From: Chelativorans multitrophicus
GTDB taxonomy: Bacteria; Pseudomonadota; Alphaproteobacteria; Rhizobiales; Rhizobiaceae
Reading direction: 5' to 3'
DNA length: 64,000 nt
NCBI RefSeq assembly: GCF_011317445.1
Contig: NZ_JAAAPL010000001.1
Span: 434,001 to 498,000, forward strand
The notes under the pieces: model-generated
Database searches by the model: none
What the model was told of the DNA's origin: nothing
What the model saw: only the letters and a program-made list of their open reading frames with translations
In this document: positions 1-64,000 of the stretch, piece after piece
How positions within the stretch are numbered: the first letter of the stretch is position 1
How the letters are laid out: each line of letters begins with the position of its first letter
Position numbers and translations under genes: made by a program

Positions 1-190
1 GCGGTGCGTGGTGGGCTGGGTCGAGATCAAGCGCAGGCAGGGCATCAGAAATAAAGCAGTTTTTGCCGGTTCGCGCGCAGAGAAGTGCGCAAACTTTGAG
101 TTGAATTTGTTTAGTCTGGTTTGGTTGTATTCCACGCGGCTTCTGCGAGGGGTTAAGCTCTTCTACACGCATCTGCCTGCACATTGGGGC

Positions 191-940
191 ATGTCTAAAG
201 GATGCAACAGCGTAACATACGCGCCGCTCGACACGCTCAAGCCTGTAGCGAAGGACGTCTGGATCGTAGACGGCCCGATGATCCGCTTCGGTATGGCGCC
301 CTTGAAAATGCAGTTCCCGACGCGGATGACCGTGATCCGATCGAAGAGGAGGGCACTGTTCATTCACTCGCCGACACCACTGACGGATAGCTTGAAGGCT
401 GAAATCGCAAACATTGGGGAAGTACGGCATATTGTTGGTCCGAATAGAATTCATTACTGGTGGATCCCTGAGTGGCGCACTGCGTTCCCAAAAGCGGAGG
501 TCTGGCTCGCACCGCGCATCCGCGAACAGGCCAAGGGCAGGATCGACTTCGACGCCCCGGAACTCACAAAAGAGACCGGCTATCCGTGGGACGAAGAAAT
601 AAAGACGTTGCCGGTCGCGGGCAGCTTCATGACCGAGGTAGAGTTTTTCCACCCCGCCAGCCGGACGCTGGTGCTCACGGACTTCATTGAGAATTTTGAG
701 CCGAAGAAGCTTTCATGGTGGTGGCGGTGGCTCGCCAGGGCCGGCGGCGTGCTGGCCCCAAATGGTGGTATGCCGCGAGACATGCGGCTGACCTATTCAA
801 GGCAGAAGCCACAGCTCAAGGCCGCCGTTGAGACCATGATCGGGTGGAACCCAGAGCGCATCATTCTTGCGCATGGGAAGTGGATCGAACGCGATGGCGC
901 TGCCGAGTTGAAACGGTCCTTTGGCTGGCTTCTTGATTAG
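191..940 (+). CDS. DUF4336 domain-containing protein
   Basis: A 249-residue protein matching the DUF4336 pattern, a group related to the metallo-beta-lactamase fold. Visible landmarks are the VIRSKRRALFIHSPTPL strand, GPNRIHYWW, a LAPRI segment, the acidic DFIENF segment and a C-terminal ILAHGKW. The reading frame is open upstream to position 8. The residues before the ATG at 191 do not look like this family, so I start at MSKGCNS. The ribosome site there is weak. It has no signal peptide or membrane segment, so it is probably cytoplasmic. No reaction is established for DUF4336. It stands alone at the edge of a degraded accessory region. Confidence 0.75.
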   Translation: MSKGCNSVTYAPLDTLKPVAKDVWIVDGPMIRFGMAPLKMQFPTRMTVIRSKRRALFIHSPTPLTDSLKAEIANIGEVRHIVGPNRIHYWWIPEWRTAFPKAEVWLAPRIREQAKGRIDFDAPELTKETGYPWDEEIKTLPVAGSFMTEVEFFHPASRTLVLTDFIENFEPKKLSWWWRWLARAGGVLAPNGGMPRDMRLTYSRQKPQLKAAVETMIGWNPERIILAHGKWIERDGAAELKRSFGWLLD

Positions 941-1163
941 CTTGATGCGATCTCACTGATGCTCACCCACATGGGGGAGAGAGGAAATCGCCCAGGTGCT
1001 TGATCAGGAAGTGCAACTCTTGCGGGAGCTCGGCTGATCAGTGCCAATGAGAGGCGCGGCGGCTCAAGCAGATGTCGGCGCCATCAGAAGCGCGAAGACC
1101 TTCGCGGCTCCGCACGCATCCTCCATTTGAAAAACAATCAAACCCCACCTGAGGAAATCAAAC

Positions 1164-1424
1164 ATGTCTCGCGGTGGCAAGCGGGAAGGCGCTGGGCGTA
1201 AACGCGGCGCACCGAACAAGGCAACGCAGGAGCGTCAGGCTAAGGTTGCTGCGACAGGGGCAACCCCGCTCGAAGTGATGATCCGCAAGATGCGGTTTCA
1301 CCTGGCAATAGCAGACCGGGAGATGGCGAAGGGCGAGGCGGCCGACACCGAGAAGGTGATTGCAGCCCTCGATAAGGCGGAGGCTTACGTTGGAAAACGA
1401 AAAAGGGCCAACACTGGTTATTGA
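1164..1424 (+). CDS. Small basic phage-like protein
   Basis: An 86-residue basic protein opening with SRGGKREGAGRKRGAPNKAT. This glycine/arginine-rich leader is typical of small phage proteins, including some small-terminase-like and DNA-associated ones. The rest is a predicted helical segment (TPLEVMIRKMRFHLAIADRE, then EKVIAALDKAEAYVG). A good ribosome site (TGAGGAAA) lies about seven bases before the ATG. No large terminase, portal or capsid gene follows, so it looks like an orphan left by an element. The exact function is not recognised. Confidence 0.55.
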   Translation: MSRGGKREGAGRKRGAPNKATQERQAKVAATGATPLEVMIRKMRFHLAIADREMAKGEAADTEKVIAALDKAEAYVGKRKRANTGY

Positions 1425-1560
1425 AGCACCCCCTCATGCAAGATGAGCAAAATCGCCGCAGTTTTCGTCTTGACTTAATGAGGGGTCTTGTCGCAGAGGG
1501 CGAAACTAGAAGCACGGCAGCTCTGACGGTCGTGGAGCACGAGGGTTTGGATTGCGAAAA

Positions 1561-1953
1561 ATGCGTCTAGGGGTTCTGCGTTGCCGCCCCGACTTCATCG
1601 CGTTGATGATCGTGCTCTTGTCTCTGCAGGTCCATACCGAAGCGCCCCACCAAAAGGGATTGCAGGGCCACTCCCACGCCTCCTCGCATGATGGCCTGAT
1701 CCACGCTTCATCTGATGTGCTTGGGTCAGAGGAAGACGAAAGCACAGGATGCCATATCGCGAAGGCCATTCAAACTCAGCTTCTGCCCCGGCCTTGCGGG
1801 GAATTAGCCTCGGCTCTGGTGGCGGCGAAAGCCTCGGCTCTGGTGGCGGCGAAAGCCTCGTCCTTTTCGCACTTCACGGAACTGATCACGCCACCACCTC
1901 AAACCTTCAATTGGCGTTTTCCGCCCTTGGCGGAAAATGAATTGTCGACTTGA
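1561..1953 (+). CDS. Hypothetical His-rich exported or anchored protein
   Basis: An open frame of about 130 residues. It has one hydrophobic segment near the start (FIALMIVLLSLQVH), then a histidine-rich stretch (HQKGLQGHSHASSHDG) and a proline-rich end (ELITPPPQTFNWRFPP). This plan resembles small periplasmic proteins found beside heavy-metal efflux genes, but no such genes are nearby. The frame contains a perfect tandem 24-bp repeat at 1807-1854 encoding SALVAAKA twice. The frame opens at a TTG (1552); I use the ATG at 1561. The ribosome site is poor, and the gene may be a remnant. Confidence 0.4.
   Translation: MRLGVLRCRPDFIALMIVLLSLQVHTEAPHQKGLQGHSHASSHDGLIHASSDVLGSEEDESTGCHIAKAIQTQLLPRPCGELASALVAAKASALVAAKASSFSHFTELITPPPQTFNWRFPPLAENELST
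1807..1860 (+). repeat. 24-bp tandem direct repeat
   Basis: Two perfect copies of a 24-bp unit beginning GCCTCGGCTCTGG lie at 1807-1830 and 1831-1854, followed by six bases of a third copy. The unit length is a multiple of three, so copy-number change keeps the surrounding frame open and adds or removes eight residues (SALVAAKA). Confidence 0.9.
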
Positions 1954-2209
1954 AGGAAGGAACTATGGACGGGAACAACGCTCAATTCGGGCCTACACGA
2001 TTGCACAATATGTGGTCTTGGCGGAACTGCTGAGAACCATGGTGACGTGGGACTCGCAATGGCGAATAACGATAGCTCAAGCCATTGAAACGGCTATTCG
2101 GAACTTGGAAGAAACAGCAAAGCAAGAAGGTGATTTCGAGATAAAATCCCTTCTGGCAGCCGCTGCGGGTGCCGCGGAACAGATGCATGATGAAGTATTC
2201 TGTACCTGA
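1937..2209 (+). CDS. Small hypothetical protein, possibly frameshifted
   Basis: A 90-residue frame whose C-terminal part (from MVTWDSQWRITIAQ, ATG at 2039) looks like a soluble helical protein. It has no recognised domain. The best ribosome site in the area, GAAGGAAGGA, sits before a different-frame ATG at 1965. That frame reads only 22 codons (MDGNNAQFGPTRLHNMWSWR...) to a stop at 2033. One possibility is that the true gene starts at 1965 and a frameshift near 2020 joins it to the longer frame. Otherwise the start is 1937 or 2039. Its neighbours are also eroded. Confidence 0.35.
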   Translation: MNCRLEGRNYGREQRSIRAYTIAQYVVLAELLRTMVTWDSQWRITIAQAIETAIRNLEETAKQEGDFEIKSLLAAAAGAAEQMHDEVFCT

Positions 2210-2266
2210 GTGAACTTTCACCCCTAATTTGCGCCCCGCTGGCTCCGGCCGGCGGTTTTTTTTGCA

Positions 2267-2457
2267 TCAGAGCGAATCGACCGGTGCGATGCAGCTCGCA
2301 TCGCCCTGGATGCGCGAGCTGTTGATCTCGCGCCCCACGCGGTAGAACTGAAGCTGACCATCCAGATTGTGTTCGCGGAGGAGCGGTTTGAGCCGTTCGA
2401 TCGTGGAAGCCGGGTCCAGCCACTGATCATAGGCCGCGGGTGCAGGATAGCCGGTGT
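2267..2457 (-). pseudogene. SRAP (YedK/HMCES-like) C-terminal remnant
   Basis: The minus-strand frame here ends with a stretch that reads as the C-terminus of a SOS-response-associated peptidase (SRAP) protein: AAYDQWLDPASTIERLKPLL, then LQFYRVGREINSSRI and SCIAPV. These match the family pattern of WLDP, a short helix, YPVS/GR-VN and a final I-PV. SRAP proteins crosslink to abasic sites in single-stranded DNA. The catalytic N-terminal Cys2 half and the active-site His region are absent. Upstream of about 2457 the frame runs into sequence better explained by a plus-strand gene. It is therefore a truncated, non-functional fragment of about 60 residues. Confidence 0.6.
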
Positions 2458-2687
2458 CGGTCGTGGATCTGCGCCATTGGTTTTTCCGCAGGCATCGAAA
2501 TGATGGTGCAGGTCGTGACGCCAAGCTACAGGATGAGGCGCGCGAGGATTTCCGGTTTTTGAGAAGACTTCGCTTAGCCATGGACGGTGCCACCTCAAAG
2601 GTCGGCGGCGCTGTCCTCTTGGCCATCGTCTCGGGCGTCCTTTGGCTCCTCTGGATCGGCTTCCAGGCAATCTTTCCCAACATATAG
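2454..2687 (+). CDS. Small single-TM membrane protein, phage-type
   Basis: A 77-residue frame with a charged N-terminal half (DEAREDFRFLRRLRLAMDG) and one clear C-terminal membrane helix (GGAVLLAIVSGVLWLLWIGF). The charged-helix-plus-TM layout is common among small phage or prophage proteins of unknown role. The first 25 residues overlap the junction with the SRAP remnant and may not be native, so the gene could be truncated at its 5' end. There is no convincing ribosome site at 2454. Confidence 0.45.
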   Translation: MSVVDLRHWFFRRHRNDGAGRDAKLQDEAREDFRFLRRLRLAMDGATSKVGGAVLLAIVSGVLWLLWIGFQAIFPNI

Positions 2688-2721
2688 GAGCGCAAAATAG
2701 CACGCACACGTTCAACGCGCG

Positions 2722-3420
2722 CTAACCTAAGCCGAGCTCATCTAATCGTTCTTGCCCTACGGGGAAAGGCGCATTCTTCCTCGCCGCTTCCTTCCACCAT
2801 TCAGGCAGCATATCGTTGCGATACTCTGGAAGGATCTTTCTATGATTCTTTTTCGAGCGGCGGCTCTCTTGTTTGTGAATGATCGCTGCCTGATTGAATG
2901 CGATCTGGAAGAAGCGCTTGAATGACTTTCGGTTCAGGATGAGCAGAATGCGTTCATCTAACCAGAGCGTGTTCAGATTCAGTCGCAGAGACGTATCCCA
3001 CCAGGCATAGCCGAGGGATACTTGGTCCCAGATGTATGGATAGTCGCGGCAGTATTTGCACCATGTGTCGATTAGGGCTTCCGCTTTCGAGCCAGTGCCG
3101 AAGTATACTTGTCCACTACTGATCTCCCATCCCCTACGCCGGACAGTCGCAAAGTCGGCATCGGAATCTACCAATTCATGCAAGGGTCGCCGTAGAACGG
3201 CGTCGGCATCAATCCACAAAATGGGGCGACTTTCGCGTTCTCGCATTTCCCTGATGAACTGAGCCTTCTGCGCGCAGTTCTCAACCCAAGAGGACTTTGC
3301 CTCACGCGGCTCAATTCTGCAGTCTAAGCCAAGCTTATCTATTGATCTCCTTAGCTCAGCCGCGTGACCTTCGTACGCTGTATTCCGCGTATAGTAGGAC
3401 ACGATTATTGGATGGCTCAT
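2722..3420 (-). CDS. Glycosyltransferase-like protein
   Basis: A 232-residue protein with the layout of a small nucleotide-sugar transferase. It opens with HPIIVSYYTRNTAYEGHAAE. ILWIDADAVLRRP near residue 85 contains the DxD motif that binds metal and nucleotide sugar in GT-A enzymes. EISSGQVYFG follows, then IWDQVSLGYAWW, a D-Q signature typical of such folds. The ATG at 3420 shares its A with the TAA of the upstream broken antirepressor frame (TAATG). A start at 3444 (MGKLGGGLMSHP) is also possible. Acceptor and donor are unknown. Similar small transferases occur in phages and in surface-glycan islands. Confidence 0.65.
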   Translation of the reverse strand: MSHPIIVSYYTRNTAYEGHAAELRRSIDKLGLDCRIEPREAKSSWVENCAQKAQFIREMRERESRPILWIDADAVLRRPLHELVDSDADFATVRRRGWEISSGQVYFGTGSKAEALIDTWCKYCRDYPYIWDQVSLGYAWWDTSLRLNLNTLWLDERILLILNRKSFKRFFQIAFNQAAIIHKQESRRSKKNHRKILPEYRNDMLPEWWKEAARKNAPFPVGQERLDELGLG

Positions 3421-3892
3421 TAGCCCGCCCCCAAGCTTCCCCATTTTGCCCGCATCCGCATTAACAGACTGAATCTGTTTTGCAAGGTCACACTGCCTGG
3501 GATCTTAGCGCGCATGACGTTGGCGTGATGATGTCCATGATGAAGCCGGCCAGGACACAATCCGGCGCGCACAGTCCGGCTCCAGAGACGTATGACCAGT
3601 TCCGAAATCACAGAGAAGTAACCCGGATCAATGCGGTCCCAATTGGCATTGTAGCGCCGAATGAAGGCGGGCATGCGCCCATAGTGAGAACCGGTCTTCC
3701 GATAGTAGGCAATACCTCGGAAGTGATCCATTTTCTGAAGCGCTTCGCTTTTGGTTTCGATGATTGAAGGATCACCGAATACAGCCCTGACTCGTTGATG
3801 ATGGTCGTCTTTTGCTGACGCCCGATGACGTCGGTAATTCCGACGGCGGCCTGAATAGCAGCAGCCGATGGGAACATGACGTCGCAGGTCAT
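3420..3892 (-). pseudogene. Phage Bro-N antirepressor, frameshifted
   Basis: The minus strand encodes a broken phage antirepressor. One frame starting at 3892 gives TTIINESGLYSVILQSSKPK followed by AKRFRKWITSEVLPTI, the hallmark of the BRO N-terminal domain. It then runs off into nonsense. The next frame continues the family consensus exactly: YRKTGSHYGRMPAFIRRY, then NWDRIDPGYFSVISELVIRL. Joining the frames needs one inserted base at about 3701 (ATCGG should be ATCCGG), so a single-base deletion has broken the gene. The expected N-terminal DNA-contacting residues before DVIGRQQ are also short, and the C-terminus is lost. It marks a dead prophage. Confidence 0.75.
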
Positions 3893-3935
3893 TGTTCGTG
3901 GACCCGGGACGGGATCTCACAACAGGAGTGTGAAA

Positions 3936-4454
3936 ATGAAAAGACTCATCGCTTTGGCAGCAGCTGGTCTACTTGCCTCAACTGCTCTAGCCGTGGCACA
4001 GAATAATTCCGATTCCGCGCCGGGTGCTTCCGAGAATGCTCCGGGGCAAATGAAATCAGATGGCGAAAGCGCTCGTGATCTTGCCCCCGGTCAGATGAAG
4101 GCAGACGGCGAGAGTGCTCGCGACTATGCTCCGGGACAGCAGGTCGATGAGGAGACAACCGCCAGCATCGGGGATGATCAGTTTGCCTCCGTGCTCTCGC
4201 TTCTCAGGTCGGGTAACTCCAACCTCGGCGAAGTCTCCCCCGACACCAGGGTTTCGATAGTGAACCTTTCCGATCTGAATGAGGAGCAGCGACAGGAGTT
4301 GCAAAGCGCAATTTCTGAAAGTCAGTCCTCCATTGATAGCCTCCAACAAGAGCTTGAAAGCCTGGGTCTTTCCGAACTGGACGAGAGCGATATCGACAGC
4401 GTGGTGGCTGCCGATCTCGGCGCCAATGGCGAGCTTATTCTCTACGCCCAGTAA
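3936..4454 (+). CDS. Secreted repeat protein of unknown function
   Basis: A 172-residue exported protein. A Sec signal peptide (MKRLIALAAAGLLASTALAVA) is cleaved near AVA-QN. Next come imperfect repeats built on APGQMKSDGESARDL / APGQMKADGESARDY / APGQQ. The C-terminal part is an acidic helical region (LNEEQRQELQSAISESQSS, then LQQELESLGLSELDESDID). The ATG at 3936 has a ribosome site (AGGAGTGTGAAA) and begins the signal peptide, so longer upstream starts are rejected. It is likely periplasmic. No enzyme motif is present, and I do not recognise a named family. Confidence 0.75.
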   Translation: MKRLIALAAAGLLASTALAVAQNNSDSAPGASENAPGQMKSDGESARDLAPGQMKADGESARDYAPGQQVDEETTASIGDDQFASVLSLLRSGNSNLGEVSPDTRVSIVNLSDLNEEQRQELQSAISESQSSIDSLQQELESLGLSELDESDIDSVVAADLGANGELILYAQ

Positions 4455-4561
4455 TAGCGGTCGATTAATATTGTCGGGCCGCGCATCTCGGCCCGGCTTC
4501 ATTTCCACGCGGCTGGTAGCTCCGGATTTGCCCGGCGGTCCAGGCTAATTCATTGATTCCA

Positions 4562-4638
4562 TGGCGACCCCGGCAGGATTCGAACCTGCGACCATCGGCT
4601 TAGAAGGCCGGTGCTCTATCCGACTGAGCTACGGGGCC
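4562..4638 (-). tRNA. tRNA-Arg (UCU)
   Basis: A 77-nt cloverleaf on the minus strand. The acceptor stem is GGCCCCG paired with CGGGGTC, the anticodon TCT sits in CCTTCTAAG, and the T-arm is GGTTCGAATCC. The CCA end is genome-encoded (4562-4564). Its 3' end faces the phage-remnant patch to the left. Confidence 0.97.
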
Positions 4639-4655
4639 GAGCGCGGAACGCGAAC

Positions 4656-4961
4656 TCAGTGCGTCCACGGAATTTTGCGGTCATAGCGGAAATTCTCCGC
4701 GTAGGAAACCTGGCGCCGGTGCACCGGCTTCTCAGGCTCGACCTGATAGGCGATGCCGTTACGCTGAGCATAGGCGATCGCCTCCTCCTCGGTGGCAAAG
4801 CTCAACCGCACCTGTCTCCTGGTGTCAGATGAACTTGTATACCCCATCAGCGGATCGATCTTGAGCGGCGTTTCCGGCTCAAATTCCAGCACCCATTGGC
4901 CCGTCTTGGCGGTGCCGGACTGCATGGCGGTTCGCGAAGGGCGATAGATGCGCGCGGACAC
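4656..4961 (-). CDS. ETC complex I subunit, NdufS4-like
   Basis: A 101-residue protein of the alphaproteobacterial ETC complex I subunit family, homologous to mitochondrial NDUFS4, an accessory subunit on the matrix/cytoplasmic arm of NADH dehydrogenase. Signature segments are ARIYRPSRTAMQSGTAKTGQ, WVLEFEPETP, PLMGYTSSSDTRRQVRLSF, EEEAIAYAQRNGIAYQV and NFRYDRKIPWTH at the end. The frame is open far upstream into tRNA-Pro, which rules out the longer version. The GTG at 4961 (read as MSARIYRP) gives the usual family length. It lies between two tRNA genes on the same strand and may share a transcript with tRNA-Pro. Confidence 0.9.
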   Translation of the reverse strand: MSARIYRPSRTAMQSGTAKTGQWVLEFEPETPLKIDPLMGYTSSSDTRRQVRLSFATEEEAIAYAQRNGIAYQVEPEKPVHRRQVSYAENFRYDRKIPWTH

Positions 4962-5016
4962 TGACAATTTCCCCAATTCCGGTAACCGGCAGAGCCGGCA
5001 CCGATTGCCTAAAGCT

Positions 5017-5093
<77 letters not shown>

Positions 5094-5234
5094 AAGCGGA
5101 AAAACCCCTATAGTCTCAAGACATGGCATGCAAGCGTGAAATCGTCGCTTCACGGCATATGTGGGGCAAACGGCGTCCCTTGGTAAGGGGTAACCTGCGC
5201 CAGCGGTTGACGCCTCGTTACGTGCCCATCCCCA

Positions 5235-6293
5235 TCAAGTCAGGGTCTTCCTGCTTTCGGCATCGAAGATGTGGACCGCGCCCGTTGCGAGCGACAGCTT
5301 TTGGCGGCTGCCAACCTCGAACCAGGGCCGCTCGCGCAGAACCGCCGAGACGATCTGTTCGCCGAGCTTCAGCTCAATGAATGTCTCCGATCCGGTCGGT
5401 TCGATGTTTTCCACGACAGCCTCGAGATTGCCGTCAGAACTCAGGACGATCTCTTCCGGCCGCTTGCCGATCAGCACCTTCTGGCCATCGCGAACGCCAG
5501 TCGGAGCGGCAAGCCCCGCCGGCTGCCCGTTCTGGAGGATCAGCTGACCATTCCCTGCCGTGGCGGCAAACAGGTTCATGGCAGGCGAGCCGATGAACTG
5601 CGCGACGAAGGCGTTGGCCGGGCGGTCGTAGAGTTCCAGCGGCGAGCCGATCTGCTCGATCCGGCCGCTCTGCATGACGACGATGCGGTCAGCCATGGTC
5701 ATTGCCTCCACCTGATCGTGGGTGACATAGACCATCGTCGTTCCAAGCCGCCGATGCAGGCTCTTGATCTCACCGCGCATCTGCACGCGAAGCTTGGCAT
5801 CCAGGTTCGACAACGGTTCGTCGAAGAGGAAGACCTGCGGATTGCGAACAATCGAACGGCCCATGGCGACGCGCTGGCGCTGACCGCCGGAAAGCGCTTT
5901 CGGCTTGCGTTGAAGCAGGTTTTCCAAGCCGAGGATCTCGGCTGCTTCACGGACTTTCTTTTCCTTCTCCGCCTTGCTGGCGCCGGCAAGCGTCAGCGAA
6001 AAGGCCATGTTCTCCTCGACCGTCATATGCGGGTAGAGCGCGTAGTTCTGGAACACCATCGAGATATCGCGGCTCTTCGGCGGCAGGTTATTGACCACTT
6101 TTCCCCCGATCGAGATCGTGCCGCCTGAAATATGCTCGAGACCTGCAATCATCCTGAGCAGGGTTGACTTGCCGCAGCCGGACGGGCCGACGAGGACGAC
6201 GAACTCGCCGTCGGCGATCGCCACGTCGATGCCGTGAATGATCTCGGCGCTGCCGAACCGCTTGACGACCTTGTCGATCGTAACGCTTGCCAT
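5235..6293 (-). CDS. Sugar ABC transporter ATPase (UgpC/MsmK type)
   Basis: A 352-residue ATP-binding subunit. Walker A is GPSGCGKSTLLR (about residue 35), the Q-loop is VFQNYALYPHMT, the ABC signature is LSGGQRQRVAMGRS, Walker B is VFLFDEPLSNLDA and the H-loop is VTHDQVEA. The C-terminal 110 residues form the TOBE-type regulatory domain seen in UgpC, MalK and MsmK (IGKRPEEIVL). It energises uptake through the two permeases encoded upstream. The ATG at 6293 has an AAGGAG site. It is the last gene of the LacI-controlled operon, ten bases after the glycohydrolase. Confidence 0.93.
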   Translation of the reverse strand: MASVTIDKVVKRFGSAEIIHGIDVAIADGEFVVLVGPSGCGKSTLLRMIAGLEHISGGTISIGGKVVNNLPPKSRDISMVFQNYALYPHMTVEENMAFSLTLAGASKAEKEKKVREAAEILGLENLLQRKPKALSGGQRQRVAMGRSIVRNPQVFLFDEPLSNLDAKLRVQMRGEIKSLHRRLGTTMVYVTHDQVEAMTMADRIVVMQSGRIEQIGSPLELYDRPANAFVAQFIGSPAMNLFAATAGNGQLILQNGQPAGLAAPTGVRDGQKVLIGKRPEEIVLSSDGNLEAVVENIEPTGSETFIELKLGEQIVSAVLRERPWFEVGSRQKLSLATGAVHIFDAESRKTLT

Positions 6294-6303
6294 GAAGTTC
6301 TCC

Positions 6304-8394
6304 TTACGCGGCGCCGACGTGGATGCGCGTGGCCGACAGGGCACCCTCATGGATGATCAGGCCGCCGGAGCCGCCGCCGAACGTCTGGTCATCGGCCTCG
6401 ACCACGGTCTCGCCGACCTTGGCCAAAAGCTCGCCGCCCTTGGCGGCGAACCTCATGGTGAAGCGGGTTTCGAACTCGACGCGGAGCGGAGCGGAAGCGA
6501 GCACGGTCTGCTTCTCGTCCTTGCGGCAGACGATCTGCAGTTCGCCCTTCCGGGTCACCAGGGCCGCATAATAGCGGCGCTGGCCCTCTGCCCGGATGAC
6601 GAGGCCGCCATGATCGCCGAGATGCAGCATCATGTCGGCTTCGATGGCGTAGTCGGTCCAATCGCGCGTGCCCTGCAGGATCATGCCTTCTCCACGGTTC
6701 TGGCTGATGCGGAAATCCTGCGGGAATTTCTTCGAGAAGAAATGGACGTTGCTGACCCAGGCCCGGCGCCAGAAATCGCCGCCATCGTCAGGTCGCTTGA
6801 AGGTCACATCGGGGCAACCGTCCCAGGTCAGCGCGTCGACCAGGACGCGGCCGTTGGCGCGACCCTGCGGCGCGGTCAGCACGATGCCGATTTCGGCGAT
6901 CGGCTGATGACCGGTTGCCGGAACCGTCCATTCCAGCGTGCCGGTGCCGCCCGGACCGAGCAGCTTTCCGTTGGACATATCGATATCGACGAGATTGTCG
7001 CTGCCGTCATAGTGGCGGATGCGGAGCTTGGCTTCGACCGCGCCACTGTTGGCGGCATCGGCGCTGATCGTCGCGCGCAGCGTCTGCCCCGCATGGATGC
7101 GCGGGCTTGCCATCAGGTCGTAGGTACGCATCTTGGTGACTTCGAGCGGCGTGAAGACGGGCGTGGTCGCTGCCGCTTCGCGGCCGGGCGCAAGCGCCAG
7201 ATAATCGATCGCCAGAGCCGAGCCGGTGCCGGTGACCTTGAGGCCGTCGATTGCCGTCTCGCCGGGCTGCGCGCGAAATCCCTGGACGGAGCCGGGCAGC
7301 GAGAAATGGAACTTCGCGCCATTCTTCGGCGCCGGGTCTGCCGCTTGACCGGCGAGCTTGCGGCCGAGATTGGCAAGCCACAGCGAGACTTCGACCGCGT
7401 CCGCAATCGACCGGCCGCCATCGGCCGTCGACATGTAGAGGCGGTCGGCGACCGGGCCCCGCCAGTCCGGACCGGCATCCAGACCGTCGAGACCGAGCAT
7501 GATGCCGTACAGGCAGCCGAGATTGCCGGCGTTGCAATCGGTATCCCAGCCCGAGGTGTTGACGATCATCTGGCCGCGCTGGAAATCGTGCGGGGCATGC
7601 AGCAGCGCCATGATCATCAGCGCATGGTTCGGTACGACATGGCAAATGCCCGGATATTTGTCGTAGCCGTAATTGTCTTCGATTTTCTGGCGCGTCGCTT
7701 CCCAGTCATCATTGCCGGACGTCCATTCGCGGATGTCGGCGATCAGCTTGGCGATCAAGCTGTCCTTCGGGATATGGGCAAGGCCCGTGTCGAGCAGGTG
7801 ATCGACGTCCTTGCTGACGAAGGCTTCCGCCTCCATCGCCGCCCAGAGCACGGCGGCGTTGACGGCCTCGCCGTCATGGCTGACGGAGCCTGCCGCCCGC
7901 GCCAGCTTTGCGGCCTGCGCCGGGTTGCCCGGCGAGATCAACGCCCAGCCGTCGATGAAGATCTGCGCGCCGATCTGCTGGGCGACGGTCGGGCCGTTGA
8001 CCTCGATCGAGCCGGAGGCCGGGGCCGGAATACCGCGCTTCAGATTGAGCCAAGCGGTGTGTTCGGTCGAATTGCCCGCGCCACCCCACCACAGGATCGA
8101 GCGCTCCTCGATGATGTAGTTGAGCCATGCCTTGCCGATGTCTTCGGACGAAAGATCCGGCGAAATACCATAGTCGTCGAGGGCACGCGGAAAGGTAAAG
8201 GTACCGGCCACGTCATCGTCTGTGACGACGAGCGGGTCGCCGAGGCGGTCGTGGACATAGTAGGTGATCGGGCCGAGCTTTTCGAGAATATCCTTGTAGC
8301 GCCAGTTCTCGAACGGGCGGCCGAGATAGACGCCGATCAGCTTGCCGAGAACGCCTGCATAGACGCGGTTCGTATAATCTGCGGGAATGGACAT
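6304..8394 (-). CDS. ADP-ribosylglycohydrolase-family enzyme with C-terminal beta domain
   Basis: A 696-residue cytoplasmic protein. Residues 1-330 form an ADP-ribosylglycohydrolase (ARH/DraG) fold. GVLGKLIGVYLGRPFE lies near 15, the metal-binding TDDD at 58-61, SHDGEA near 172 and GWDTDCNAGN at 282-291, supplying the usual acidic magnesium ligands. These enzymes cleave N- or O-glycosidic bonds to ribose-like sugars. The remaining half is not part of the core fold. Its last 170 residues look like a concanavalin/LamG-type sandwich (GEGMILQGTRDWTDYAIEAD, GGLVIRAEGQRRYYAALV). It is encoded between ABC permease and ATPase genes, so it probably hydrolyses the imported glycoside. The substrate is unknown. 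Confidence 0.8.
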   Translation of the reverse strand: MSIPADYTNRVYAGVLGKLIGVYLGRPFENWRYKDILEKLGPITYYVHDRLGDPLVVTDDDVAGTFTFPRALDDYGISPDLSSEDIGKAWLNYIIEERSILWWGGAGNSTEHTAWLNLKRGIPAPASGSIEVNGPTVAQQIGAQIFIDGWALISPGNPAQAAKLARAAGSVSHDGEAVNAAVLWAAMEAEAFVSKDVDHLLDTGLAHIPKDSLIAKLIADIREWTSGNDDWEATRQKIEDNYGYDKYPGICHVVPNHALMIMALLHAPHDFQRGQMIVNTSGWDTDCNAGNLGCLYGIMLGLDGLDAGPDWRGPVADRLYMSTADGGRSIADAVEVSLWLANLGRKLAGQAADPAPKNGAKFHFSLPGSVQGFRAQPGETAIDGLKVTGTGSALAIDYLALAPGREAAATTPVFTPLEVTKMRTYDLMASPRIHAGQTLRATISADAANSGAVEAKLRIRHYDGSDNLVDIDMSNGKLLGPGGTGTLEWTVPATGHQPIAEIGIVLTAPQGRANGRVLVDALTWDGCPDVTFKRPDDGGDFWRRAWVSNVHFFSKKFPQDFRISQNRGEGMILQGTRDWTDYAIEADMMLHLGDHGGLVIRAEGQRRYYAALVTRKGELQIVCRKDEKQTVLASAPLRVEFETRFTMRFAAKGGELLAKVGETVVEADDQTFGGGSGGLIIHEGALSATRIHVGAA

Positions 8395-8407
8395 GCAAAA
8401 CTCCTTG

Positions 8408-9241
8408 TCAGCCCTTCACCGAGCCGCCGGCCATTCCCTCGATGAAGTGACGCTGCAGCAGGACGAAGAGGATTACGATGGGAAGAATGATGATGAGCGC
8501 AGCGGCCATGATCTCACCCCAGTCGGACGAGTATTGGCCGGAGAGCAGAAAGAAGGAGACCACGGCGGTGAGCCTGTCCTGCCCCTGAAGGAAGGTCGTG
8601 GCGATCAGGAATTCGTTCCAGGCATTAAGGCCTACGATCAGCGCGACGGTGAGAATTCCGGGCGAGACGATCGGCAGGAAGACCCGGCGGAAGACCTGCC
8701 AATGCGTGGCCCCGTCGATTAGTGCGGATTCCTCCAGCTCCTTCGGAACGGCGAGGAAATAGGTGCGCAGCAGCATGATCGCGAAGGGCGAATAGACCGC
8801 CGTGTAGATGAAGGCAACGGCAACCGGATTGTTGACCAGCCCGAAGCGGGCAAAGCCGAAGTAGAGCGGAAAGAGGAACAGCTGGATTGGCGCGGTGGTG
8901 CTCGCCAGAAGATAGAAGGTCAGGATCTTCCAGCGCTTGATCTTCTGGCGTGCCAGCACATAGCCAGTCAGCGAGCCCGTGGTGCAGACGAGAATAATCG
9001 TCAGGCCCGTGAGCACGGCCGAATTGACGAGCGTCGTGCCGAAATTCGCGTCCGTCCAGGCGCGGGTAAAGTTATCCCAGCGGATGATCGATGGCAGCGC
9101 CAGCGGGTTCTGGACGATCTCGGCAGAAGGCTTCAGCGCGTTGAGCACCGTCAGCGCGATCGGAAACAGCGTGATGACGAGCAGCAGCGACAGCGTGATG
9201 TAGACGATCACGAAGGTGAGGCGGCTTTCGGAAATGTTCAT
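8408..9241 (-). CDS. Sugar ABC transporter permease (MalG type)
   Basis: A 277-residue inner-membrane protein with about six helices. The N-terminal helix is VIVYITLSLLLVITLFPIAL. The cytoplasmic EAA loop, which docks on the ATPase, reads LEESALIDGATHWQVFRRVF. It ends with IEGMAGGSVKG, the usual end of MalG-type permeases. The frame is open well upstream in the partner gene's shadow. The true ATG at 9241 overlaps the partner's TGA (ATGA), which implies translational coupling. With the neighbouring permease it forms the membrane channel of a CUT1-type importer. Confidence 0.92.
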   Translation of the reverse strand: MNISESRLTFVIVYITLSLLLVITLFPIALTVLNALKPSAEIVQNPLALPSIIRWDNFTRAWTDANFGTTLVNSAVLTGLTIILVCTTGSLTGYVLARQKIKRWKILTFYLLASTTAPIQLFLFPLYFGFARFGLVNNPVAVAFIYTAVYSPFAIMLLRTYFLAVPKELEESALIDGATHWQVFRRVFLPIVSPGILTVALIVGLNAWNEFLIATTFLQGQDRLTAVVSFFLLSGQYSSDWGEIMAAALIIILPIVILFVLLQRHFIEGMAGGSVKG

Positions 9242-10083
9242 TTTTCGAACTCCGTCGCCTGGGCGCGGATATAGAAGATGGTGGCCGCCAGACCGAACAG
9301 GCTGATGACGACGGAGATCGCTGCCGCCTTTCCGACCGCCAGATCGTAGAAGGCCGAACGGTAGGCGAAGGTCGACAGCACTTCGGAGGAATAGGCGGGA
9401 CCACCCTGGGTCAGGATGTAGACGAAGTCGAAGACCAGGAACGACCAGATGACTGTCATGATCATCATCAGCGTGATCGTCGGCATGATGCCTGGAAGAA
9501 GCACGTAGCGGATCGTCTGGAAGAAGGTCGCGCCTTCGATGCGCGAGGCTTCGATCTGCTCTGCCGGCACCTGGCGGAGCGCCGCGAAGAAGATCACGCA
9601 GAGAAAGCCCCACCAGTGCCAGAGGTCGACGACGGCGATGCCGTAAAGTGCGCTCGACGTCTCGGTGAGCGGGTTGGAGATATCGATGCCCATGCGCTGC
9701 AAGAGGCCGGTAACGCCCGTTACAGGCGAATAGATCATGGCCTGCCAGACGCGGCCAGTGATGGCGGTGGCGATGATGACGGGCAGAAAATAGATGACCT
9801 GGAAGAATTTCGAGCCGCGGCGCGCCACCAGCATCATGGTTGCCGCAAGCAGCCCCATGGCGATCGGCACCGTCAGGAAGATCAGCGTCCAGATGATGTT
9901 GTTGGTCAGCGCCGTCCAGAAGACGCTGTCGTCCCAGAGCGCCCGGAAGTTGTCGAGGCCGACAAAGACGGGCGTGCTGATTCCGTCCCATTCAAAAAAG
10001 GCGAGAGCGACGGTGAGCAGCGCTGGAATGGCAATTATGACGGCATTGATGATCAATGTCGGCAAAACATAAAGTCGGTGCAT
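9238..10083 (-). CDS. Sugar ABC transporter permease (MalF type)
   Basis: A 281-residue inner-membrane permease with six predicted helices. Its EAA loop reads IEASRIEGATFFQTIRYVLL, followed by PGIMPTITLMMIMTVIWSF. I choose the ATG at 10083 (MHRLYVLPTL), which has a GAAAGG ribosome site. The GTG at 10119 lacks one. The 3' end overlaps the next permease gene by four bases. It is separated from the solute-binding protein gene by 91 bases that contain a strong hairpin. Confidence 0.92.
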   Translation of the reverse strand: MHRLYVLPTLIINAVIIAIPALLTVALAFFEWDGISTPVFVGLDNFRALWDDSVFWTALTNNIIWTLIFLTVPIAMGLLAATMMLVARRGSKFFQVIYFLPVIIATAITGRVWQAMIYSPVTGVTGLLQRMGIDISNPLTETSSALYGIAVVDLWHWWGFLCVIFFAALRQVPAEQIEASRIEGATFFQTIRYVLLPGIMPTITLMMIMTVIWSFLVFDFVYILTQGGPAYSSEVLSTFAYRSAFYDLAVGKAAAISVVISLFGLAATIFYIRAQATEFEK

Positions 10084-10138
10084 AGCGTACCTTTCAAGGC
10101 GTCGAGCGCCCTGCGCCACCAGGAAAAGCGGGAATGTG

Positions 10139-10161
10139 GGGGCCTGGGCAGGCCAGGCCCC
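10139..10161 (-). terminator. Intra-operon hairpin (attenuator-like)
   Basis: A perfect 9-bp stem (GGGGCCTGG / CCAGGCCCC) with a five-base loop lies directly after the solute-binding protein stop. No T-run follows, so full termination is unlikely. Such hairpins often protect the binding-protein mRNA and lower permease expression relative to the receptor. Confidence 0.6.
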
Positions 10162-10174
10162 TAAGATCTGCGGA

Positions 10175-11479
10175 TCAGCGGGCCGGAACGGCGGGAGTCT
10201 TGCCGGCTTTCATTTCCTTCTGGAAGGACTCGTCTATCTTGGCGAGGAAATCGGCAGTCGTGATCTTGTTCAGCCAGACCTCTTCGATGCCGTTGATGAG
10301 ATAGCTGTCGGTCGCCGGCGGCAGGAAGGTCCAGGTCGAGTAGCCGTATTTGCCGTCATTCACGGCGGCTGAGAGGCTCTTCATCGTCTCCGTGAACAGC
10401 GGCGTGACTTCGCTCGCCATCTTGACGTTGGAGATGTCCTTCAGCGGGATGTTCCACTCACCCTGCCAGGCCGAGTTCATCGTGCCGTAAACCTCGGGCG
10501 AGAAAACAAAGTTGATGGCGGCAGCGGCGCCGTCCGGATTTTTGGCCTTTGCGGCGATTGAAAAGGTCGAGCCGATGCCGAGCGGGAAAACCGGATCGCC
10601 CGAAGCGCTCGGGAAACCAACGAAGCCGGCATCGCTGCCTGCCTTCTTACCGTAAGTAGCGACATTCTGGAATTGCCAGGTGCCGGTCGGCATCATGCCG
10701 GCCCTGCCTGTGGCCATAGCATCGGCGGTATCTTCGCTGCTCGTGAGCGAGAAGTAATTTTTGCCGAAATAGCCCTTCTGCCACCAGGAATTCAGCCGGT
10801 CGATCGCCTTGACGAAAGGCTCGGACGTCCAGGGCATCTCGCCACGCAGGGCCTTGTTGAGATTTTCGGGGCCGGCGACCGAGTTGAGCGCTAGCGTCAC
10901 AAACCATTCGTTGGCGCCGCGCCAATTGGCGTTGCCAGCGGCAAATGGCGTAATGCCATCCTTCAGCATGGCGTCGGCCAGGGTTTCCAGCTCGTCGAGC
11001 GTCTTCGGCGGTTGCCAGTTCTTCTGGGCAAAAAGCGTTTTGTTGTAGAACAGGCCGAGCGTCTCGTAGGTCTTGGGGAGCGCGTAGATCTTGCCGTTAT
11101 ATTCGCCCATCTTCAGGAAGACCGGAAGGATTCGGTCTTGCCATTTGTACTTCGCGGCATAGTCGTCGAGCGGCATCAGCTGGCCGGACTGGGCCATCGG
11201 CGCCACATAGCTCGGGCCAGCGGTATAGACGACGTCAGGGCCGTTGCCAGACAGCATCGCGACCCGCAACTGCTTGTCCAGCTCGTTGCCGCGATAATCG
11301 ATGACAAGGTTGTAGTCCGGGTTCGCCTTTGCGAAGGGCTCGACGATGTGCTGCTGGATCAGCTTCTGCTGGTCCGGCGTCGCCTGCTCATACCACCAGG
11401 ATACCTTTTCCTGTGCGGCGGCCATCTGCGCGGTGCCGGCGATCAATGCGGTGGCTGCCAAAAGCTTCAGCCTGATCAT
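10175..11479 (-). CDS. Sugar ABC transporter solute-binding protein
   Basis: A 434-residue periplasmic receptor of the CUT1/MalE-like family. It has a Sec signal peptide (MIRLKLLAATALIAGTAQMAAA-QE), an extended N-lobe (WWYEQATPDQQKLIQQHI, then GNGPDVVYTAG) and a hinge region with YALPKTYETLGLFYNK. The C-lobe includes GRAGMMPTGTWQF, which normally lines the sugar pocket. Its ATG overlaps the lacI-type stop by four bases (ATGA), so regulator and receptor are co-transcribed. The ligand is unknown. The linked glycohydrolase suggests a riboside or other glycoside rather than a plain sugar. Confidence 0.92.
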   Translation of the reverse strand: MIRLKLLAATALIAGTAQMAAAQEKVSWWYEQATPDQQKLIQQHIVEPFAKANPDYNLVIDYRGNELDKQLRVAMLSGNGPDVVYTAGPSYVAPMAQSGQLMPLDDYAAKYKWQDRILPVFLKMGEYNGKIYALPKTYETLGLFYNKTLFAQKNWQPPKTLDELETLADAMLKDGITPFAAGNANWRGANEWFVTLALNSVAGPENLNKALRGEMPWTSEPFVKAIDRLNSWWQKGYFGKNYFSLTSSEDTADAMATGRAGMMPTGTWQFQNVATYGKKAGSDAGFVGFPSASGDPVFPLGIGSTFSIAAKAKNPDGAAAAINFVFSPEVYGTMNSAWQGEWNIPLKDISNVKMASEVTPLFTETMKSLSAAVNDGKYGYSTWTFLPPATDSYLINGIEEVWLNKITTADFLAKIDESFQKEMKAGKTPAVPAR

Positions 11480-12531
11480 GATATTTCCTCCCCTGTTCGA
11501 TGCGTTTGGTCCGGCCGCGCCGTAAACGGTGCGACCGAAGCGCGGATGATAAGTTCGTAGGCCATTTCCTCCGCCTGGCCCGGGGCCGTAGGCTCGCCAG
11601 CCAGGCGCTTGATCAGCTTTTCCGCGGCGCGGGCGCCGAGCCGATCCTGAAACTGCGCCACGGTCGTCAGGGCCGGGGTGACCAGCGCTGCGGCGAGTAT
11701 GTCGTCGAAGCCGGCCACCGAAACGTCGCCAGGCACCGAGAGCCCATTGGCCGCCAGCCCCTGCATGACGCCGATGGCCATCAGGTCGTTGGCGGCGATA
11801 ATGGCGCTGACGGAGCGGCCGCTTTCGATCAGCCGGTCGGCGACTTCGCGTCCAGCCTCCAGCGTGAAATGAGCGGCTTCGAGCACAATCGGCTCGGCCC
11901 CGATCGTCGCCATCGCCTCGAGATAACCTTGCAGGCGCACCTGCTGCGGTCCGCCGGGGGCGGCGATCATGGCAATCGACCGATGGCCGAGCTCGAGAAG
12001 GTGGAGCGTCAATGCGCGGGCGGCGGCGACATTGTCGATGAACAGATCGTCAATCGGCAGCGGGCCGCCGGCCTTGCGGCTGACCTCGATACGGACCACG
12101 GGCACGCCGCTTTTGCCGAGCGGAGCGAGATCCCGGGCGTTGGCCTTGAAGAACACGCCGACGACTCCGTCGAACCGGCCCTGCTGGGCGGCGAGGATCA
12201 CCTGCAGTTCGTTGGCAAGCTCTCCCTCGGTGTCGATGGTCACCACCTCGTAGCCTGCAGCGCGGGCGATCTTCTGCACTGCGACCACGAGCGAGGGGTA
12301 AAAAGGGTTTGTAAGGTCGGGCACGACACAGGCGATGACATGGGTCCGCTTGGTGCGAAGCGCCTGTGCGAAGCGGTTCGGCTGATAGCCAAGCTCGGAA
12401 ATCGCCGCCTCGATGCGCTCTGCTGTTTCGGGCGCCACCTTGTCGCGGCCGCCATTGAGGACAAGCGAGACCGTCGCCTGCGCGACGCCTGCCCTCTCGG
12501 CGACTTGTTTTTGCGTGGCTCTTTGAGACAT
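11476..12531 (-). CDS. LacI-family transcriptional regulator
   Basis: A 351-residue repressor. The N-terminal HTH reads TQKQVAERAGVAQATVSLVL with the hinge helix YQPNRFAQALRTKR. The effector domain follows the periplasmic-binding fold, with ACVVPDLTNPFYPSLV and, later, AANDLMAIGVMQGL and VSVAGFDDI. It is the first gene of the leftward ABC/glycohydrolase operon, directly downstream of two palindromes of its own likely operator. It is therefore expected to repress itself and the operon until a sugar ligand binds. Confidence 0.93.
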   Translation of the reverse strand: MSQRATQKQVAERAGVAQATVSLVLNGGRDKVAPETAERIEAAISELGYQPNRFAQALRTKRTHVIACVVPDLTNPFYPSLVVAVQKIARAAGYEVVTIDTEGELANELQVILAAQQGRFDGVVGVFFKANARDLAPLGKSGVPVVRIEVSRKAGGPLPIDDLFIDNVAAARALTLHLLELGHRSIAMIAAPGGPQQVRLQGYLEAMATIGAEPIVLEAAHFTLEAGREVADRLIESGRSVSAIIAANDLMAIGVMQGLAANGLSVPGDVSVAGFDDILAAALVTPALTTVAQFQDRLGARAAEKLIKRLAGEPTAPGQAEEMAYELIIRASVAPFTARPDQTHRTGEEIS

Positions 12532-12864
12532 CCGATCTCTTTTTTGCTACGTAGCAATGGATACTGATACGTAACAACGGAGTCAACCTGGCGCCTTTCA
12601 GGCCAGTCTGCTCTCGTTAAATGTCAGCTTTTCGAGCTCAAACATCCAAACCGGGGCGGTCAGCAACTGCTCCAGATCCTGTAGCACTCAGTTGCTGCAA
12701 GAAGGGAAGCTTATGGGGAACGCGCGGTGGTCCTTAACCGTCCAGAACGGTGGGCGTTTTCCGACTGGCTGCTTTCACGCACTCCCGCCGTGCGGCGATC
12801 CGATACGACGAGCTAGCCGCCAGCTTCTCGCTATGGTTCAGCTCGCCTCAATGAGGCGCCGCGC
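12532..12864. other. Intergenic promoter region of the LacI operon
   Basis: About 330 bases lie between the TIGR02444 gene stop and the LacI-family start. Apart from the two operator palindromes at its left end I see no coding signal. The remaining 280 bases hold only short frames without ribosome sites, and I find no clear hairpin. Confidence 0.5.
12544..12577 (-). promoter_or_regulatory. Tandem LacI-type operators
   Basis: A perfect 14-bp palindrome TTGCTACGTAGCAA (12544-12557) lies just upstream of the regulator ATG. A second, looser copy TGATACGTAACA is centred 20 bp further out (12565-12576). Both fit TGNTACGTANCA. The spacing equals two helical turns, which allows side-by-side binding on one DNA face. 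Confidence 0.7.
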
Positions 12865-13362
12865 TCATGAGTCGACGGCCGAGATCATCCTGGCAAGGCT
12901 GACGATGAGCACGTTCGCCTCCGCTGCCGGAAGGTCTCGTCCCAACGACCGGCCATAGGCCGCGAGATTGGCGCGTGCCGCCGTGATGGGTTCCGCCTCC
13001 CCAGTGGCGGGCTGGGCGGAGGCAAGGAGCGACTGCATGAGTTTCTCGGCATGCAGTTCAACCGTCTTCACCTCGGTCCGCAGACGCTCGAAGCCGTCGC
13101 TGTCGGCTGCAAAGCCGTGCTTCTTCATCTCGCGCCGTATTGAGCGCAGGGGGATTACGGCAAGATCGCGCACCGGCTTAATCATCGCGTCAAGTCCGGC
13201 GAAGGCCGCTACGTCGAGCGTCCGGCCGTTCCGCGCCTGATAAAGTCCATAGAGAACAAGGTTCACGTCGCAGCCGGCCCGATCCTGTAGGGCAAGAGAA
13301 GCCGCCTGCACCTCCGGATCGGCATATAAGGCGAGGGAGAAATCCCAGAATGGGTTCGACAT
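12865..13362 (-). CDS. TIGR02444 family protein
   Basis: A 165-residue soluble helical protein. It matches TIGR02444 (DUF2390) in its opening NPFWDFSLALYADPEVQAA, then CDVNLVLYGLYQARNGR near residue 35, and IPLRSIRREMKKHG. The role of the family is unknown. It is common as a single-copy gene in proteobacteria. It stands alone here between two unrelated operons on the same strand and has no membrane segment. Confidence 0.85.
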   Translation of the reverse strand: MSNPFWDFSLALYADPEVQAASLALQDRAGCDVNLVLYGLYQARNGRTLDVAAFAGLDAMIKPVRDLAVIPLRSIRREMKKHGFAADSDGFERLRTEVKTVELHAEKLMQSLLASAQPATGEAEPITAARANLAAYGRSLGRDLPAAEANVLIVSLARMISAVDS

Positions 13363-13407
13363 GCGGCCTCCAAATCGACTGAGGTCAGACTAGCCGTACG
13401 GGAGCGG

Positions 13408-13548
13408 TCAGGCCATAGTCATTGCGAGGGCGCGGTCGACCACCGCGACGAGCTGGCGGCGGTTGCGCAGCTCGCCTAGCGGACCATCTCGCGTGTCATC
13501 GCGGCTTGGTCCTGCATCTTTCGCGACGGCGATGTTCCTGAGCGTCAC
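13408..13548 (-). CDS. Possible small ORF downstream of TRAP permease
   Basis: A 46-codon frame from a GTG (13548), in the same reading frame as and 15 bases after the TRAP permease stop, gives a charged peptide (TLRNIAVAKDAGPSRDDTRD, then GELRNRRQLVAVVDRALA). Composition looks protein-like, but there is no good ribosome site and no recognised family. It may be a decayed C-terminus of a former gene. Confidence 0.2.
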   Translation of the reverse strand: MTLRNIAVAKDAGPSRDDTRDGPLGELRNRRQLVAVVDRALAMTMA

Positions 13549-13563
13549 CCCATGCGAGAGTCG

Positions 13564-15489
13564 TCACGGCGACCCCTCCCGCACTGGACGGACGGATTGA
13601 AGCCAGGTCGACCAGACCACCACTCCGACGACGAGGCCCAGCCCAATGAGGGCGGGCGCGATGCCCGGTGCAATCAGGAGAACACCGCCGAGTGAGATCA
13701 GCGCGCGCTCAGCTCCGCTGAGCCGCTGTAATGCGAAGCCGCGAAGACCCGCGGAAAGTGCGACTGCACCAACCAGCGCGGTGCCGGTGGCGAGGATGAT
13801 CTCTCTGACGGCCCCCTCCATGAGCAGGGCGGGGTTCAGCGCAAAGCTCATCGGCACAAGGAAGGCCGCGATGCCAAGGCGCACGGCCTGCCAGCCCGCC
13901 GCCCAGACGCTCGCGCCGGCCATCGGAGCGGTAACGAAAATCGCGATGCAGGTTGGCGGTGTGAAGAAAGAGGCAAGGCCCCAATAGACCACGAACAGGT
14001 GCGCTGCGATGTCCTGAACGCCCATCTGAATCAGCGCAGGGGCCATGAGCGTGGCGAGCGTCACGTAGGCCGGGGTCGCGTCGAGTCCCATGCCGATCAG
14101 GAGGCTGACAGCCCCGACGAGGACCAGCGTGACGACAAGGTTGCCGCCGCCGATATCGACGATGAAGCGCGAGACGTTGAGGCCGACGCCCGAGAGTTCC
14201 ATCGCGCCAATCATGATGCCGACGGAAGCGGTGATGACGACGATGACGAGCCAGCGCATCACTGCGTCTTTCATCGCGAGAAGCAGAGGCCTTGGCAGGA
14301 GCCAGCGCGAGCGATCGGGCGACAGGAACGAGCAGAGCAGAACCACGCCGCAGCAATAAATCCCTGCCATTCCCGGCGGCAACGCGGCGATGATCAGGAA
14401 CCAGATCAGCGCCAGCATGGGCAGCGCGTAGTACCAGCCGCTGCGCAGCGTCTTCCAGAAGGCAGGGAGGTCGGTGCGCGCCATAGCACGGATACCCGAG
14501 CGCTTTGCCTCGAAATGCACCGACGCGAAGATCACGATGAAGTAGAGGATCGCCGGGATCAGCGCCGCGATGACGACTTCGCGATAGGTGCGGCCGATCC
14601 ATTCGGCCATGAGGAAGGCAATGGCCCCCATCACCGGCGGCAGGATCATGCCCCCGGTCGATGCCACCGCTTCAACGGCAGCGGCGAAGCTCGGCTTATA
14701 GCCCACCTCGCGCATCATCGGAATGGTGAACACGCCAGTGGTGGCGGCGTTGCCCGAGGGCGAGCCAGAGATGGAGCCGAACATAGCGGAAGCGACGACG
14801 GACGCCTTGGCCGGACCGCCGCTCGACCGGCCGGTGAGTGAGAGCGCGAGATCCATAAACCAGCGGCTGGCCCCTGCCCTCTCCATCAGAGCGCCGAACA
14901 GCAAGTAGACCATTACGATATTGACGGCGATGCCGAGCGGCGCGCCGAATATCCCGGATTCGCCGACATAGGAAGAGTAACGGAGCCGGTCGAGCGAATA
15001 GCCTCGGCCGTGCAGGACTCCGGGCAGATAGGCCTGGAACATCGCAATGGCGACGAAGCTCAGGATGATGATCGGCAATACGATCCCAGTCTTGCGGCGC
15101 ACGAGTTCCAGGAGGGGAACGGCGACGCAGAGCGCCAGAATGACGCCGGTGGTGTCGAGCGCACCGAAGAAGCCGTAGTCCAGCACCTTGTCGTAGTTGA
15201 AAATGACAAGGCTGCAGCCTGCGGCAAGCGGCGCGAACACCAGAAGGTCGAGCCAGCGGAAGCGGACGCCGTCCTTAAGCGGTTCGCCCTCATGGCCGCT
15301 CGCGGCATGGGAGGTGAGCAGGATCAGCACAGCGGCAAGCACGAGGCTCGTGGCCCGGATCGACGCCTGAGGAATGAAGATGCCGAACCAAGTGGGCAAC
15401 TGCGCTATCGTCACGACGTGCCAGAGCACGGTAAGGGTCGTGAGGACGAGCAATATGGGAGGGACGACCGGTTTAGCTTGGCTGGACAT
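13564..15489 (-). CDS. TRAP transporter fused permease (DctMQ type)
   Basis: A 641-residue inner-membrane protein with more than a dozen hydrophobic helices. It fuses the small 4-TM DctQ-like and large 12-TM DctM-like subunits. Diagnostic segments are MFGSISGSPSGNAATTGVF, then SFAAAVEAVASTGGMILPPV, GMGLDATPAYVTLATLMAPA and GLASFFTPPTCIAIFV. It pairs with TAXI-type receptors and uses an ion gradient to import organic acids. ATG 15489 (MSSQAKPV) is used. A TTG at 15558 overlapping the receptor stop is an alternative that would add 23 residues. Confidence 0.9.
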   Translation of the reverse strand: MSSQAKPVVPPILLVLTTLTVLWHVVTIAQLPTWFGIFIPQASIRATSLVLAAVLILLTSHAASGHEGEPLKDGVRFRWLDLLVFAPLAAGCSLVIFNYDKVLDYGFFGALDTTGVILALCVAVPLLELVRRKTGIVLPIIILSFVAIAMFQAYLPGVLHGRGYSLDRLRYSSYVGESGIFGAPLGIAVNIVMVYLLFGALMERAGASRWFMDLALSLTGRSSGGPAKASVVASAMFGSISGSPSGNAATTGVFTIPMMREVGYKPSFAAAVEAVASTGGMILPPVMGAIAFLMAEWIGRTYREVVIAALIPAILYFIVIFASVHFEAKRSGIRAMARTDLPAFWKTLRSGWYYALPMLALIWFLIIAALPPGMAGIYCCGVVLLCSFLSPDRSRWLLPRPLLLAMKDAVMRWLVIVVITASVGIMIGAMELSGVGLNVSRFIVDIGGGNLVVTLVLVGAVSLLIGMGLDATPAYVTLATLMAPALIQMGVQDIAAHLFVVYWGLASFFTPPTCIAIFVTAPMAGASVWAAGWQAVRLGIAAFLVPMSFALNPALLMEGAVREIILATGTALVGAVALSAGLRGFALQRLSGAERALISLGGVLLIAPGIAPALIGLGLVVGVVVWSTWLQSVRPVREGSP

Positions 15490-15554
15490 CAGTGCTGAAC
15501 CCGTGGACACGCGAGGTTCCGGGCCACGCGCGGCAGCCTGGAACGGGTGAAAGA

Positions 15555-16553
15555 TCAACGGGTGAGGAGCTTGTCCTGCTTGGCCTGGATCTCGTCAGTC
15601 CAAACGCCGATCTCCTTGAAGTAACGCACAACGCCATCGTGATAGGGCAGCGCAGGAGCTATCAGCGTATTCTCGACGGTCCATTGCCCGCCCGTCGCAT
15701 GATAGCTGCGGAACTTTTCGATGTTCTCGAACACGGACTTGGCGATCTGATAGACGGTTTCTTCGTCGAGTTCAGGCGAACTGATCAGGTAGGTGTTCAG
15801 CGCGACAGCCGGCAATTCCTCGGGCTGGTTCGAGAAGTCGTTGGCCGGAATGTCTAGGCCGTAGAAGCCGTTCGGCAGGCGGGCAAGGATGCCGTCACGG
15901 TCTTCCTTCGAGATTTTTAGCGCGGTCATCACGCCGTCGTGCATCGGTTCCTCGATCTGGCCGGCGCGGCGGCTGAATGGCATCATGATCGCGTCCACGC
16001 TGCCGGCGCGGATCGCGTCGATGGTTTCGTTCGATTCCACCGTGCCGACGATGTTGACGTCCGACGGGTGAAGAAAGGCGTGCGTGACGAGTTCGAGCTC
16101 CGGCAGCGAGCGGCGCTTGCCGATCACGGTCTTGCCCACGAGGTCCGCAGGCGACGAGATGCCGGAGCCTTCGCGTACGAACAGCCAGCGATTGCTCGCC
16201 TGGCCCTGGATGACGAGACGCAAATCGATCGGGGCGGGAAAGCCGAATTCGCCGTTATAGCCCGAATAGGAAGCGAAGGAGTTGGAGATCGCCAGATCGA
16301 CATTGTCATTGGCGATGCCGTTGACGTTAGCGGCAGAGCCGCCCACCGGCTCGATGGTGCTATTGATCCCCGAGCTTTCGCGGATCATCTCGCCGAGCCC
16401 GACGGCGAGGGTGTAAAATACCGAGCCCGCGCTCGAAGTGCCGATTCGCACGGAAGCGGCCTGGCTGAAGCTCACGCCGGGCAGCCAAAGCGTGGCAGTT
16501 CCGGCGGCGAGTCCGCCGAGCACTGCGCGCCTGGTGATAGTGGCAAAAGTCAT
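15555..16553 (-). CDS. TAXI-family TRAP solute-binding protein
   Basis: A 332-residue periplasmic receptor. The leader has twin arginines (ITRRAVLGGLAAGTATLWLP), suggesting Tat export. The mature part opens with VRIGTSSAGSVFYTLAVGL, the TAXI signature, followed by EPVGGSAANVNGIANDNVDL. It pairs with the fused TRAP permease encoded immediately downstream. The ligand is not predictable; TAXI receptors bind glutamate, other dicarboxylates or unknown acids. It is preceded by a 620-base region lacking a clear gene and then by a MarR regulator. Confidence 0.92.
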   Translation of the reverse strand: MTFATITRRAVLGGLAAGTATLWLPGVSFSQAASVRIGTSSAGSVFYTLAVGLGEMIRESSGINSTIEPVGGSAANVNGIANDNVDLAISNSFASYSGYNGEFGFPAPIDLRLVIQGQASNRWLFVREGSGISSPADLVGKTVIGKRRSLPELELVTHAFLHPSDVNIVGTVESNETIDAIRAGSVDAIMMPFSRRAGQIEEPMHDGVMTALKISKEDRDGILARLPNGFYGLDIPANDFSNQPEELPAVALNTYLISSPELDEETVYQIAKSVFENIEKFRSYHATGGQWTVENTLIAPALPYHDGVVRYFKEIGVWTDEIQAKQDKLLTR

Positions 16554-17175
16554 GATTCCCCTCCTCCCTAATTGTCCGCTCCGCGGATATCAGTAATCGC
16601 ATCGTCCTCCGCGCCCGTTGGCGATCATGCGAGCAGATGGGCCCGCGCAGTTCGGTCCTGCCTCCGCTGCGACTGTCCGCAGGAAATCGGCACGGGACAG
16701 GGCTCGTTCGCAGCAAGTGCCCCCGTCGGGCGGCACTGGCCCGCCGAGAACCGTAGCGAGGCTGGCAGAGGAGTTCGCTGCGCCCGACAGGATGCGGACG
16801 CCGGGCACTCAAATCCGTTGACGTTGTCAAACAGGACAGCGGGCGACGAATGGCCAGGCTTGAGCTGGGCGACCGTCTCGGCGTTAACGCGCCGCTTTCG
16901 CGACCGCGGTCTGCTCCCTCAAGGTGCGTGAGTTCCCCGAACCGCCCGATCGGGGCACGCAGCTTTTGATGGCACCAGCCCTGTTTCGGCCCGTCTGCCA
17001 TTTCGGTTTCCTCCCTCCCGCCAAGCTCAGCGTTTTCACGCGTTTCGCGGCAGGATGACGCTCACAGTATTCGATTTGACCGGGGAGTTGCAACTAAAAT
17101 AGCTAGGCAAGCTACATAAATGCTGGAGACTCAACACGTCTTCCTCGCCACGAGAAACCGGCTGTGGCGTGAGAT
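16554..17175. other. Long gene-poor stretch before the TRAP operon
   Basis: These 622 bases separate the TAXI receptor gene from the MarR regulator gene upstream. Frames of 60-120 codons exist on both strands (for example 16590-16808 minus and 16618-16821 plus), but none has a ribosome site or a family I recognise. Their composition looks like decayed coding DNA. A palindrome TAGCT-N5-AGCTA lies at 17100-17114. If the promoter is there, the TRAP mRNA would carry a leader of over 500 bases. Confidence 0.5.
17100..17114. promoter_or_regulatory. Candidate MarR operator
   Basis: The inverted repeat TAGCT-AGGCA-AGCTA sits in AT-rich sequence between the marR-type gene and the TRAP genes. Short palindromes with a five-base centre are typical MarR sites. 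The neighbouring regulator is the obvious candidate, but binding is inference. Confidence 0.45.
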
Positions 17176-17679
17176 CTAGAGCCAGGTTGCCGTCTTCAAT
17201 CGGGATCGAATCAATTGCAGCAGAACCTTTCGGAACACCTCGTACTCGGCAGGGTCGATGCTGGTCCTGAGCCCTTCCTCGCGCTCGCGCATCTTGGCAG
17301 CGACGAATTTTAGCGCCTCTTGTCCGGAAGGCGTGAGGTAGAGATGGAAGGCGCGCTTGTCGTCGGGATTTCGCACCCTCTCGATGTAGCCGAACTCCGC
17401 GAGCCGGGTGATCGACTTCACCAGCGTCGCCGATTCGACGTCGAGTACCTTAAGGAGGCGTGCCTGCATCACGCCGGGGTTCTCGGCGATCAGGATCAAA
17501 ACACCGGCCTGAACCGGCGTGATCAGCGATGCTGGCCCGACGATATCCGCCTTCCAGCTCGACACGAGCGAATTGTGCAGGCGCCGTACCAGAAAGCCCG
17601 TCGTGTGGTCGAGTTGGCCGAGTTCGATCGGCTCTTCTTGCTTGCTCGTTTCATCTGCCACCGGTCCGCCTCCCCGCAA
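17176..17679 (-). CDS. MarR-family transcriptional regulator
   Basis: A 167-residue winged-helix protein. The N-terminal dimer helix includes HTTGFLVRRLHNSLVSSW. Recognition elements are ITPVQAGVLILIAENPG, ARLLKVLDVESATLVKSITR and the wing ERVRNPDDKRAFHLYLTPSG. It probably controls the TAXI/TRAP operon downstream on the same strand, responding to a small acid or aromatic ligand. An internal GTG start (VADETSK) six codons in is an alternative. It has no membrane segment. Confidence 0.9.
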   Translation of the reverse strand: MRGGGPVADETSKQEEPIELGQLDHTTGFLVRRLHNSLVSSWKADIVGPASLITPVQAGVLILIAENPGVMQARLLKVLDVESATLVKSITRLAEFGYIERVRNPDDKRAFHLYLTPSGQEALKFVAAKMREREEGLRTSIDPAEYEVFRKVLLQLIRSRLKTATWL

Positions 17680-17774
17680 CTCGGGCAGAAAGGTAGCCTC
17701 AACATCTAGTGAATGACAAGGCGATGGGCTGGGGCTTTCGATTGCGGCATATAGTCGGGCCTGCCGTGAGCAGG

Positions 17775-18332
17775 CTATCGGACAGCCTCGCTGATCCGCG
17801 GCTCCATGTCGGGGGTCACCACGGCAGGACGCGCCGGAAGCGGCTGTTCTGCGCGCTCTCCGTTAGCTTCAATATCCTCAATGAGCCGCTTCATCACTTC
17901 AATTTCGCGCACTTGGGACGAAATGATTTCGTCGGCGAGTTCTCGCACGCGGGGGTCGCTTATCTCCGCCTTTCTTGCGTTGTTGATGGCAATGGAATGA
18001 TGGGGAATCATCGATCTCATAAAGGCGGTATCCCGCACCAAGGCCTGGTTTCGGTTCAAGTACAGCAATACGCCGCCAGCGATGATCGCGGTGAGCAGGA
18101 CCGTTATCTTGATGCCAGTGCCCTCATACATACCCCACATGAAGCCAAGCATCACGGCCGCCATCACGCACCCCATCACAAGCGAAGCTACCAGCCGATT
18201 TACGCTGAACGTCGCATGATCGAGGCTGAATACAAGCTGGTACATCAGGAAGAACATGATGACCGTAGAGGTGGCGATCACCAGCGCGAACCGCCCCCAT
18301 CCCATTTTCATAACGTGCTGCCGGGGGTCCAT
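17775..18332 (-). CDS. DUF305 membrane protein
   Basis: A 185-residue protein. Three hydrophobic helices come first ([57 protein letters not shown]). A DUF305 segment follows with the family hallmark [20 protein letters not shown] and helical [18 protein letters not shown]305 proteins often occur near copper or other metal genes, and the paired histidines are suspected metal ligands. No metal transporter is nearby. It is likely monocistronic. Confidence 0.88.
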
Positions 18333-18452
18333 GATCCCCTCCTTCGCCAGTTCGACAACCGACTAACGTAGCCGGCTGCCATTGGTTCGGCAGCAGAACG
18401 ACACCGGGGCCGCGCTGCGGCGCATTACTGATCTTTGAGCTGAGCAAAAGAG

Positions 18453-18493
18453 AGCCCCGGCAGCAGGGCAGCAACCGGGGCTGGATATCCTAT
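18453..18493 (-). terminator. Rho-independent terminator
   Basis: The stem AGCCCCGG/CCGGGGCT (18453-18482) has a 14-base loop. On the minus strand it is followed by CTCTCTTTTGC. It lies 21 bases after the stop of the secreted acidic protein gene, so it ends that transcript before the DUF305 gene. Confidence 0.75.
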
Positions 18494-18503
18494 TTCAGGT
18501 CAA

Positions 18504-18908
18504 TCACTCTGTGGCGGCACCTCCGGTATCGTCAGTTTCGCCAGCACCTCCGGTGTCAGTTTCATCGGCACCTCCCGTGTCGTCAGTTTCATCTGGCAAA
18601 CCGGACGCGTCGTCCTGATCCCCGGTAACGGAATCTTGCTCGTCGCTCGTCGATCCTGTCGTCAGGTCATCGGCGGGCGCCATTCCGGGAGGGCAGGCAC
18701 CGGGACCACCCTGTTGGGAGGGCGTATCCTGGCCCGAGGGGTGGAACTGCTGGGTTCCTTCTTGAAGCTCGACGCAATCTCCCGAGATATAGGCTTCCCC
18801 TTGAGGGACAAGCCTCCACACCCGCATTGTGCCCGTCGTGTCCTGCGCGGCTGCCGGGGCCGCTACGGCAAGCAGTAGAGCAGATGTCACTAGAATTTTG
18901 CTGCGCAT
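18504..18908 (-). CDS. Secreted protein with acidic disordered tail
   Basis: A 134-residue exported protein. The signal peptide MRSKILVTSALLLAVAAPAAA is cut before QD. A short folded part follows (MRVWRLVPQGEAYISGDCVE) with two cysteines (C46, C73). The last 50 residues are almost only D, E, T, G and S, with repeated DETDDTGGA-like units, and must be disordered. The ATG at 18908 has a strong AAGGAGAG site. It is likely periplasmic or surface-exposed. No family is recognised, and the acidic tail could bind cations. Confidence 0.75.
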   Translation of the reverse strand: MRSKILVTSALLLAVAAPAAAQDTTGTMRVWRLVPQGEAYISGDCVELQEGTQQFHPSGQDTPSQQGGPGACPPGMAPADDLTTGSTSDEQDSVTGDQDDASGLPDETDDTGGADETDTGGAGETDDTGGAATE

Positions 18909-19050
18909 ATACTCTCCTTCCAGATAGGTTTTTCGAAAACCAAACCAGAGAGCTCGGCGGAAGTTCCTCTTTACTTCGCGCGCCGCCAAGCAACGGGCGC
19001 AAAACGCCCGGCGGTCGTCCCCGGCTCGCAAGCTATTGAAGAAGAGAGGC

Positions 19051-19124
19051 TGGAGCGGGCAGCGGGAATCGAACCCGCACTAAGAGCTTGGAAGGCTCCT
19101 GTGATACCATTTCACCATGCCCGC
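19051..19124 (-). tRNA. tRNA-Gly (UCC)
   Basis: A 74-nt cloverleaf on the minus strand. The acceptor is GCGGGCA/TGCCCGC, the anticodon loop CTTCCAA carries TCC, the T-arm is GGTTCGATTCC, and CCA is encoded at 19051-19053. Confidence 0.97.
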
Positions 19125-19378
19125 GACCGAAGCACACCTATTCGAGCGGATCGCGGAGGTCAAGCCCGCCGCGCTTGAACACTTGTGAGCTTTTCACCTG
19201 TGCGGAGAGTGAATGCAGATCCATACAGCACCATGCGCCGCTGGCGATTGCATCTTGGGCCAGATGATCATTCACACAGGAACAAGAACGTGGCTATCGA
19301 GGTGCGATGGCATCGCCGTGGACAATGTCTGGAGCTACATTGGCGAGCGAACGCCACGATCCAGACGAAAGATTATCC

Positions 19379-20011
19379 ATGAACATTCTTGTCGACGGCA
19401 CGGAAGGTGGAGACGCGACGATTCTGCTCGCGCACGGGGCCGGAGCCCCCATGGATTCTGCGTCGCTAAACGCCATCGCAAAAGCGCTTGCGGCAGAGAA
19501 CCTGCGCATCGTCCGTTTCGAGTTCGGCTACATGGCGGCTCGCCGAAGCGGACAGAGAAAGCCGCCTCCGCGAGCCGAAACCCTTGAGCCGGAATATTTG
19601 GCGGCGGTCGATGCCTTGGCCGCTCAAGGTCCCCTGATCATTGGCGGCAAATCGATGGGCGGCCGCGTTGCATCGATGATAGCCGATGCGCTTTATGAGC
19701 GTCAGAAAATCGCGGGCCTTCTATGCCTTGGATATCCATTCCACCCGCCCGGCAAGCCGACCCAATTGCGGACAAGACATCTGATCGGGATCAAGACCCC
19801 TACCCTGATCTGCCAGGGGACGAGAGACGAATTCGGCACGCGCGACGAGGTGGCCACATACGGCTTGTCGGATCGGATCGAAATGCTCTGGCTAGAGGAC
19901 GGCGATCACGACCTGAAACCGCGAAAAACTGTCTCCGGATACTCCACCGCCGACCATCTGCGAACTGTCGCCAAGACCGTCTCGGCGTGGGCAAGACGCA
20001 TCGCACGATGA
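19379..20011 (+). CDS. Alpha/beta hydrolase (KANL3/Tex30-like)
   Basis: A 210-residue small alpha/beta hydrolase. TILLAHGAGAPMDSASLNAI gives the oxyanion loop. The nucleophile elbow GGKSMGGRVASM (Ser near residue 88) and a late DGDHDLKP holding the catalytic His complete the set. This matches the KANL3/Tex30-like dienelactone-hydrolase relatives widespread in bacteria, whose substrates are unknown. The ATG at 19379 begins at the first beta strand (MNILVDGTEGG). Its stop overlaps the start of the exonuclease III gene (ATGA), so the two are co-translated. Confidence 0.88.
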   Translation: MNILVDGTEGGDATILLAHGAGAPMDSASLNAIAKALAAENLRIVRFEFGYMAARRSGQRKPPPRAETLEPEYLAAVDALAAQGPLIIGGKSMGGRVASMIADALYERQKIAGLLCLGYPFHPPGKPTQLRTRHLIGIKTPTLICQGTRDEFGTRDEVATYGLSDRIEMLWLEDGDHDLKPRKTVSGYSTADHLRTVAKTVSAWARRIAR

Positions 20012-20787
20012 AGATTGCCACCTTCAACATCAACAATATCAACAAGCGGCTGCCAAACCTTCTCGAATGGCTTCATTTATCAAAGCCGGACGTGGTTTGC
20101 CTGCAGGAATTGAAAGCCACGGACGACGCCTTTCCGAAAAGCGCGATAGAGAGCTTCGGCTATAGAGCGGTCTGGAAAGGCCAGAAATCCTGGAATGGCG
20201 TGGCGATCCTATCGAGGGTAGGCGAGCCTGTTCTGACCAGGACGCGTCTTCCCGGAGACGCCGCCGACACGCAGGCCCGATATATCGAGGCGGCGGTAAG
20301 GGGGGTACTTATCGCTTCGATCTACGCGCCGAATGGCAATCCGCAGCCGGGACCGAAATTCGACTACAAGCTGGCCTGGTTGGAACGCCTGAGAAAGCAT
20401 GCGACCGCGCTCCGGAAAACCGGCGCTCCGATTGTGCTGGCGGGCGATTTTAACGTCGCCCCCACGGATATCGATATTTATCCCACCAAGTCATGGGGTG
20501 ATAACGCGCTCATTCAGCCGGAGAGCCGGGCAGCATTCAGGCGGCTTCTCGGCCGAAGCTGGACGGATGGCATCCGACTCCTGCATCCGGAACAACGCAT
20601 ATACACGTTCTGGGACTACAAACGCCTGCGCTGGCAGCGCGATGCCGGGCTGCGGCTCGACCACCTGCTGCTCAGCGAGAATTTACGCGGAGCTATCGTG
20701 AAAGCAGGTGTAGACCGCGATGTGAGAGGCAGGGAAGGCGCGAGCGATCATGCGCCCGCATGGATAGAGCTGAATTTGCGCCGGTGA
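20008..20787 (+). CDS. xth: Exodeoxyribonuclease III
   Basis: A 259-residue AP endonuclease/3'-5' exonuclease of the ExoIII (EEP) family, acting in base-excision repair. Motifs are KIATFNINNINKRLPNLLEW at the start, VVCLQELKATDD with the metal-binding Glu, SIYAPNGN, IVLAGDFNVAPTDID with the catalytic Asp-Asn pair, and SDHAPAWIEL at the end with the catalytic Asp-His. Length is normal. It overlaps the preceding hydrolase gene by four bases. Confidence 0.95.
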   Translation: MKIATFNINNINKRLPNLLEWLHLSKPDVVCLQELKATDDAFPKSAIESFGYRAVWKGQKSWNGVAILSRVGEPVLTRTRLPGDAADTQARYIEAAVRGVLIASIYAPNGNPQPGPKFDYKLAWLERLRKHATALRKTGAPIVLAGDFNVAPTDIDIYPTKSWGDNALIQPESRAAFRRLLGRSWTDGIRLLHPEQRIYTFWDYKRLRWQRDAGLRLDHLLLSENLRGAIVKAGVDRDVRGREGASDHAPAWIELNLRR

Positions 20788-20815
20788 CCCTTCGGCTTTG
20801 GCATTTAGGGCAGGA

Positions 20816-20900
20816 TGGTGGAGGGGGCTGGATTCGAACCAGCGTAGGCGAAGCCAACGGATTTACAGTCCGTCTCCTTTAACCACTCGGACACCCCTCC
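20816..20900 (-). tRNA. tRNA-Tyr (GUA)
   Basis: An 85-nt class II tRNA on the minus strand. The acceptor is GGAGGGG/CCCCTCC, the anticodon loop CTGTAAA carries GTA, there is a long variable arm (CGTTGGCTTCGCCTACG region), the T-arm is GGTTCGAATCC, and CCA is encoded at 20816-20818. Confidence 0.96.
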
Positions 20901-21104
20901 GCGCCTGCTGCTTATATAAGCAACGCGCAGGACTTATATGGGAAAACCGATCGGGCAGATCAACGCCGCTCCGTTTTCGTGTGCGCCTTATGGCCACGTC
21001 ATTTCCGCCTGTCAACAGCGTCAAAGCGCATCACAGCGGAAAATCGCAAGAACCCGCCCCTGCGGCCATAGGCGTTCGGCCTCCTCTCGTTTATAGGAGG
21101 CGCC

Positions 21105-21935
21105 ATGAGCGACCATAAGAAGACAGGAACGCCCAAGGATAGCCACTATGCGCGGCTACGCAGGGCTCATCGCGAACGCACCGCGCCCAATGAACGCGCG
21201 GGAGCGGATTTACCGGAAGGAATCGTGCGCCTCTATGGCTTGCATACCGTGCGCGCGGCCATCGACAATCCTGCTCGCTCGATCCGTCAAATGCTGGTGA
21301 CGCGCAACGCAGCTCAAAGGCTGGGGATTGCCGATCCCAGCACCCTGCCCTTTCCGGTGGAAATTGTGGAACCCAAGGCCATCGACGCATTGGTGGGGGC
21401 CGATGCGGTGCATCAGGGCGTGCTCGTGGAAGCCACGGCCCGCACCCCAAAGCCATTCTCCGGCCTTGAGGATGCCTCGCTGGTCCTGGTTCTCGATCAG
21501 GTGACCGATCCGCACAATGTCGGTGCGATCATGCGTTCGGCGGTGGCCTTCGGTGCCGATGCGCTGGTGACCACCGCGCGGCACAGCCCCGCCGAATCCG
21601 GCGTTCTCGCCAAGGCCGCATCCGGCGCGTTGGAGCATATTGATCATATCGAGGTGCGCAACCTCGCCAACGCGATCGAGGAGTTGCATGCGGCCGGCTT
21701 CCTCACGGTCGGGCTCGACTCGGAAGGCCCGCAGCGCTTGGAAAAGACGCTGCAGGGCAAGAAGATTGCCCTCGTGTTGGGATCAGAGGGCAAGGGCCTG
21801 CGTCAGAAAACGCGCGAAACGGTCCGGGCGCTCGCGCGCCTTGACATGCCGGGAGCCATTCATTCCCTCAATGTTTCGAACGCGGCCGCTGTCGCTCTCT
21901 ATATAGCGCGCCGATCGCTTGCCGAGGGCTCATAG
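21105..21935 (+). CDS. rlmB: 23S rRNA (guanosine-2'-O)-methyltransferase
   Basis: A 276-residue SpoU-type 2'-O-methyltransferase. The N-terminal substrate-binding domain includes LYGLHTVRAAI. The three knot motifs are DQVTDPHNVGAIMRSA (motif 1, with the catalytic Asn-Arg set), LVLGSEGKGLRQ (motif 2) and HSLNVSNAAAVALY (motif 3). RlmB methylates G2251 of 23S rRNA in Escherichia coli. The ATG has an AGGAGG site six bases upstream. Its last six bases overlap the convergent mgtE gene. Confidence 0.93.
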   Translation: MSDHKKTGTPKDSHYARLRRAHRERTAPNERAGADLPEGIVRLYGLHTVRAAIDNPARSIRQMLVTRNAAQRLGIADPSTLPFPVEIVEPKAIDALVGADAVHQGVLVEATARTPKPFSGLEDASLVLVLDQVTDPHNVGAIMRSAVAFGADALVTTARHSPAESGVLAKAASGALEHIDHIEVRNLANAIEELHAAGFLTVGLDSEGPQRLEKTLQGKKIALVLGSEGKGLRQKTRETVRALARLDMPGAIHSLNVSNAAAVALYIARRSLAEGS

Positions 21936-23345
21936 ACCAAACCACCAGGTGGCAAGGCCGAGGAAGCCGAAAAAGCCTACCACATCCGTTATCGCCGTCA
22001 CGAAAACGGATGAAGCCACCGCGGGGTCCGCGCCAACCCGATCGAGCAACAGCGGAATCAATATCCCGGCAAGCGCCGCCACGAACATGTTTATGACCAT
22101 CGCCGCGGCGATGATCCCTCCGATCGTAGGGCTTTGAAACCAGGCGCCGGCGACAAGCCCGATCAGCGTCGCGAAAATGACGCCGTTGAGAAGGCCCACG
22201 CCGACCTCGCGGCGGATAATGCGTCCCGCATTGTAGATATCGAGATCGCCGGTGGCGAGCGCCCGTACCGTCACGGTCATGGTCTGGGAGCCGGCATTGC
22301 CACCCATGCCCGCCACGATGGGCATGAGAACGGCGAGAGCGACCACCTGTTCGATCGTCGCATCGAAAAGGCTGATGACGGAGGCCGCGATGAAGGCGGT
22401 GACGAGATTGACCATCAGCCAGGGCACGCGGGAACGCCCGGCGGCAAGCACCGAGTCGGAAAGCTCCTCGTCGCCCACACCGCCCATCCGGAGAAGATCT
22501 TCCTCGGCCTCTTGGGTGATCACGTCCACCACGTCGTCGATGGTGAGCACGCCCACCAGACGCTCGTTCTCGTCCACCACGGCCGCCGAAAGCAGGTCGT
22601 ACTGTTCGAAAATCCGGGCCGCTTCTTCCTGGTCCATCGTGGCCGGGATGGCATGGCGCGTCTCGCGCATGATCTCCTCGGTCTTGACGGACCGCTTCGT
22701 GCGGAGGATGCGGTCGAGGTCGACAGCCCCGACCAGCCGAAAGCTCGGATCGATGACGAAGATCTGCGAAAAGCTGTCCGGCAGGTTCTGGTCCTCGCGC
22801 ATGTAGTCGATGGTCTGGCCGACCGTCCAAAAGGGCGGCACGGCGACGAACTCCGTCTGCATGCGCCGGCCGGCAGTCTCTTCCGGATAGCTCAGCGACC
22901 GGCGCAGCCGGACCCGCTCGGTGAATGGAAGCTGCGCCAGGATCTCGTCCTGGTCTTCCGGATCGAGATCCTCAAGGATGTAGACCGCATCATCCGAATC
23001 GAGCTGCTGGACGGCCTGTGCGATCTGCGTGTTGGGCAGGCTCTCGACGATGTCGAGGCGAATCGCGTCGTCCACCTCCGTCAGGGCCGTGAAGTCGAAT
23101 TCGTCGCCCATGAGCTGCACGAGCGCGCGGCGTTGTTCGGGCTGGAGAGCCTCCAGCAGATCACCGATCTCGGATTGGTGCAGGCCGCCTACGTCCCTTC
23201 GCAGCGTCAGCGTGTCGCGATCTGCAATAGCGGCACCGATATGGGCGAGGAAATGCGCCGAGACGGAGCCATCCTCGCCATAAATGCCATGCTCCGGCGT
23301 CGCGGCCGGATTGCCGTCTCTTTCCTGCGTCTCCGGCTCGCTCAA
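21930..23345 (-). CDS. mgtE: Magnesium transporter MgtE
   Basis: A 471-residue protein with the full MgtE plan. A helical N domain carries LLEALQPEQRRALVQLMGD, and two CBS domains follow (from about 150, with VDLDRILRTKRSVKTEEIM and VLTIDDVVDVITQEAEEDLL). A plug helix and five membrane helices come next, with the pore signature PIVAGMGGNAGSQTMTVTVRAL. The CBS domains sense intracellular magnesium and close the channel. It is convergent with rlmB. Confidence 0.95.
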   Translation of the reverse strand: MSEPETQERDGNPAATPEHGIYGEDGSVSAHFLAHIGAAIADRDTLTLRRDVGGLHQSEIGDLLEALQPEQRRALVQLMGDEFDFTALTEVDDAIRLDIVESLPNTQIAQAVQQLDSDDAVYILEDLDPEDQDEILAQLPFTERVRLRRSLSYPEETAGRRMQTEFVAVPPFWTVGQTIDYMREDQNLPDSFSQIFVIDPSFRLVGAVDLDRILRTKRSVKTEEIMRETRHAIPATMDQEEAARIFEQYDLLSAAVVDENERLVGVLTIDDVVDVITQEAEEDLLRMGGVGDEELSDSVLAAGRSRVPWLMVNLVTAFIAASVISLFDATIEQVVALAVLMPIVAGMGGNAGSQTMTVTVRALATGDLDIYNAGRIIRREVGVGLLNGVIFATLIGLVAGAWFQSPTIGGIIAAAMVINMFVAALAGILIPLLLDRVGADPAVASSVFVTAITDVVGFFGFLGLATWWFGL

Positions 23346-23564
23346 GGACGCCTCCTACCGAATATCCGGCCACGACTACGCGCGTCGCGCCACCTCTAGC
23401 GCGCCTTCGGCAGGAACAAAAGCGCTGGAAAGACAAAGTTCAACGAAAGTCACACGGCTTATTGCCGCCGAAGAAGGCGCAGGTGAATTTGGACGCCGCT
23501 TGATCCGTCGCCGCGCCAGGGTCATTCTGCAAGGAAGCATGTGTCTCCATATCCGAGGTCATCC

Positions 23565-25367
23565 ATGAGCACCCTCACCCGCTTTTCCGTGCGCCCGCTG
23601 GCAACCATGACACGGCATCTTGCCGATGTGGCTTCCGGCCGCGCAGAACCCGACCTCGTCATCAAGGGCGCACGGGTGCTCTCCACCTATTCCGAGCGTA
23701 TCCTGCCGGATCGCGAAGTGTGGATCTCGGGCGGGCGAATCGCTGCGGTAAAGCCCGCGGGCAGCTATCGCGGCAGCGCGGCGACCATTTACGACGCGGC
23801 GGGCGGACTGATCGCGCCGGGGCTGGTGGACCCGCACATTCATATCGAATCAAGCATGGTCACCGCCTGCTCCTATGCGGAGGCGGCCCTTCTCAACGGC
23901 ACCACCACGATCTTCTGCGACAGCCACGAAATCGGCAATGTCATGGATGTGGCGGGAGTCGAGGCAATGCTTGAGGATGCCCGCCAGGCACCATCGTCGA
24001 TTTTCCTTACCGTTCCGAGCACGGTCCCCGCAACGTCTCCCGAACTTGAAACGGCAGGCGGCGACCTCACGGCCGAAAAGATCGCAGCCCTATTCGACAA
24101 ATGGCCGGAGGCCGTTGCGCTGGGCGAAAAAATGGATTTCGTGCAGGTTGCCATGGGTGACGAACGCAGCCATGCAATCCTGGCCGCGGCGCTGGAGCGC
24201 GGGCGCCCAGTGTCCGGCCATGTCTATGGCCGGGAGTTCGTCGCAGCCTATGCTGCCTCGGGCGTGACCGACACGCATGAGGCGATCGATCGCGAGATCG
24301 CGGACGACCTGCTCGAAGCCGGCATCTGGCTTTTCCTGCGCGGCGGGCCGCCCACGACGCCTTGGCACAGCCTGCCGCAGGCCATCAAGACCATCACGGA
24401 GCTTGGCGCCTCGCACAAGCGCATTGCGGTCTGCACCGACGACAGGGACGCGGACGACCTGCTGCTCTTCGGCCTCGATTGGGTGACGCGCGAGGCGATG
24501 AAGGCGGGGATGAAACCCGAACAGGCCTGGGCAATGGGTTCTTTGCACGGGGCGACACGCTTTGGCCTGGAGGGCGATATCGGCGGCCTTGGAGGCGGGC
24601 GGCGGGCTGATCTCGTGCTCCTCGACGACGGCTTTAAGCCCGTCAACACCTGGTATGGCGGCGAGCTCGTGGTTGAGAACAGGAAGATCACGCCTCTGCT
24701 CGATACCGCTCTTTCCAACCGCTACCGCTATCCGGAAGCGGCCTATCACACGGTCAAACTGCCGAAGGCCGTGAAGCTTACGCCGGAACTTCCTACGGCA
24801 AGAGTCGTCGCCCATACGATCCGCACCGAGCTTCCCGGCATCACGCTCGGCCACGAGCGGATCACGCTGGAGCCTTCGAACCACTGGCAGGATCATTTCG
24901 ACCGGCACGGGCTCTGCTTTGTGGCCGTTGTCGAACGGCACGGAAAGTCAGCCGGCAATGTCGCTCACGGGCTCTTGAGCAATTTCAACCTGAAGCGCGG
25001 CGCCGTCGCCTCCTCTGTCGGCCATGACAGCCACAACATCATCGTGGCCGGAACCAACGAGGCGGACATGCAGGTGGCGCTGCGCGCCATCGAGGAGGCG
25101 CAAGGCGGCGTCTGCGTGGTCATGGATGGAAAGGTGACTGCGATGGTGCCCCTGCCCATCGCCGGTCTCCTGTCTGACAAGCGGGTGACGGAAGTGGCGG
25201 AGGAGGTGAAAGCCTTGAAGGTTGAGTGGGAGAAGGCAGGCTGCTCCATCCCCTATATGGGCTTCAACCTCATCCCGCTTTCAGTAATCCCGGAAATCCG
25301 CATTACGGACAAAGGGCTCGTCCTCGTGCCTGAAATGGAGATCGTGCAACTTTTCGAAGCGGCTTGA
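23565..25367 (+). CDS. ade: Adenine deaminase
   Basis: A 600-residue amidohydrolase of the Ade type, converting adenine to hypoxanthine and ammonia. [15 protein letters not shown] near residue 90 holds the metal-binding histidines. [15 protein letters not shown] and the late [18 protein letters not shown] are specific to this subgroup. [14 protein letters not shown] supplies the metal Asp. Length is typical. The ATG at 23565 (MSTLTRF) is preferred over 23541. It sits just outside the catabolic island and has no obvious link to it. Confidence 0.94.
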
Positions 25368-25407
25368 GCAATAGATGCGAGATAGGCTAGGTCCGGCATT
25401 TCGGCCC

Positions 25408-26511
25408 TTACACAGCCTGGCTTTCTGCAACGAACTTCGCCAAGGCGAGAGAGGATGTCAGGCCGGGCGACTCGATGCCGAAGAGGTTGATCAATCCGGT
25501 GACGCTGTGTGCCCGTGGACCTTGAACGAGGAAATCCTGAACCGCCACCTCCGGCGGCACGATCTTCGGCCGGATACCCGAATAGGCCGGAAGCAGCGCT
25601 CCATCCTTCAGGTCGGGGAAATACCGGCGCACCCCGGCATAGAACAGCTCGGCCTTGGCGGGGTCGACCGCGTAGTGGAGGTTGTCTACCCATTCGATGT
25701 CCGGGCCGAAACGCGCCTGTCCGGCAAGATCGAGCGTCAGGTGGATTCCAAGGCCGCCTTTGACCGGAACAGGGTAGATGAGCCGCGAGAAAGGCGCCTT
25801 GCCGGCAAGCGAGAAGTAGTCGCCCTTGGCAAGGTATTCCTTCGGCACAAGCTGCGCGGGCATTCCTTCGATGCTCCGCGCCAGCTTCGGCGCGGAAAGC
25901 CCCGCGGCATTCACGAACAGGCGGCAGGAGAGCGTTGTGGGATCGGACCCGCCGATATCGAGCACGATGCCCTTATCGGTCACTCTCCCCCGCTCGACCG
26001 GGCTGTTTAGAACGAGGACGGCGCCGGCGCTTTCCGCGTCTCCCAGCAGCGACACCATATAGGCATGGCTGTCGATGATGCCCGTCGACGGGGACAGTAA
26101 TGCTCCGGCCGTCGCCAGCGCCGGTTCGAGGGAGCAGGCTTCGGATTCGGTGAGCTGCCTCAAATCTGCAACGCCGTTCCGTTCCGCCTTTGCGGCAATT
26201 GCCGGCAGTTGCTCCAGTTCGGCCTTGGACGTCGCGACGATCAGCTTTCCGCATTGCCGGTGCGGTATATCGCGCTCTCGGCAATAGGCGTAGAGCAGTT
26301 GCCGCCCTTCCACGCAGAGGCGCGCCATGAGGCTATCGGCCGGATAGTAGATCCCGGCATGGATGACCTCGCTGTTTCGCGATGAGGTTTCGCTGCCGAT
26401 TGAGCCTGCGGCCTCAAGAATGATGACTTCGCGCCCCATCGACGCCAAAGCACGCGCGACTGCGAGCCCGATCACACCCGCACCGGCAACGACACACTGA
26501 ACTTCCTCCAT
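25408..26511 (-). CDS. FAD-dependent oxidoreductase (LhgO-like)
   Basis: A 367-residue DAO-fold flavoprotein. [20 protein letters not shown] binds [21 protein letters not shown] and the late YSGIRPKIV are typical of L-2-hydroxyglutarate oxidase-like enzymes, which oxidise 2-hydroxy acids to 2-oxo acids. It is the last gene of a leftward operon with a D-2-hydroxyacid dehydrogenase and a 6PGDH-like dehydrogenase. It may supply the L-specific counterpart in hydroxyacid oxidation. The true substrate is unknown. It is probably membrane-associated but lacks TM helices. Confidence 0.85.
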
Positions 26512-26543
26512 GGGGGTCCCCTAGCGCGGGATTGGACGCAGCG

Positions 26544-27476
26544 CTAGGCTACCCGGGAAACGAGCTCGCCATTGGCAAAATGCGCCTTGAGGTTATTCGA
26601 AATGCGCTGCATCGCCGCCGAGACGGTTTCCGGCGAGCGGCCCGCCATGTGCGGTGTGATGATCAGGTTTGGCGCTTCAAGCAATTCCTGGGTGACGTTC
26701 GGCTCGCCCGCCACCACGTCGAGGGCAGCGCCCGCGATCCGCTGCTCATGAAGCGCCTTGACCAGCTCGTCCGTATCCACGATGGAACCGCGGCCTATAT
26801 TGATGAGGAATCCCTTGGGCCCGAGCGCATCCAGGAATTCGCGGTTCACGATGCCTTTCGTGCCTGGTCCTCCAGGCGTGGCGATCACGATGAAATCGCT
26901 GTCGCGCGCGAGCTCGAGCGGCGAGGCCTTATATTCATACGGCACATCGCTTCGCTTGTTTCGGTTGTGGTAACGGATCTCCATGTTGAAGCCTAGGGCC
27001 CGCTCCGCGATCTGCAGGCCGATTTCGCCCAGCCCCAAAATGCCCAGACGCTTTTGATAGGCAAGCGCACGCGGCCCGCGGGACTTGAGCCACAACCCGT
27101 TGCGGACCTGCCGGTCCGCCCAGGATAGGTTGCGCGCGATCCCGAGGAGAAGCGCCATCGCGTGGTCCGCGACGGAGGACGCATTCGTCCCCTTACCTGT
27201 GCACAGGATCAATCCGAGCTCTTTCACCGCCGCAAGGTCGACATTCTCATGGCCGACCCCTTGCGTGTGCACCAATTCCAGCTTTCTGAGCCGGCGGAGC
27301 TGGTCTCCCGTCACACCGATCGAGCCATTCGTGACCAGGGCGCGCGTGGCGGGATACGCATCGATCGCCTTTTCGAACTCCTCAGGCGAAGGCGCATAGT
27401 GGACGACAAAATCTTCCTCCAAAAGCTTCAGCCCGGCGGAAGGCAATGGGATCCGCACCATGACCTCCGGTCTCAT
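26544..27476 (-). CDS. D-2-hydroxyacid dehydrogenase
   Basis: A 310-residue NAD(P)-dependent dehydrogenase. The Rossmann motif is GILGLGEIGLQIAERA, followed by a basic YHNRNKRSD that favours NADP. The catalytic Arg is in INIGRGSIVD, the Glu in VVAGEPN and the His in ITPHMAGRS. It reduces or oxidises a 2-oxo/2-hydroxy acid pair. Its ATG overlaps the stop of the upstream 6PGDH-like gene (ATGA). It is clearly paralogous to the enzyme at 31440-32378, sharing LLEEDF..YYAP/HYAP openings. Confidence 0.9.
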   Translation of the reverse strand: MRPEVMVRIPLPSAGLKLLEEDFVVHYAPSPEEFEKAIDAYPATRALVTNGSIGVTGDQLRRLRKLELVHTQGVGHENVDLAAVKELGLILCTGKGTNASSVADHAMALLLGIARNLSWADRQVRNGLWLKSRGPRALAYQKRLGILGLGEIGLQIAERALGFNMEIRYHNRNKRSDVPYEYKASPLELARDSDFIVIATPGGPGTKGIVNREFLDALGPKGFLINIGRGSIVDTDELVKALHEQRIAGAALDVVAGEPNVTQELLEAPNLIITPHMAGRSPETVSAAMQRISNNLKAHFANGELVSRVA

Positions 27477-28375
27477 GCCGCCTTCTCTCCCGCATTGCCG
27501 CCTGCCGCAAGCGCGGCCAACATCTCCGGATACTCCTTATCGAACGGGAGGCCCGACGCCTTGAGCTTTTCATACGAGCCGCCGATCGTCTGCGCGATCG
27601 CGGTCGACAAAATGGGCTTGAGCCCAAGGCTTTCGAGAGTGGCGGCGGCTTCCTTCATCTCCGTCACCCGGCGGGCGCCGTGCTGCTGCGTGCGGCCGAT
27701 GTAATAGGTGGCCGTCTGCCGCCAGTCGAGCCCGGGAAAGGTCTGCGAGATCGAATCGATTATGCGCTCGCGCACCCCCGCTTTCTCCGCCGCGGTAAGA
27801 CTTTCGAGCAGGAGCGCCTCGATGCCCTTCACGAGGATTGAGCGGATCATCTTCACCGCACAAGCTTGGCCGATCTCGGTCCCGACAGCCTCGATATCCA
27901 TTCCCGCGCCGGTCAGGATCCTTGCCGCGCGCTCCGCCTCCCCTCCGGCCAGGAGGATCGGCACCTTGTGCTCGTAAGGCGGCACGCGCGCCATGACGGC
28001 GCCTTCGACGAAGTCCGCATCGCCTCCCCTGGCCAGCGCCTCGCCCACCCTCTTCTTGGCGTCCGGCCCGATGGAGTTAAGGTCGATGAAGACCTGTCCC
28101 TTCCTCAGATGCTTGCCCGCATCCTCTCCCACTTTAACCGCCGCCGACCCCACTACGAGGGAGAGCACGACGTCCGCACCCGCGACCGCCTCTACCAGGC
28201 TGGTGCAGGCCTTTACTTTCCGCGCCTCCGCCCGGCTCTTGAGATCAGGCGCTTGAGCGGCATCCGCGAAACGGAGGTCGAAGGCGGAAAGCCCTTCCAC
28301 CGAGGGCTCCTTGCTCAGGCCCATTGCCATGGCCTGCGCGGCTTCGCCGAAGCCGATGAAAGCGATGTTCGTCAT
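27473..28375 (-). CDS. 6PGDH-like dehydrogenase with DUF1932
   Basis: A 300-residue beta-hydroxyacid-dehydrogenase-type protein. The N-terminal NAD(P) domain opens IAFIGFGEAAQAMAMGL. FIDLNSIGPDAKKRVGE precedes the catalytic Lys in GQACAVKMIRSILVKG. The C-terminal part (LDWRQTATYYIGRTQQHGAR) is the DUF1932 domain. It is the first gene of the leftward operon at the 28.4-kb divergent promoter. The substrate is a 3-hydroxy acid by family, otherwise unknown. A close paralogue is encoded at 57373-58257. Confidence 0.87.
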   Translation of the reverse strand: MTNIAFIGFGEAAQAMAMGLSKEPSVEGLSAFDLRFADAAQAPDLKSRAEARKVKACTSLVEAVAGADVVLSLVVGSAAVKVGEDAGKHLRKGQVFIDLNSIGPDAKKRVGEALARGGDADFVEGAVMARVPPYEHKVPILLAGGEAERAARILTGAGMDIEAVGTEIGQACAVKMIRSILVKGIEALLLESLTAAEKAGVRERIIDSISQTFPGLDWRQTATYYIGRTQQHGARRVTEMKEAAATLESLGLKPILSTAIAQTIGGSYEKLKASGLPFDKEYPEMLAALAAGGNAGEKAA

Positions 28376-28444
28376 TGATGCTCCTGTTTTTCAACGACCG
28401 TTCCTGGGCCCGTCAATCCGGCCGACCAAGCCCCGCATCCACTC

Positions 28445-28476
28445 TTGTATTTTTCTGTCGACCTTTGTATTCAAAG
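28445..28476. promoter_or_regulatory. GntR-type operator candidates, divergent promoter
   Basis: Between two divergent operons, TTGTATTTTT (28445-28454) is followed by the near-palindrome CTTTGTATTCAAAG (28463-28476). The second has arms CTTTG/CAAAG and resembles the TTGTATACA motif seen in the other island promoters, with one central base changed. Confidence 0.5.
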
Positions 28477-28536
28477 AAAGACAGGCCTGCAAGATTGCGG
28501 CTGGCGAAAAGTGCGTCGGCGCCGAGGGAGGAACGA

Positions 28537-29331
28537 ATGCATGCGAATCTTTTGAAGCACAGGCTCGGCTCTGGCGAGCCGACATTCGTTTTCTCGGTGC
28601 GCATGGCGCGCACGGTCAACATCGTCTCGATGGCGCAGGCGGCGGGCTATCACGGGCTTTATGTGGACCTGCAGCACAGCTCGATCTCGATCGACACTGC
28701 CGCGCAGATCTTCTCCACCGCCCTGCACAGCGAGGTGACGGCCTTCGCGCGCGTGCCGAGCCTGGAGCCGGGGCTGGTATCACGCGTGCTCGATGCGGGC
28801 GCCCAGGGCATTCTCGCTCCCGATATCCGCTCGGCCGCCGAGGCAAAGGCACTGGTCCAGGCAGCGCTGATTGCGCCCAAGGGCGACCGCTCCGTCGGCA
28901 GCGGCATCCCCAATCCGCGTTTCAAAGGCCTTTCGGGTGGCGCACTGGCCGCCGCCATCAACGATGCTACCTTGCTCATCGCCATGATCGAAACCGAGGA
29001 GGCGGCAGAGAGGGCTGGGGAAATCATCGGCGTCGACGGCATCGACGCAATCCAGATCGGCAGCAATGATCTCACCACCTCCATGGGCATACCTGGCCAA
29101 TACAAGCACGATCGGGTCCAGACAGTCTATGGAAAGGTTATCGCCGCCTGCAAGGCCGCCGGAAAACCCCTGATCATCGGCGGCATCCGCAAGAGCGATG
29201 AACTGGAGCCATATGTGCGGATGGGTGCCTCGCGCTGCTACTTTACCGGCGCGGACACCAACTTTTTGATCGAGGGGGCAATGAAATTCATGGCCGAGGC
29301 GAAAGCCGCCGACGCCGCGATCGTCGGCTGA
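28537..29331 (+). CDS. HpcH/HpaI-family aldolase
   Basis: A 264-residue class II aldolase with a TIM-barrel. YHGLYVDLQHSSISID carries the Asp/His active-site strand. VTAFARVPSLEP supplies the phosphate/carboxylate Arg. IAMIETEEA contains the metal Glu. IQIGSNDLTTSMGIPGQ contains the metal Asp. Family members split 4-hydroxy-2-oxo acids into pyruvate or oxaloacetate plus an aldehyde. GGAGGAACGA precedes the ATG at 28537, and longer frames reach only into promoter DNA. It is the first gene of a rightward operon followed by tctC; a paralogue lies at 49779. Confidence 0.88.
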   Translation: MHANLLKHRLGSGEPTFVFSVRMARTVNIVSMAQAAGYHGLYVDLQHSSISIDTAAQIFSTALHSEVTAFARVPSLEPGLVSRVLDAGAQGILAPDIRSAAEAKALVQAALIAPKGDRSVGSGIPNPRFKGLSGGALAAAINDATLLIAMIETEEAAERAGEIIGVDGIDAIQIGSNDLTTSMGIPGQYKHDRVQTVYGKVIAACKAAGKPLIIGGIRKSDELEPYVRMGASRCYFTGADTNFLIEGAMKFMAEAKAADAAIVG

Positions 29332-29362
29332 ACATCACGACAAACATGACCGGGAGGAACTG

Positions 29363-30316
29363 ATGAAAACGATTTTCTTGGCTGCAGGCGCCGCGGCGCT
29401 TGCACTCTTTGCGACCGCGGCTTCCGCCGAATATCCCGAGCGTGCGATTACCGTGGTCAATCCGAACTCGGCAGGCGGCGGCACCGATGTCGGCATCCGC
29501 ACATGGCAGCCCTATGTGGAAGCCTGCCTCGGCCAGGGCGCCGTGCTCGTGCCGACGGCGATGCCCGGCGCTGCCTCAGCGGTGGGTATCACCGCGCTCG
29601 CCAAGGCCGCGCCGGACGGCTACACGATCGGAATGGCGAACATGCCGAACCTGGTGACGAACAATCTCTCCAAGCCGGATCAACCGTCCTTCGAGGACTT
29701 TGAGTGGCTCGGCAACATCATCGGCGTGAATTCAACGCTCAATGTGCGCAAGGACAGCAAGTTCCAGACACTCCAGGAAGCGATCGACTACATCAAGGGC
29801 AGTTCCACCCCGATTAATGTCGGCATGGGCGGCGTGGGCGCAGACGATCACCTTGCGGGTCTCCAGTTCCAAAAGCTGATCGGCGCCAAGCTCAACTTCA
29901 TTCCCTTCGGCTCGGGGGCGGATTCGCGCAACGCCCTTCTGGGCGGCCAGGTCGAGTTTTCCCTGATGTCGAACGTGGAAGCCGCCGGATTCCGCGATGA
30001 AATCCGTCCGCTCGCAATTGCCGCGGAGACGCGCTCCGAGCTCTTCCCGGAGGCTCCCACATTCAAGGAACAAGGGATCGACCTGGTGGGTGGATCCACC
30101 CACGTCATCGGCGCACCGAAGGGCTTCCCCGAGGAGGCGCTGGCAAAATGGCGTGAGTGCATTCAGGTCGCCGGCAAGGACCCGAAGTTCCTTGAAGACG
30201 CAGAGAAGCGCTCGCTCTCGCTGAATGTGATGACGGCCGAGGAAACCGAAGCCTTCATTCGCGCCCAGCACAAGGCCCTTTCTGAGCTTTGGGCAAGCGA
30301 CCCCTGGATCAAGTAA
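29363..30316 (+). CDS. TctC-type receptor (TTT transporter), copy 1
   Basis: A 317-residue periplasmic binding protein of the Bug/TctC family. The signal peptide ends SAEYPE. The mature part shows AITVVNPNSAGGGTDVGIRT, the carboxylate-binding loop, then VGADDHLAGLQFQKL, and ends LWASDPWIK. It should hand a carboxylic acid to a TctA/TctB pair. The only such pair is encoded at 38.5-40.5 kb in the opposite direction. A strong GGAGGAACTG ribosome site precedes it. A terminator follows. Confidence 0.92.
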   Translation: MKTIFLAAGAAALALFATAASAEYPERAITVVNPNSAGGGTDVGIRTWQPYVEACLGQGAVLVPTAMPGAASAVGITALAKAAPDGYTIGMANMPNLVTNNLSKPDQPSFEDFEWLGNIIGVNSTLNVRKDSKFQTLQEAIDYIKGSSTPINVGMGGVGADDHLAGLQFQKLIGAKLNFIPFGSGADSRNALLGGQVEFSLMSNVEAAGFRDEIRPLAIAAETRSELFPEAPTFKEQGIDLVGGSTHVIGAPKGFPEEALAKWRECIQVAGKDPKFLEDAEKRSLSLNVMTAEETEAFIRAQHKALSELWASDPWIK

Positions 30317-30350
30317 CCCGGCTTGGGCGAGGTCCTTCGATGAGGTGTTA

Positions 30351-30384
30351 GCCGCCGCTGGCTGATCCAGCGGCGGCCTTTTTC
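30351..30384 (+). terminator. Rho-independent terminator
   Basis: A perfect 11-bp stem GCCGCCGCTGG/CCAGCGGCGGC with a five-base loop, then CTTTTTCTC. It separates the aldolase-tctC transcript from the hydratase gene 15 bases downstream, which must rely on readthrough or its own promoter. Confidence 0.88.
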
Positions 30385-30398
30385 TCGCAGAGGTTACA

Positions 30399-31181
30399 AT
30401 GGACAGCGAAATCGAAACACTCGTTGACCGGATTCAGGGCCGGATATCAGGCCGAGAGCCCTGGAAGGACGTGCTGGAGGACCAGCCCGGCCTCAGCGAC
30501 GAGGATGCCTACCGCATCCAGTTCGCGCTGATCCGCCGGCTTGCCGCCGCAGGAGATCGCGCAGTAGGCTACAAGGCCGCCTATACAAGCGCCGCCGTCC
30601 AGGCTCAACGCGGCAATGGCGGCCCCATTGCCGGCGCTTTCCTGCAGTCGGGATTTCTGCCGGAAGGCGAGCCGATCGCCATCGTTCCGGAGCGTCGCAA
30701 CGCGGTGGAGCCGGAAGTGGCGATCCTTCTCGGCGCCGATCTTCCCGGGCCGCAGGTGACGCCGCTCGATGTCCGGCGGGCGGCCGCCCTCCTGCTGCCG
30801 GCCATCGAAGTGGCGGTCGGCGCGCCCGGCGATCTGAAGCGCAGCCGACAGATGGTCATTGCCACCAACAAAACCGCCGGCAGCGTTATCGTCGGCGGGC
30901 CGGGCCGCGCGCCGGACGGGATCGATCTCAGGCTAGAAGGATGCGTGATGACGATCAATGGCAGCCCGGCCGGGTCTGCCACGGGCGCGGAAGTAATGGG
31001 CGATCCTTACAATGCCGCCGCCTTTATCGCCAATACCGTGCTTGCGAATGGCGGGATGCTCACAGCCGGTATGATTCTGATGACCGGCTCAATCATCGCC
31101 GCGGTGCCGATCGAGGCAGGCGACGACGTGCGCGCCGAGTTCACGCGGCTGGGGAGCATTCATATCCGGTTTGCGAGGTGA
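30399..31181 (+). CDS. 2-keto-4-pentenoate hydratase-like protein
   Basis: A 260-residue MhpD-type protein of the fumarylacetoacetase superfamily. Landmarks are DEDAYRIQFALIRRLAAAGD, AVGYKAAYTSAAVQ, NAVEPEVAILLGADLPG with the metal-binding Glu set, and MTGSIIAAVPIEAGDDVRAE. Such enzymes hydrate 2-hydroxydienoates to 4-hydroxy-2-oxo acids, the substrate type of the HpcH/HpaI aldolase encoded just upstream, so the two could act in series. It lies immediately after a strong terminator. Confidence 0.85.
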   Translation: MDSEIETLVDRIQGRISGREPWKDVLEDQPGLSDEDAYRIQFALIRRLAAAGDRAVGYKAAYTSAAVQAQRGNGGPIAGAFLQSGFLPEGEPIAIVPERRNAVEPEVAILLGADLPGPQVTPLDVRRAAALLLPAIEVAVGAPGDLKRSRQMVIATNKTAGSVIVGGPGRAPDGIDLRLEGCVMTINGSPAGSATGAEVMGDPYNAAAFIANTVLANGGMLTAGMILMTGSIIAAVPIEAGDDVRAEFTRLGSIHIRFAR

Positions 31182-31200
31182 GTGGCTAGTGGCTGGCCGT

Positions 31201-31431
31201 CCCCTCACTTGCAATTTCTAACACTTAGCCTTCGGCTAAGATGTTGAGATCGCTTTCTCTCCCACAAGGGGAGAGATATGGGTCGCCTACGCTTCCATAA
31301 GCCGCCAAGATCAGCGACTGGCAGCGAGGGTAATGCCAGCGTTATCTCTCCCCTTGTGGGAGAGAAAGCGTTTTCCTGCATCTGCGAGCGGGCTTTTACC
31401 CGAGCACGTGCTTGGAAACGCAAGAGAGGGG
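31201..31431. repeat. MITE-like intergenic element, copy A
   Basis: A 231-bp non-coding element between two convergent genes. Its ends are related to each other as inverted repeats: CCCCTCACTTGCAATTTC at the left and CAAGAGAGGGG at the right, next to CTAACACTTAGC and GTGCTTGGAAACG boxes. The same end boxes occur in reverse orientation at 52574-52717. The middle holds a perfect 27-bp inverted repeat (31251-31277 and 31344-31370) around a 66-base spacer. It encodes nothing recognisable. Confidence 0.65.
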
Positions 31432-31439
31432 AATTTTGG

Positions 31440-32378
31440 TCACGCTATCCGGTGCACGATATCTCCCTTCCCGAAGAAATGCGCCTTCAGGTTCTTGGAT
31501 ATCTGCCGCCTGGCAAAGACCACCGCTTCCGGGGAGCGGCCGCCGATGTGCGGGCTGAGGATCACATTCGGTGCGCCGGCCAACTCCGGCGAAATCACCG
31601 GCTCGCCTTCCCAGACATCCAGGCCGGCGGCGGCGATAACCTTTCCATGCAGCGCCTCGACGAGTGCTGCCGTATCGACCACGCTGCCGCGGCCGACATT
31701 GATGAGAACACCGGATGGGCCCAGCGCTGCCAGCACGTCGCGGTTGACCAGGTGGCGCGTTTCCTCTCCGCCCGGGCAGGAGATGATGAGGATGTCGGAG
31801 GCTGCGGCGAGTTCCCTGGTTGTGGAATAGTATTCGTAGGGGGCGCCTTCGCGGGGCCTGCGATTGTGGTAGAGCACGGTGGCTTCAAAGGCTTGGACGC
31901 GTTTGGCGACGCCCAGACCGACCTCCCCGAGCCCGACAATGCCGACACGCTTTTCGAAGATCAGAGGGCGGGGATAGCGTGCTTCTTCCCAGATACCCGA
32001 GCGAACCGCCCGCTCCGCTGCCGGAATGTCGCGCAGGACCGCCAAAAGCAACCCCAGAGCTTGCTCTGCCACCGAAAACGCGTTCGTGCCGGCATTGTTG
32101 GCGACGATGATCTTTTTCTCCCTTACCGCTTCCATGTCGATCTTTTCGTAGCCGACGCCGACGGTATGGATCATTTCCAGATGGGGAATCGCGCGAATCT
32201 GATCACCGGTGAGACCGATGGACCCGTTGGTGACAACGCCTCGTGTCGTGGCGCCATGCTCGCGGATTGCCTTTTCGAGCTCTGGAAGCGTGGGCGCATA
32301 ATAGACAGTGAAATCCTCCTCCAAAAGCGCGATGCTTTCGGGCGGAAAGGGCACACGGACAATCACCTCGGGTTTCAT
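31440..32378 (-). CDS. D-2-hydroxyacid dehydrogenase
   Basis: A 312-residue enzyme of the D-isomer family. The Rossmann loop is GIVGLGEVGLGVAKRV followed by YHNRRPREG, suggesting NADP use. Catalytic residues are Arg in INVGRGSVVD, Glu in WEGEPV and His in LSPHIGGRS. It is the last gene of the leftward operon beginning at 35596 (two tctC genes, an enolase-superfamily enzyme, then this). It is a paralogue of 26544-27476. ATG 32378 has the better-placed GGGGAA; 32384 is an alternative. Confidence 0.9.
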   Translation of the reverse strand: MKPEVIVRVPFPPESIALLEEDFTVYYAPTLPELEKAIREHGATTRGVVTNGSIGLTGDQIRAIPHLEMIHTVGVGYEKIDMEAVREKKIIVANNAGTNAFSVAEQALGLLLAVLRDIPAAERAVRSGIWEEARYPRPLIFEKRVGIVGLGEVGLGVAKRVQAFEATVLYHNRRPREGAPYEYYSTTRELAAASDILIISCPGGEETRHLVNRDVLAALGPSGVLINVGRGSVVDTAALVEALHGKVIAAAGLDVWEGEPVISPELAGAPNVILSPHIGGRSPEAVVFARRQISKNLKAHFFGKGDIVHRIA

Positions 32379-32412
32379 GAGCATTCCCCAACTGCGTAAT
32401 AACTGAGCAAAA

Positions 32413-33597
32413 TCAATGCTTGGCGGCTACGGGCGGATGCGCCCGGAGCGCCTCCTCGTTCACATCCGCGCCCCAACCCGGCCCGTCGGGCAGGCGCATA
32501 TAGCCCCTCTCGATCGTGGGCGGATTGGTAATGAGGTCGTTCGTCCACGGGACCTGTACCACATCCATTTCCATGACGCGGAAATTGGGAACGGCGGCGC
32601 AGAAATGCGCACTGATGAGCGTGGCGATCGGCCCGCAGAAATTATGGGTTGCGACATTGACCTCAAAACTGTCGGCCAAGGCGGCCATCCGCATTGCTTC
32701 ATAGATGCCGTTCCACGGCACATCGATGATCACGACATCGACCGCCTGCTCCTCCAGATAGGGCCGAAGCTGGCGCCTGCCGCTCAGCGTCTCGCAGGAG
32801 GCGATGGGGATGCGGCTGGCCCGGCGAACCTGGGCGACGGCCTTGGCGTCGAAATTGTCGATTTCCAGCCAGTCGAGGTCCACGGGCTCCAGGGCATGGG
32901 CGAGACGGATATAGCCCTCGGGGCGGAAATTGAAATTCACGTCCAGTTTAAGGCCAATATCGGGCCCCGCGCCCTCGCGGAAGGCTGTCATCTGGTCGAC
33001 CGCCGCCGAGATGGCGGAGCGAAGCGGATTGCGGTCGGGGTCACCCGAACCGCCGGCGAAGCCCGGACGGTACATGTAAGGTTCGGGCCTGTCGAACATC
33101 ATGAGGTTGGTCTTGAGCGCGTGATAGCCGGACTCCCGCACCTGCCGCCCCAGCGACTTCACATCATCGAGCGAGGTGATGCGCGGAACGCCGAGATCCT
33201 TCCAGTTGGTCACATGATAGGAACCGCAATGCGACCAGTACATACGGATATCATCGCGCATCCTGCCGCCGATAAGTTCATAGGCCGGCACGCCGATAGC
33301 CTTTGCCTTGATGTCGACCAGTGCGTTCTCGATCGCGCCGATCGCGCGCGAGACCGCACCGAAGGGCACACCCCAGGCCGCGCGGCGGAGGCGGTCGATC
33401 ACCGGATGTATGCGCCGCGGATCTTCGCCGAGGATCTGCTGGCCCATGTGGCGGACGAGCGGAGAGAGTACATTGTTGATGTGATTTTCCGGAAACTCCG
33501 CCCAGCCGACCAGCCCCTCGTCGGTGGAAATTTTCAGGAAGGAAAGGTTGCGCCATCCTGCGTTGCAATAGAGGGTTTCGACCGCGGTAATCTTCAT
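32413..33597 (-). CDS. Enolase-superfamily dehydratase/racemase
   Basis: A 394-residue mandelate racemase/muconate lactonizing-type enzyme. The N-terminal capping domain includes LVGWAEFPENHINN. The barrel carries YHALKTNL (Lys on strand 2), LKLDVNF, WLEIDNF and SCETLSG with the three metal acids, and NVATHNFCG with a late His. This pattern fits acid-sugar dehydratases or epimerases that abstract the proton alpha to a carboxylate. Only 15 bases separate it from the tctC gene upstream. Confidence 0.88.
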   Translation of the reverse strand: MKITAVETLYCNAGWRNLSFLKISTDEGLVGWAEFPENHINNVLSPLVRHMGQQILGEDPRRIHPVIDRLRRAAWGVPFGAVSRAIGAIENALVDIKAKAIGVPAYELIGGRMRDDIRMYWSHCGSYHVTNWKDLGVPRITSLDDVKSLGRQVRESGYHALKTNLMMFDRPEPYMYRPGFAGGSGDPDRNPLRSAISAAVDQMTAFREGAGPDIGLKLDVNFNFRPEGYIRLAHALEPVDLDWLEIDNFDAKAVAQVRRASRIPIASCETLSGRRQLRPYLEEQAVDVVIIDVPWNGIYEAMRMAALADSFEVNVATHNFCGPIATLISAHFCAAVPNFRVMEMDVVQVPWTNDLITNPPTIERGYMRLPDGPGWGADVNEEALRAHPPVAAKH

Positions 33598-33613
33598 CGT
33601 ACTCGCCAGCCTC

Positions 33614-34561
33614 CTAGTCCTTGATCCAGGGATCCTGGTCCCAAAGCTTCTTCAATGCTTCATATTCGCCGCGCGCGAAGGCTTCCGTCTCGGCAGCATT
33701 CATCGGCGTGAGGATAAAGTTCCGCTCGGTGATCTGCTTGCGGTATTCGGGGTCCTGCGCGACGGTCTGAAAACACTGGTCCAGCTTGGCCTTTATGTCG
33801 GCTGGCAACCCGGCCGGCGCTCCCATCAGAAAAGTATTGCCGGCGGTGATGTCCCAGCCCAGCTCCTTCAGCGTCGGCACGTCCGGCAGACCGGCAAAGC
33901 GCTCTGAACCCGCTATCGCCAGCGTCTGAAGCTGGTCCTTGAAATTGGCGCTCTCCGTGACCGAGAGGCCGAGGATTTCGACATGCCCGCCCATCACGGC
34001 GTTTCGCGCGAGCGGCGATTCCACCATTGGAATGAAGTCGAATTTTGCGCCCGTTTCCTGCAGGAGGCGGAGCAGCACCAGATGGTCATCAGCGCCAGGC
34101 TGGGTGATCGCGGCCTGAACAGGCTTTTCCTTCGCGGTCTCGATCAGCTGCTGAATGGTCGTGAAGCGGCCGCCCTTGCCGGCACTGATTGCTACCCGCG
34201 TTCCCACCAGATTGGCCAGATAATCGAAACTGTCCATAGTGAAGCGCGGATTTTCCGTCGCAATGGTGTTCACCGGCAGGTTCGGCGTGATGATGCTGCC
34301 GAGCGTGTAGCCGTCCGGCGCGGCATTGGCGATGTCGAACATGCCGATCGCACCGCCCGCGCCGGGCTTATCTACCACGACCAGCTCGCCGCCCAGGCAC
34401 TTCTCCATGAACGGCTCCATGATCCGCACGCCGACATCGGCGCCGCCGCCCGGAGCAAAGGGCACGATGAAGGTGATCGGCTTTTCGGGATATTCGGCCA
34501 GCGCGGCCGTTGCGGCTCCCCCCGCGAGGGCAAGGGCAAGTACAAGGGCGCAATATCGCAT
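33614..34561 (-). CDS. TctC-type receptor (TTT transporter), copy 2
   Basis: A 315-residue Bug/TctC receptor. The signal peptide ends ALAEYPE. Then come ITFIVPFAPGGGADVGVRIM, PGADDHLVLLRLLQETGA and the end LWDQDPWIKD. Start M4 (34561) has GGAG at a good distance, while M1 at 34570 is too close to it. It is the second tctC in the same leftward operon, which is unusual and suggests two ligands for one pathway or a recent duplication followed by divergence. Confidence 0.9.
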   Translation of the reverse strand: MRYCALVLALALAGGAATAALAEYPEKPITFIVPFAPGGGADVGVRIMEPFMEKCLGGELVVVDKPGAGGAIGMFDIANAAPDGYTLGSIITPNLPVNTIATENPRFTMDSFDYLANLVGTRVAISAGKGGRFTTIQQLIETAKEKPVQAAITQPGADDHLVLLRLLQETGAKFDFIPMVESPLARNAVMGGHVEILGLSVTESANFKDQLQTLAIAGSERFAGLPDVPTLKELGWDITAGNTFLMGAPAGLPADIKAKLDQCFQTVAQDPEYRKQITERNFILTPMNAAETEAFARGEYEALKKLWDQDPWIKD

Positions 34562-34645
34562 GCGGGTCATCTCCAGTCAGGATCGGGAGGATTGCACTTC
34601 GGCGGGCTCCCGATCGGGGCCGGGAACCCGCATGATGCAGCGAGC

Positions 34646-35596
34646 CTACTGCCAGGGCTCCGTCTTCCAGAGCGTCTCCAAGTCGGAATACTCCTTGGCG
34701 ATGAATGCCTTCACTTCTTCAGCGTTCATCGGATTCAAGCTTACGGAGCGCTTCTTCGCATCCTCCAGAAATGCCGGGTCCTTCACGACCTGCTCCACGC
34801 AGCCGGCAAGCTTGGCGCGGATTTCCTCCGGTACGCCGGCACGGGTGCCGAGCACGTGATTGGAGCCCGCGACGAGGTCAAAGCCCTGCTCGCGAAAGGT
34901 CGGCACGTCCTGCATTTCCGGCAGCCGCTCGGGCGTTGCCGTCGCAAGCACGTGCAGCTGGTCGCGGAAAGGCGCGGTTTCGTTGTTGGAGAGGCTGCCC
35001 ACCTGGATGTGGCCGCCGATCACCTCGTTGCGGACATTGCCGGCGCTTTCGAGCGGCAGCGTCGCAAACTTGACGCCCGCCATCTTGGCGAAACGCAGGC
35101 CGGTGAGATGATCCTCCGCGCCGAGCGAGGAGGTGCCGATGTTGATCGGCGTCGACGAACTCTTCGCCGCCTCGATCAGATCGGCGAGTGTCTTGATCGG
35201 GCTGTCCTTGCGTACGACCAGCGTGACATTCGTGCCGACGATATTGCCCAGAAGCTCGAACTGGTCGAGCTTGTAGGCGGTGCCCGTGATCGCGCCAATT
35301 TCGAAATTCGGCGCGTTCAGCGTAGAGATCATGTAGCCGTCGGGCTTTGAAGTTGCGAGCTCGGCAAAGCCGAGCTGACCGCTGGCGCCAGGCTTGTTGA
35401 TGACCACAAGCTCGGCATTGTTGCCAATGCACTTTGCCAGATAAGGCGCATAGGTGCGCGCCGCCACATCTGTGCCGCCACCGGCCCCGAACGGGACCTG
35501 GAAAATGATGGGGCGCTCCGGATATTCCGCCGCCGCGACACCGATGCCGCCACCCAGCACGGCTGCGGCCAAAAGACAGATTCCTGCCGATTTCAT
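34646..35596 (-). CDS. TctC-type receptor (TTT transporter), copy 3
   Basis: A 316-residue Bug/TctC receptor with signal peptide MKSAGICLLAAAVLGGGIGV ending AAAEYPE. It has IIFQVPFGAGGGTDVAARTY, SLGAEDHLTGLRFAKMAG and the terminal LWKTEPWQ. A strong GGGAGGAAGG site precedes the ATG at 35596. It is the first gene of the leftward operon from the 35.7-kb divergent promoter. Confidence 0.92.
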   Translation of the reverse strand: MKSAGICLLAAAVLGGGIGVAAAEYPERPIIFQVPFGAGGGTDVAARTYAPYLAKCIGNNAELVVINKPGASGQLGFAELATSKPDGYMISTLNAPNFEIGAITGTAYKLDQFELLGNIVGTNVTLVVRKDSPIKTLADLIEAAKSSSTPINIGTSSLGAEDHLTGLRFAKMAGVKFATLPLESAGNVRNEVIGGHIQVGSLSNNETAPFRDQLHVLATATPERLPEMQDVPTFREQGFDLVAGSNHVLGTRAGVPEEIRAKLAGCVEQVVKDPAFLEDAKKRSVSLNPMNAEEVKAFIAKEYSDLETLWKTEPWQ

Positions 35597-35690
35597 GACC
35601 TTCCTCCCATTGTTGCGGGTTCCCGGCTTTCGCCGCCTCCTGAACCCAAAAGATCGCGGAACCTCCTCCAAAGGCTCCGGTCAATTGCTT

Positions 35691-35720
35691 TTGTATACAG
35701 AAATATGCAAGGATATGCAA
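35691..35720. promoter_or_regulatory. GntR-type operator candidate, divergent promoter
   Basis: TTGTATACAG (35691-35700) is followed by AATATGCAAGGATATGCAA, which contains two ATATGCAA repeats. It lies midway between the leftward tctC operon and the rightward enolase-superfamily gene and shares the GTATAC core found in the other island promoters. Confidence 0.6.
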
Positions 35721-35753
35721 ATAGGTTTCAGGAGGGTTTCTGAGGAGGAGCGC

Positions 35754-36863
35754 ATGAAGATCACCGACGTCACGATCACCATGTTCGAGAAGCCGATCCC
35801 CCCGGCTTCGTACGGGCGGCACACCCTGCCCGGATCCGGCAAGCTGACAATGGGTTTGCTGAAGGTCTCGACCGATGAGGGGGTCGACGGCCATGCCTTC
35901 CTCGGATCGCCCGTGCGCACCGCGGAACTCGACGCCGCCTCGCTTATCATCGCGCTCAAGCCCGTCGTGGTCGGGCGCGACCCGCTCCAGCGCGAAGCAA
36001 TTTACAAGGATCTCGCCCGCCGCGCGGGACTTTCCACCTGGCGCTGCGTCGGCGCCATCGACGTGGCGTTGTGGGACATCGCAGGCAAGGTGGCGGGGCT
36101 GCCGATTTATCAGCTGATCGGCGGCTTCAGGGAAAAGGCGCCGGCTTATGCCAGTTCGCCCGGCTGGGCGGAGGTGGAGCAATATGTCGAAGAAGCCCAG
36201 ACGGTGAAGGCACATGGCTACGCCGCCTATAAAGTGCATCCGCCTCGCCTCGGCTGGGAAATGGATTTGAAAGTTGCCCGCGCGGTGCGCCGGGTGGTCG
36301 GCGACCACTATCGGCTGATGTTCGATTCGACCGGCGTCTACACCTATGCCGAAGCACTGAAGGTGGGGAGGGAGCTGGAGGAACTCGGCTACTACTGGTT
36401 CGAGGACCCCCTCCCCTTCGAAGACATCTACAACTACACCAAGCTCAAGCAGAAGCTCGAAATCCAGATCATGGCGACCGAGCTTTCACCCGGCGCGTTC
36501 CATGCTTACGAGCCATGGGTATCGCAAAAGGCGACAGATGCGCTGCGCGGCGACGTAGCATTGAAGGGCGGCATCACCGCCTGCCTCAAGACAGCGCATC
36601 TCGCCGAAGCCTTCCGCCTCAATTACGAGCTGCATCACGGCGGGAATTCGCTCAACAATGTCGCAAACCTGCATGTCTTCTGCGCCATCCCCAACACGGA
36701 ATTTTTCGAGGTCGTGTTGCCGGACGAAGCGCAGAAGTGCGGGCTGGTCGTGGATCTTTCCGTCGGCTCTGACGGCTTCGTCCATGTGCCGAAGGGGCCG
36801 GGACTCGGCGCCGAGATCGACTTCGATCTGATCGAAAAATCAAAGATCGGGCTGCTTTCCTGA
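35754..36863 (+). CDS. Enolase-superfamily enzyme (MR subgroup)
   Basis: A 369-residue mandelate racemase-type enzyme. GYAAYKVHPP gives the KxH motif on strand 2. LMFDSTG, YWFEDPLPFED and MATELSPG supply metal ligands Asp, Glu and Glu. YELHHGGNS has the late catalytic His. This set is typical of sugar-acid or hydroxyacid dehydratases. GAGGAGCGC precedes the ATG at 35754; upstream in-frame sequence is promoter. It differs from its neighbour at 32413 in the strand-2 motif, so it likely has a different substrate. Confidence 0.9.
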   Translation: MKITDVTITMFEKPIPPASYGRHTLPGSGKLTMGLLKVSTDEGVDGHAFLGSPVRTAELDAASLIIALKPVVVGRDPLQREAIYKDLARRAGLSTWRCVGAIDVALWDIAGKVAGLPIYQLIGGFREKAPAYASSPGWAEVEQYVEEAQTVKAHGYAAYKVHPPRLGWEMDLKVARAVRRVVGDHYRLMFDSTGVYTYAEALKVGRELEELGYYWFEDPLPFEDIYNYTKLKQKLEIQIMATELSPGAFHAYEPWVSQKATDALRGDVALKGGITACLKTAHLAEAFRLNYELHHGGNSLNNVANLHVFCAIPNTEFFEVVLPDEAQKCGLVVDLSVGSDGFVHVPKGPGLGAEIDFDLIEKSKIGLLS

Positions 36864-36896
36864 GCTGGACGCGCACCCGAACAAAGGAGAGGGAAC

Positions 36897-37268
36897 GTGG
36901 CGGACAATATCGCGGATGAAATCCTGGAGGCTGAGGCCACCCGCTGCAACGCGCTTACGAATGCGGACGCGGCCGCGCTCGGCTCATTGCTGGCCGACGA
37001 CTTTCTCTACGTCCACGCCAGCGGACGAACGGAGGACAAGAAGGCGTATATCGGCTCCATAACGTCCGGTGCATTCCAGCTGAAGGCATTTGAGCGGCGC
37101 AACGTGCTGGTCCGGAAAACGGAGAACACGGCCGTGATGTCGGGTGAAATTTCCGTCACCCGCGAGGAAGGGCAGAACACGCGCGTAACCGAGTTTGCAT
37201 TTCTCGGCGTCTGGAGCAGAAGCGCGGAAAGCTGGCGCCTGCTCTATTGGAAGCATACGAAGATTTGA
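36897..37268 (+). CDS. NTF2-like (SnoaL/DUF4440) protein
   Basis: A 123-residue cone-shaped NTF2-like protein with ILEAEATRCNALTNADAAAL at the start, LLADDFLYVHASGRTEDK, and the end FAFLGVWSRSAESWRLLYW. Relatives are isomerases, dehydratases or accessory proteins. It starts with GTG after AAAGGAGAGGG. It follows the enolase-superfamily gene by 33 bases and probably handles an unstable intermediate of the same step. The function is inferred from context only. Confidence 0.8.
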   Translation: MADNIADEILEAEATRCNALTNADAAALGSLLADDFLYVHASGRTEDKKAYIGSITSGAFQLKAFERRNVLVRKTENTAVMSGEISVTREEGQNTRVTEFAFLGVWSRSAESWRLLYWKHTKI

Positions 37269-37278
37269 GGAAAAGGCG

Positions 37279-37307
37279 CCCACCCTCCCCCTTGTGGGAA
37301 GGGTGGG
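37279..37307. terminator. Hairpin between convergent genes
   Basis: The stem CCCACCCT/AGGGTGGG with a GC-rich loop lies between the NTF2-like gene and the convergent ThDP-enzyme gene. There is no T-run on either side, so it is a weak bidirectional terminator candidate. Confidence 0.5.
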
Positions 37308-37314
37308 AACCCCG

Positions 37315-37914
37315 CTAAATCGCTTCCCTCACGCCCAGCCCGCGCATGAAACGCTCGCGGATCTGCACGGGATCGCGGTGCGTGGTGGCCGCCGGCTTGG
37401 CACTATCGATCTTGACGGCGATGAAGAAGGGCCCCTCCTCCGAAAGCGCGCGGTCGACCAGCTGTTCGAAGTGGGCCTCGTCCTTCGCCCAAAACGATTT
37501 TTCAAGGCCGGAGGCGCGGGCGAGCCCCACCACATCGACAACCGTGGCGGTGGCGGCAGGCTGCCCGCCGGTGATCTGATAGGCGCCGTTGTCCCAGACG
37601 ATCATGACGAGGTTCCTCTGGTTGCGGCTGGCGATGGTCCCAAGCGCGCCCACTTGCATGAGAAGCGAGCCGTCGCCCTCGAGCCCGATGACGCGGCGTT
37701 TCGGCTGCGCGATCGCGACCCCGAGCGCGATGGGAAATGCAAGGCCCATGGAGCCAAGCATATAAAAATTCTGCGGCCGCTGGCCGGCGCCCCAGAGCTC
37801 GAAATTCGTCCAGCCGATACCGCCGACGACGGCTTCCTCGTTCCTGAGTTTGCTGACCAGTCGCTTCGTCAGGTCGGCCCGGCTCATCACCTTGCGTTCG
37901 TTGCTTTCCGGCAT
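37315..37914 (-). CDS. ThDP decarboxylase, pyrophosphate-binding subunit (pair 1)
   Basis: A 199-residue C-terminal half of a split ThDP-dependent decarboxylase like the sulfopyruvate decarboxylase beta chain (ComE). GSMGLAFPIALGVAIAQPKR leads into the ThDP/Mg motif GLEGDGSLLMQVGALGT ending at WDNGAYQITGG. It must pair with the product of the gene directly upstream (gap of two bases). Together they should decarboxylate a 2-oxo acid to an aldehyde, matching the Ldh-type dehydrogenase in the same operon that would produce the 2-oxo acid. Confidence 0.87.
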   Translation of the reverse strand: MPESNERKVMSRADLTKRLVSKLRNEEAVVGGIGWTNFELWGAGQRPQNFYMLGSMGLAFPIALGVAIAQPKRRVIGLEGDGSLLMQVGALGTIASRNQRNLVMIVWDNGAYQITGGQPAATATVVDVVGLARASGLEKSFWAKDEAHFEQLVDRALSEEGPFFIAVKIDSAKPAATTHRDPVQIRERFMRGLGVREAI

Positions 37915-37916
37915 GA

Positions 37917-38465
37917 TCAGACCTCCCTCTTCTTCTCGACCTTGCCGCCGGTGAGCAGCGCGTTCAGGATGATGGCGGCCGGAGCCTGGGTGGAGACGGC
38001 TTGGCTGACGGTCCGGTCGACGACGAAGGCGACCTCGTCCAACCGGCGCAGCGTATGGTTCTCGATGCCCATCGATTCAAGCGCCGGGCGCATTGTGCGG
38101 CAGACCATCGCCTGGCCGAGATTGAACTCGCCGAGCGTGCCGCGCTCGGAAATGATCATGAGAAGCGGGATTTGGTAGGGCACGGCAAGCGAGGCGAGCA
38201 CGTTCGGCAGCGTCGCAAACCCACTCGTCTGCATCAGCACCACGCCGAGCGTGCCGCCCAGCCACGCCCCTGTCGCGACGCCGACCGCCTCCTCCTCCCG
38301 CGCGCAGCAGAAGGTGGTGAAAAATGGGTCCGCGTGGAGCCCTCTGATCAAGGGTGAAAGCACATTGTCCGGCACATAGGTGGCGAGCCTGACATTGTTT
38401 TCCTTAAGCACGTCCCTGATGATCTCATGCCACGCGCGCTGACCGTCCGGTTCCGCGGAACTCAT
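37917..38465 (-). CDS. ThDP decarboxylase, pyrimidine-binding subunit (pair 1)
   Basis: A 182-residue N-terminal half of a split decarboxylase, ComD-like. The catalytic Glu lies in CAREEEAVGVATGAWLGG, followed by VVLMQTSGFATLPNVLASLA and MIISERGTLGEFNLGQ. It starts 67 bases after the tctA stop and ends two bases before its partner. The order Ldh, TctB, TctA, alpha, beta resembles sulfolactate/sulfopyruvate modules, but no sulfolyase or sulfoacetaldehyde acetyltransferase gene is present, so another 2-oxo acid is equally possible. Confidence 0.87.
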   Translation of the reverse strand: MSSAEPDGQRAWHEIIRDVLKENNVRLATYVPDNVLSPLIRGLHADPFFTTFCCAREEEAVGVATGAWLGGTLGVVLMQTSGFATLPNVLASLAVPYQIPLLMIISERGTLGEFNLGQAMVCRTMRPALESMGIENHTLRRLDEVAFVVDRTVSQAVSTQAPAAIILNALLTGGKVEKKREV

Positions 38466-38532
38466 TCTTTGCTCCTCAATCTATTCTACAAAATGCAAGC
38501 AGGAGGCGGGCAAGCCGCCGCCTTCCCGTGTG

Positions 38533-40059
38533 TTACTGCTCAGCCGAGACCTGACGCTCACCGCCGCTTTCCCTGCGCTTTCGCCAATCCTGATAGGCGC
38601 GGTAGAGCGGAAACGTAACGATCAGAATGGTCAGGATGATGAGAATGATGCAGATCGGGCGGAAGATGAGAATGCCGTAGTCGCCGGCCGACATCATCAG
38701 CGAGACACGCAGGTTGAACTCCGCTTTCGCCCCGAGCACGAGGCCGATGATTACCGGCGCGATCGGGAAGTCGAAGCGGATCATCGCCAGGCCCACCACG
38801 CCGAAGAAGGCCGCCACATAGACATCGAACATCGAATTTTGCGAGGCGAACACGCCCGCGCTCGCAATTACGATGATGAGCGGCAGCAGCAGCGTCGTCG
38901 GGATGCGCAGCACATTGGCGAAGATGCGGCTCGCCAGCGCTCCACCCAGCGGTACCAATAAAAGCGCGGTGATCACCAGCGCCCACGAATAGCCGTAGAC
39001 GATATTCGGTGCGTCGCGGAAAAGCTGCGGGCCGGGCTGGAAGCCCTGGATCAGCAGCGCGCCCAGCATCAGCGCTGCGACATTGCTGCCGGGCACCCCG
39101 AGGGTCAGCGTGGGAATCAGCGCGGAAGCATTGTCGGCGGCGTTCACGCATTCGGCGGCTGCGAGGCCCTCAATGCTACCCTTGCCGAATTTTTCCGGGT
39201 TTTTGGAGACGCGCTTTGCCTCGTTGTAGGCGATGAATGAGGCGATCGCCGAGCCCGGCAGGATGCCGTTGATGATGCCGATGAAGGACGCAACCGACCA
39301 GGCCCGCCACACGCCGGCGATGGTCCAGATTTTTTCCGAGACGATGCGGATCTTGTTTATCGATGCGGCCGCGCTTTGGCGTTTGCGGGCGTGGCGGACC
39401 AGGTTCCAGGCAGGCGGGAGCGAGAACATGCCCACCATGACCGCCACCGTGGCGACGCCGTTGACGAGTTCGAGCATGCCGAAGGTGTATCGCTCGTGGC
39501 CCGACACATTGTCGAGCCCGATGGTGCCGATCAGCAGACCGAAGCAGGCCGCTATGAAGCCCTTCAACAGATCATTGCCAAGAAGGGCCGCGACCGTCGC
39601 GATGCCGAAGACATTGACCCAGAAAATCTCTGGCGGGCCGAAGGCCAGCGCCACCTTAGCGAGCGGCGGCGCGAGCAGAATCAGCGACAGCGCGCTCAGG
39701 CTGCCGCCCACGGCACAGGACATCGCCGAAAGGTTGATCGCGCCGCCAGCCTTGCCTTGCTGCGCCAGCGGATGACCATCCCACGTCGTCACGATGGCGC
39801 CGGGCGTACCCGGCATGTTGAGCAGGATCGCCGGAATGGCGCCCCCTTGCGAACTGCCGTTGTGAATGCCGGCGAGCAGCGCCAGCGCAGGCAGCGGGCC
39901 CATGCCGTAGGTGAAGGGAATCGCCAGCGCAATGCCCAGGGTGGCGCCGATGCCGGGAAGCGCGCCAAGGCAAATGCCGAGGCAGGTGCCGGCTATCATG
40001 GCGACGATCGTTCCGATCGTCATCATTTCGATCAGCGCGGTGAAGATGTCGTGAAACAT
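38533..40059 (-). CDS. tctA: TTT transporter large membrane protein TctA
   Basis: A 508-residue membrane protein with about 12 helices. It carries the TctA signatures GICLGALPGIGATLGIALAI, GIHNGSSQGGAIPAILLNMP with GTPGAIVTTWDGHP, and the second repeat GIINGILPGSAIASFIAYNE with LTLGVPGSNVAALMLGAL. It conducts sodium- or proton-driven uptake of carboxylates delivered by TctC proteins. ATG 40059 with GGTGG upstream is preferred over the GTG at 40068. It is the only tctA in the window. Confidence 0.93.
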   Translation of the reverse strand: MFHDIFTALIEMMTIGTIVAMIAGTCLGICLGALPGIGATLGIALAIPFTYGMGPLPALALLAGIHNGSSQGGAIPAILLNMPGTPGAIVTTWDGHPLAQQGKAGGAINLSAMSCAVGGSLSALSLILLAPPLAKVALAFGPPEIFWVNVFGIATVAALLGNDLLKGFIAACFGLLIGTIGLDNVSGHERYTFGMLELVNGVATVAVMVGMFSLPPAWNLVRHARKRQSAAASINKIRIVSEKIWTIAGVWRAWSVASFIGIINGILPGSAIASFIAYNEAKRVSKNPEKFGKGSIEGLAAAECVNAADNASALIPTLTLGVPGSNVAALMLGALLIQGFQPGPQLFRDAPNIVYGYSWALVITALLLVPLGGALASRIFANVLRIPTTLLLPLIIVIASAGVFASQNSMFDVYVAAFFGVVGLAMIRFDFPIAPVIIGLVLGAKAEFNLRVSLMMSAGDYGILIFRPICIILIILTILIVTFPLYRAYQDWRKRRESGGERQVSAEQ

Positions 40060-40068
40060 GATGTCCAC

Positions 40069-40521
40069 CTAGATCCCGAACAGCTCGAGGATCAGATCCC
40101 TCGGCAGCGGGGTGTGAAAAACGTGGGCGAACAGGTAATAGAGCGCGCCGACGAAGCAGAAGGCCGTCAGCCAGATCACCAGGTGGTTGCGCATCCCCAG
40201 CGCGTAGGACATCACGATGACGAATGCGACGCTCGCGGTCACGAAACCGAGCGGCACGATCAGCGCTACATAGCCGATCGTCGCGATCACGCAGAACGTG
40301 ATGACGTCCCTCTCCGACCGCTCCATTTTCGGGGTGCCTTCCGGGATGGCAGCGGGCCAAAAGACGGCGCGCAGAAACATACCCGCGGCAGCGATCATCA
40401 TGATCACCGCCAGGCCGCGGGGAAACAGTTCGGCGCCTCCGCCATAGTTTTGCGCCAGCACGAACGCGCCCAGCGAGAAAAAAAAGACAACGACCGAGCT
40501 GACCGTATCTTTAGCGATCAT
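40069..40521 (-). CDS. tctB: TTT transporter small membrane protein TctB
   Basis: A 150-residue protein with four hydrophobic helices (VSSVVVFFFSLGAFVLAQNY, GLAVIMMIAAAGMFLRAVFW, ITFCVIATIGYVALIVPLGF, LVIWLTAFCFVGALYYLFAH), the normal size and layout of TctB. The ATG at 40521 has GGGGAGG upstream; the longer frame runs into intergenic DNA. It is followed by tctA after nine bases. Its gene and tctA must serve all five tctC receptors unless other pairs lie outside this window. Confidence 0.92.
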   Translation of the reverse strand: MIAKDTVSSVVVFFFSLGAFVLAQNYGGGAELFPRGLAVIMMIAAAGMFLRAVFWPAAIPEGTPKMERSERDVITFCVIATIGYVALIVPLGFVTASVAFVIVMSYALGMRNHLVIWLTAFCFVGALYYLFAHVFHTPLPRDLILELFGI

Positions 40522-40676
40522 GGCAACCTCCCCAGTGAAGCCGACGGCGATCCCGAGCCTATCGCGCAAATACCCAGCATTCTTCCTCCCTGAACGCTCC
40601 GCCTGTTTTGCCGGGCGGTCCGACTGTTCCCAACGGGAACGATTTTCACTTCGGCCGCCGCATGGCGGCCCGTCAC

Positions 40677-41804
40677 TCATTTTGAGCGTGCAAGCTCCAG
40701 TTTGCCCGCCGGTGCCAGCCCGCTCGGGCCGTCATCGGCGCCGTCGAGCAGCCATTCCACGCCCGCTGCCTCAGCCACCGCGATAAGCTTCGCGCGCAGG
40801 CCCTTGCCTATCGGGACACCTTCGCGCAGCCGCTCCTCCGCCATTTTCCATTGCGGGTCGCCGGCAACCATGACCGGCGTTCCCTCCTCCACCGGCTTGG
40901 TGTTGCGCAGGGCGGCGCAGAACGTGCCGACATCGGTTTCGAATTCGCCGGCATCCCGGAAAAGCTTCGGATCGAGCGCAAGGTAGAAGTGGCCAATGTC
41001 GAAACCCTTCGGCTTCTTCGTGTGCATCGGGTCCGTAATAAGGGTTGAGCCCGAGAGGCAGGAGGACAGGATATTGACCATCACAGAAAGACCATACCCC
41101 TTGTAACTCGCGCCTTCCGGCGTGCCGCCGAGCGGGGACATGAAGCCGCCACGCCGCGTCACATCGAGGGGGTCCGTGGTGGGCTCGCCATTGCTATCCG
41201 TGCCCCAACCGATCGGCATCGAAGCGTTTTCGTTCATCTTATTACGAATCTTGCCATAGGCGACAGTGGTAGTCGCCATATCGAGCAGAAAAGGGTTCTC
41301 GTCGGTGCTTGGCGCGGCAAAGGACAGCGGATCCGTGCCCAGCTTCGCTTCCGCGCCATTGGTCGGCGCCACGCGGATGCCGGCTGCGCTCGTCGCGCCC
41401 ATGGCGATCAGGCCCGCGCGGGCCGCAAGCTCGGTGAAATAGCCGACGGCGCCGAAATGCGAGGAATTGCGTACCGAAGCCACGGCGATGCCGCTCGCCT
41501 TCGCTTTCTCTATCGCTGCGTCGGCTGCCATTGCATAGGCAATGTGCCCCATACCGCCATCGCCGTCGATCAGGACCGAAACCGGCGTTTCGCGGACCAC
41601 CTTGAAATCGGCATTCATCTTCAGGCGGCCAGCCCGAAAGCGCATGTCATATTCCACCAGCATGGAGATGCCGTGACTTTCAACGCCGTGGAGATCGGCC
41701 CAGCCAAGAATATCGGCGGTGCGCGCGGCCTGGGCTTCGGGCATCCCCCAGGCCAGGAGAATGGTTTCGATCTGCCGGCGGTGTTGAGGATAAGGGCACG
41801 CCAT
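40677..41804 (-). CDS. Ldh-family (malate/sulfolactate-type) dehydrogenase
   Basis: A 375-residue member of the type-2 malate/L-lactate dehydrogenase family, which includes ComC (L-sulfolactate dehydrogenase), ureidoglycolate and 2,3-diketogulonate dehydrogenases. GWADLHGVESHGISMLVEYD holds the conserved catalytic His. SVRNSSHFGAVGYFTELAAR and PLSFAAPSTDENPFLLDMAT are family signatures. It uses NAD(P) to oxidise a 2-hydroxy acid. It is the first gene of the leftward operon that continues with tctB, tctA and a split decarboxylase. It is divergent from the TcuA-like gene. Confidence 0.9.
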   Translation of the reverse strand: MACPYPQHRRQIETILLAWGMPEAQAARTADILGWADLHGVESHGISMLVEYDMRFRAGRLKMNADFKVVRETPVSVLIDGDGGMGHIAYAMAADAAIEKAKASGIAVASVRNSSHFGAVGYFTELAARAGLIAMGATSAAGIRVAPTNGAEAKLGTDPLSFAAPSTDENPFLLDMATTTVAYGKIRNKMNENASMPIGWGTDSNGEPTTDPLDVTRRGGFMSPLGGTPEGASYKGYGLSVMVNILSSCLSGSTLITDPMHTKKPKGFDIGHFYLALDPKLFRDAGEFETDVGTFCAALRNTKPVEEGTPVMVAGDPQWKMAEERLREGVPIGKGLRAKLIAVAEAAGVEWLLDGADDGPSGLAPAGKLELARSK

Positions 41805-41955
41805 CAGCCTCGACTCCTTCCAATTATCCAGCGCGGGAAGATTGGGAACGGGCCGCGCTGAATGGCAAAGCCCGCCCCGAGCGCTGTTTCGCCTTTCCGG
41901 TCAGGCGTGAGCGGCTTGCCGCATCCGCCAGCCTCGTATAGTAATGTCGACAATC

Positions 41956-42050
41956 GTATACAGAAGAACCCGGACATTCAACCCTTCCCTCCCCTTCCTC
42001 CACCATCCAAAGGAAAAAGCAGAAAAACACTTGCGCATACATTTGTATAC
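41956..42050. promoter_or_regulatory. Two GntR-type operators, divergent promoter
   Basis: In the 287-base divergent region, AATCGTATACAGAAG (core 41956-41961) and ATTTGTATACGATAG (core 42045-42050) each hold a GTATAC centre. The cores are 89 bases apart, one near each divergent start, so each could control one direction. Confidence 0.65.
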
Positions 42051-42091
42051 GATAGATTGCGCATGGCAAGACGAAAACACAGCAGGCGGCA

Positions 42092-43609
42092 ATGACTGAA
42101 ATTTTTCATGATGTGATTGTGGTTGGAGCAGGCAACGCTGCGATGTGCGCCGCGCTCTCCGCTCGCGAAAACGGGGCCACGGTCCTGGTGCTCGAACGGG
42201 CTCCTGAAGCGGAACGGGGCGGCAACAGCCGCTTCACGGCAGGCGGAATGCGCTTTGCCTATTCCGGGCTGGACGATCTTCTGAAGGTCATGCCGGACCT
42301 GACCGAAGAGGAAATCGCGCGCACCGATTTCGGCACCTTCACAGAAGACCAGTTCTTTGACGATATGGGCCGGATCACCGAGTACAGGACCGACCCGGAC
42401 ATGGCCGAGCTTCTTGTTACCAAGAGCCTCGACACGATGGTCTGGATGCGCTCCAAAGGTGTGCGTTTCCAGCCGATCTATGGCAGGCAGGCCTTCAAGG
42501 TGGACGGCAAGTTCAAGTTCTGGGGCGGCATGACGGTGGAATCCTGGGGCGGCGGCCCCGGCCTTGTGGAGGCGCTCCATAGCCGCGCGGCCAAGGAGGG
42601 CATCAAGGTGCTCCATAATGCCCGCGCGATGTCGCTTATCCATGACGACGACGGCGTTCACGGAGTGGTCGCGCGCATCAATGGGCGCACTACGAAGCTT
42701 CATGGCGGCGCAGTGGTGCTCGCCTGCGGCGGTTTCCAGGCCAATTCCGAGTGGCGCAGCCGCTATCTCGGCCAGAATTGGGAACTGGCCAAGGTTCGCG
42801 GGACACGCTTCAACACCGGCGACGGCATTCGGATGGCGCTGGACGCCGGCGCCATGCCGTGGGGCCATTGGTCGGGCGGTCACGCCGTGGGATGGGACCG
42901 CAACGCGCCGCCCTTCGGCGACCTCGATGTGGGAGACGGGTTCCAGAAGCACAGCTACCCGTTCGGCATCATGGTCAATGCCAATGGCGAGCGCTTCGTG
43001 GACGAAGGCGCGGATTTCCGCAACTACACCTATGCCAAATATGGCGGCATCATCCTCAATCAGCCCCAACAATTCGCCTGGCAGATCTTCGACCAGAAAG
43101 TGGTGCATCTTCTTCGCGACGAGTACCGCATCAGGCAGGTCACAAAGGCCGAGGCCAATTCGATCGAGGAGCTTGCCGGGAAACTGGAAGGCGACGATGC
43201 CCAGCGTTTCATCCGCGAGGTGGAGGAATACAATGCCGCGATCAAGACCGAAACGCCCTTCAATCCGAACGTGAAGGACGGACGGTGCACTCAGGGACTC
43301 AAGATCAACAAGTCCAACTGGGCCAACACGCTCGATCAGGGGCCGTTCTTGGCGTTCCAGGTCACATGCGGCCTGACTTTCACCTTCGGCGGGCTCAAGG
43401 TTGATACCGATGCGCAGGTGATCGACTCAGAAAATGAGCTGATGCCGAACCTCTTCGCGGCCGGCGAGCTTGTGGGCGGGCTTTTCTACTTCAATTATCC
43501 GGGCGGAACGGGCCTCATGGCCGGCGCCGTCTTCGGCCGAACGGCGGGGCGCAGCGCGGCGCGGGCAGCGCTTGCGCGCGGCGAGAAGGTCCGCTCCACT
43601 GCGCTTTGA
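42092..43609 (+). CDS. tcuA: TcuA-like FAD-dependent dehydrogenase
   Basis: A 505-residue flavoprotein of the fumarate reductase/tricarballylate dehydrogenase group. DVIVVGAGNAAMCAALSARE binds FAD. GGNSRFTAGGMRFAY, FAFQVTCGLTFTFGGLKVD-like text around residue 440 and NYPGGTGLMAGAVFGRTAG are family features. TcuA oxidises tricarballylate to cis-aconitate and passes electrons to TcuB. No tcuB is present here, so the electron acceptor or the substrate may differ. No signal peptide. It starts a rightward operon with RraA-type and ThDP-enzyme genes. Confidence 0.82.
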   Translation: MTEIFHDVIVVGAGNAAMCAALSARENGATVLVLERAPEAERGGNSRFTAGGMRFAYSGLDDLLKVMPDLTEEEIARTDFGTFTEDQFFDDMGRITEYRTDPDMAELLVTKSLDTMVWMRSKGVRFQPIYGRQAFKVDGKFKFWGGMTVESWGGGPGLVEALHSRAAKEGIKVLHNARAMSLIHDDDGVHGVVARINGRTTKLHGGAVVLACGGFQANSEWRSRYLGQNWELAKVRGTRFNTGDGIRMALDAGAMPWGHWSGGHAVGWDRNAPPFGDLDVGDGFQKHSYPFGIMVNANGERFVDEGADFRNYTYAKYGGIILNQPQQFAWQIFDQKVVHLLRDEYRIRQVTKAEANSIEELAGKLEGDDAQRFIREVEEYNAAIKTETPFNPNVKDGRCTQGLKINKSNWANTLDQGPFLAFQVTCGLTFTFGGLKVDTDAQVIDSENELMPNLFAAGELVGGLFYFNYPGGTGLMAGAVFGRTAGRSAARAALARGEKVRSTAL

Positions 43610-43636
43610 CGAACCCCGAGAAGACGAAGGTGCACA

Positions 43637-44401
43637 ATGTCTGACCGCCGCCTGACCGGCAAAATCCATCCGTCCGGGATCGGAGCAATCGAGCTGCCGA
43701 AAGTCCCCGCGGATATTCTGGAAGGATTTCGCGCACTTGGCGCGGATGCTTCGAGCGTGGTCTCTGACGCGATGGACGAAATGGGCGTGGCGAAGGCCAT
43801 CGGCGCATCGGTGCTTCGCCCCATCTATGCGCCCGCCGCGATCGTCGGCCGCGCGCTCACGCTGCGCAACGTGGTCCAGGAGGACAGCCCCTACAAAGGA
43901 GCCTCGGAAAAGATCTCCCGCCTGGCGGAGATTGAGGCCCATAATCTCGCCGAGCCGGGAGACGTGCTCGTCATCGAAGGCGTGCATGGTGTTTCGAATA
44001 TCGGCGGCATCTCCGCGGCAATCGGCAAGCGGCAGGGCGAGATCGGCGCGATCGTGGACGGCGGCGTGCGCGATGTGGGCGATTGCCGCTCCCTCGGGTA
44101 TCCGATGTGGAGCCGCGACGTGACCCCGCTCACCGGGAAATGGCGCATCCAGACCGTACAGATTAATTTCCCGGTGCAGATCGCCGGCGTGCAGGTCACG
44201 CCGGGCGACATTGTCATTGCCGACGAAACGGGCATCTGTTTCATTCCGCCGGATAAAGCTGCCGCGGTGCTGAAACGCTGCCAGGAAATCATGGCGGCCG
44301 AGGCAAGCCGGCACAAGGATATCTCCGCCGGCGTTCCTGTTCCCGATCTTGCCAATCGCGCCGGCGCCTTCACCATGCCCACACAGGACAAGCAGAAATG
44401 A
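43637..44401 (+). CDS. RraA-family aldolase
   Basis: A 254-residue RraA-fold protein. SSVVSDAMDEMGVAKAIGAS opens the fold and PGDVLVIEGVHGVSNIGGI follows. GAIVDGGVRDVGDCRSLGYP keeps the Arg-Asp pair needed for metal-dependent 4-hydroxy-4-methyl-2-oxoglutarate / 4-carboxy-4-hydroxy-2-oxoadipate aldolase activity, so I favour an aldolase over an RNase E regulator. Its stop overlaps the ThDP-enzyme start by four bases (ATGA). A PrpF-type isomerase, a frequent pathway partner, is encoded at 58.3 kb. Confidence 0.87.
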   Translation: MSDRRLTGKIHPSGIGAIELPKVPADILEGFRALGADASSVVSDAMDEMGVAKAIGASVLRPIYAPAAIVGRALTLRNVVQEDSPYKGASEKISRLAEIEAHNLAEPGDVLVIEGVHGVSNIGGISAAIGKRQGEIGAIVDGGVRDVGDCRSLGYPMWSRDVTPLTGKWRIQTVQINFPVQIAGVQVTPGDIVIADETGICFIPPDKAAAVLKRCQEIMAAEASRHKDISAGVPVPDLANRAGAFTMPTQDKQK

Positions 44402-46068
44402 ACATGGATCAATATCAGGGCGCCCAGGGAACGAAAGAACGCACGGGCGCGCAGGTGCTGATCGATTCACTTATCGCTCAAGGGGCAGACCTTGCCTTCT
44501 GCGTTCCCGGCGAAAGCTATCTGGCCGCGCTCGACGCGATGCACGACGTGCAGGATAAATTCCGTCTCATCGTGTGCAGGCATGAGGCAAGCGCCGCGAA
44601 TATGGCGGAAGCGAGCGGAAAGCTGACCGGCCGGCCTGGCATCTGCTTCGTCACCCGCGGGCCGGGCTCCTCCCAAGGATCTGTCGGCGTGCATACGGCG
44701 CAGCAGGATTCGACACCGCTCATCTATTTCGTCGGCCAGGTGAGCTATGGCGACCTGGGGCGCGAGGCGTTCCAGGAAGTCGACTATGTGGCGATGTATT
44801 CCAAGTTCGCCAAATGGGCCGTGCAGATCGACGACGTGGCTCGCATCCCGGAAATCATCAGCCGCGCCTACCATGTTGCGGTGAATGGCCGGGCGGGCCC
44901 GGTGGTCATTGCTATTCCCGAGGACGTGCTGAAAAAGCCCTGCCCGAATCCTCCGGCGCCCCCCTTCACCCCTGTCCGCGCCGCGCCAGGCAAAGCGGCG
45001 CTCGATGAGCTGGAGAAGATGCTGGCCGCGGCGGAAAGGCCGCTTCTGGTGCTCGGCGGCGGCAGCTGGGATGCCCATTCGGTGGCTCAAATGCAGGCCT
45101 TCGCCGAAAAGCACCATTTGCCCGCCGCCGTCGGCTTCCGCCGTCAGGATCTGTTCGACAACACCCATCCGAACTATGTGGGCGATCTCGGCCTCGGCAT
45201 CGATGCGGCGCTGGCGGAGATGGTGAAAGCCTCGGACCTGATCATCTCCGTCGGGGAGCGCCTGGGCGACGCCTCGACCAAGGGATATACCCTGCTCGAC
45301 ATTCCGCAGCCCGCGCAGAAACTGGTGCATGTCCATCCCGGGCCGGAAGAGCTCGGCATGGTCTACCGCGCCGATCTTGCGATCGGTGCGACGCCACGCG
45401 ACTTCGCAGAGGCGGTAAGCGACATCAAGGCCGGTTCGAAGACCCGCGAACAGTGGATCGCCAACGGACGCGCCGCATATGAGCGGAAAATCACGCCCAA
45501 GCCGAACAGCCTGCCCATCGACGTGGCGGAGGTGGTGAAATATCTCAGGGAGTCGCTCCCAGACGATGCCATCGTCACAAATGGCGCCGGAACCTACACG
45601 GGCTATGTCCACCGCTACTACGTCTTCCGGAAATTCCGGACGCAGCTTGCGCCAACCAGCGGCGCGATGGGTTACGGCTTCCCGGCGGCGATCGCCGCGC
45701 AGCTCGTTCATCCCGACCGCACGGTGGTCTGCTTTGCGGGCGACGGCTGTTTCCTCATGGCTTCCCAGGAGCTTGCCACGGCGATCCGGTATGATCTGCC
45801 GATGGTCGTGATACTGGTGAACAATTCGAGCTATGGCTCCATCCGCATGCACCAGGAGCGCGAATACCCAGGACGCGTGTTCGCGACCGGCCTTAACAAC
45901 CCGGATTTCGTTGCGCTGGCGAAAGCCTATGGCGCCTATGGCGAGCTGGTCGAGCGGACCGCGGATTTCCCTGCGGCCTTTGAGAGAGCAAAGGAATCAG
46001 GAAAGCCGGCGCTGCTCGAACTCAGGATAGATATTGAAGCCATGATGGCCGCCAATCCACGCAAATAA
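44398..46068 (+). CDS. ThDP-dependent enzyme, acetolactate synthase-like
   Basis: A 556-residue full-length ThDP enzyme. ADLAFCVPGESYLAALDAMH and ICRHEASAANMAEASGKLTG (catalytic Glu in HEAS) lie in the N-terminal domain. The ThDP/Mg motif VCFAGDGCFLMASQELATAI ends at VNNSSYGSIR. The whole is three-domain like acetolactate synthase, glyoxylate carboligase or oxo-acid decarboxylases. Coupling to the RraA-type gene suggests it acts on the pyruvate or oxo acid released there. It does not look like Xsc, but the exact reaction is open. Confidence 0.85.
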   Translation: MNMDQYQGAQGTKERTGAQVLIDSLIAQGADLAFCVPGESYLAALDAMHDVQDKFRLIVCRHEASAANMAEASGKLTGRPGICFVTRGPGSSQGSVGVHTAQQDSTPLIYFVGQVSYGDLGREAFQEVDYVAMYSKFAKWAVQIDDVARIPEIISRAYHVAVNGRAGPVVIAIPEDVLKKPCPNPPAPPFTPVRAAPGKAALDELEKMLAAAERPLLVLGGGSWDAHSVAQMQAFAEKHHLPAAVGFRRQDLFDNTHPNYVGDLGLGIDAALAEMVKASDLIISVGERLGDASTKGYTLLDIPQPAQKLVHVHPGPEELGMVYRADLAIGATPRDFAEAVSDIKAGSKTREQWIANGRAAYERKITPKPNSLPIDVAEVVKYLRESLPDDAIVTNGAGTYTGYVHRYYVFRKFRTQLAPTSGAMGYGFPAAIAAQLVHPDRTVVCFAGDGCFLMASQELATAIRYDLPMVVILVNNSSYGSIRMHQEREYPGRVFATGLNNPDFVALAKAYGAYGELVERTADFPAAFERAKESGKPALLELRIDIEAMMAANPRK

Positions 46069-46240
46069 ACAAAAGGGAATTCCACAAGCAAGACAAGAAA
46101 GAACGTGCTGCGCCCGGCCATCCAGTTGACATGTGGTCCGCTTCCCTCCACATCGCATACAACGGTCCACGAAGAACGTTCTGTCCTTGGAATCGGAGTG
46201 CAGGTGGCGGATGGCGAAGTCTGGCGGCAAGGAAGCTACG

Positions 46241-46894
46241 ATGAATGCATTGTCGTCGCGCGGAGGACCTCGTGGCGAATTCGTGTACCGGGCTCTCCTC
46301 GAAGGCATCCGCGCCGGGCGCATCCTGCCTGGTGACCGCATTCGCGAGGAGGACGTGGCGCAGTCCCTCGGCGTCAGCAGGACGCCGGTTCGGGAGGCGC
46401 TACAGCACCTTCAAGCCCGCCGGCTCGTGGAGCTGGCGCCCGGCCGGGGCATTGTTGTCGTGGAGCTGAACACCCAGCAGGTGATGGAGCTCTATGCCAT
46501 GCGCGAAGTGCTGGAGGGTGCGGCGGCCCGCTTCGCCGCCCAGCATGCCCTGCCGGCCGAGATCGCCATCATGCATGAGCTGGCGGATGAGTTCGATGCG
46601 TCGAAGGGCGACCCGGCAAAGCTCGCCCGCATCAACAACAACCTTCACCGGGTCATCTATGAGGCGGCGCGTAACCGCTACATGCACGAGGCGCTGAACA
46701 GTCTAGAGGATGCGCTCTCGCTGCTTCAAAACACCACCTTCAGCTTGCCGGAACGTCACTCCTCCGCCTCGAAGGAACATCGCGCCATCATCGCGGCGAT
46801 CGAGGCCCGCGACGCCGAAAAGGCGGAAACCGAAAGCCGTCAACACATTCGCGAGGCTCAGCGCGCACGCCTTCGCATGCTGATGGACAGATAA
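46241..46894 (+). CDS. GntR-family regulator (FCD type)
   Basis: A 217-residue FadR-like regulator. The winged helix spans GEFVYRALLEGIRAGRILPG and IREEDVAQSLGVSRTPVREA, and the wing includes APGRGIVVVEL. The C-terminal FCD domain has the usual metal/effector His positions in NLHRVIYEAARN and KEHRAIIAAIEARD. ATG 46241 has an AAGGAAG site; 46211 is an alternative. It is the only regulator inside the 35-kb island and the natural candidate for the GTATAC operators in six promoters. An imperfect half-site GCATACAACG lies upstream of its own gene (46155). Confidence 0.9.
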   Translation: MNALSSRGGPRGEFVYRALLEGIRAGRILPGDRIREEDVAQSLGVSRTPVREALQHLQARRLVELAPGRGIVVVELNTQQVMELYAMREVLEGAAARFAAQHALPAEIAIMHELADEFDASKGDPAKLARINNNLHRVIYEAARNRYMHEALNSLEDALSLLQNTTFSLPERHSSASKEHRAIIAAIEARDAEKAETESRQHIREAQRARLRMLMDR

Positions 46895-47148
46895 GCGGCC
46901 CTGATTTCCATCTGTAGAAAACGAGCCTGGCATCAGAAGGTGCCGTGGCATGAGCATTTGCCGTCAGCCATTCGTGCCCCATCAGTGACAAGCTTGAAGC
47001 CGGTTTTCCTCCACTAAGAGAGAAACCGACAGTGCCTGCCCGCTGAAATTGCCGGCATTCCCGACACCAGAAGGTGCCATCCTAAATTAGCGGCCCAACA
47101 ATAAAATAAAGGCCCAAAAGCCCGCTTGCACCCCTGCGGTTTTTTGTC

Positions 47149-47169
47149 GTATACAATTGCATGCAATTG
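47149..47169 (+). promoter_or_regulatory. GTATAC operator plus 16-bp palindrome
   Basis: TCGTATACAATTGCATGCAATTG ends 19 bases before the VOC gene start. It combines the GTATAC core (47149-47154) with the perfect palindrome CAATTGCATGCAATTG (47154-47169). It is the strongest operator-like sequence in the island and would overlap the promoter or the transcript start. Confidence 0.65.
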
Positions 47170-47187
47170 TGAACAAGGCGGGAGAGC

Positions 47188-47586
47188 ATGGCGTTCCGCA
47201 TCAACCACATTCACTTCAAGTCGCGCGACCCGAAGCAATCGGCGGATTGGTTCGTGAAGGCTTTCAACTTCATGATCCTCACCGACGAGGTACGGCAGAC
47301 CGGTGACCGCTTCATTCGCTGCATGACGGAAGACAACGCTCTCCGGGTGAATTTCTCCGGTGAGCGGAACGGCGAAAAGCTGCCCGAAGCTATTGTCGGA
47401 CCGCATCTCGGGCTCGAGCATTTCGGCATCGACTCCGCTGATATCCATGCCGACGTCGCGCGCTTGTCCGCGCTGGGCGCCATCCTCAACGAGGGACCGC
47501 GCACCGGGCGCGGCGGCCAGATGGTCGCCTTCATGCAATCGCCGGACGGCTTCCGCATCGAACTGATGCAGCAGCCCAAGAAATAA
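47188..47586 (+). CDS. VOC-family (glyoxalase-like) protein
   Basis: A 132-residue vicinal-oxygen-chelate protein. NHIHFKSRDPKQSADWFVKA starts the first module with a metal His. LGLEHFGIDSADIHADV starts the second with another His, and FRIELMQ supplies the metal Glu. Such proteins are lyases, isomerases or dioxygenases on carbonyl compounds. It is the first gene of a rightward operon with tctC, a hydroxyacid dehydrogenase, an aldolase, a beta-propeller and a DMT exporter. The reaction is unknown. Confidence 0.85.
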   Translation: MAFRINHIHFKSRDPKQSADWFVKAFNFMILTDEVRQTGDRFIRCMTEDNALRVNFSGERNGEKLPEAIVGPHLGLEHFGIDSADIHADVARLSALGAILNEGPRTGRGGQMVAFMQSPDGFRIELMQQPKK

Positions 47587-47610
47587 GATCAGATCCAAGG
47601 GAGGAAATCC

Positions 47611-48558
47611 GTGCCTAAACTGAAAGTTCTAGTCGCCAGCCTTATGCTCTCCGCCATTGCGGCGCCGGCCTGGGCTGAATTCCCGGAAAAGCCCGTCACC
47701 TTCATCATTCCCTACGGTCCCGGCGGCACTTCAGACGTGGGCGCCCGCACCTGGGGCCCCTTCATGGAAGAGTGCCTGGGACAGCCGATCATCTTCGTCA
47801 ACAAGCCCGGCGCGGGCGGCGAGCTAGGCTTCACGGAACTGGCCGCCTCGGCGCCCGACGGCTACACGATCGGCGCGCTGAACGTGCCGAATTTCCCGGC
47901 AGGGACGATCACCAAGCCGGACGCCAAGTACAAGCTCGACAGCTTTGCGTTCCTCGGCAACATCTATGGCTCGATCGTCACGATCAACGCCAAGAAAGGC
48001 GGGCAATACGATACGCTCGAAAAGCTGGTGGAAGCCGCGAAGTCCGGCACGAACATCAACATGGCGGTCAGCAATTTCGGCGCTGACGACCACATCAAGA
48101 TGCTCGACTTCATGAAACAGGCCGGGGTGAAGTTCACTTTCATTCCGATGACTGACGCGGCGACCTCGCGCAACGCGGTAATGGGCGGCCATGTCGATGT
48201 GTCCGGCAATTCGATGACCGAAGTGGCGTCGTTCCAAAATGAACTCCAGACGCTCGCGGTCGCCTCGGCGGAGCCACGCCCCGAGTTGCCCGGCGTTCCC
48301 ACCTTCAAGGAGCAGGGCTACGATGTCCTCGGGGGATCGAACCACGTGATCGGCGCTCCGGCAGGGACACCGCAGGAGGCTGTCGATAAACTCGCCGGCT
48401 GCCTATCGCAGGTGGCGGCCGATCCGGAATTCCAGAAGGCCGCCAAGGAGCGGTCGCTTCTCCTCAATGTCATGGACGCCAAAGAAACCACCGAGTGGGT
48501 CGAGAAGGAGTCCGCAACGATCAAGGCGCTCTGGGAAAGCGATCCCTGGACCAAATGA
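47611..48558 (+). CDS. TctC-type receptor (TTT transporter), copy 4
   Basis: A 315-residue Bug/TctC receptor beginning with GTG after GGGAGGAAATCC. The signal peptide ends AWAEFPE. Then follow VTFIIPYGPGGTSDVGARTW, NFGADDHIKMLDFMKQAG and the end LWESDPWTK. It is the second gene of the rightward operon starting with the VOC protein. A long hairpin follows it. Confidence 0.92.
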   Translation: MPKLKVLVASLMLSAIAAPAWAEFPEKPVTFIIPYGPGGTSDVGARTWGPFMEECLGQPIIFVNKPGAGGELGFTELAASAPDGYTIGALNVPNFPAGTITKPDAKYKLDSFAFLGNIYGSIVTINAKKGGQYDTLEKLVEAAKSGTNINMAVSNFGADDHIKMLDFMKQAGVKFTFIPMTDAATSRNAVMGGHVDVSGNSMTEVASFQNELQTLAVASAEPRPELPGVPTFKEQGYDVLGGSNHVIGAPAGTPQEAVDKLAGCLSQVAADPEFQKAAKERSLLLNVMDAKETTEWVEKESATIKALWESDPWTK

Positions 48559-48563
48559 CGCCT

Positions 48564-48609
48564 CCAAGGCAGGGCGAAGGCGTCCGTTCTAAAGACGTCT
48601 TCGCCTTGG
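48564..48609 (+). terminator. Long intergenic hairpin after tctC
   Basis: CCAAGG-CA-GGGCGAAGGCGTC pairs with GACGTCTTCGCC-TTGG with one mismatch and a short internal loop. No T-run follows. As with many binding-protein genes it may protect the tctC mRNA and reduce downstream expression rather than stop transcription. Confidence 0.5.
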
Positions 48610-48726
48610 CGGCGGGGAGCAGGCACCCACCCCGCATCGCAACAGAGGCCACGGGCGTCCCGGCTTGCCGGGCCGCTTTGATAACGGCGCGTGCCGCTAA
48701 CGACCGAAGACCTGACGGAGAAGACC

Positions 48727-49755
48727 ATGCCCATGAGCTCGTCCAACAAATTCAAAGTCGCCGTCGTCGGCCGTGCTTTCGGGCCGGAGGCCCAAGCCAT
48801 CATACAGGAAGTGGCGCCGCCGGAATTCGATCTCTCCTTCTCGGTGGATACGACAGAGAAAGCTCATCCGCTCATCCGTGAGAGCGATTTCTGCCTGGTG
48901 ACGACCGCGATCACCGAGAAGCTGCTGCAGGAATCGCCAAAGCTCAGGCTCGTCCACAAATGGGGCATCGGCATCGACAAGATCGATCTCGAAGGCGCCG
49001 AGCGGCAAGGTGTCTACGTGGCGATTACGGCCGGCTCCAATGCCGGCGCGGTGGCCGAACATACGATCATGCTCATCCTGGCCGCGCTGCGGCGGCTGGC
49101 ACTCGCAGACCAGTCGATGCGCGAGGGCAAGTGGATCTATACCGAATTGCGCCCCCTCTGCCGCAAGCTTTCGGGCAAAACGGTCGGTATCCTGGGTTTC
49201 GGCAATATTGGCCGCAATGTCGCGCAACGCCTGCAGGGCTTTGATGTCGAGATCATCTACCACGATCCCTTCCGCGCGCCGCCGGAGGTCGAGGATCGTC
49301 TCAAGGCTACCTATGTCTCCTTCGACGAGCTGATAAAGAGGAGCAACATTCTCACGCTCCACTGCCCCGGCGGAGCGGCCAATCACCACATCATCAATGC
49401 GTCGGCGCTCGCCAAGATGCAGCGCGGCTCGGTCTTGGTGAACTGCGCGCGCGGCGACGTGGTCGACGAGGAAGCGATGGTGGCCGCACTTCAGTCCGGC
49501 CAGTTGCTCGCGGCTGGCCTCGATGCGTTCGAGCCCGAGCCCCTGCCTGCTTCAAGCAAGCTCACCCAGCTGACGAGCGTGGTGCTGACGCCACATACGG
49601 CGGGCAGCGTGCTGGACAATGTCGCGCCCGTGGCTCAGCACGCCTTCGGCAACATGCTGCGCATGATCCGGGGCGAGGCGCTGCCCAAATCCGATCTCGT
49701 TGTGGTCCCCGACAAGCCGCGCCAGTTCGCCGGTGCGGGCCCGGTGGCGGTGTAA
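48727..49755 (+). CDS. D-2-hydroxyacid dehydrogenase (PGDH-like)
   Basis: A 342-residue NAD-dependent dehydrogenase of the phosphoglycerate-dehydrogenase-like group. KWGIGIDKIDLEGAERQGV precedes the Rossmann loop VGILGFGNIGRNVAQRL. YHDPF follows, with an acidic Asp at the end of beta-2 fitting NAD. Catalytic Arg is in VNCARGDVVDE, Glu in FEPEPLP and His in LTPHTAGSV. Sulfolactate dehydrogenase SlcC is of this family, but so are many others. It begins at ATG 48727 with GGAGAAG upstream. It differs clearly from the two paralogues at 26.5 and 31.4 kb. Confidence 0.9.
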   Translation: MPMSSSNKFKVAVVGRAFGPEAQAIIQEVAPPEFDLSFSVDTTEKAHPLIRESDFCLVTTAITEKLLQESPKLRLVHKWGIGIDKIDLEGAERQGVYVAITAGSNAGAVAEHTIMLILAALRRLALADQSMREGKWIYTELRPLCRKLSGKTVGILGFGNIGRNVAQRLQGFDVEIIYHDPFRAPPEVEDRLKATYVSFDELIKRSNILTLHCPGGAANHHIINASALAKMQRGSVLVNCARGDVVDEEAMVAALQSGQLLAAGLDAFEPEPLPASSKLTQLTSVVLTPHTAGSVLDNVAPVAQHAFGNMLRMIRGEALPKSDLVVVPDKPRQFAGAGPVAV

Positions 49756-49778
49756 TCCCAAACGAGAGGCATTCCACG

Positions 49779-50552
49779 ATGGCGAACCTCGCTCTGGAAA
49801 GACTAAGACGGCAGGAGCTGTCCCTCGGCGTCGTCCTGCGCCAGGCGCGTAGCGTGGAAACGGGAAAAATCTTTCAAACAGCGGGTTTCGACTGGCTGTT
49901 CCTCGATCTTGAGCACAACTCGATGTCGATCGAAACGGCCTGCGAAATCTCCGTCGCTTGCCTCGGGACAGGAATAGCGCCGCTGGTTCGGGTACCGGAA
50001 AACCAGTACTGGATGGCAACGCGGGCGCTGGACGGCGGTGCGCAGGGCATCGTGTTGCCGCATGTGGATACGGAGGAGCAGGCGCGCGAGACCGTCAGGC
50101 AACTCCGCTATCCGCCGGCCGGCAGGCGCTCCATTTCCTCCATGCAGGTGCATGTCGATTTCCGCTCCGTGCCGGTGGGCGAGCTTACTGCCCAACTCGA
50201 CAAGGATTTTCTGATCGCCGTCATGCTCGAAACCATCACGGCGATTGAGAATAGCGAGGCAATCGCGGCTGTGGACGGCATCGATGTCGTCATGATCGGC
50301 GCGAACGATCTCTGCCTCGACATGGGTATAGCGGGCGACGTCATGAACGAGCGCGTCATAAAGGCGTTCGAACGCGTCGCGGCAGCCTGCCGGAAGCACG
50401 GTCGTTATGCCGGGCTCGGCGGGGTGCGCAGACCGGAAGACCTCAAGGTCTATTTTGACATGGGATACCGTTTCATCCTTGCGGCAAACGACGTCACCAT
50501 GCTGGTCGATGCCGGCCAGCGGCGGACGGCATCGCTTCGCAGTCTCATCTGA
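49779..50552 (+). CDS. HpcH/HpaI-family aldolase
   Basis: A 257-residue class II aldolase. FDWLFLDLEHNSMSIE and IAPLVRVPENQ give substrate residues, IAVMLETITAIENSEAIAAV holds the metal Glu, and VVMIGANDLCLDMGI holds the metal Asp. It follows the hydroxyacid dehydrogenase by 23 bases. Predicted role: cleave a 4-hydroxy-2-oxo acid to pyruvate (or oxaloacetate) and an aldehyde. It is a diverged relative of 28537-29331. Confidence 0.88.
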   Translation: MANLALERLRRQELSLGVVLRQARSVETGKIFQTAGFDWLFLDLEHNSMSIETACEISVACLGTGIAPLVRVPENQYWMATRALDGGAQGIVLPHVDTEEQARETVRQLRYPPAGRRSISSMQVHVDFRSVPVGELTAQLDKDFLIAVMLETITAIENSEAIAAVDGIDVVMIGANDLCLDMGIAGDVMNERVIKAFERVAAACRKHGRYAGLGGVRRPEDLKVYFDMGYRFILAANDVTMLVDAGQRRTASLRSLI

Positions 50553-50575
50553 AGCCGGGATCCGGAGGGCAGGTC

Positions 50576-51562
50576 ATGGGGGTAATCCTTGGTAGCGGCG
50601 ACTTCACCTATCGGGTCGAGGAGCAATGGGTGAAGCTTCCACCCGGCATGGTCATGGGGGACGTCGCCGCGCTCGCCGTCGACCGGCGAGACCGAACCTA
50701 CCTTTTCAATCGCGGCCCCAATCCCATGATCGTCGTCGATAGCGAGGGCAATTTTCTGGATAGCTGGGGCCAAGGCGTGTTCTCCAATCCGCATGGTCTG
50801 CATATCGCACCTGATGACACGATCTTCTGCACGGATGACGGCGATCACACGGTGCGCCGCTGCACGCTGGACGGAAAAGTGCTCCTGACGCTCGGCGTGC
50901 CCGGCAAGCCGTCTCCTTACATGTCCGGCATCCCCTTTCATCGCTGCACGCACACCGCCGTCTCGCCCGAGAACGATTTCTATGTCTCCGACGGCTATGG
51001 AAATGCGCGGGTTCATAAATACAGCCCCGAAGGGAAACCCATTCTTTCCTGGGGCGCGCCCGGCATCGACCCCGGCCAATTCAATTTCCCGCACAATATC
51101 TGCTGCGATGAAGACGGCTGGGTCTATGTTGCCGACCGGGAGAACCACAGGATCCAGGTCTTCGACGGAAACGGGAAATACGAAACGCAGATAAACAACG
51201 TGCACCGCCCAAGCGCTCTGCTTCTCGGCCACGGCAAATGCCCAATCTGCTATGTGGGCGAGATCGGCCCCTATATGAACGTCAATCGCAAGAATCCCAA
51301 TCTAGGCCCGCGCATCTCAATCATGAGCAATGACGGACAACTGCTCGCCCGCTTCGGCGAATTGCCGACGGGGCCACGCAATCCAGGCCAATTCCTCTCT
51401 CCCCACAGCCTTGCGGTGGATTCCAAAGGCAATCTTTACGTGGGGGAAGTGAGCACCCGCGCCTGGCCCTCGCTCTTTCCGGGAGAGCCCCTACCCGACA
51501 ATCTGCACCGCATGCACCGGCTGACCAAGATCACGGACCCTGCGGCAGGCGCGGACCGCTGA
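50576..51562 (+). CDS. PAL-like NHL beta-propeller protein, copy 1
   Basis: A 328-residue six-bladed NHL propeller without signal peptide, so cytoplasmic. Blade signatures are VSDGYGNARVHKYSPEGKPI and WVYVADRENHRIQVFDGNGK, as in peptidyl-alpha-hydroxyglycine alpha-amidating lyase (PAL). Conserved with its paralogue at 56402 are IFCTDDGDHTVR, RCTHTA and a CPICYVGE motif. The operon context (aldolase before, DMT carrier after) suggests a lyase or lactonase on an organic acid rather than peptide amidation. Its stop overlaps the DMT gene start (TGATG). Confidence 0.82.
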   Translation: MGVILGSGDFTYRVEEQWVKLPPGMVMGDVAALAVDRRDRTYLFNRGPNPMIVVDSEGNFLDSWGQGVFSNPHGLHIAPDDTIFCTDDGDHTVRRCTLDGKVLLTLGVPGKPSPYMSGIPFHRCTHTAVSPENDFYVSDGYGNARVHKYSPEGKPILSWGAPGIDPGQFNFPHNICCDEDGWVYVADRENHRIQVFDGNGKYETQINNVHRPSALLLGHGKCPICYVGEIGPYMNVNRKNPNLGPRISIMSNDGQLLARFGELPTGPRNPGQFLSPHSLAVDSKGNLYVGEVSTRAWPSLFPGEPLPDNLHRMHRLTKITDPAAGADR

Positions 51563-52539
51563 TGCTCGGCAGCCTGCTCGCTCTTTTCGCAGCGGTCACC
51601 TTCGCCCTCAACAACGCTGCCTACCGGCGCGGCGCGCTGACCGGCAGCGTGGCGCAGGGAATGGCGGTGTCGCTTTCGCTGGGCGTTTTGATCTTCTTTG
51701 CCGCAAGCATCCTGATCGGCGGCCTCGAAGCAATTTTCTCCTTCTCTTCCTTCTCGTTCTGGCTGTTTTGCGCGGCCGGTCTCCTGCACTTCGCCTGGGG
51801 CCGCTACTGCAACTACCGTGCAACCAAAGCTATGGGCGCCAATCTCGTCGGGCCGCCACAGCAGCTCGGCATCATCGTATCGCTTGTGCTTGCCATTATC
51901 GTGCTCGGGGAGACGCTGACGCCGCTTCGCATCCTCGGCATCCTTCTCGTGGTCCTGGGGCCGGCCATATCGCTGCGCGCCCGTATGGCCACGCAAGGCC
52001 CCGACGCCCCGAAGCCGACATTCCAGCCGAACTATGTGGAGGGCTACTATTTCGCTTTCCTTTCCGCACTGGGCTTCGGGGTGAGCCCGATCTTCGTCAA
52101 AGTTGCGCTGGACGGAGGAGGTCTGGTCGAAAGCATCGCCGGAGGCTTCATCGCCTATCTCGCCGCGACCGCGATCATGGCGCTGGCGCTGCTCAAGCCG
52201 GGCTTGGCGGCGCACATCGCGGCAGTCAAGCCCGTCTCCGGCAAATGGTTTTCCACCGCGGCTGTGCTTGTCAGCCTGTCGCAGATGACGAGTTATATGG
52301 CGCTGGCTCTCGCCCCGGTTTCCGTGGTCATGCCCATTCAGCGCCTGTCGCTGGTCTTTCGCGTCTTGGCCAATTCGATGCTCAACCGGGAGCACGAGGT
52401 GATCGGCGGGCGGATCTGGGTGGCCACCGGCTTAGGGCTTCTGGGCGCGATCTTCCTGTCGCTCAGCACAGAGTTCGTATTGAATCACCTGACGCTGCCG
52501 GACTGGCTGGAACAGGCCGCGCAATGGCACTGGCCGTGA
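51562..52539 (+). CDS. DMT-superfamily (EamA) transporter
   Basis: A 325-residue membrane protein with ten predicted helices in two EamA repeats (for example ALNNAAYRRGALTGSVAQG and LGFGVSPIFVKVALDGGG). ATKAMGANLVGPPQQLGIIV is the usual end-of-helix motif of repeat one. Members import or export small metabolites. Overlap with the propeller gene (TGATG) indicates co-translation, so it may export a product or toxic intermediate of the pathway. The ligand is unknown. Confidence 0.87.
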   Translation: MLGSLLALFAAVTFALNNAAYRRGALTGSVAQGMAVSLSLGVLIFFAASILIGGLEAIFSFSSFSFWLFCAAGLLHFAWGRYCNYRATKAMGANLVGPPQQLGIIVSLVLAIIVLGETLTPLRILGILLVVLGPAISLRARMATQGPDAPKPTFQPNYVEGYYFAFLSALGFGVSPIFVKVALDGGGLVESIAGGFIAYLAATAIMALALLKPGLAAHIAAVKPVSGKWFSTAAVLVSLSQMTSYMALALAPVSVVMPIQRLSLVFRVLANSMLNREHEVIGGRIWVATGLGLLGAIFLSLSTEFVLNHLTLPDWLEQAAQWHWP

Positions 52540-52573
52540 TGTTTGTCCGGGGTGTACCCACTCGATAGAGTTG

Positions 52574-52717
52574 CCCCCTCTCTTGCGTTTCCAAGCACTT
52601 TGCTCGGGGACAAGCCCGCTTGCAAGCGCAGGAAACGCGTTCTCTCCCGCAAGGGGGAGCGACTTCAATCGCTTAGCCAAGCGAAGCGAAGCTAAGTGTT
52701 AGAAATCGCAAGAGGGG
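52574..52717. repeat. MITE-like intergenic element, copy B
   Basis: A 144-bp element in a convergent intergenic region. It has terminal inverted repeats CCCCCTCTCTTGCG and CGCAAGAGGGG, and GTTTCCAAGCAC and GCTAAGTGTTAGAAAT boxes identical or nearly so to the ends of copy A at 31201-31431, but in reverse orientation. It lacks the 27-bp internal inverted repeat of copy A. The two copies bracket about 21 kb of the island. Confidence 0.65.
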
Positions 52718-52737
52718 CGCGCACGGGATTAGGGCAA

Positions 52738-53520
52738 TCAAATAAACGGCGCCTTGCCGCCGTCCACGGGGATCGCGGCGCCGGTCACGTAGGACGCTAG
52801 GTCCGACGCCAGGAAGCAGGCCATATTCGCGAATTCCTCGGGCTGCCCCATGCGCCCGAGCGGAATATCCTTCCCGATCTCCGCGACCATCTCCTCCAGC
52901 GTTATGCCGTCGGTCCTCATCCTGTGGCGGCGAAAGGTCTGGTCCGAGACGATATTGCCCACCATCAGCGCATTGACGAGCACGCCATAAGGCGCGCCTT
53001 CGCCTGCCAACACCTTGGTGAGCGCAAGGCCCGCCGCGCGCGATACGGTCGTGGGCGCGCCGCCAGGTCTTGAGTTCTTGGCGTTGATCGACAAGACATT
53101 GATCACCCTGCCCCAGCGCCGTTCCTTCATCTGCGTCCAGACCAGGCGCGTCATACGGATCGCGCCCATCAGCTTCTGCTCGAGATCGTCGTGCCACATG
53201 GCATCGGTGATCTCTTCGAATCGCGCCAGCCGGGATTCGCCCGCATTGTTGACGAGGATGTCGACCTTGCCGAAGGCCGACACCACTTTGTCATAGGCGG
53301 CTTGCGTCTCTGCCGCCTTTGCAACGTCGCAGGATACGCCGAGCACCCGGCCTTTGGCGGTCTTGCTGATCTCCGCGACAGCCTCGTCCAAGGTGGATTG
53401 CGTCCGCGCCAGGATCGCCACATCGGCGCCCGATGCGGCGAAGCGGTTCGCCGTGGCAAACCCCAGGCCCTTGGAGCCTCCGGTAATGACAGCGGCGCGT
53501 CCTGCGAGGCTGACTTCCAT
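52738..53520 (-). CDS. SDR-family protein lacking the YxxxK motif
   Basis: A 260-residue short-chain dehydrogenase fold. AVITGGSKGLGFATANRFA binds the dinucleotide, LVNNAGESRLARFEEI is the NNAG strand, and it ends YVTGAAIPVDGGKAPFI. The active site is odd. Where SDRs have Tyr-x-x-x-Lys this protein has T157-T-V-S-R161, so both the catalytic Tyr and Lys are replaced, although Ser144 is present. It may use a different mechanism or be a non-enzymatic binder. It is the last gene of the leftward operon with an ALDH and split ThDP enzyme. Confidence 0.87.
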   Translation of the reverse strand: MEVSLAGRAAVITGGSKGLGFATANRFAASGADVAILARTQSTLDEAVAEISKTAKGRVLGVSCDVAKAAETQAAYDKVVSAFGKVDILVNNAGESRLARFEEITDAMWHDDLEQKLMGAIRMTRLVWTQMKERRWGRVINVLSINAKNSRPGGAPTTVSRAAGLALTKVLAGEGAPYGVLVNALMVGNIVSDQTFRRHRMRTDGITLEEMVAEIGKDIPLGRMGQPEEFANMACFLASDLASYVTGAAIPVDGGKAPFI

Positions 53521-53541
53521 GGCGGCTTGCCTTTCCTAAAA

Positions 53542-53584
53542 GCATGATCCCGAAAAGTTGCAGACTTTTCGGATAAGGTCATGC
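53542..53584. repeat. Rhizobial REP-like palindrome
   Basis: GCATGATCCCGAAAAGT-TGCAG-ACTTTTCGGATAAGGTCATGC is an imperfect palindrome of a type scattered between genes in many Hyphomicrobiales genomes. It lies between the SDR and ALDH genes. Confidence 0.7.
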
Positions 53585-53597
53585 ACCTAAACCGAAT

Positions 53598-53621
53598 GCA
53601 TAGAGCGCGTGCGCTCTATGC
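53598..53621 (-). terminator. Hairpin overlapping the ALDH stop
   Basis: The perfect stem GCATAGAGCGC/GCGCTCTATGC (53598-53621) includes the last codons and stop of the ALDH gene. No T-run follows. It may slow transcription into the SDR gene or stabilise the ALDH mRNA end. Confidence 0.5.
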
Positions 53622-55052
53622 GGTGATCTTTTGAGATACGAATTTCGTGATCATGAAGGCGTCGAGAGTTTCGTACCCGCCCTCCCGGCCATAGCCGCTT
53701 TCCTTCACGCCGCCAAAGGGCGTGTCGGCCTGCGACGTGCCGAAATGGTTGAGCGACATGATACCGCTTTCCACCCGATGGGCCAGTTCGTGCGAATAGG
53801 CCTGGGAGTTGGTGAAGGCATAGGAGCAGAGCCCGTAGGGCAGACGGTTGGCGATCTCGATCGCCTCCTCGAACTCACGGAAACGGACCACGGGGGCAAT
53901 CGGCCCGAACGGCTCGACATTTACCACGTCGGCATCGTCCGGAACGTCCGTCAGAACGGTCGGCTCGAAGAAATAGCCGCGATTGCCGATGCGTTTTCCG
54001 CCCGTTGCCACCGTCGCGCCCTTAGCCCTGGCGTCGGCCACCAGCTCTTCCAGCGCCCTCAGCCGGCGCGAATTGGCAAGTGGTCCCATCTGCGTGTCCG
54101 CTTCGAGCCCGTTGCCGACCTTGATGGCACTCGCCGCCTTGACGAAGCTTTCGACGAAAGCGTCGTGCGCCTTCTCCTGGATGATGAACCGGGTCGGCGC
54201 CGTGCATATCTGCCCCGCATTGCGGAATTTGGCGGCAACTGCCTGCCTGGCGATCTTGTCGGCATCGACATCGTCGAACACGATGACCGGCGAGTGACCG
54301 CCGAGTTCCATCACCACGGGCTTCATCGCCTCCGCCGCGAGCTTGGCGAGGTGCTTGCCCACCGGCGTGGAGCCGGTGAAGGTAATGGCGCGGATTACCG
54401 GCGAAGCGATCAGATAGGCCGAGATCATCGAGGATTTGCCGGAGACGATGTTGATGACCTCGGGCGGCAGTCCGCCGTCGAGCAGGCACTGGACCAGCGC
54501 GCAGGTCGCGGCCGGAGTTTCTTCAGAGCTCTTGATGATGACGGAACAGCCCGCACCCAGCGCGCCGCCGAGCTTGCGACCGGGCGACGAGATCGGAAAG
54601 TTCCATGGCGTGAACGCGGCCACAGGGCCGATCGCCAGCTTGATGCCGTAGCGATTGAAACCGGGATCGCTCGGCACGATCGTGCCATAGGCGCGCCGGC
54701 CCTCATTCGCGTCCCATTCGATGATCGAGGCAGCGCGGATGATCTCAAGCCTCGCCTCCTCGACCGGCTTTCCCTGCTCGATCGTGATCAACGGCGCGAT
54801 TTCGGCTGCCCGCTCTCGCAGGATCCGGCAGCCGCGCATGATGATGTCGCAGCGCTGCTCGGCGGAGAGCTCCTGCCATTCCCGGAAACCGCGCTGCGCC
54901 GACTGAAGGGCGCGGTCGAGGTCGGCTTCCGTTGCCGAGGGCAGCATCGCAATCACCTCTTCCGTCGCAGGATTGATGACCTCCTTCGGCTCACCGGACC
55001 CCTTGGTCCATTCACCGCCGATCAGCATCAAGGGTGCCTTGTACGTCGCCAC
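53616..55052 (-). CDS. NAD(P)-dependent aldehyde dehydrogenase
   Basis: A 478-residue aldehyde dehydrogenase closest to the succinate-semialdehyde/glycolaldehyde group. TPWNFPISSPGRKLGGALGA starts the cofactor region. Lys174 in IIKSSEETP contacts the cofactor, Glu249 in VMELGGHSP is the general base, and Cys283 in FRNAGQICTAPTRF is the nucleophile. It lies downstream of the second split ThDP decarboxylase, so it is well placed to oxidise the aldehyde that enzyme releases to the acid. Confidence 0.92.
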   Translation of the reverse strand: MATYKAPLMLIGGEWTKGSGEPKEVINPATEEVIAMLPSATEADLDRALQSAQRGFREWQELSAEQRCDIIMRGCRILRERAAEIAPLITIEQGKPVEEARLEIIRAASIIEWDANEGRRAYGTIVPSDPGFNRYGIKLAIGPVAAFTPWNFPISSPGRKLGGALGAGCSVIIKSSEETPAATCALVQCLLDGGLPPEVINIVSGKSSMISAYLIASPVIRAITFTGSTPVGKHLAKLAAEAMKPVVMELGGHSPVIVFDDVDADKIARQAVAAKFRNAGQICTAPTRFIIQEKAHDAFVESFVKAASAIKVGNGLEADTQMGPLANSRRLRALEELVADARAKGATVATGGKRIGNRGYFFEPTVLTDVPDDADVVNVEPFGPIAPVVRFREFEEAIEIANRLPYGLCSYAFTNSQAYSHELAHRVESGIMSLNHFGTSQADTPFGGVKESGYGREGGYETLDAFMITKFVSQKITA

Positions 55053-55117
55053 GTCGTCTTCTCCTCGTTTCGTGCCGCCGGACGGCGGAAATGGAACATC
55101 ATGCTTTCGATCGGCCT

Positions 55118-55708
55118 TCAGCTCCTGCCAAGCAAGGCGCGGCGGAACTGCATCTTCTGGAACACGCCGTCTCGGTTGCGGGGAAAGAGCGGACCGACCT
55201 CGTTGCTGACCTTAAGCAGCGCGAAGACCGGACCGGGCGCCCTGCGGATCAGTGGCGTCGCCTCTTCCAATTCTGCCGATGTGCGGATCGTGCGCACAAC
55301 AGGAAATTGACAGCCGATCGCCACACCCGCAAGGTCTATGCCGCGGCCGGTGTGGGTGCGCTGCATGCCGGTCTCGGCATAGTGCTCATTGTCGATCACC
55401 ACGATGGCCAGATTGTCCGGCTTTTCCGCTCCGATGGTGGCGAGCGAACCCAGGCTCATCAGCATCTCGCCATCCCCCGCGAACACGATCACGCGGCGCT
55501 TTGGCTGCGAAAGCGCGAGGCCCAGGCCGGTCATCGTCGCCTGCCCCATGGCTCCGCCCAGCGGAAAATCCTGCTCGAAGTCCACCTGGATGGCAGCCAC
55601 GTCGTAGGAGGGCCCGCCGAGCGAAGAGACGGTGAGCGTATCGCCACGATCAGCCAGGATGCGCTTCACGGCCTCGCGGCGGTTGAGGGTGTTCTCGGTC
55701 ATGGGCAT
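55118..55708 (-). CDS. ThDP decarboxylase, pyrophosphate-binding subunit (pair 2)
   Basis: A 196-residue ComE-like C-terminal half. LGGAMGQATMTGLGLALSQP leads to the ThDP/Mg motif VIVFAGDGEMLMSLGSLATI ending at IDNEHYAETGM. It begins one base after the stop of its partner gene. It is the second split decarboxylase of the island; the substrate presumably differs from pair 1 at 37.3-38.5 kb. Confidence 0.87.
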   Translation of the reverse strand: MPMTENTLNRREAVKRILADRGDTLTVSSLGGPSYDVAAIQVDFEQDFPLGGAMGQATMTGLGLALSQPKRRVIVFAGDGEMLMSLGSLATIGAEKPDNLAIVVIDNEHYAETGMQRTHTGRGIDLAGVAIGCQFPVVRTIRTSAELEEATPLIRRAPGPVFALLKVSNEVGPLFPRNRDGVFQKMQFRRALLGRS

Positions 55709-55709
55709 C

Positions 55710-56237
55710 TCACTTGAAAACCTTGGCGCCGATCAGGCGCTGAGACAACAGGACGGCAATCGCCTGCTGAGCGGAAAAGGCCATGGCGAGGCCGGCACGC
55801 ACGGTCTCCTCCACGTCCCCGGCCGTTTCGGCGCGCAGGCAGATCATGCCCATCTCCTCCAGAACCGGCTTCACGCTCTGCCCCATCGGGATCTGCCAGG
55901 CGTTTGTCTCGCCGAAATCGCCGCGCATGGTGACGAAGGTGATGAAGGGTATCTGGCAGTTCCTCAGGAGCGACAGCGCATTGATGCAGTTGCCCACACC
56001 GCTCGATTGCATGAGGAGCGTGCTGCGCACGCCGCCGAGCCAGGCTCCGGTCGCAAGTCCGACGCCGTCCTGCTCCGTGGTGAGCGAGATCGTGCGCATA
56101 TCGGGATCGTCGATGCAGTATTGGATGAGCTGCTTATGGCCGCCGTCCGGCACAAAGGAGACCTGCGCCACCTTCGCTTCTTTCAGGAGGCGGTAGATCG
56201 TGTGCGGCCATGCCGCCTGGCTCTGTTCGTCCGACAT
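55710..56237 (-). CDS. ThDP decarboxylase, pyrimidine-binding subunit (pair 2)
   Basis: A 175-residue ComD-like N-terminal half. The catalytic Glu lies in LTTEQDGVGLATGAWLGG (pair 1 has REEEAVG there), followed by LLMQSSGVGNCINALSLL and TMRGDFGETNAWQIP. It is the first gene of the leftward operon alpha, beta, ALDH, SDR and is divergent from the second beta-propeller gene across an operator-bearing promoter. Confidence 0.87.
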   Translation of the reverse strand: MSDEQSQAAWPHTIYRLLKEAKVAQVSFVPDGGHKQLIQYCIDDPDMRTISLTTEQDGVGLATGAWLGGVRSTLLMQSSGVGNCINALSLLRNCQIPFITFVTMRGDFGETNAWQIPMGQSVKPVLEEMGMICLRAETAGDVEETVRAGLAMAFSAQQAIAVLLSQRLIGAKVFK

Positions 56238-56343
56238 TCCTGCCCCGGTCCTCCTCAGTCAAAATTATGCAACAGGATGCGTCCGGTCGCTCTTCGGCCC
56301 CTGAACGCCGCTCCTTCGGCCCGCATCCCATTTTCGCGATTGA

Positions 56344-56378
56344 TTGTATACGCGCGTCGACTATAAAATACAAGTATT
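56344..56378. promoter_or_regulatory. GntR-type operator, divergent promoter
   Basis: ATTGTATACGCG (core 56346-56351) is followed 16 bases on by the inverted repeat AATAC-AA-GTATT (56367-56378). Both sit between divergent operons and match the GTATAC motif of the island. Confidence 0.6.
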
Positions 56379-56401
56379 GGCGAGCGGTAGCGGGAGGAGC
56401 A

Positions 56402-57358
56402 ATGACAGTCGTCTTGGGAAACGGAGAATACCGCTTCAAGGTCGAGCGCGGCTGGGGCCGCTTGCCGGACGGGTGGTCGTTGAACGAAGTCGCCGGCGTG
56501 GGCGTCGACGCCAAGGACCGCGTCTATGTCTTCAATCGCGGCGAACACCCGATGGTCGTGTTCGACCGCGAGGGGAATTTCCTGACCTCCTGGGGCGAAG
56601 GCGTTTTCACCCGCCCGCATGCGGTGCATATCGGGCCGGACGACACGATCTTCTGCACCGACGACGGCGACCATACCGTGCGCAAATGCACGCTCGATGG
56701 CAAGGTGCTGATGACGATCGGCGTGCCCGGCGCTCCCTCCCCTTATATGAGTCTAAGGCCGTTCTGCCGCTGCACCCACACGGCCTGCGCGCCCAATGGG
56801 GACATTTTCGTCTCGGACGGCTATGGCAATGCGTGCGTGCACAAATACACGCCCGACGGCCGTTATCTGAAAAGCTGGGGCTCGCCGGGTACGGGTCCTG
56901 GGCAGTTCAGCCTGCCGCACAACATCACCTGCGATGCGGACGGCTGGGTTTATGTGGCGGACCGCGAGCTCCACCGCATTCAGGTCTTCGACAGCGAAGG
57001 CCGCTACGAGACCCAGTGGAACAACCTGCATCGCCCGAGCGCGCTTTACATGCCGCCCGGACGGTGCCCCCTTTGCTATGTGGGTGAGACAGGGCCGACC
57101 ATGAGCGTCATCCGCAACGTGCCCAATCTCGGCGCACGCATCAGCATCCTCGATAACAAGGGCAATCCGCTGGCCCAGCTCGGCGGGGAGCATGCCGGCA
57201 ACGGTCCGGGCGAATTCATGTCTCCGCACGGGATCGCGGTCGATTCGGAAGGATCGATCTATGTCGGCGAGGTCGCGCGTACGGCTTGGGGCCATATGAA
57301 TCCCGGCAAGCCCGTGCCCGAGCCGATCCACGTTCTCAGCAAATTGACCAGGCTCTAG
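56402..57358 (+). CDS. PAL-like NHL beta-propeller protein, copy 2
   Basis: A 318-residue six-bladed NHL propeller, strongly similar along its whole length to 50576-51562. Shared segments include PDDTIFCTDDGDHTVR, RCTHTA, VSDGYGNACVHKYTPDGRYL, DGWVYVADRELHRIQVFD and CPLCYVGETGP with a CxxC pair. No signal peptide. GGGAGGAGC precedes the ATG. It starts a rightward operon with a 6PGDH-like dehydrogenase and a PrpF-type isomerase. Duplication within one island argues for a metabolic role on two related substrates. Confidence 0.82.
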   Translation: MTVVLGNGEYRFKVERGWGRLPDGWSLNEVAGVGVDAKDRVYVFNRGEHPMVVFDREGNFLTSWGEGVFTRPHAVHIGPDDTIFCTDDGDHTVRKCTLDGKVLMTIGVPGAPSPYMSLRPFCRCTHTACAPNGDIFVSDGYGNACVHKYTPDGRYLKSWGSPGTGPGQFSLPHNITCDADGWVYVADRELHRIQVFDSEGRYETQWNNLHRPSALYMPPGRCPLCYVGETGPTMSVIRNVPNLGARISILDNKGNPLAQLGGEHAGNGPGEFMSPHGIAVDSEGSIYVGEVARTAWGHMNPGKPVPEPIHVLSKLTRL

Positions 57359-57372
57359 ACGAGGAAACGGAT

Positions 57373-58257
57373 ATGAAACTTGCGTTCATCGGTTTCGGCG
57401 AGGCCGCGCAGGCGATGGCGCTCGGCTTCAAAGCCGAAAGGAGCCTCGAGCGGCTTTCCGTCTACGATATTCGCTCCAATGATCCGGCGCAGGCGCCGGT
57501 ATTAGAGGCCAAGGCAGCGGAGCTGGATGTCTTCCTGGCGCCGTCGGCCGCCGAGGCAATCAACGAATCGCCCATCGTGCTCTCGCTCGTGCAGGGTTCA
57601 GTGGCGGTGAAGGTGGCTGAATCGGTGGCGCCGCTTCTTGCCGAGGGGCAGATCTATATCGACCTCAATTCCGTCTCCCCTGATACCAAGCGCCGCGTGG
57701 CGGATGTCATCGCTGGAGGAGGCCGCGGAGATTGTGTCGAAGGCGCGATCATGGATGCCGTCCGGCCGAAGAACCATAAGGTGCCCATCCTGCTTGCCGG
57801 CCCCCGCGCGGGCGAAGCGGCGGACAAGCTGAATGCAGCCGGTATGAACAGCGAGGCGATCGGCGAGAATATCGGGCAGGCCTGTGCCGTAAAGATGATC
57901 CGCAGCGTGATGATGAAGGGCGTGGAAGCGCTCATCCTCGAAAGCATGGTCGCGGCGGAAACGGCGGGTGTCACGGAGCGCATTCTCGATTCGGTGAACA
58001 CCACCTTCAAAGGCCTCGATTGGCGCCAGCTCACCTCGCATTACCTAAAGCGGACCCATGAGCATGGCGCGCGCCGTGTATCGGAGATGAAGGAATCCGC
58101 CGCGACGGTAAAGGGCCTTGGGCTGGAGCCTTATATGTCGACCGCCATCTCGGAGAGGATCGCGGACGGCTACGCCAAGCTCTCCAAAGTGCCCTATGAT
58201 CCAAAGGCGCAATACCCCGAACTCCTGAAAGTGCTGACGGACAAGGGCGGAACGTGA
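57373..58257 (+). CDS. 6PGDH-like dehydrogenase with DUF1932, copy 2
   Basis: A 294-residue paralogue of 27473-28375. LAFIGFGEAAQAMALGFKAE binds NAD(P), IYIDLNSVSPDTKRRVADV follows, the catalytic Lys is in GQACAVKMIRSVMMKGVEAL, and the C-terminal DUF1932 domain includes GLDWRQLTSHYLKRTHEHGA. The ATG at 57373 lies 14 bases after the propeller gene stop. It likely acts on a hydroxy acid made or consumed by its operon neighbours. Confidence 0.87.
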   Translation: MKLAFIGFGEAAQAMALGFKAERSLERLSVYDIRSNDPAQAPVLEAKAAELDVFLAPSAAEAINESPIVLSLVQGSVAVKVAESVAPLLAEGQIYIDLNSVSPDTKRRVADVIAGGGRGDCVEGAIMDAVRPKNHKVPILLAGPRAGEAADKLNAAGMNSEAIGENIGQACAVKMIRSVMMKGVEALILESMVAAETAGVTERILDSVNTTFKGLDWRQLTSHYLKRTHEHGARRVSEMKESAATVKGLGLEPYMSTAISERIADGYAKLSKVPYDPKAQYPELLKVLTDKGGT

Positions 58258-58305
58258 CGTTCACCGTCAATGGTTGAGCCCAGACCGTGCTCCAAGGAGG
58301 AGGTC

Positions 58306-59481
58306 ATGAACAGGATGCAGGAAATCCGCACGCCGGATCAGATCGCGATCCCCGCCGTCTTCATGCGCGGCGGCACATCGAAGGCGATCGTCTTCCACGC
58401 GCGCGACCTGCCGGAGAGCCGGGAAGCGCGGGATCGGATTTTCCTGGCAGCAATGGGCTCGCCCGACCCCAATGAGCGGCAGTTGAACGGCATGGGCGGC
58501 GGGCTTTCCTCCCTGTCGAAGGTCTGCATCATCGAGCGTTCCAAGGCTCCGGGCGCCGATATCGACTACACTTTCGGGCAGGTGGAGGTCCTTGCAGCAC
58601 GCGTCGACTACAACGGCAGTTGCGGCAGCATGGCTTCCGCCATGGGCCCCTTTGCCATAGACGAAGGGCTCGTCGAGGCGCCTGCCGATGGCGAGGCGGT
58701 CGTGCGCATCCGCGACGTCAACGCCAACAAGATCATTGTTTCGCGGTTTCCAACGCGCGGCGGCAAGGCGGCCGTCCGTGGAGACTTTGCCGTGGACGGC
58801 ATTGCCGGCACGGGCGCTCCGGTCAGGCTGGAGTTCCAGGCGCCAGGCGGAGCGCATACCGGAAGCCTGCTGCCCTTGGGCGGCATCACCGACACGGTTG
58901 AGGTGGCCGGCATCGGCCGGATCGACTTCAGCTTCGTCGATGCGGCCAATCCGGTCATGTTCGTGGATGCGGAGGCGGTTGGGCTCACCGGGACGGAACT
59001 GCCGGAGGAAATCGAAGCCAAACCCGGCTTCCTCGACCGGGTCGAGACGATCCGCCGTCATGTGACGGTCAAGGCCGGTGCCGCACCCGATCTTGCGGCC
59101 GCCGGCGCCGTATCGTTGCCGCGCATCGCCTTCGTCGCGCCGCCCAAAGCGTATACGGCCCTTTCGGGCCAGCCCTTCCGATCCGACCAGACCGATATTC
59201 TTATCCGCATGATCGGCAGGGGCCGGCCACACCGCGCCGTTCCGATAACGACGGCGCTTTGCCTTGCCGTCGCCTGCCGCTTGCCTGGCAGCGTGCCGAA
59301 CAGGATGTTGAGCGGGCAAGCAAGGGACGGCGGCGATATCATCGTTGGCCATCCCAGCGGAGCATGGTCGATTGCCGCGACGGTTCGGGAAACGCCGGAT
59401 GGGCCCTATGCCGAGATGGCGGGTACCATCATGACCGCGCGCCGGCTCTTCCAGGGCGAAGTGCTGGTTCCGCGAGAATAG
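58306..59481 (+). CDS. PrpF/4-oxalomesaconate tautomerase family isomerase
   Basis: A 391-residue double-barrel isomerase of the PrpF family. PAVFMRGGTSKAIVFHARDL is the N-terminal signature with the catalytic Lys. YNGSCGSMASAMGPFA holds the catalytic Cys. The C-terminal half repeats the fold. Relatives isomerise 2-methylaconitate or aconitate (PrpF) or tautomerise 4-oxalomesaconate (GalD/LigU). The ATG at 58306 has an AAGGAGG site; the frame from 58270 is rejected. With the RraA-type aldolase at 43.6 kb it could form an oxalomesaconate-like route. Confidence 0.9.
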   Translation: MNRMQEIRTPDQIAIPAVFMRGGTSKAIVFHARDLPESREARDRIFLAAMGSPDPNERQLNGMGGGLSSLSKVCIIERSKAPGADIDYTFGQVEVLAARVDYNGSCGSMASAMGPFAIDEGLVEAPADGEAVVRIRDVNANKIIVSRFPTRGGKAAVRGDFAVDGIAGTGAPVRLEFQAPGGAHTGSLLPLGGITDTVEVAGIGRIDFSFVDAANPVMFVDAEAVGLTGTELPEEIEAKPGFLDRVETIRRHVTVKAGAAPDLAAAGAVSLPRIAFVAPPKAYTALSGQPFRSDQTDILIRMIGRGRPHRAVPITTALCLAVACRLPGSVPNRMLSGQARDGGDIIVGHPSGAWSIAATVRETPDGPYAEMAGTIMTARRLFQGEVLVPRE

Positions 59482-59640
59482 CCCGGCTTCGGCGCCCCCA
59501 AAGCGCAATGCAGGGGTCCCATTCGTGATGATGCGGTGAATGCGACGGTGAACCTACCGTCCAGCGGCTGATTGGTCGTCGCCGCGCAATGCAAGATCGA
59601 AACTACCACTTGCGCGGCCTGCGAACTTGCGCCAGACTAC

Positions 59641-59653
59641 AATAGTATACAAA
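59641..59653 (+). promoter_or_regulatory. GntR-type operator before tctC copy 5
   Basis: AATAGTATACAAA carries the GTATAC core (59645-59650) in a 300-base intergenic region otherwise without coding signal. AAAATACGAAAG follows 15 bases on. It suggests tctC copy 5 has its own controlled promoter. Confidence 0.55.
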
Positions 59654-59781
59654 CGTCTACAATAAAATACGAAAGAGATTCGATAGGCCGCCGCCACAGC
59701 GCGCGGTCACGGAGAGGTTTTCGCACGGGCCGAAGAATCGGCCCGGCAAGGGAGGGTCAACTCGCTTCTTGGGAGGAACCG

Positions 59782-60732
59782 ATGCGAGCAATATGTGCAA
59801 TGGCGTCTTTCGTGGCGGCGGCCGGACTTCTCGTCCTTCCCGCCCATGCCGAGTATCCTGAAGGCCCGATCACCTTCATTGTGCCCTATTCACCGGGAGG
59901 GGGCACGGATATCGGGGTACGCACCTGGCAACCCTATATGGAACAGTGCCTGGGCGGAACGATCGTCGTGCAGAACAAGCCGGGAGGCGGCGCGATCCTG
60001 GGCATGGCCGAGCTCGCAAAATCGTACCCGGACGGCTACACGCTCGGCAGCACCAACACGCCCAATGTCTACACGAACGCGATTTCCGGGGAGGTGCCGT
60101 GGCAGTTGGACAGTTTCGTCTTTCTCGGGGCGCTGGTCGGCGGCCGAAGCACGATCGTGGTGCGCGAAGACAGCCCTCTGCAATCGGTGGCCGACCTCGT
60201 GCAGATGGCAAAGGACAAGGGCGGCGCGGTCAATGTGGGGATGTCGGCGCTGGGCGGCGACGACCATTTCATGCTGATCCAGGTGGCGAAGGCAACGGGG
60301 CTGAACTTTACCTATATTCCCATGAACGACTCGCCCACGGTCCGCAACGCCCTGATGGGCGGGCATATCGACATTACCGCCATGTCCCACGCCGAAGCGG
60401 CGACGCTCAAGGGCTCGATCCGGCCGATCTCGGTCGCCAGCGAGGAGCGGGTCGAGCTTTGGCCCGAGGTGGCGACCCTGAAGGAGCAGGGCTATGACGT
60501 CGTCTCCGGTTCCAACCATGTGATCTCCGCGCCCAAGGGCATTCCCGAGGAGGTGGAGCAGAAATGGTCCTCCTGCCTTCAGGAGGTGGGAAAGAACCCG
60601 GATTTCATCGCCGATGCCAAAAAGCGATCCGTTCCCCTGGTCGTCATGAGCGCGGACGAGACCAGGAACTACATTACAAAGGACGACACTTTCCTGCGGG
60701 CACTTTGGGCGGAGGATCCCTGGATCAAATAG
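59782..60732 (+). CDS. TctC-type receptor (TTT transporter), copy 5
   Basis: A 316-residue Bug/TctC receptor. The signal peptide MRAICAMASFVAAAGLLVLP ends AHAEYPE. Then ITFIVPYSPGGGTDIGVRTW, LGGDDHFMLIQVAKATGL and the end LWAEDPWIK. GGGAGGAACC precedes the ATG at 59782; the longer frame enters the promoter. It closes the island on the right. Confidence 0.92.
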   Translation: MRAICAMASFVAAAGLLVLPAHAEYPEGPITFIVPYSPGGGTDIGVRTWQPYMEQCLGGTIVVQNKPGGGAILGMAELAKSYPDGYTLGSTNTPNVYTNAISGEVPWQLDSFVFLGALVGGRSTIVVREDSPLQSVADLVQMAKDKGGAVNVGMSALGGDDHFMLIQVAKATGLNFTYIPMNDSPTVRNALMGGHIDITAMSHAEAATLKGSIRPISVASEERVELWPEVATLKEQGYDVVSGSNHVISAPKGIPEEVEQKWSSCLQEVGKNPDFIADAKKRSVPLVVMSADETRNYITKDDTFLRALWAEDPWIK

Positions 60733-60983
60733 TGGCTATCCTTGCGCAAAGCGTTTGTGTGTCGCTTCTAGTCGCTGCAGTATTTCCCGCATCGCCCTCA
60801 TCTCGGCGGCGAGGCCATTGGCGGTTTAGAACGCGCGCGCGCGCCAACAGATTTTCGCGTCGCCATCATGGATGGGGCGAGACCGGGGGAGTGCATCTAA
60901 CTCTTCCAACCCGGGCAGCATCCGGATACAAGCTGAGTACCCGCCCCATTCATTCAGCCAAGCTCCATTCCCTTGGAGAAAAT

Positions 60984-62333
60984 GTGAGACGACGCATATC
61001 AAGGACTGGCCTGATAAGGCGTTCGTCCGTACTCGTAGCTTCTCCACGTCTTTGGAAGCCACGGTTGGTCTTCTGGACCGGCGCCATTGCGATCGGCATC
61101 ATCAGTGTGGGTTTTGCCAGGCTTGCCGACGAAGCCCAAACAATTTTTGCCCATGCCATCAATGTAGAGGGATGGCTTCGCTTCTTGCCGATCCTCGTGA
61201 CGCCATGCGGCTTCGTCATATGCGCATGGATGGCCTGGCGCTTCTTTCCGGGTTCGCAAGGTAGCGGCATTCCGCAAACCATCGCCGCCCGGCACCTGCG
61301 TGAGGAAGTTGAGGTCGGTCAAATCCTGTCTCTGAAAACGGCCGCGGGAAAAATCCTGTTGACGGTTGCAGGGCTGCTCTGCGGCGCTTCCGTGGGACGC
61401 GAAGGGCCAACGGTGCAAGTCGGTGCATCGCTGATGCTCCAGGCGGCGCGTTGGGGCGGCATGGCGCGGGCACGCGGCCTCATTCTGGCCGGATCGGCGG
61501 CCGGGATCGCTGCTGCGTTCAACACTCCCCTCGCCGGCATCGTCTTTGCAATCGAGGAGATGAGCCGGACCTACCAGTCCCGAACCAACGGGCTCGTGCT
61601 TTCGGCGGTCATCCTGGCGGGCGTGGCGTCCCTGGGGATCCTTGGAAACTACACCTATTTCGGCGTCGCTCACAGCAGCGCGACATTCCCCGGCGACTGG
61701 CCGATTGTAGTCTCCTGCGGCGTGATCGGCGGTGCGCTTGGGGCAAGCTTCTCCTACCTCACGCTGCGCCTAACAAGGCGCATCCGGCGCTGGCAACCGC
61801 ATGATCCTTTCCGACGCATGCTTATCGTAGCAGCGCTAAGTGGCATGTTTGTCGCCGTCATAGGGGTGGCCACCGGAGGGTTGACCTTCGGCACCGGCTA
61901 CGCCGAGGCTCGCGACGCGGTGGAAGGAAACGCCCTGCCCGTATCGTTTTTTGCCGCAAAGCTCGTCGTGACGCTTGCCTCGACCGTTTCGGGTATTCCA
62001 GGAGGTCTTTTTGCGCCTTCGCTCTCGGTCGGGGCAGGCTTGGGATCAACTCTCGGCGTGATTCTGGGCGCTGACATCGGTCTGGCAGCCGTCCTCGGAA
62101 TGGCAGGCTATTTTGCCGGGGTTGTCCAGGCGCCGATGACGGCATTCGTCATCATCCTGGAAATGACAGGCAACCATGCCAATGTGATTCCCCTTATGAC
62201 CGCCTCGATGCTCGGCTATGGAACCGCACGGCTTGTTTCGCCGGAGCCGCTCTACCATGCACTGTCGCGCCTGTTCATTGCCGACGTGCTGCGGCGGCAA
62301 AGAGCAAACAAGGCGGTTGATGACAGGTCCTGA
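60984..62333 (+). CDS. ClC-family chloride channel/antiporter
   Basis: A 449-residue ClC protein. Diagnostic motifs are GSGIPQTIAARH, GREGPTVQVGA with the gating glutamate, FNTPLAGIVFAIEEMSR with the inner proton glutamate, and GIPGGLFAPSLSVGAGLG. Both glutamates suggest a proton/chloride antiporter. No CBS domains are present. The frame is open upstream into the tctC gene. I start at GTG 60984, with GGAG seven bases upstream, giving a normal length. It is not part of the catabolic island by function. Confidence 0.9.
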   Translation: MRRRISRTGLIRRSSVLVASPRLWKPRLVFWTGAIAIGIISVGFARLADEAQTIFAHAINVEGWLRFLPILVTPCGFVICAWMAWRFFPGSQGSGIPQTIAARHLREEVEVGQILSLKTAAGKILLTVAGLLCGASVGREGPTVQVGASLMLQAARWGGMARARGLILAGSAAGIAAAFNTPLAGIVFAIEEMSRTYQSRTNGLVLSAVILAGVASLGILGNYTYFGVAHSSATFPGDWPIVVSCGVIGGALGASFSYLTLRLTRRIRRWQPHDPFRRMLIVAALSGMFVAVIGVATGGLTFGTGYAEARDAVEGNALPVSFFAAKLVVTLASTVSGIPGGLFAPSLSVGAGLGSTLGVILGADIGLAAVLGMAGYFAGVVQAPMTAFVIILEMTGNHANVIPLMTASMLGYGTARLVSPEPLYHALSRLFIADVLRRQRANKAVDDRS

Positions 62334-62487
62334 ATATCAGCCGCGTCCTGCCAGGTCCGTCATCAGCAGGTGTTTCATTCACTTAGCCGGCAGCTGCTTC
62401 GAAAAAGGTCAAGAACGCCCACCGCCCGCACCTAGGCGACCAGGCGCGGGGAAAAGCAAAAACGTTGTACAGGCTGATAAAACAAGA

Positions 62488-62572
62488 TGGTGCGGTCGAG
62501 AAGACTCGAACTTCCACGGGTTGCCCCACAGCGACCTCAACGCTGCGCGTCTACCAATTCCGCCACGACCGC
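62488..62572 (-). tRNA. tRNA-Leu (GAG)
   Basis: An 85-nt class II tRNA on the minus strand. The acceptor is GCGGTCG/CGACCGC, the anticodon loop GTTGAGG carries GAG, there is a long variable arm, the T-arm is GTTCGAGTC, and CCA is encoded at 62488-62490. Confidence 0.96.
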
Positions 62573-62742
62573 ACGGAAAGAAGGCCGGTAACGACCGGCA
62601 CGGGCGCATGTAGCAAATCACCCCTGGCGAAACAAGCCTGCCGAATGCAAATATGCAAAAAGAAAACAAAGCCGCAGCGCGCGCCCCCGCCCTCTCGACT
62701 TCGCGCCGTCGCAGGGCCATAGAAAGTGCGGAGCATCAGCCC

Positions 62743-63483
62743 ATGAGCCAGACAAGCCAAACCCGCTTCATCCCGCATTCCCCCTCGCCACCGGTTGAAT
62801 GGCGAATCGAACCGGGCCTTACTCCCTACGAAAAGGCGCTTGCCTTCATGGAACAGCGCGCAGACGCCATCCGCGCCGGCACGGCGGGTGAGATGGTGTG
62901 GCTGGTCGAGCACCCTCCCCTTTACACAGCCGGCACGAGCGCCAGCCCGGGCGACCTGCTCGATCCGAATCGCCTGCCCGTCTACCAGACCGGCCGCGGC
63001 GGCGAATACACTTATCATGGTCCGGGTCAGCGCGTGGCCTATGTCATGCTCGACCTGAAACGCCGGCGCGAGGACGTGCGCGCCTTCGTCACCGCGCTGG
63101 AGGATTGGATCATCGCCAGCCTCGCCCGTTTCAACATCCGTGGCGAGCGCCGGCAGGGACGCGTCGGGGTGTGGGTGGCGCGCCCGGAAAAATCCCCGCT
63201 GCCGGACGGAACGATCATGGAAGACAAGATCGCAGCCATCGGCATCCGTCTACGGCGCTGGGTGAGCTTTCACGGCATTGCCGTCAATGTGGAGCCGGAG
63301 CTTGCGCATTTTTCGGGCATCGTGCCCTGCGGAATCTCGGGCTTCGGCGTCACCAGCCTCGTCGATCTCGGCCTGCCCGTCACCATGGCCGATTTCGACG
63401 TTGCGCTAAAGGAAGCGTTCGAGGAGGTCTTCGGGGCAGCAGAGCCGCTTTTCGAAACGGATTCCCTGAAAAGGAGTGCCTGA
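62743..63483 (+). CDS. lipB: Octanoyl-ACP:protein transferase
   Basis: A 246-residue LipB enzyme that moves octanoyl groups from acyl carrier protein to lipoyl domains, the first step of lipoate synthesis. [20 protein letters not shown] holds the substrate loop. [19 protein letters not shown] holds the catalytic Lys. [16 protein letters not shown] holds the catalytic Cys. The ATG at 62743 (MSQTSQTRF) has GGAG upstream and gives the usual size; the frame from 62653 is too long. Confidence 0.94.
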
Positions 63484-63484
63484 C

Positions 63485-64000
63485 ATGGGTGTAAGAGAAA
63501 CACTCGCCAAGGGCGCAATGGCTCTCGGCCTTCTCCTTGCCACACCCGCCCTGGCCCAGCAGGCGGCCGACACGCTTGCTCCCGAGATCGCCAGCGGTAC
63601 GGAGGAAAAGGCGCCCGTCAAGGCGCGCCGCCAGATGGTCGTCGCAGCCAATCCGCTTGCCGCCGAGGCGGGCCTGAAAATCCTGCGCGAGGGCGGCAGC
63701 GCGGCCGACGCGCTCGTTGCCGTGCAGACGGTGCTCGGTCTCGTCGAGCCACAATCCTCCGGCGTCGGCGGTGGCGCCTTCCTGGTCTGGTATGACGCTG
63801 AAAATGGAACGCTGACCACCTTCGACGGCCGTGAAACCGCGCCCGAAGCTGCGACGGCAGAGCTCTTCCTCGACGAGAAGGGCGAGCCGCTTGCCTTCTT
63901 CGATGCCGTCGTGGGCGGACGCTCCGTCGGGACACCGGGCGTGGTGCGGCTGATGGAAAAGGCGCACGAGCGCTACGGAACGCTTGATTGGAACATACTC
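63485..64000 (+). CDS. ggt: Gamma-glutamyltransferase, 5' part
   Basis: The first 172 codons of a gamma-glutamyltransferase precursor; the gene runs off the window. The signal peptide (MGVRETLAKGAMALGLLLAT, then PALAQQ) sends it to the periplasm. MVVAANPLAAEAGLKILREG and GGSAADALVAVQTVLGLVEP are the family N-terminal signature. SSGVGGGAFLVWYDA follows, and FDGRETAP carries the Arg that binds the glutamyl carboxylate. It begins one base after the lipB stop. The autoprocessing Thr lies beyond the window. Confidence 0.93.
   Translation, partial: MGVRETLAKGAMALGLLLATPALAQQAADTLAPEIASGTEEKAPVKARRQMVVAANPLAAEAGLKILREGGSAADALVAVQTVLGLVEPQSSGVGGGAFLVWYDAENGTLTTFDGRETAPEAATAELFLDEKGEPLAFFDAVVGGRSVGTPGVVRLMEKAHERYGTLDWNIL

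Follow-up and report, generated by a model that had tools for sequence, protein, structure and literature searches.

Does a dense run of catabolic genes in Chelativorans multitrophicus form one functional unit, or is it a gathering of independent operons? The genes lie between positions 25408 and 60732 of the analyzed window, a stretch of 64,000 nucleotides (contig NZ_JAAAPL010000001.1, positions 434,001 to 498,000) whose numbering is used throughout; the host is a soil-type bacterium. We favor, with moderate confidence, the interpretation that a lineage-specific island of ~37 kb constitutes a single regulon for the catabolism of several related hydroxy- and oxo-acids with two or three carboxyl groups.

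Extent and Gene Content of the Island

The inserted block extends from about 25370 to 62480, also includes a CLC channel gene, and is bordered on one side by conserved MgtE(/adenine deaminase) and on the other by tRNA-Leu(GAG)/LplA. Six of 15 genomes from the same genus have MgtE and LplA only 0.5–1.1 kb apart, with tRNA-Leu between them, so the island is a lineage-specific insertion. Two further genomes of this set have other cargo in the gap, where either a catalase or a TRAP transporter with UxuA is found, and PAL is absent from all 15.

ORF orientation and Pfam scans gave 35 genes, rather than the about 29 tallied in an earlier sequence-only reading, and the same layout of four divergent promoters (DUF1932_1/HpcH1, TctC3/ENO2, Ldh2/FAD2, and TPPN2/PAL2) and two one-way promoters (upstream of Glx and TctC5). 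The families that it listed were borne out by Pfam: three D-2-hydroxyacid dehydrogenases (HADH), two DUF1932 proteins, two HpcH/HpaI aldolases, two enolase-superfamily proteins, two split ThDP pairs, two NHL/PAL-like propellers, five TctC receptors, and PrpF. It had not named a full-length ThDP enzyme, a TcuA-type flavoprotein, an Ldh_2 dehydrogenase, RraA, and the single TctA/TctB pair. Several mechanical ORF starts were too long, and replacements were picked by Shine-Dalgarno sequences and family alignment (HpcH1, 28537; TctC3, 35596; ENO2, 35754; PAL2, 56402; DUF1932_2, 57373; TctC5, 59782). Only three of the 29 island proteins scanned against NCBIfam passed a cut-off, and only the TcuA match names a substrate.

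The first divergent promoter is flanked on the minus strand by a DAO-family FAD oxidoreductase resembling L-2-hydroxyglutarate oxidase (25408–26511; PF01266; NF008726, 199.7 bits, cut-off 299), HADH1 (26544–27476; PF02826/PF00389), and the 6PGDH-like dehydrogenase DUF1932_1 (27473–28375; PF09130, PF03446), whose nearest solved structure, 4ezb, is annotated as an "uncharacterized conserved protein"; K175 is kept in 64/64. On the plus strand follow HpcH1 (28537–29331; PF03328), TctC1 (29363–30316; PF03401), and an FAH-family protein resembling 2-oxoacid hydratases/decarboxylases (30399–31181; PF01557; dmpH/dmpE models under cut-off). HADH2 (31440–32384; PF02826), the enolase-superfamily protein ENO1 (32413–33597; PF13378/PF02746; PDB 2oo6, 375 bits), TctC2 (33614–34570), and TctC3 (34646–35596; both PF03401) are on the minus strand, diverging from ENO2 (35754–36863; PF13378; PDB 1rvk, 197 bits) and a DUF4440/SnoaL-like protein (36897–37268; PF14534) on the plus strand.

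The third promoter reads leftward (minus strand) into Ldh2, a dehydrogenase of the malate/L-lactate/sulfolactate type (40677–41804; PF02615; NF040650, 210.2, cut-off 500), TctB (40069–40680; PF07331), the island's sole TctA permease (38533–40068; PF01970), and the N-terminal (37917–38465; PF02776; ComD model TIGR03845, 100.7, cut-off 147.95) and C-terminal (37315–37914; PF02775) halves of a split ThDP decarboxylase. The latter half is of the PRK06163 type (NF004813, 369.7 bits, cut-off 240) and falls under the ComE cut-off (TIGR03846, 155.6, cut-off 221.5). The plus-strand side includes FAD2, a TcuA-type FAD-dependent tricarballylate dehydrogenase (42092–43609; NF006130, 611 bits, cut-off 369; second model TIGR02485, 270.8, under 372.55), an RraA/CHA-aldolase-like protein (43637–44401; PF03737; LigK-type models under cut-off), a full-length ThDP enzyme of the PRK08199 subfamily (44398–46068; NF006052, 820.7, cut-off 539; Xsc model 244.4, under 676.4), and a GntR/FCD protein (46133–46894; PF07729, PF00392), no other regulator having been found in the island.

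The plus-strand genes downstream encode the glyoxalase-superfamily protein Glx (47188–47586; PF00903), TctC4 (47611–48558; PF03401), HADH3 (48727–49755 from an alternative ATG, mechanical ORF start 48691; PF02826), HpcH2 (49779–50552; PF03328; PDB 1dxe, a 2-dehydro-3-deoxygalactarate aldolase, 114 bits), the PAL-like NHL propeller PAL1 (50576–51562; PF01436; PDB 3fvz, E 1.3e-21; metal-site motifs), and an EamA-family transporter (51562–52539; PF00892). An SDR dehydrogenase (52738–53520; PF13561), an aldehyde dehydrogenase (ALDH, 53616–55052; PF00171; SSADH subfamily model 439.5, cut-off 646.35), and the second split ThDP decarboxylase (C-terminal half, 55118–55708; PF02775; TIGR03846, 122.6, cut-off 221.5; N-terminal half TPPN2, 55710–56237; PF02776; TIGR03845, 118, cut-off 147.95) are on the minus strand, followed on the plus strand by PAL2 (56402–57358; PF01436), DUF1932_2 (57373–58257; PF09130), a PrpF/GalD-family isomerase (58270–59481; PF04303; prpF 303.9, OMA tautomerase 298, cut-offs both about 440), and TctC5 (59782–60732; PF03401).

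A Candidate Operator Common to the Island Promoters

A FadR-type motif, GTATAC, is present in five of the six island promoters: TctC3/ENO2 (35693–35698), Ldh2/FAD2 (41956–41961 and 42045–42050), Glx (47149–47154), TPPN2/PAL2 (56346–56351), and TctC5 (59645–59650). The sixth, DUF1932_1/HpcH1, has only a one-mismatch copy (TTGTATTCAA against TTGTATACAA, 28465–28474). With the corrected starts, six of the seven island copies are intergenic, where intergenic bases make up 8.2% (P = 2e-6, a post hoc value, as the motif was spotted by eye); this count depends on the corrected starts, which were fixed before the motif was spotted, and falls to 3/7 with the mechanical longest-ORF starts. Among 180 hexamers of the same composition, GTATAC has the most intergenic copies, the runner-up having three. 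Across the 4.82-Mb genome, the longer form TNGTATACNA has 10 occurrences, three of them in island promoters, and is not commoner than its backwards control (10 vs. 26 places).

The motif recurs at the same types of genes elsewhere. In seven fetched loci with a GntR protein 42–53% alike, each of the nine GTATAC copies is located where a TcuA, GntR, Ldh, or TctC gene begins, and eight fall in a gap between gene calls, the density (9 in about 143 kb) being ~2x background (0.034 per kb). An alphaproteobacterial sister cluster (G075, locus L142) has three of three copies upstream of TctC, TctC/TctB, and ThDP genes, and no GntR homologue was seen near it. Among 12 further loci, GTATAC was not found in eight, including the Nitratireductor OM-1, Shinella WSC3-e, and Hydrogenophaga clusters; L129, L130, and L210 have one copy each, those of L129 and L130 being distant from the cluster. 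GTATAC is compatible with the published FadR-subfamily consensus NyGTM-N0-1-KACNy, and regulons of this GntR/FCD subfamily share a GT-(2 nt)-AC palindrome and respond to carboxylic acids (PMC4494728). Given the motif at the island promoters and its recurrence in similar-GntR loci and the sister cluster, the island's sole regulator probably governs all of it as a single regulon, with these sites as predicted operators; our literature search found no report on this GntR group or its ligand. The motif common to the six promoters (one mismatched) also strengthens the earlier view of a single organic-acid catabolic island, which is upheld.

Receptors, Paralogs, and the Origin of the Gene Set

All five TctC receptors group in a single clade (100/99; recovered in 100% of 200 bootstrap trees) with mutual identities of 41–48%, and they are scattered across operons, whereas TctAB is single. 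The sisters of this clade are in L290 and L142, which, of the loci fetched, also carry the TctA most similar to that of the island (45–47%). The five sister receptors may share one uptake channel, and the main value of the island is as a test case for receptor sharing in TTT transporters. In TTT/Bug systems with surplus TctC, receptors likewise outnumber TctAB and sit among catabolic genes, the extra Bordetella receptors being orphans without obvious membrane partners (PMC5812351); unlike these cases, the island combines receptors of one clade, a TctAB whose relationships match theirs, and a common operator-like motif.

Identity within the other sets is 62% for PAL, 56% for DUF1932, 53% for HADH1/HADH2 (31–36% between these and HADH3), 30–35% for the split ThDP halves and HpcH, and 23% for the enolases. 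Trees support a common origin within the lineage only for the five TctC and for HADH1/HADH2 (sisters, 100/99); HADH3 is sister to a gene of L024 (100/99), and the PAL, HpcH, and split ThDP pairs were not recovered as sisters. Paralog order is neither mirrored nor collinear. The former description as mirrored, duplicated modules is therefore valid only in part: duplication holds for TctC and HADH1/HADH2.

These non-sister pairs, together with the alternative cargo in the MgtE–LplA gap and the absence of the whole island set from all neighborhoods examined, would fit a set of independent catabolic operons that share no pathway and were gathered at a tRNA-Leu hot spot for insertions. We regard such accumulation as unlikely, since six promoters carry one operator-like motif beside one regulator and five sister receptors spread over operons accompany one TctAB.

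Conservation of Gene Associations and Candidate Substrates

Co-occurrence of PAL, DUF1932, PrpF, and TctC is not conserved in the loci examined: among the best 80 PAL loci (at most 10 kb on each side, many contigs being shorter), 18 have TctC and none has DUF1932 or PrpF, and PAL is absent from all 37 DUF1932 neighborhoods. The association of DUF1932 with GalD/PrpF is genuine (16/37 neighborhoods vs. 0/17 controls, P = 0.0009). The organic-acid island proposed earlier and the DUF1932–PrpF link are supported, whereas a conserved full set is not.

DUF1932 is also accompanied by CHA-aldolase/RraA (15/37 vs. 2/17, P 0.057) and GalB (11/37 vs. 0/17, P 0.011), and all four families are joined in seven Rhizobiaceae loci (L130, L233–L238), five of them with TTT. 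These loci and L129 resemble the island in their DUF1932 (52–54% to DUF1932_1), PrpF-family tautomerase, and TctA/TctC (6/8); they differ by GalB (7/7 checked), and the stretches examined lack PAL, split ThDP, enolase, and HpcH. They would suggest oxalomesaconate-type acids as substrates of PrpF/DUF1932, which we nonetheless consider quite unlikely: Pfam scans found neither GalB nor a ring-cleavage dioxygenase among the 35 genes, the island PrpF and RraA score under the OMA tautomerase and CHA aldolase cut-offs, and RraA is in a different operon, beside TcuA and ThDP.

A role in breaking down hydroxy-acid conjugates with N or O linkages (e.g., aminopolycarboxylates), where the propellers would cut a hydroxyglycine-type bond to yield glyoxylate and other enzymes would take the acids, is highly improbable. 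PAL1 and PAL2 do retain three PH motifs and the SDGY motif from PAL, and the His/Tyr residues of these motifs are kept in 84–86 of 86 homologs; but Pfam scans found no hydroxyglycine-forming monooxygenase among the 35 genes, and the contexts of PAL relatives are highly varied. A 3-sulfolactate pathway (SlcHFG-like TTT, ComC/SlcC dehydrogenases, and ComDE decarboxylase) has a precedent in SlcHFG, the known sulfolactate TTT (PMC5812351), and in the operon uniting Ldh_2, TctBA, and ComDE-like halves, but is scarcely credible, as the ComD, ComE, L-sulfolactate dehydrogenase, and Xsc models are all under cut-off in the island and none of 16 Xsc-model matches genome-wide exceeds it.

The preferred reading, a single regulon for related acids, also has plasmid-borne parallels. 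A Shinella sp. WSC3-e cluster (L133) shares TcuA (62%), split ThDP (53%), TTT, ALDH, RraA, HpcH, and GntR but lacks GTATAC; one of Shinella sp. HZN7 (L288) shares PrpF (51%), GntR (52%), TTT, Ldh, HADH, RraA, and TcuA, with GTATAC upstream of the TcuA/AcnA pair, Ldh, and TctC. Unlike the island, both have aconitase, TcuB, MmgE/PrpD, or CoA-transferase genes, and the stretches examined lack PAL, DUF1932, and the five-receptor set. Related gene sets also occur on Hydrogenophaga plasmids. The G075 cluster shares a sister TctC pair, TctA (47%), TctB, DUF1932 (40%), ALDH, ThDP, and its three GTATAC promoter sites; it has two receptors instead of five, and no PAL, PrpF, or HpcH was seen. The earlier statement that no described pathway combines this set holds insofar as our literature search found no publication covering the entire set, yet large subsets are joined on the Shinella and Hydrogenophaga plasmids; a new substrate class is possible.

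The likely function is import and degradation of several hydroxy-, oxo-, and tricarboxylic acids. The five receptors would capture related acids and pass them to the sole TctAB; HADH1–3, Ldh2, both DUF1932 proteins, the DAO-family protein, and the TcuA-type flavoprotein would oxidize hydroxyls or desaturate the chain; and PrpF, both enolases, and the FAH enzyme would catalyze isomerization, dehydration, or hydration. HpcH1/2 and RraA might perform aldol-type cleavage to pieces of pyruvate or oxaloacetate size, the two split and the full-length ThDP enzymes might decarboxylate 2-oxoacids, and ALDH might oxidize the resulting aldehyde. Binding of an acid or intermediate is predicted to relieve the repression of all operons by GntR. 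In 3 of the 20 neighborhoods of the second C-terminal half, homologs of the DAO-family protein (57–58%) adjoin split ThDP genes.

Gene Content and Proposed Function of the Island

The organic-acid catabolic island described by the sequence-only reading is real, and its organization is tighter than is visible from sequence alone. A Pfam scan of 40 selected ORFs (21930 to 63967) places 35 genes within 25408-60732. Transport is represented by EamA and by a tripartite tricarboxylate transporter (TTT) consisting of a single TctA/TctB pair and five TctC receptors (PF01970, PF07331, and five copies of PF03401). The oxidoreductases include three D-2-hydroxyacid dehydrogenases (HADH1-3), Ldh_2, two 6PGDH-like DUF1932 dehydrogenases, a DAO-type flavoenzyme, the TcuA-type flavoprotein FAD2, ALDH, and SDR. 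The lyases and isomerases comprise two HpcH/HpaI aldolases, an RraA/CHA-aldolase-like protein, two enolase-superfamily proteins (ENO1 and ENO2), a FAH-family protein, and PrpF. Two split ThDP decarboxylases (N-terminal halves TPPN, C-terminal halves TPPC), one full-length ThDP enzyme, two PAL-like NHL propellers, a glyoxalase-type protein, DUF4440, and one GntR/FCD regulator complete the set.

NCBIfam models were compared with 29 island proteins, the whole set except TctA and the TctC receptors, and three proteins passed a cut-off among the matches listed: FAD2 (TcuA model NF006130, 611 bits over 369; TIGR02485 scored 270.8, under 372.55), the full-length ThDP enzyme (PRK08199, 820.7 over 539), and TPPC1 (PRK06163, 369.7 over 240). 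The TcuA model is the only one of the three that names a substrate. The island is built of known families and resembles known TTT-linked clusters.

Several of its enzymes retain the motifs of their families. PAL1 and PAL2 both keep the PH...SDGY...PH...DRE...PH motifs, and each of His73, His173, His277, and Tyr141 is shared by 84-86 of 86 homologues. The fold matches that of PAL structure 3fvz over residues 51-201, giving an NHL propeller with three His and a Tyr; SDGY and the first and second PH motifs can be aligned with this structure, and the third His (His277) is assigned from its PH motif, outside that alignment. We take the three His to be metal-binding and the Tyr to be the active-site residue. 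Lys175 of the DUF1932 proteins, corresponding to the catalytic Lys of beta-hydroxyacid dehydrogenases, is kept in 64/64 sequences, and both split ThDP enzymes have the GDG...N cofactor motif. With these motifs kept, the PAL, DUF1932, and split ThDP enzymes look intact.

Judging from the enzyme families, the regulon would import and degrade several related hydroxy- or oxo-di- and tricarboxylates, the degradation proceeding by oxidation, isomerization and (de)hydration, aldol cleavage, and 2-oxoacid decarboxylation. Three narrower pathways were considered. Catabolism of tricarballylate alone agrees with the TcuA assignment, yet accounts for few of the island genes, and no TcuB-type Fe-S gene occurs among the 35. 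Plain 4,5-cleavage of gallate or protocatechuate (GalBCD/LigJKU) is unlikely, as GalB and a ring-cleavage dioxygenase are missing from the 35 genes; scores for the OMA tautomerase (298/440) and two CHA aldolase models (88.7/179 and 81.6/304.5) are under the cut-offs. The 3-sulfolactate pathway (SlcHFG/ComC/ComDE/Xsc) is made very unlikely by scores under the NCBIfam cut-offs for ComD (100.7/147.95), ComE (155.6/221.5), and sulfolactate dehydrogenase (210.2/500), with the second split pair reaching 118/147.95 and 122.6/221.5 against the ComD and ComE models, and by Xsc, for which none of the 16 matches in the genome exceeds 676.4 bits.

One can also formulate a far-reaching proposal, which we consider rather unlikely. 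Under it, a single GntR/FCD repressor would govern a pathway that is complete in itself and serves polycarboxylic acids of a class so far unreported as growth substrates. Five receptors descended from a single ancestral TctC would supply one TctAB, and the pathway would employ two families without a known catalytic role here, namely the DUF1932 dehydrogenases, next to oxalomesaconate-type tautomerization, and free-standing PAL-type propeller lyases. Should the substrate class be new, it would extend by one the carbon routes of soil and rhizosphere bacteria.

A FadR-Type Palindrome in the Island Promoters

All six promoters of the island, four divergent and two one-way, carry a FadR-type palindrome, one of them in a one-mismatch copy. 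GTATAC is found at 35693 (TctC3/ENO2 promoter), at 41956 and 42045 (Ldh2/FAD2 promoter), at 47149 before the gene Glx, at 56346 (TPPN2/PAL2 promoter), and at 59645 before TctC5; the DUF1932_1/HpcH1 promoter has TTGTATTCAA, one base off, at 28465. With corrected gene starts, 6/7 island copies of GTATAC are intergenic, intergenic DNA constituting 8.2% of the island (binomial P=2e-6), whereas mechanical longest-ORF starts would leave just 3/7. The starts were corrected before the motif was spotted; it was spotted by eye, and the P value is therefore post hoc. Safer evidence comes from the rank of the hexamer, whose intergenic count is the highest among 180 hexamers of the same composition (the runner-up has three), and from the footprint in other loci. 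The start of the CLC gene was assumed at 60990, which affects the intergenic fraction and not the motif positions. The longer pattern TNGTATACNA occurs at 10 places genome-wide, 3 of them in island promoters; since a backwards control pattern is commoner (26 places), the motif is distinguished by its placement in the island promoters and is not enriched across the genome. A sigma-70 scan of 25000-44999 gave 0 promoter-like sites vs 4.5 expected.

The single regulator of the island has the FCD domain PF07729, which, together with GT-N2-AC palindromes in the promoters, points to the FadR subfamily. The literature on this subfamily gives the consensus NyGTM-N0-1-KACNy and several groups with two bases between GT and AC (PMC4494728). 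The island is probably one regulon, with the GTATAC sites as the predicted binding sites of this regulator.

Regulators 42-53% alike to the island GntR were found in seven fetched loci forming about four independent groups (L194; L195 and L196; Shinella sp. HZN7, L288; L249-L251), the last group belonging to the genus of the window. All nine GTATAC sites in these loci, which were defined by a GntR at least 42% alike, are situated at the starts of TcuA, GntR, Ldh, or TctC genes; more distant GntR are represented by Shinella sp. WSC3-e (L133), where no site was found. Eight of the nine lie in gaps between gene calls, and the ninth (L196) falls inside an over-extended call, 70 bases ahead of where the alignment begins. 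The site of L250 is crossed by the best GntR alignment, in a stretch taken as beyond the true start. Three further GTATAC are located 14-136 bases before TctC, TctC/TctB, and ThDP genes of the G075 cluster (L142), which was fetched as a DUF1932 neighborhood and beside which no GntR homologue was seen. Against this pattern, of 12 loci checked beyond the seven, eight (L290, L226, L133, L287, L200, L193, L197, and L212) lack GTATAC, and L129, L130, and L210 have one copy each, distant from the cluster in L129 and L130.

Five Receptors and One Permease

The five island TctC group in a single clade with support of 100/99 (recovered in 100% of the 200 bootstrap replicates, in a tree whose bootstrap had not fully settled, correlation 0.96), separate from the nine other TctC of this genome included in the tree; the genome encodes 16 in total. 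Sisters of the clade are TctC of L290 and L142, two loci that also have the closest TctA among those fetched (45-47%); the best plasmid match to TctC5 is 38%. By eye, the N-termini of all five resemble signal peptides. Two cysteines are common to the five proteins and absent from three sister proteins, and may form an extra disulfide.

Beside the TctAB of the island, at least four further TctA are encoded elsewhere in the genome. Bacteria maintain many TctC for each TctAB, and the sharing of one permease by several TctC is presented in a 2018 review as an idea without evidence so far (PMC5812351). On the question of why they do so, the island offers a compact test of receptor sharing, with five sister receptors, one permease, one locus, and probably one operator, and transport is the most testable point of its proposed function.

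Origins of the Paralogous Genes

The sequence-only reading had proposed mirrored, duplicated modules. Duplication holds for the five TctC and for HADH1 and HADH2, which are sisters (100/99) with HADH3 outside the pair; the gene order is not mirrored, and PAL1 and PAL2 are not sisters. None of the 200 bootstrap trees (0%) joins the two PAL as sisters, and well-supported branches force two origins. Sisterhood is also found in 0% of trees for TPPN1/TPPN2 and HpcH1/HpcH2, with less force than for PAL, as no well-supported branch forbids it and TPPN1 is on a very long branch. DUF1932_1 and DUF1932_2 are sisters in 13%, and the two enolases are 23% identical. All trees were built from top hits only (59 TctC, 44 DUF1932, 36 HADH, 45 PAL, 28 TPPN, and 14 HpcH rows). 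A recent block duplication is rejected on the absence of mirrored order, the non-sister PAL, and the divergent enolases. The receptor set and one dehydrogenase pair expanded by duplication, the rest being apparently assembled from different sources.

Genomic Context in Other Bacteria

The complete island set was present in none of the neighborhoods examined around PAL, DUF1932, TPPC2, and FAD2 in genomes and around DUF1932, TPPC1, TPPC2, ENO1, FAD2, HADH1, PrpF, and TctC5 on plasmids. A plasmid DNA search with 47000-54999 gave 483 matching records. None of them spanned more than 80% of the query, and among the 12 matches listed the aldehyde dehydrogenase alone was covered. No published description of the whole set was found in literature searches.

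DUF1932 matches at E 1e-30 were observed in 38/384 other genomes of the class, and neighborhoods of up to 20 kb were obtained for 37 of these (G276 was omitted at a contig end). GalD/PrpF was found in 16/37 neighborhoods vs 0/17 controls (P 0.0009), GalB in 11/37 vs 0/17 (P 0.011), and CHA-aldolase/RraA in 15/37 vs 2/17 (P 0.057), the controls being arbitrary stretches of DUF1932 genomes only, with a 1.6-kb one dropped. The family-level set covered 20 of 101 other matching genomes, namely 16 from among the 17 best and 4 belonging to the same genus. GalB, CHA aldolase, DUF1932, and GalD recur jointly in seven Rhizobiaceae loci (L130, L233-L238), with TctA/TctC between them in 5/7; a comparable set, GalB aside, is found in L129. 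The DUF1932 of G759, from the same family, is nearly the same as the one of Sinorhizobium sp. K101, which points to Rhizobiaceae in the GTDB sense as the probable family of the host. A literature search under the family name returned nothing on topic about DUF1932 function, and the three clear solved-structure matches bear no assigned function; its position next to GalBCD genes across Alphaproteobacteria is a lead for a family for which no stated function was found.

The PAL scan gave at least 587 pattern matches and at least 444 confirmed relatives. The expected co-occurrence of PAL, DUF1932, and PrpF with TctC did not appear: near the best 80 of these relatives, DUF1932, PrpF, and split ThDP genes were found in 0 cases, TctC in 18, HADH in 15, and HpcH in 10. 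Associations of PAL with HADH, HpcH, and TctC are not significant vs the 17 controls (P 0.066, 0.20, and 0.18, respectively). ENO1-like genes (46-50%) accompany PAL in L063, L081, and L064, in the last together with an ENO2-like gene (60%).

The FAD2 and TPPC2 sets comprised 20 neighborhoods each, drawn from the higher-ranking entries of far longer lists. DAO homologues of 57-58% occur in 3/20 split ThDP neighborhoods; the split ThDP count of L212 reflects selection, since this locus was chosen for the adjacency of its FAD2 and TPPC2 matches in the two lists. One cluster of Shinella sp. WSC3-e shares TcuA, HpcH, RraA, ALDH, TTT, and split ThDP with the island, but has a 6PGDH-type dehydrogenase that is not DUF1932. 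Shinella sp. HZN7 shares TcuA, PrpF, TTT, Ldh, and HADH, and Hydrogenophaga BPS33 shares TcuA, PrpF, HADH, and several TctC, without an annotated TctA in the stretch. These overlaps suggest a gene guild reshuffled between clusters. A further ALDH and split ThDP set is located in this genome at about 751300-754000 of contig C1 (L282, 6295-8953), its ThDP halves being 33-37% identical to TPPN1/TPPC1 and its ALDH 50% to a Shinella ALDH.

Insertion Site and Neighboring Loci

In 6/15 same-genus genomes (G001, G003, G005, G007, G009, and G015), a stretch of 0.5-1.1 kb containing tRNA-Leu(GAG) separates MgtE from LplA, and relative to this empty site the island is an insertion. Other cargo separates the two genes in G004 (7 kb; a TRAP transporter, alcohol dehydrogenase, and UxuA) and G011 (10 kb; AdeD and catalase); in the remaining 7/15 they are more distant or on separate contigs. 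The MgtE-tRNA-Leu(GAG)-LplA gap, at 23345-62653 in the window and compared in L253-L262, is an insertion site whose content varies within the genus. Because AdeD (23541-25367) adjoins MgtE also in G002 and G011 (92-93%), the insert proper extends from ~25370 up to the tRNA (62488), with the CLC gene lying inside it. PAL is missing from 15/15 same-genus genomes at E 0.001.

An ICE-type, tRNA-integrated insertion is not supported: no integrase was found among the ORFs scanned by Pfam, and no convincing att repeat of the tRNA 3' end, the best ungapped matches to its 18 bases being 13/18 direct and 14/18 inverted, near chance.

A palindromic repeat is present at both convergent junctions of the island, at 31230-31430 and, in opposite orientation, at 52575-52656. 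The copies are 87% alike over 83 aligned bases, the first has 21 genome matches, some of which overlap or represent the two strands of a single place, and the repeat folds far better than its shuffles (z -7.4). It probably belongs to a rhizobial intergenic palindrome family, and its presence suggests long residence of the island or an origin in a near relative.

Elsewhere in the window, an ADP-ribosylglycohydrolase-family gene (6304-8394) lies amid ABC-transport and LacI-type regulator genes (5235-12531). A second uptake system is encoded at 13564-16553, where a DctM-type permease adjoins an NMT1-like receptor, a pair that we take to be of the TRAP-TAXI kind.
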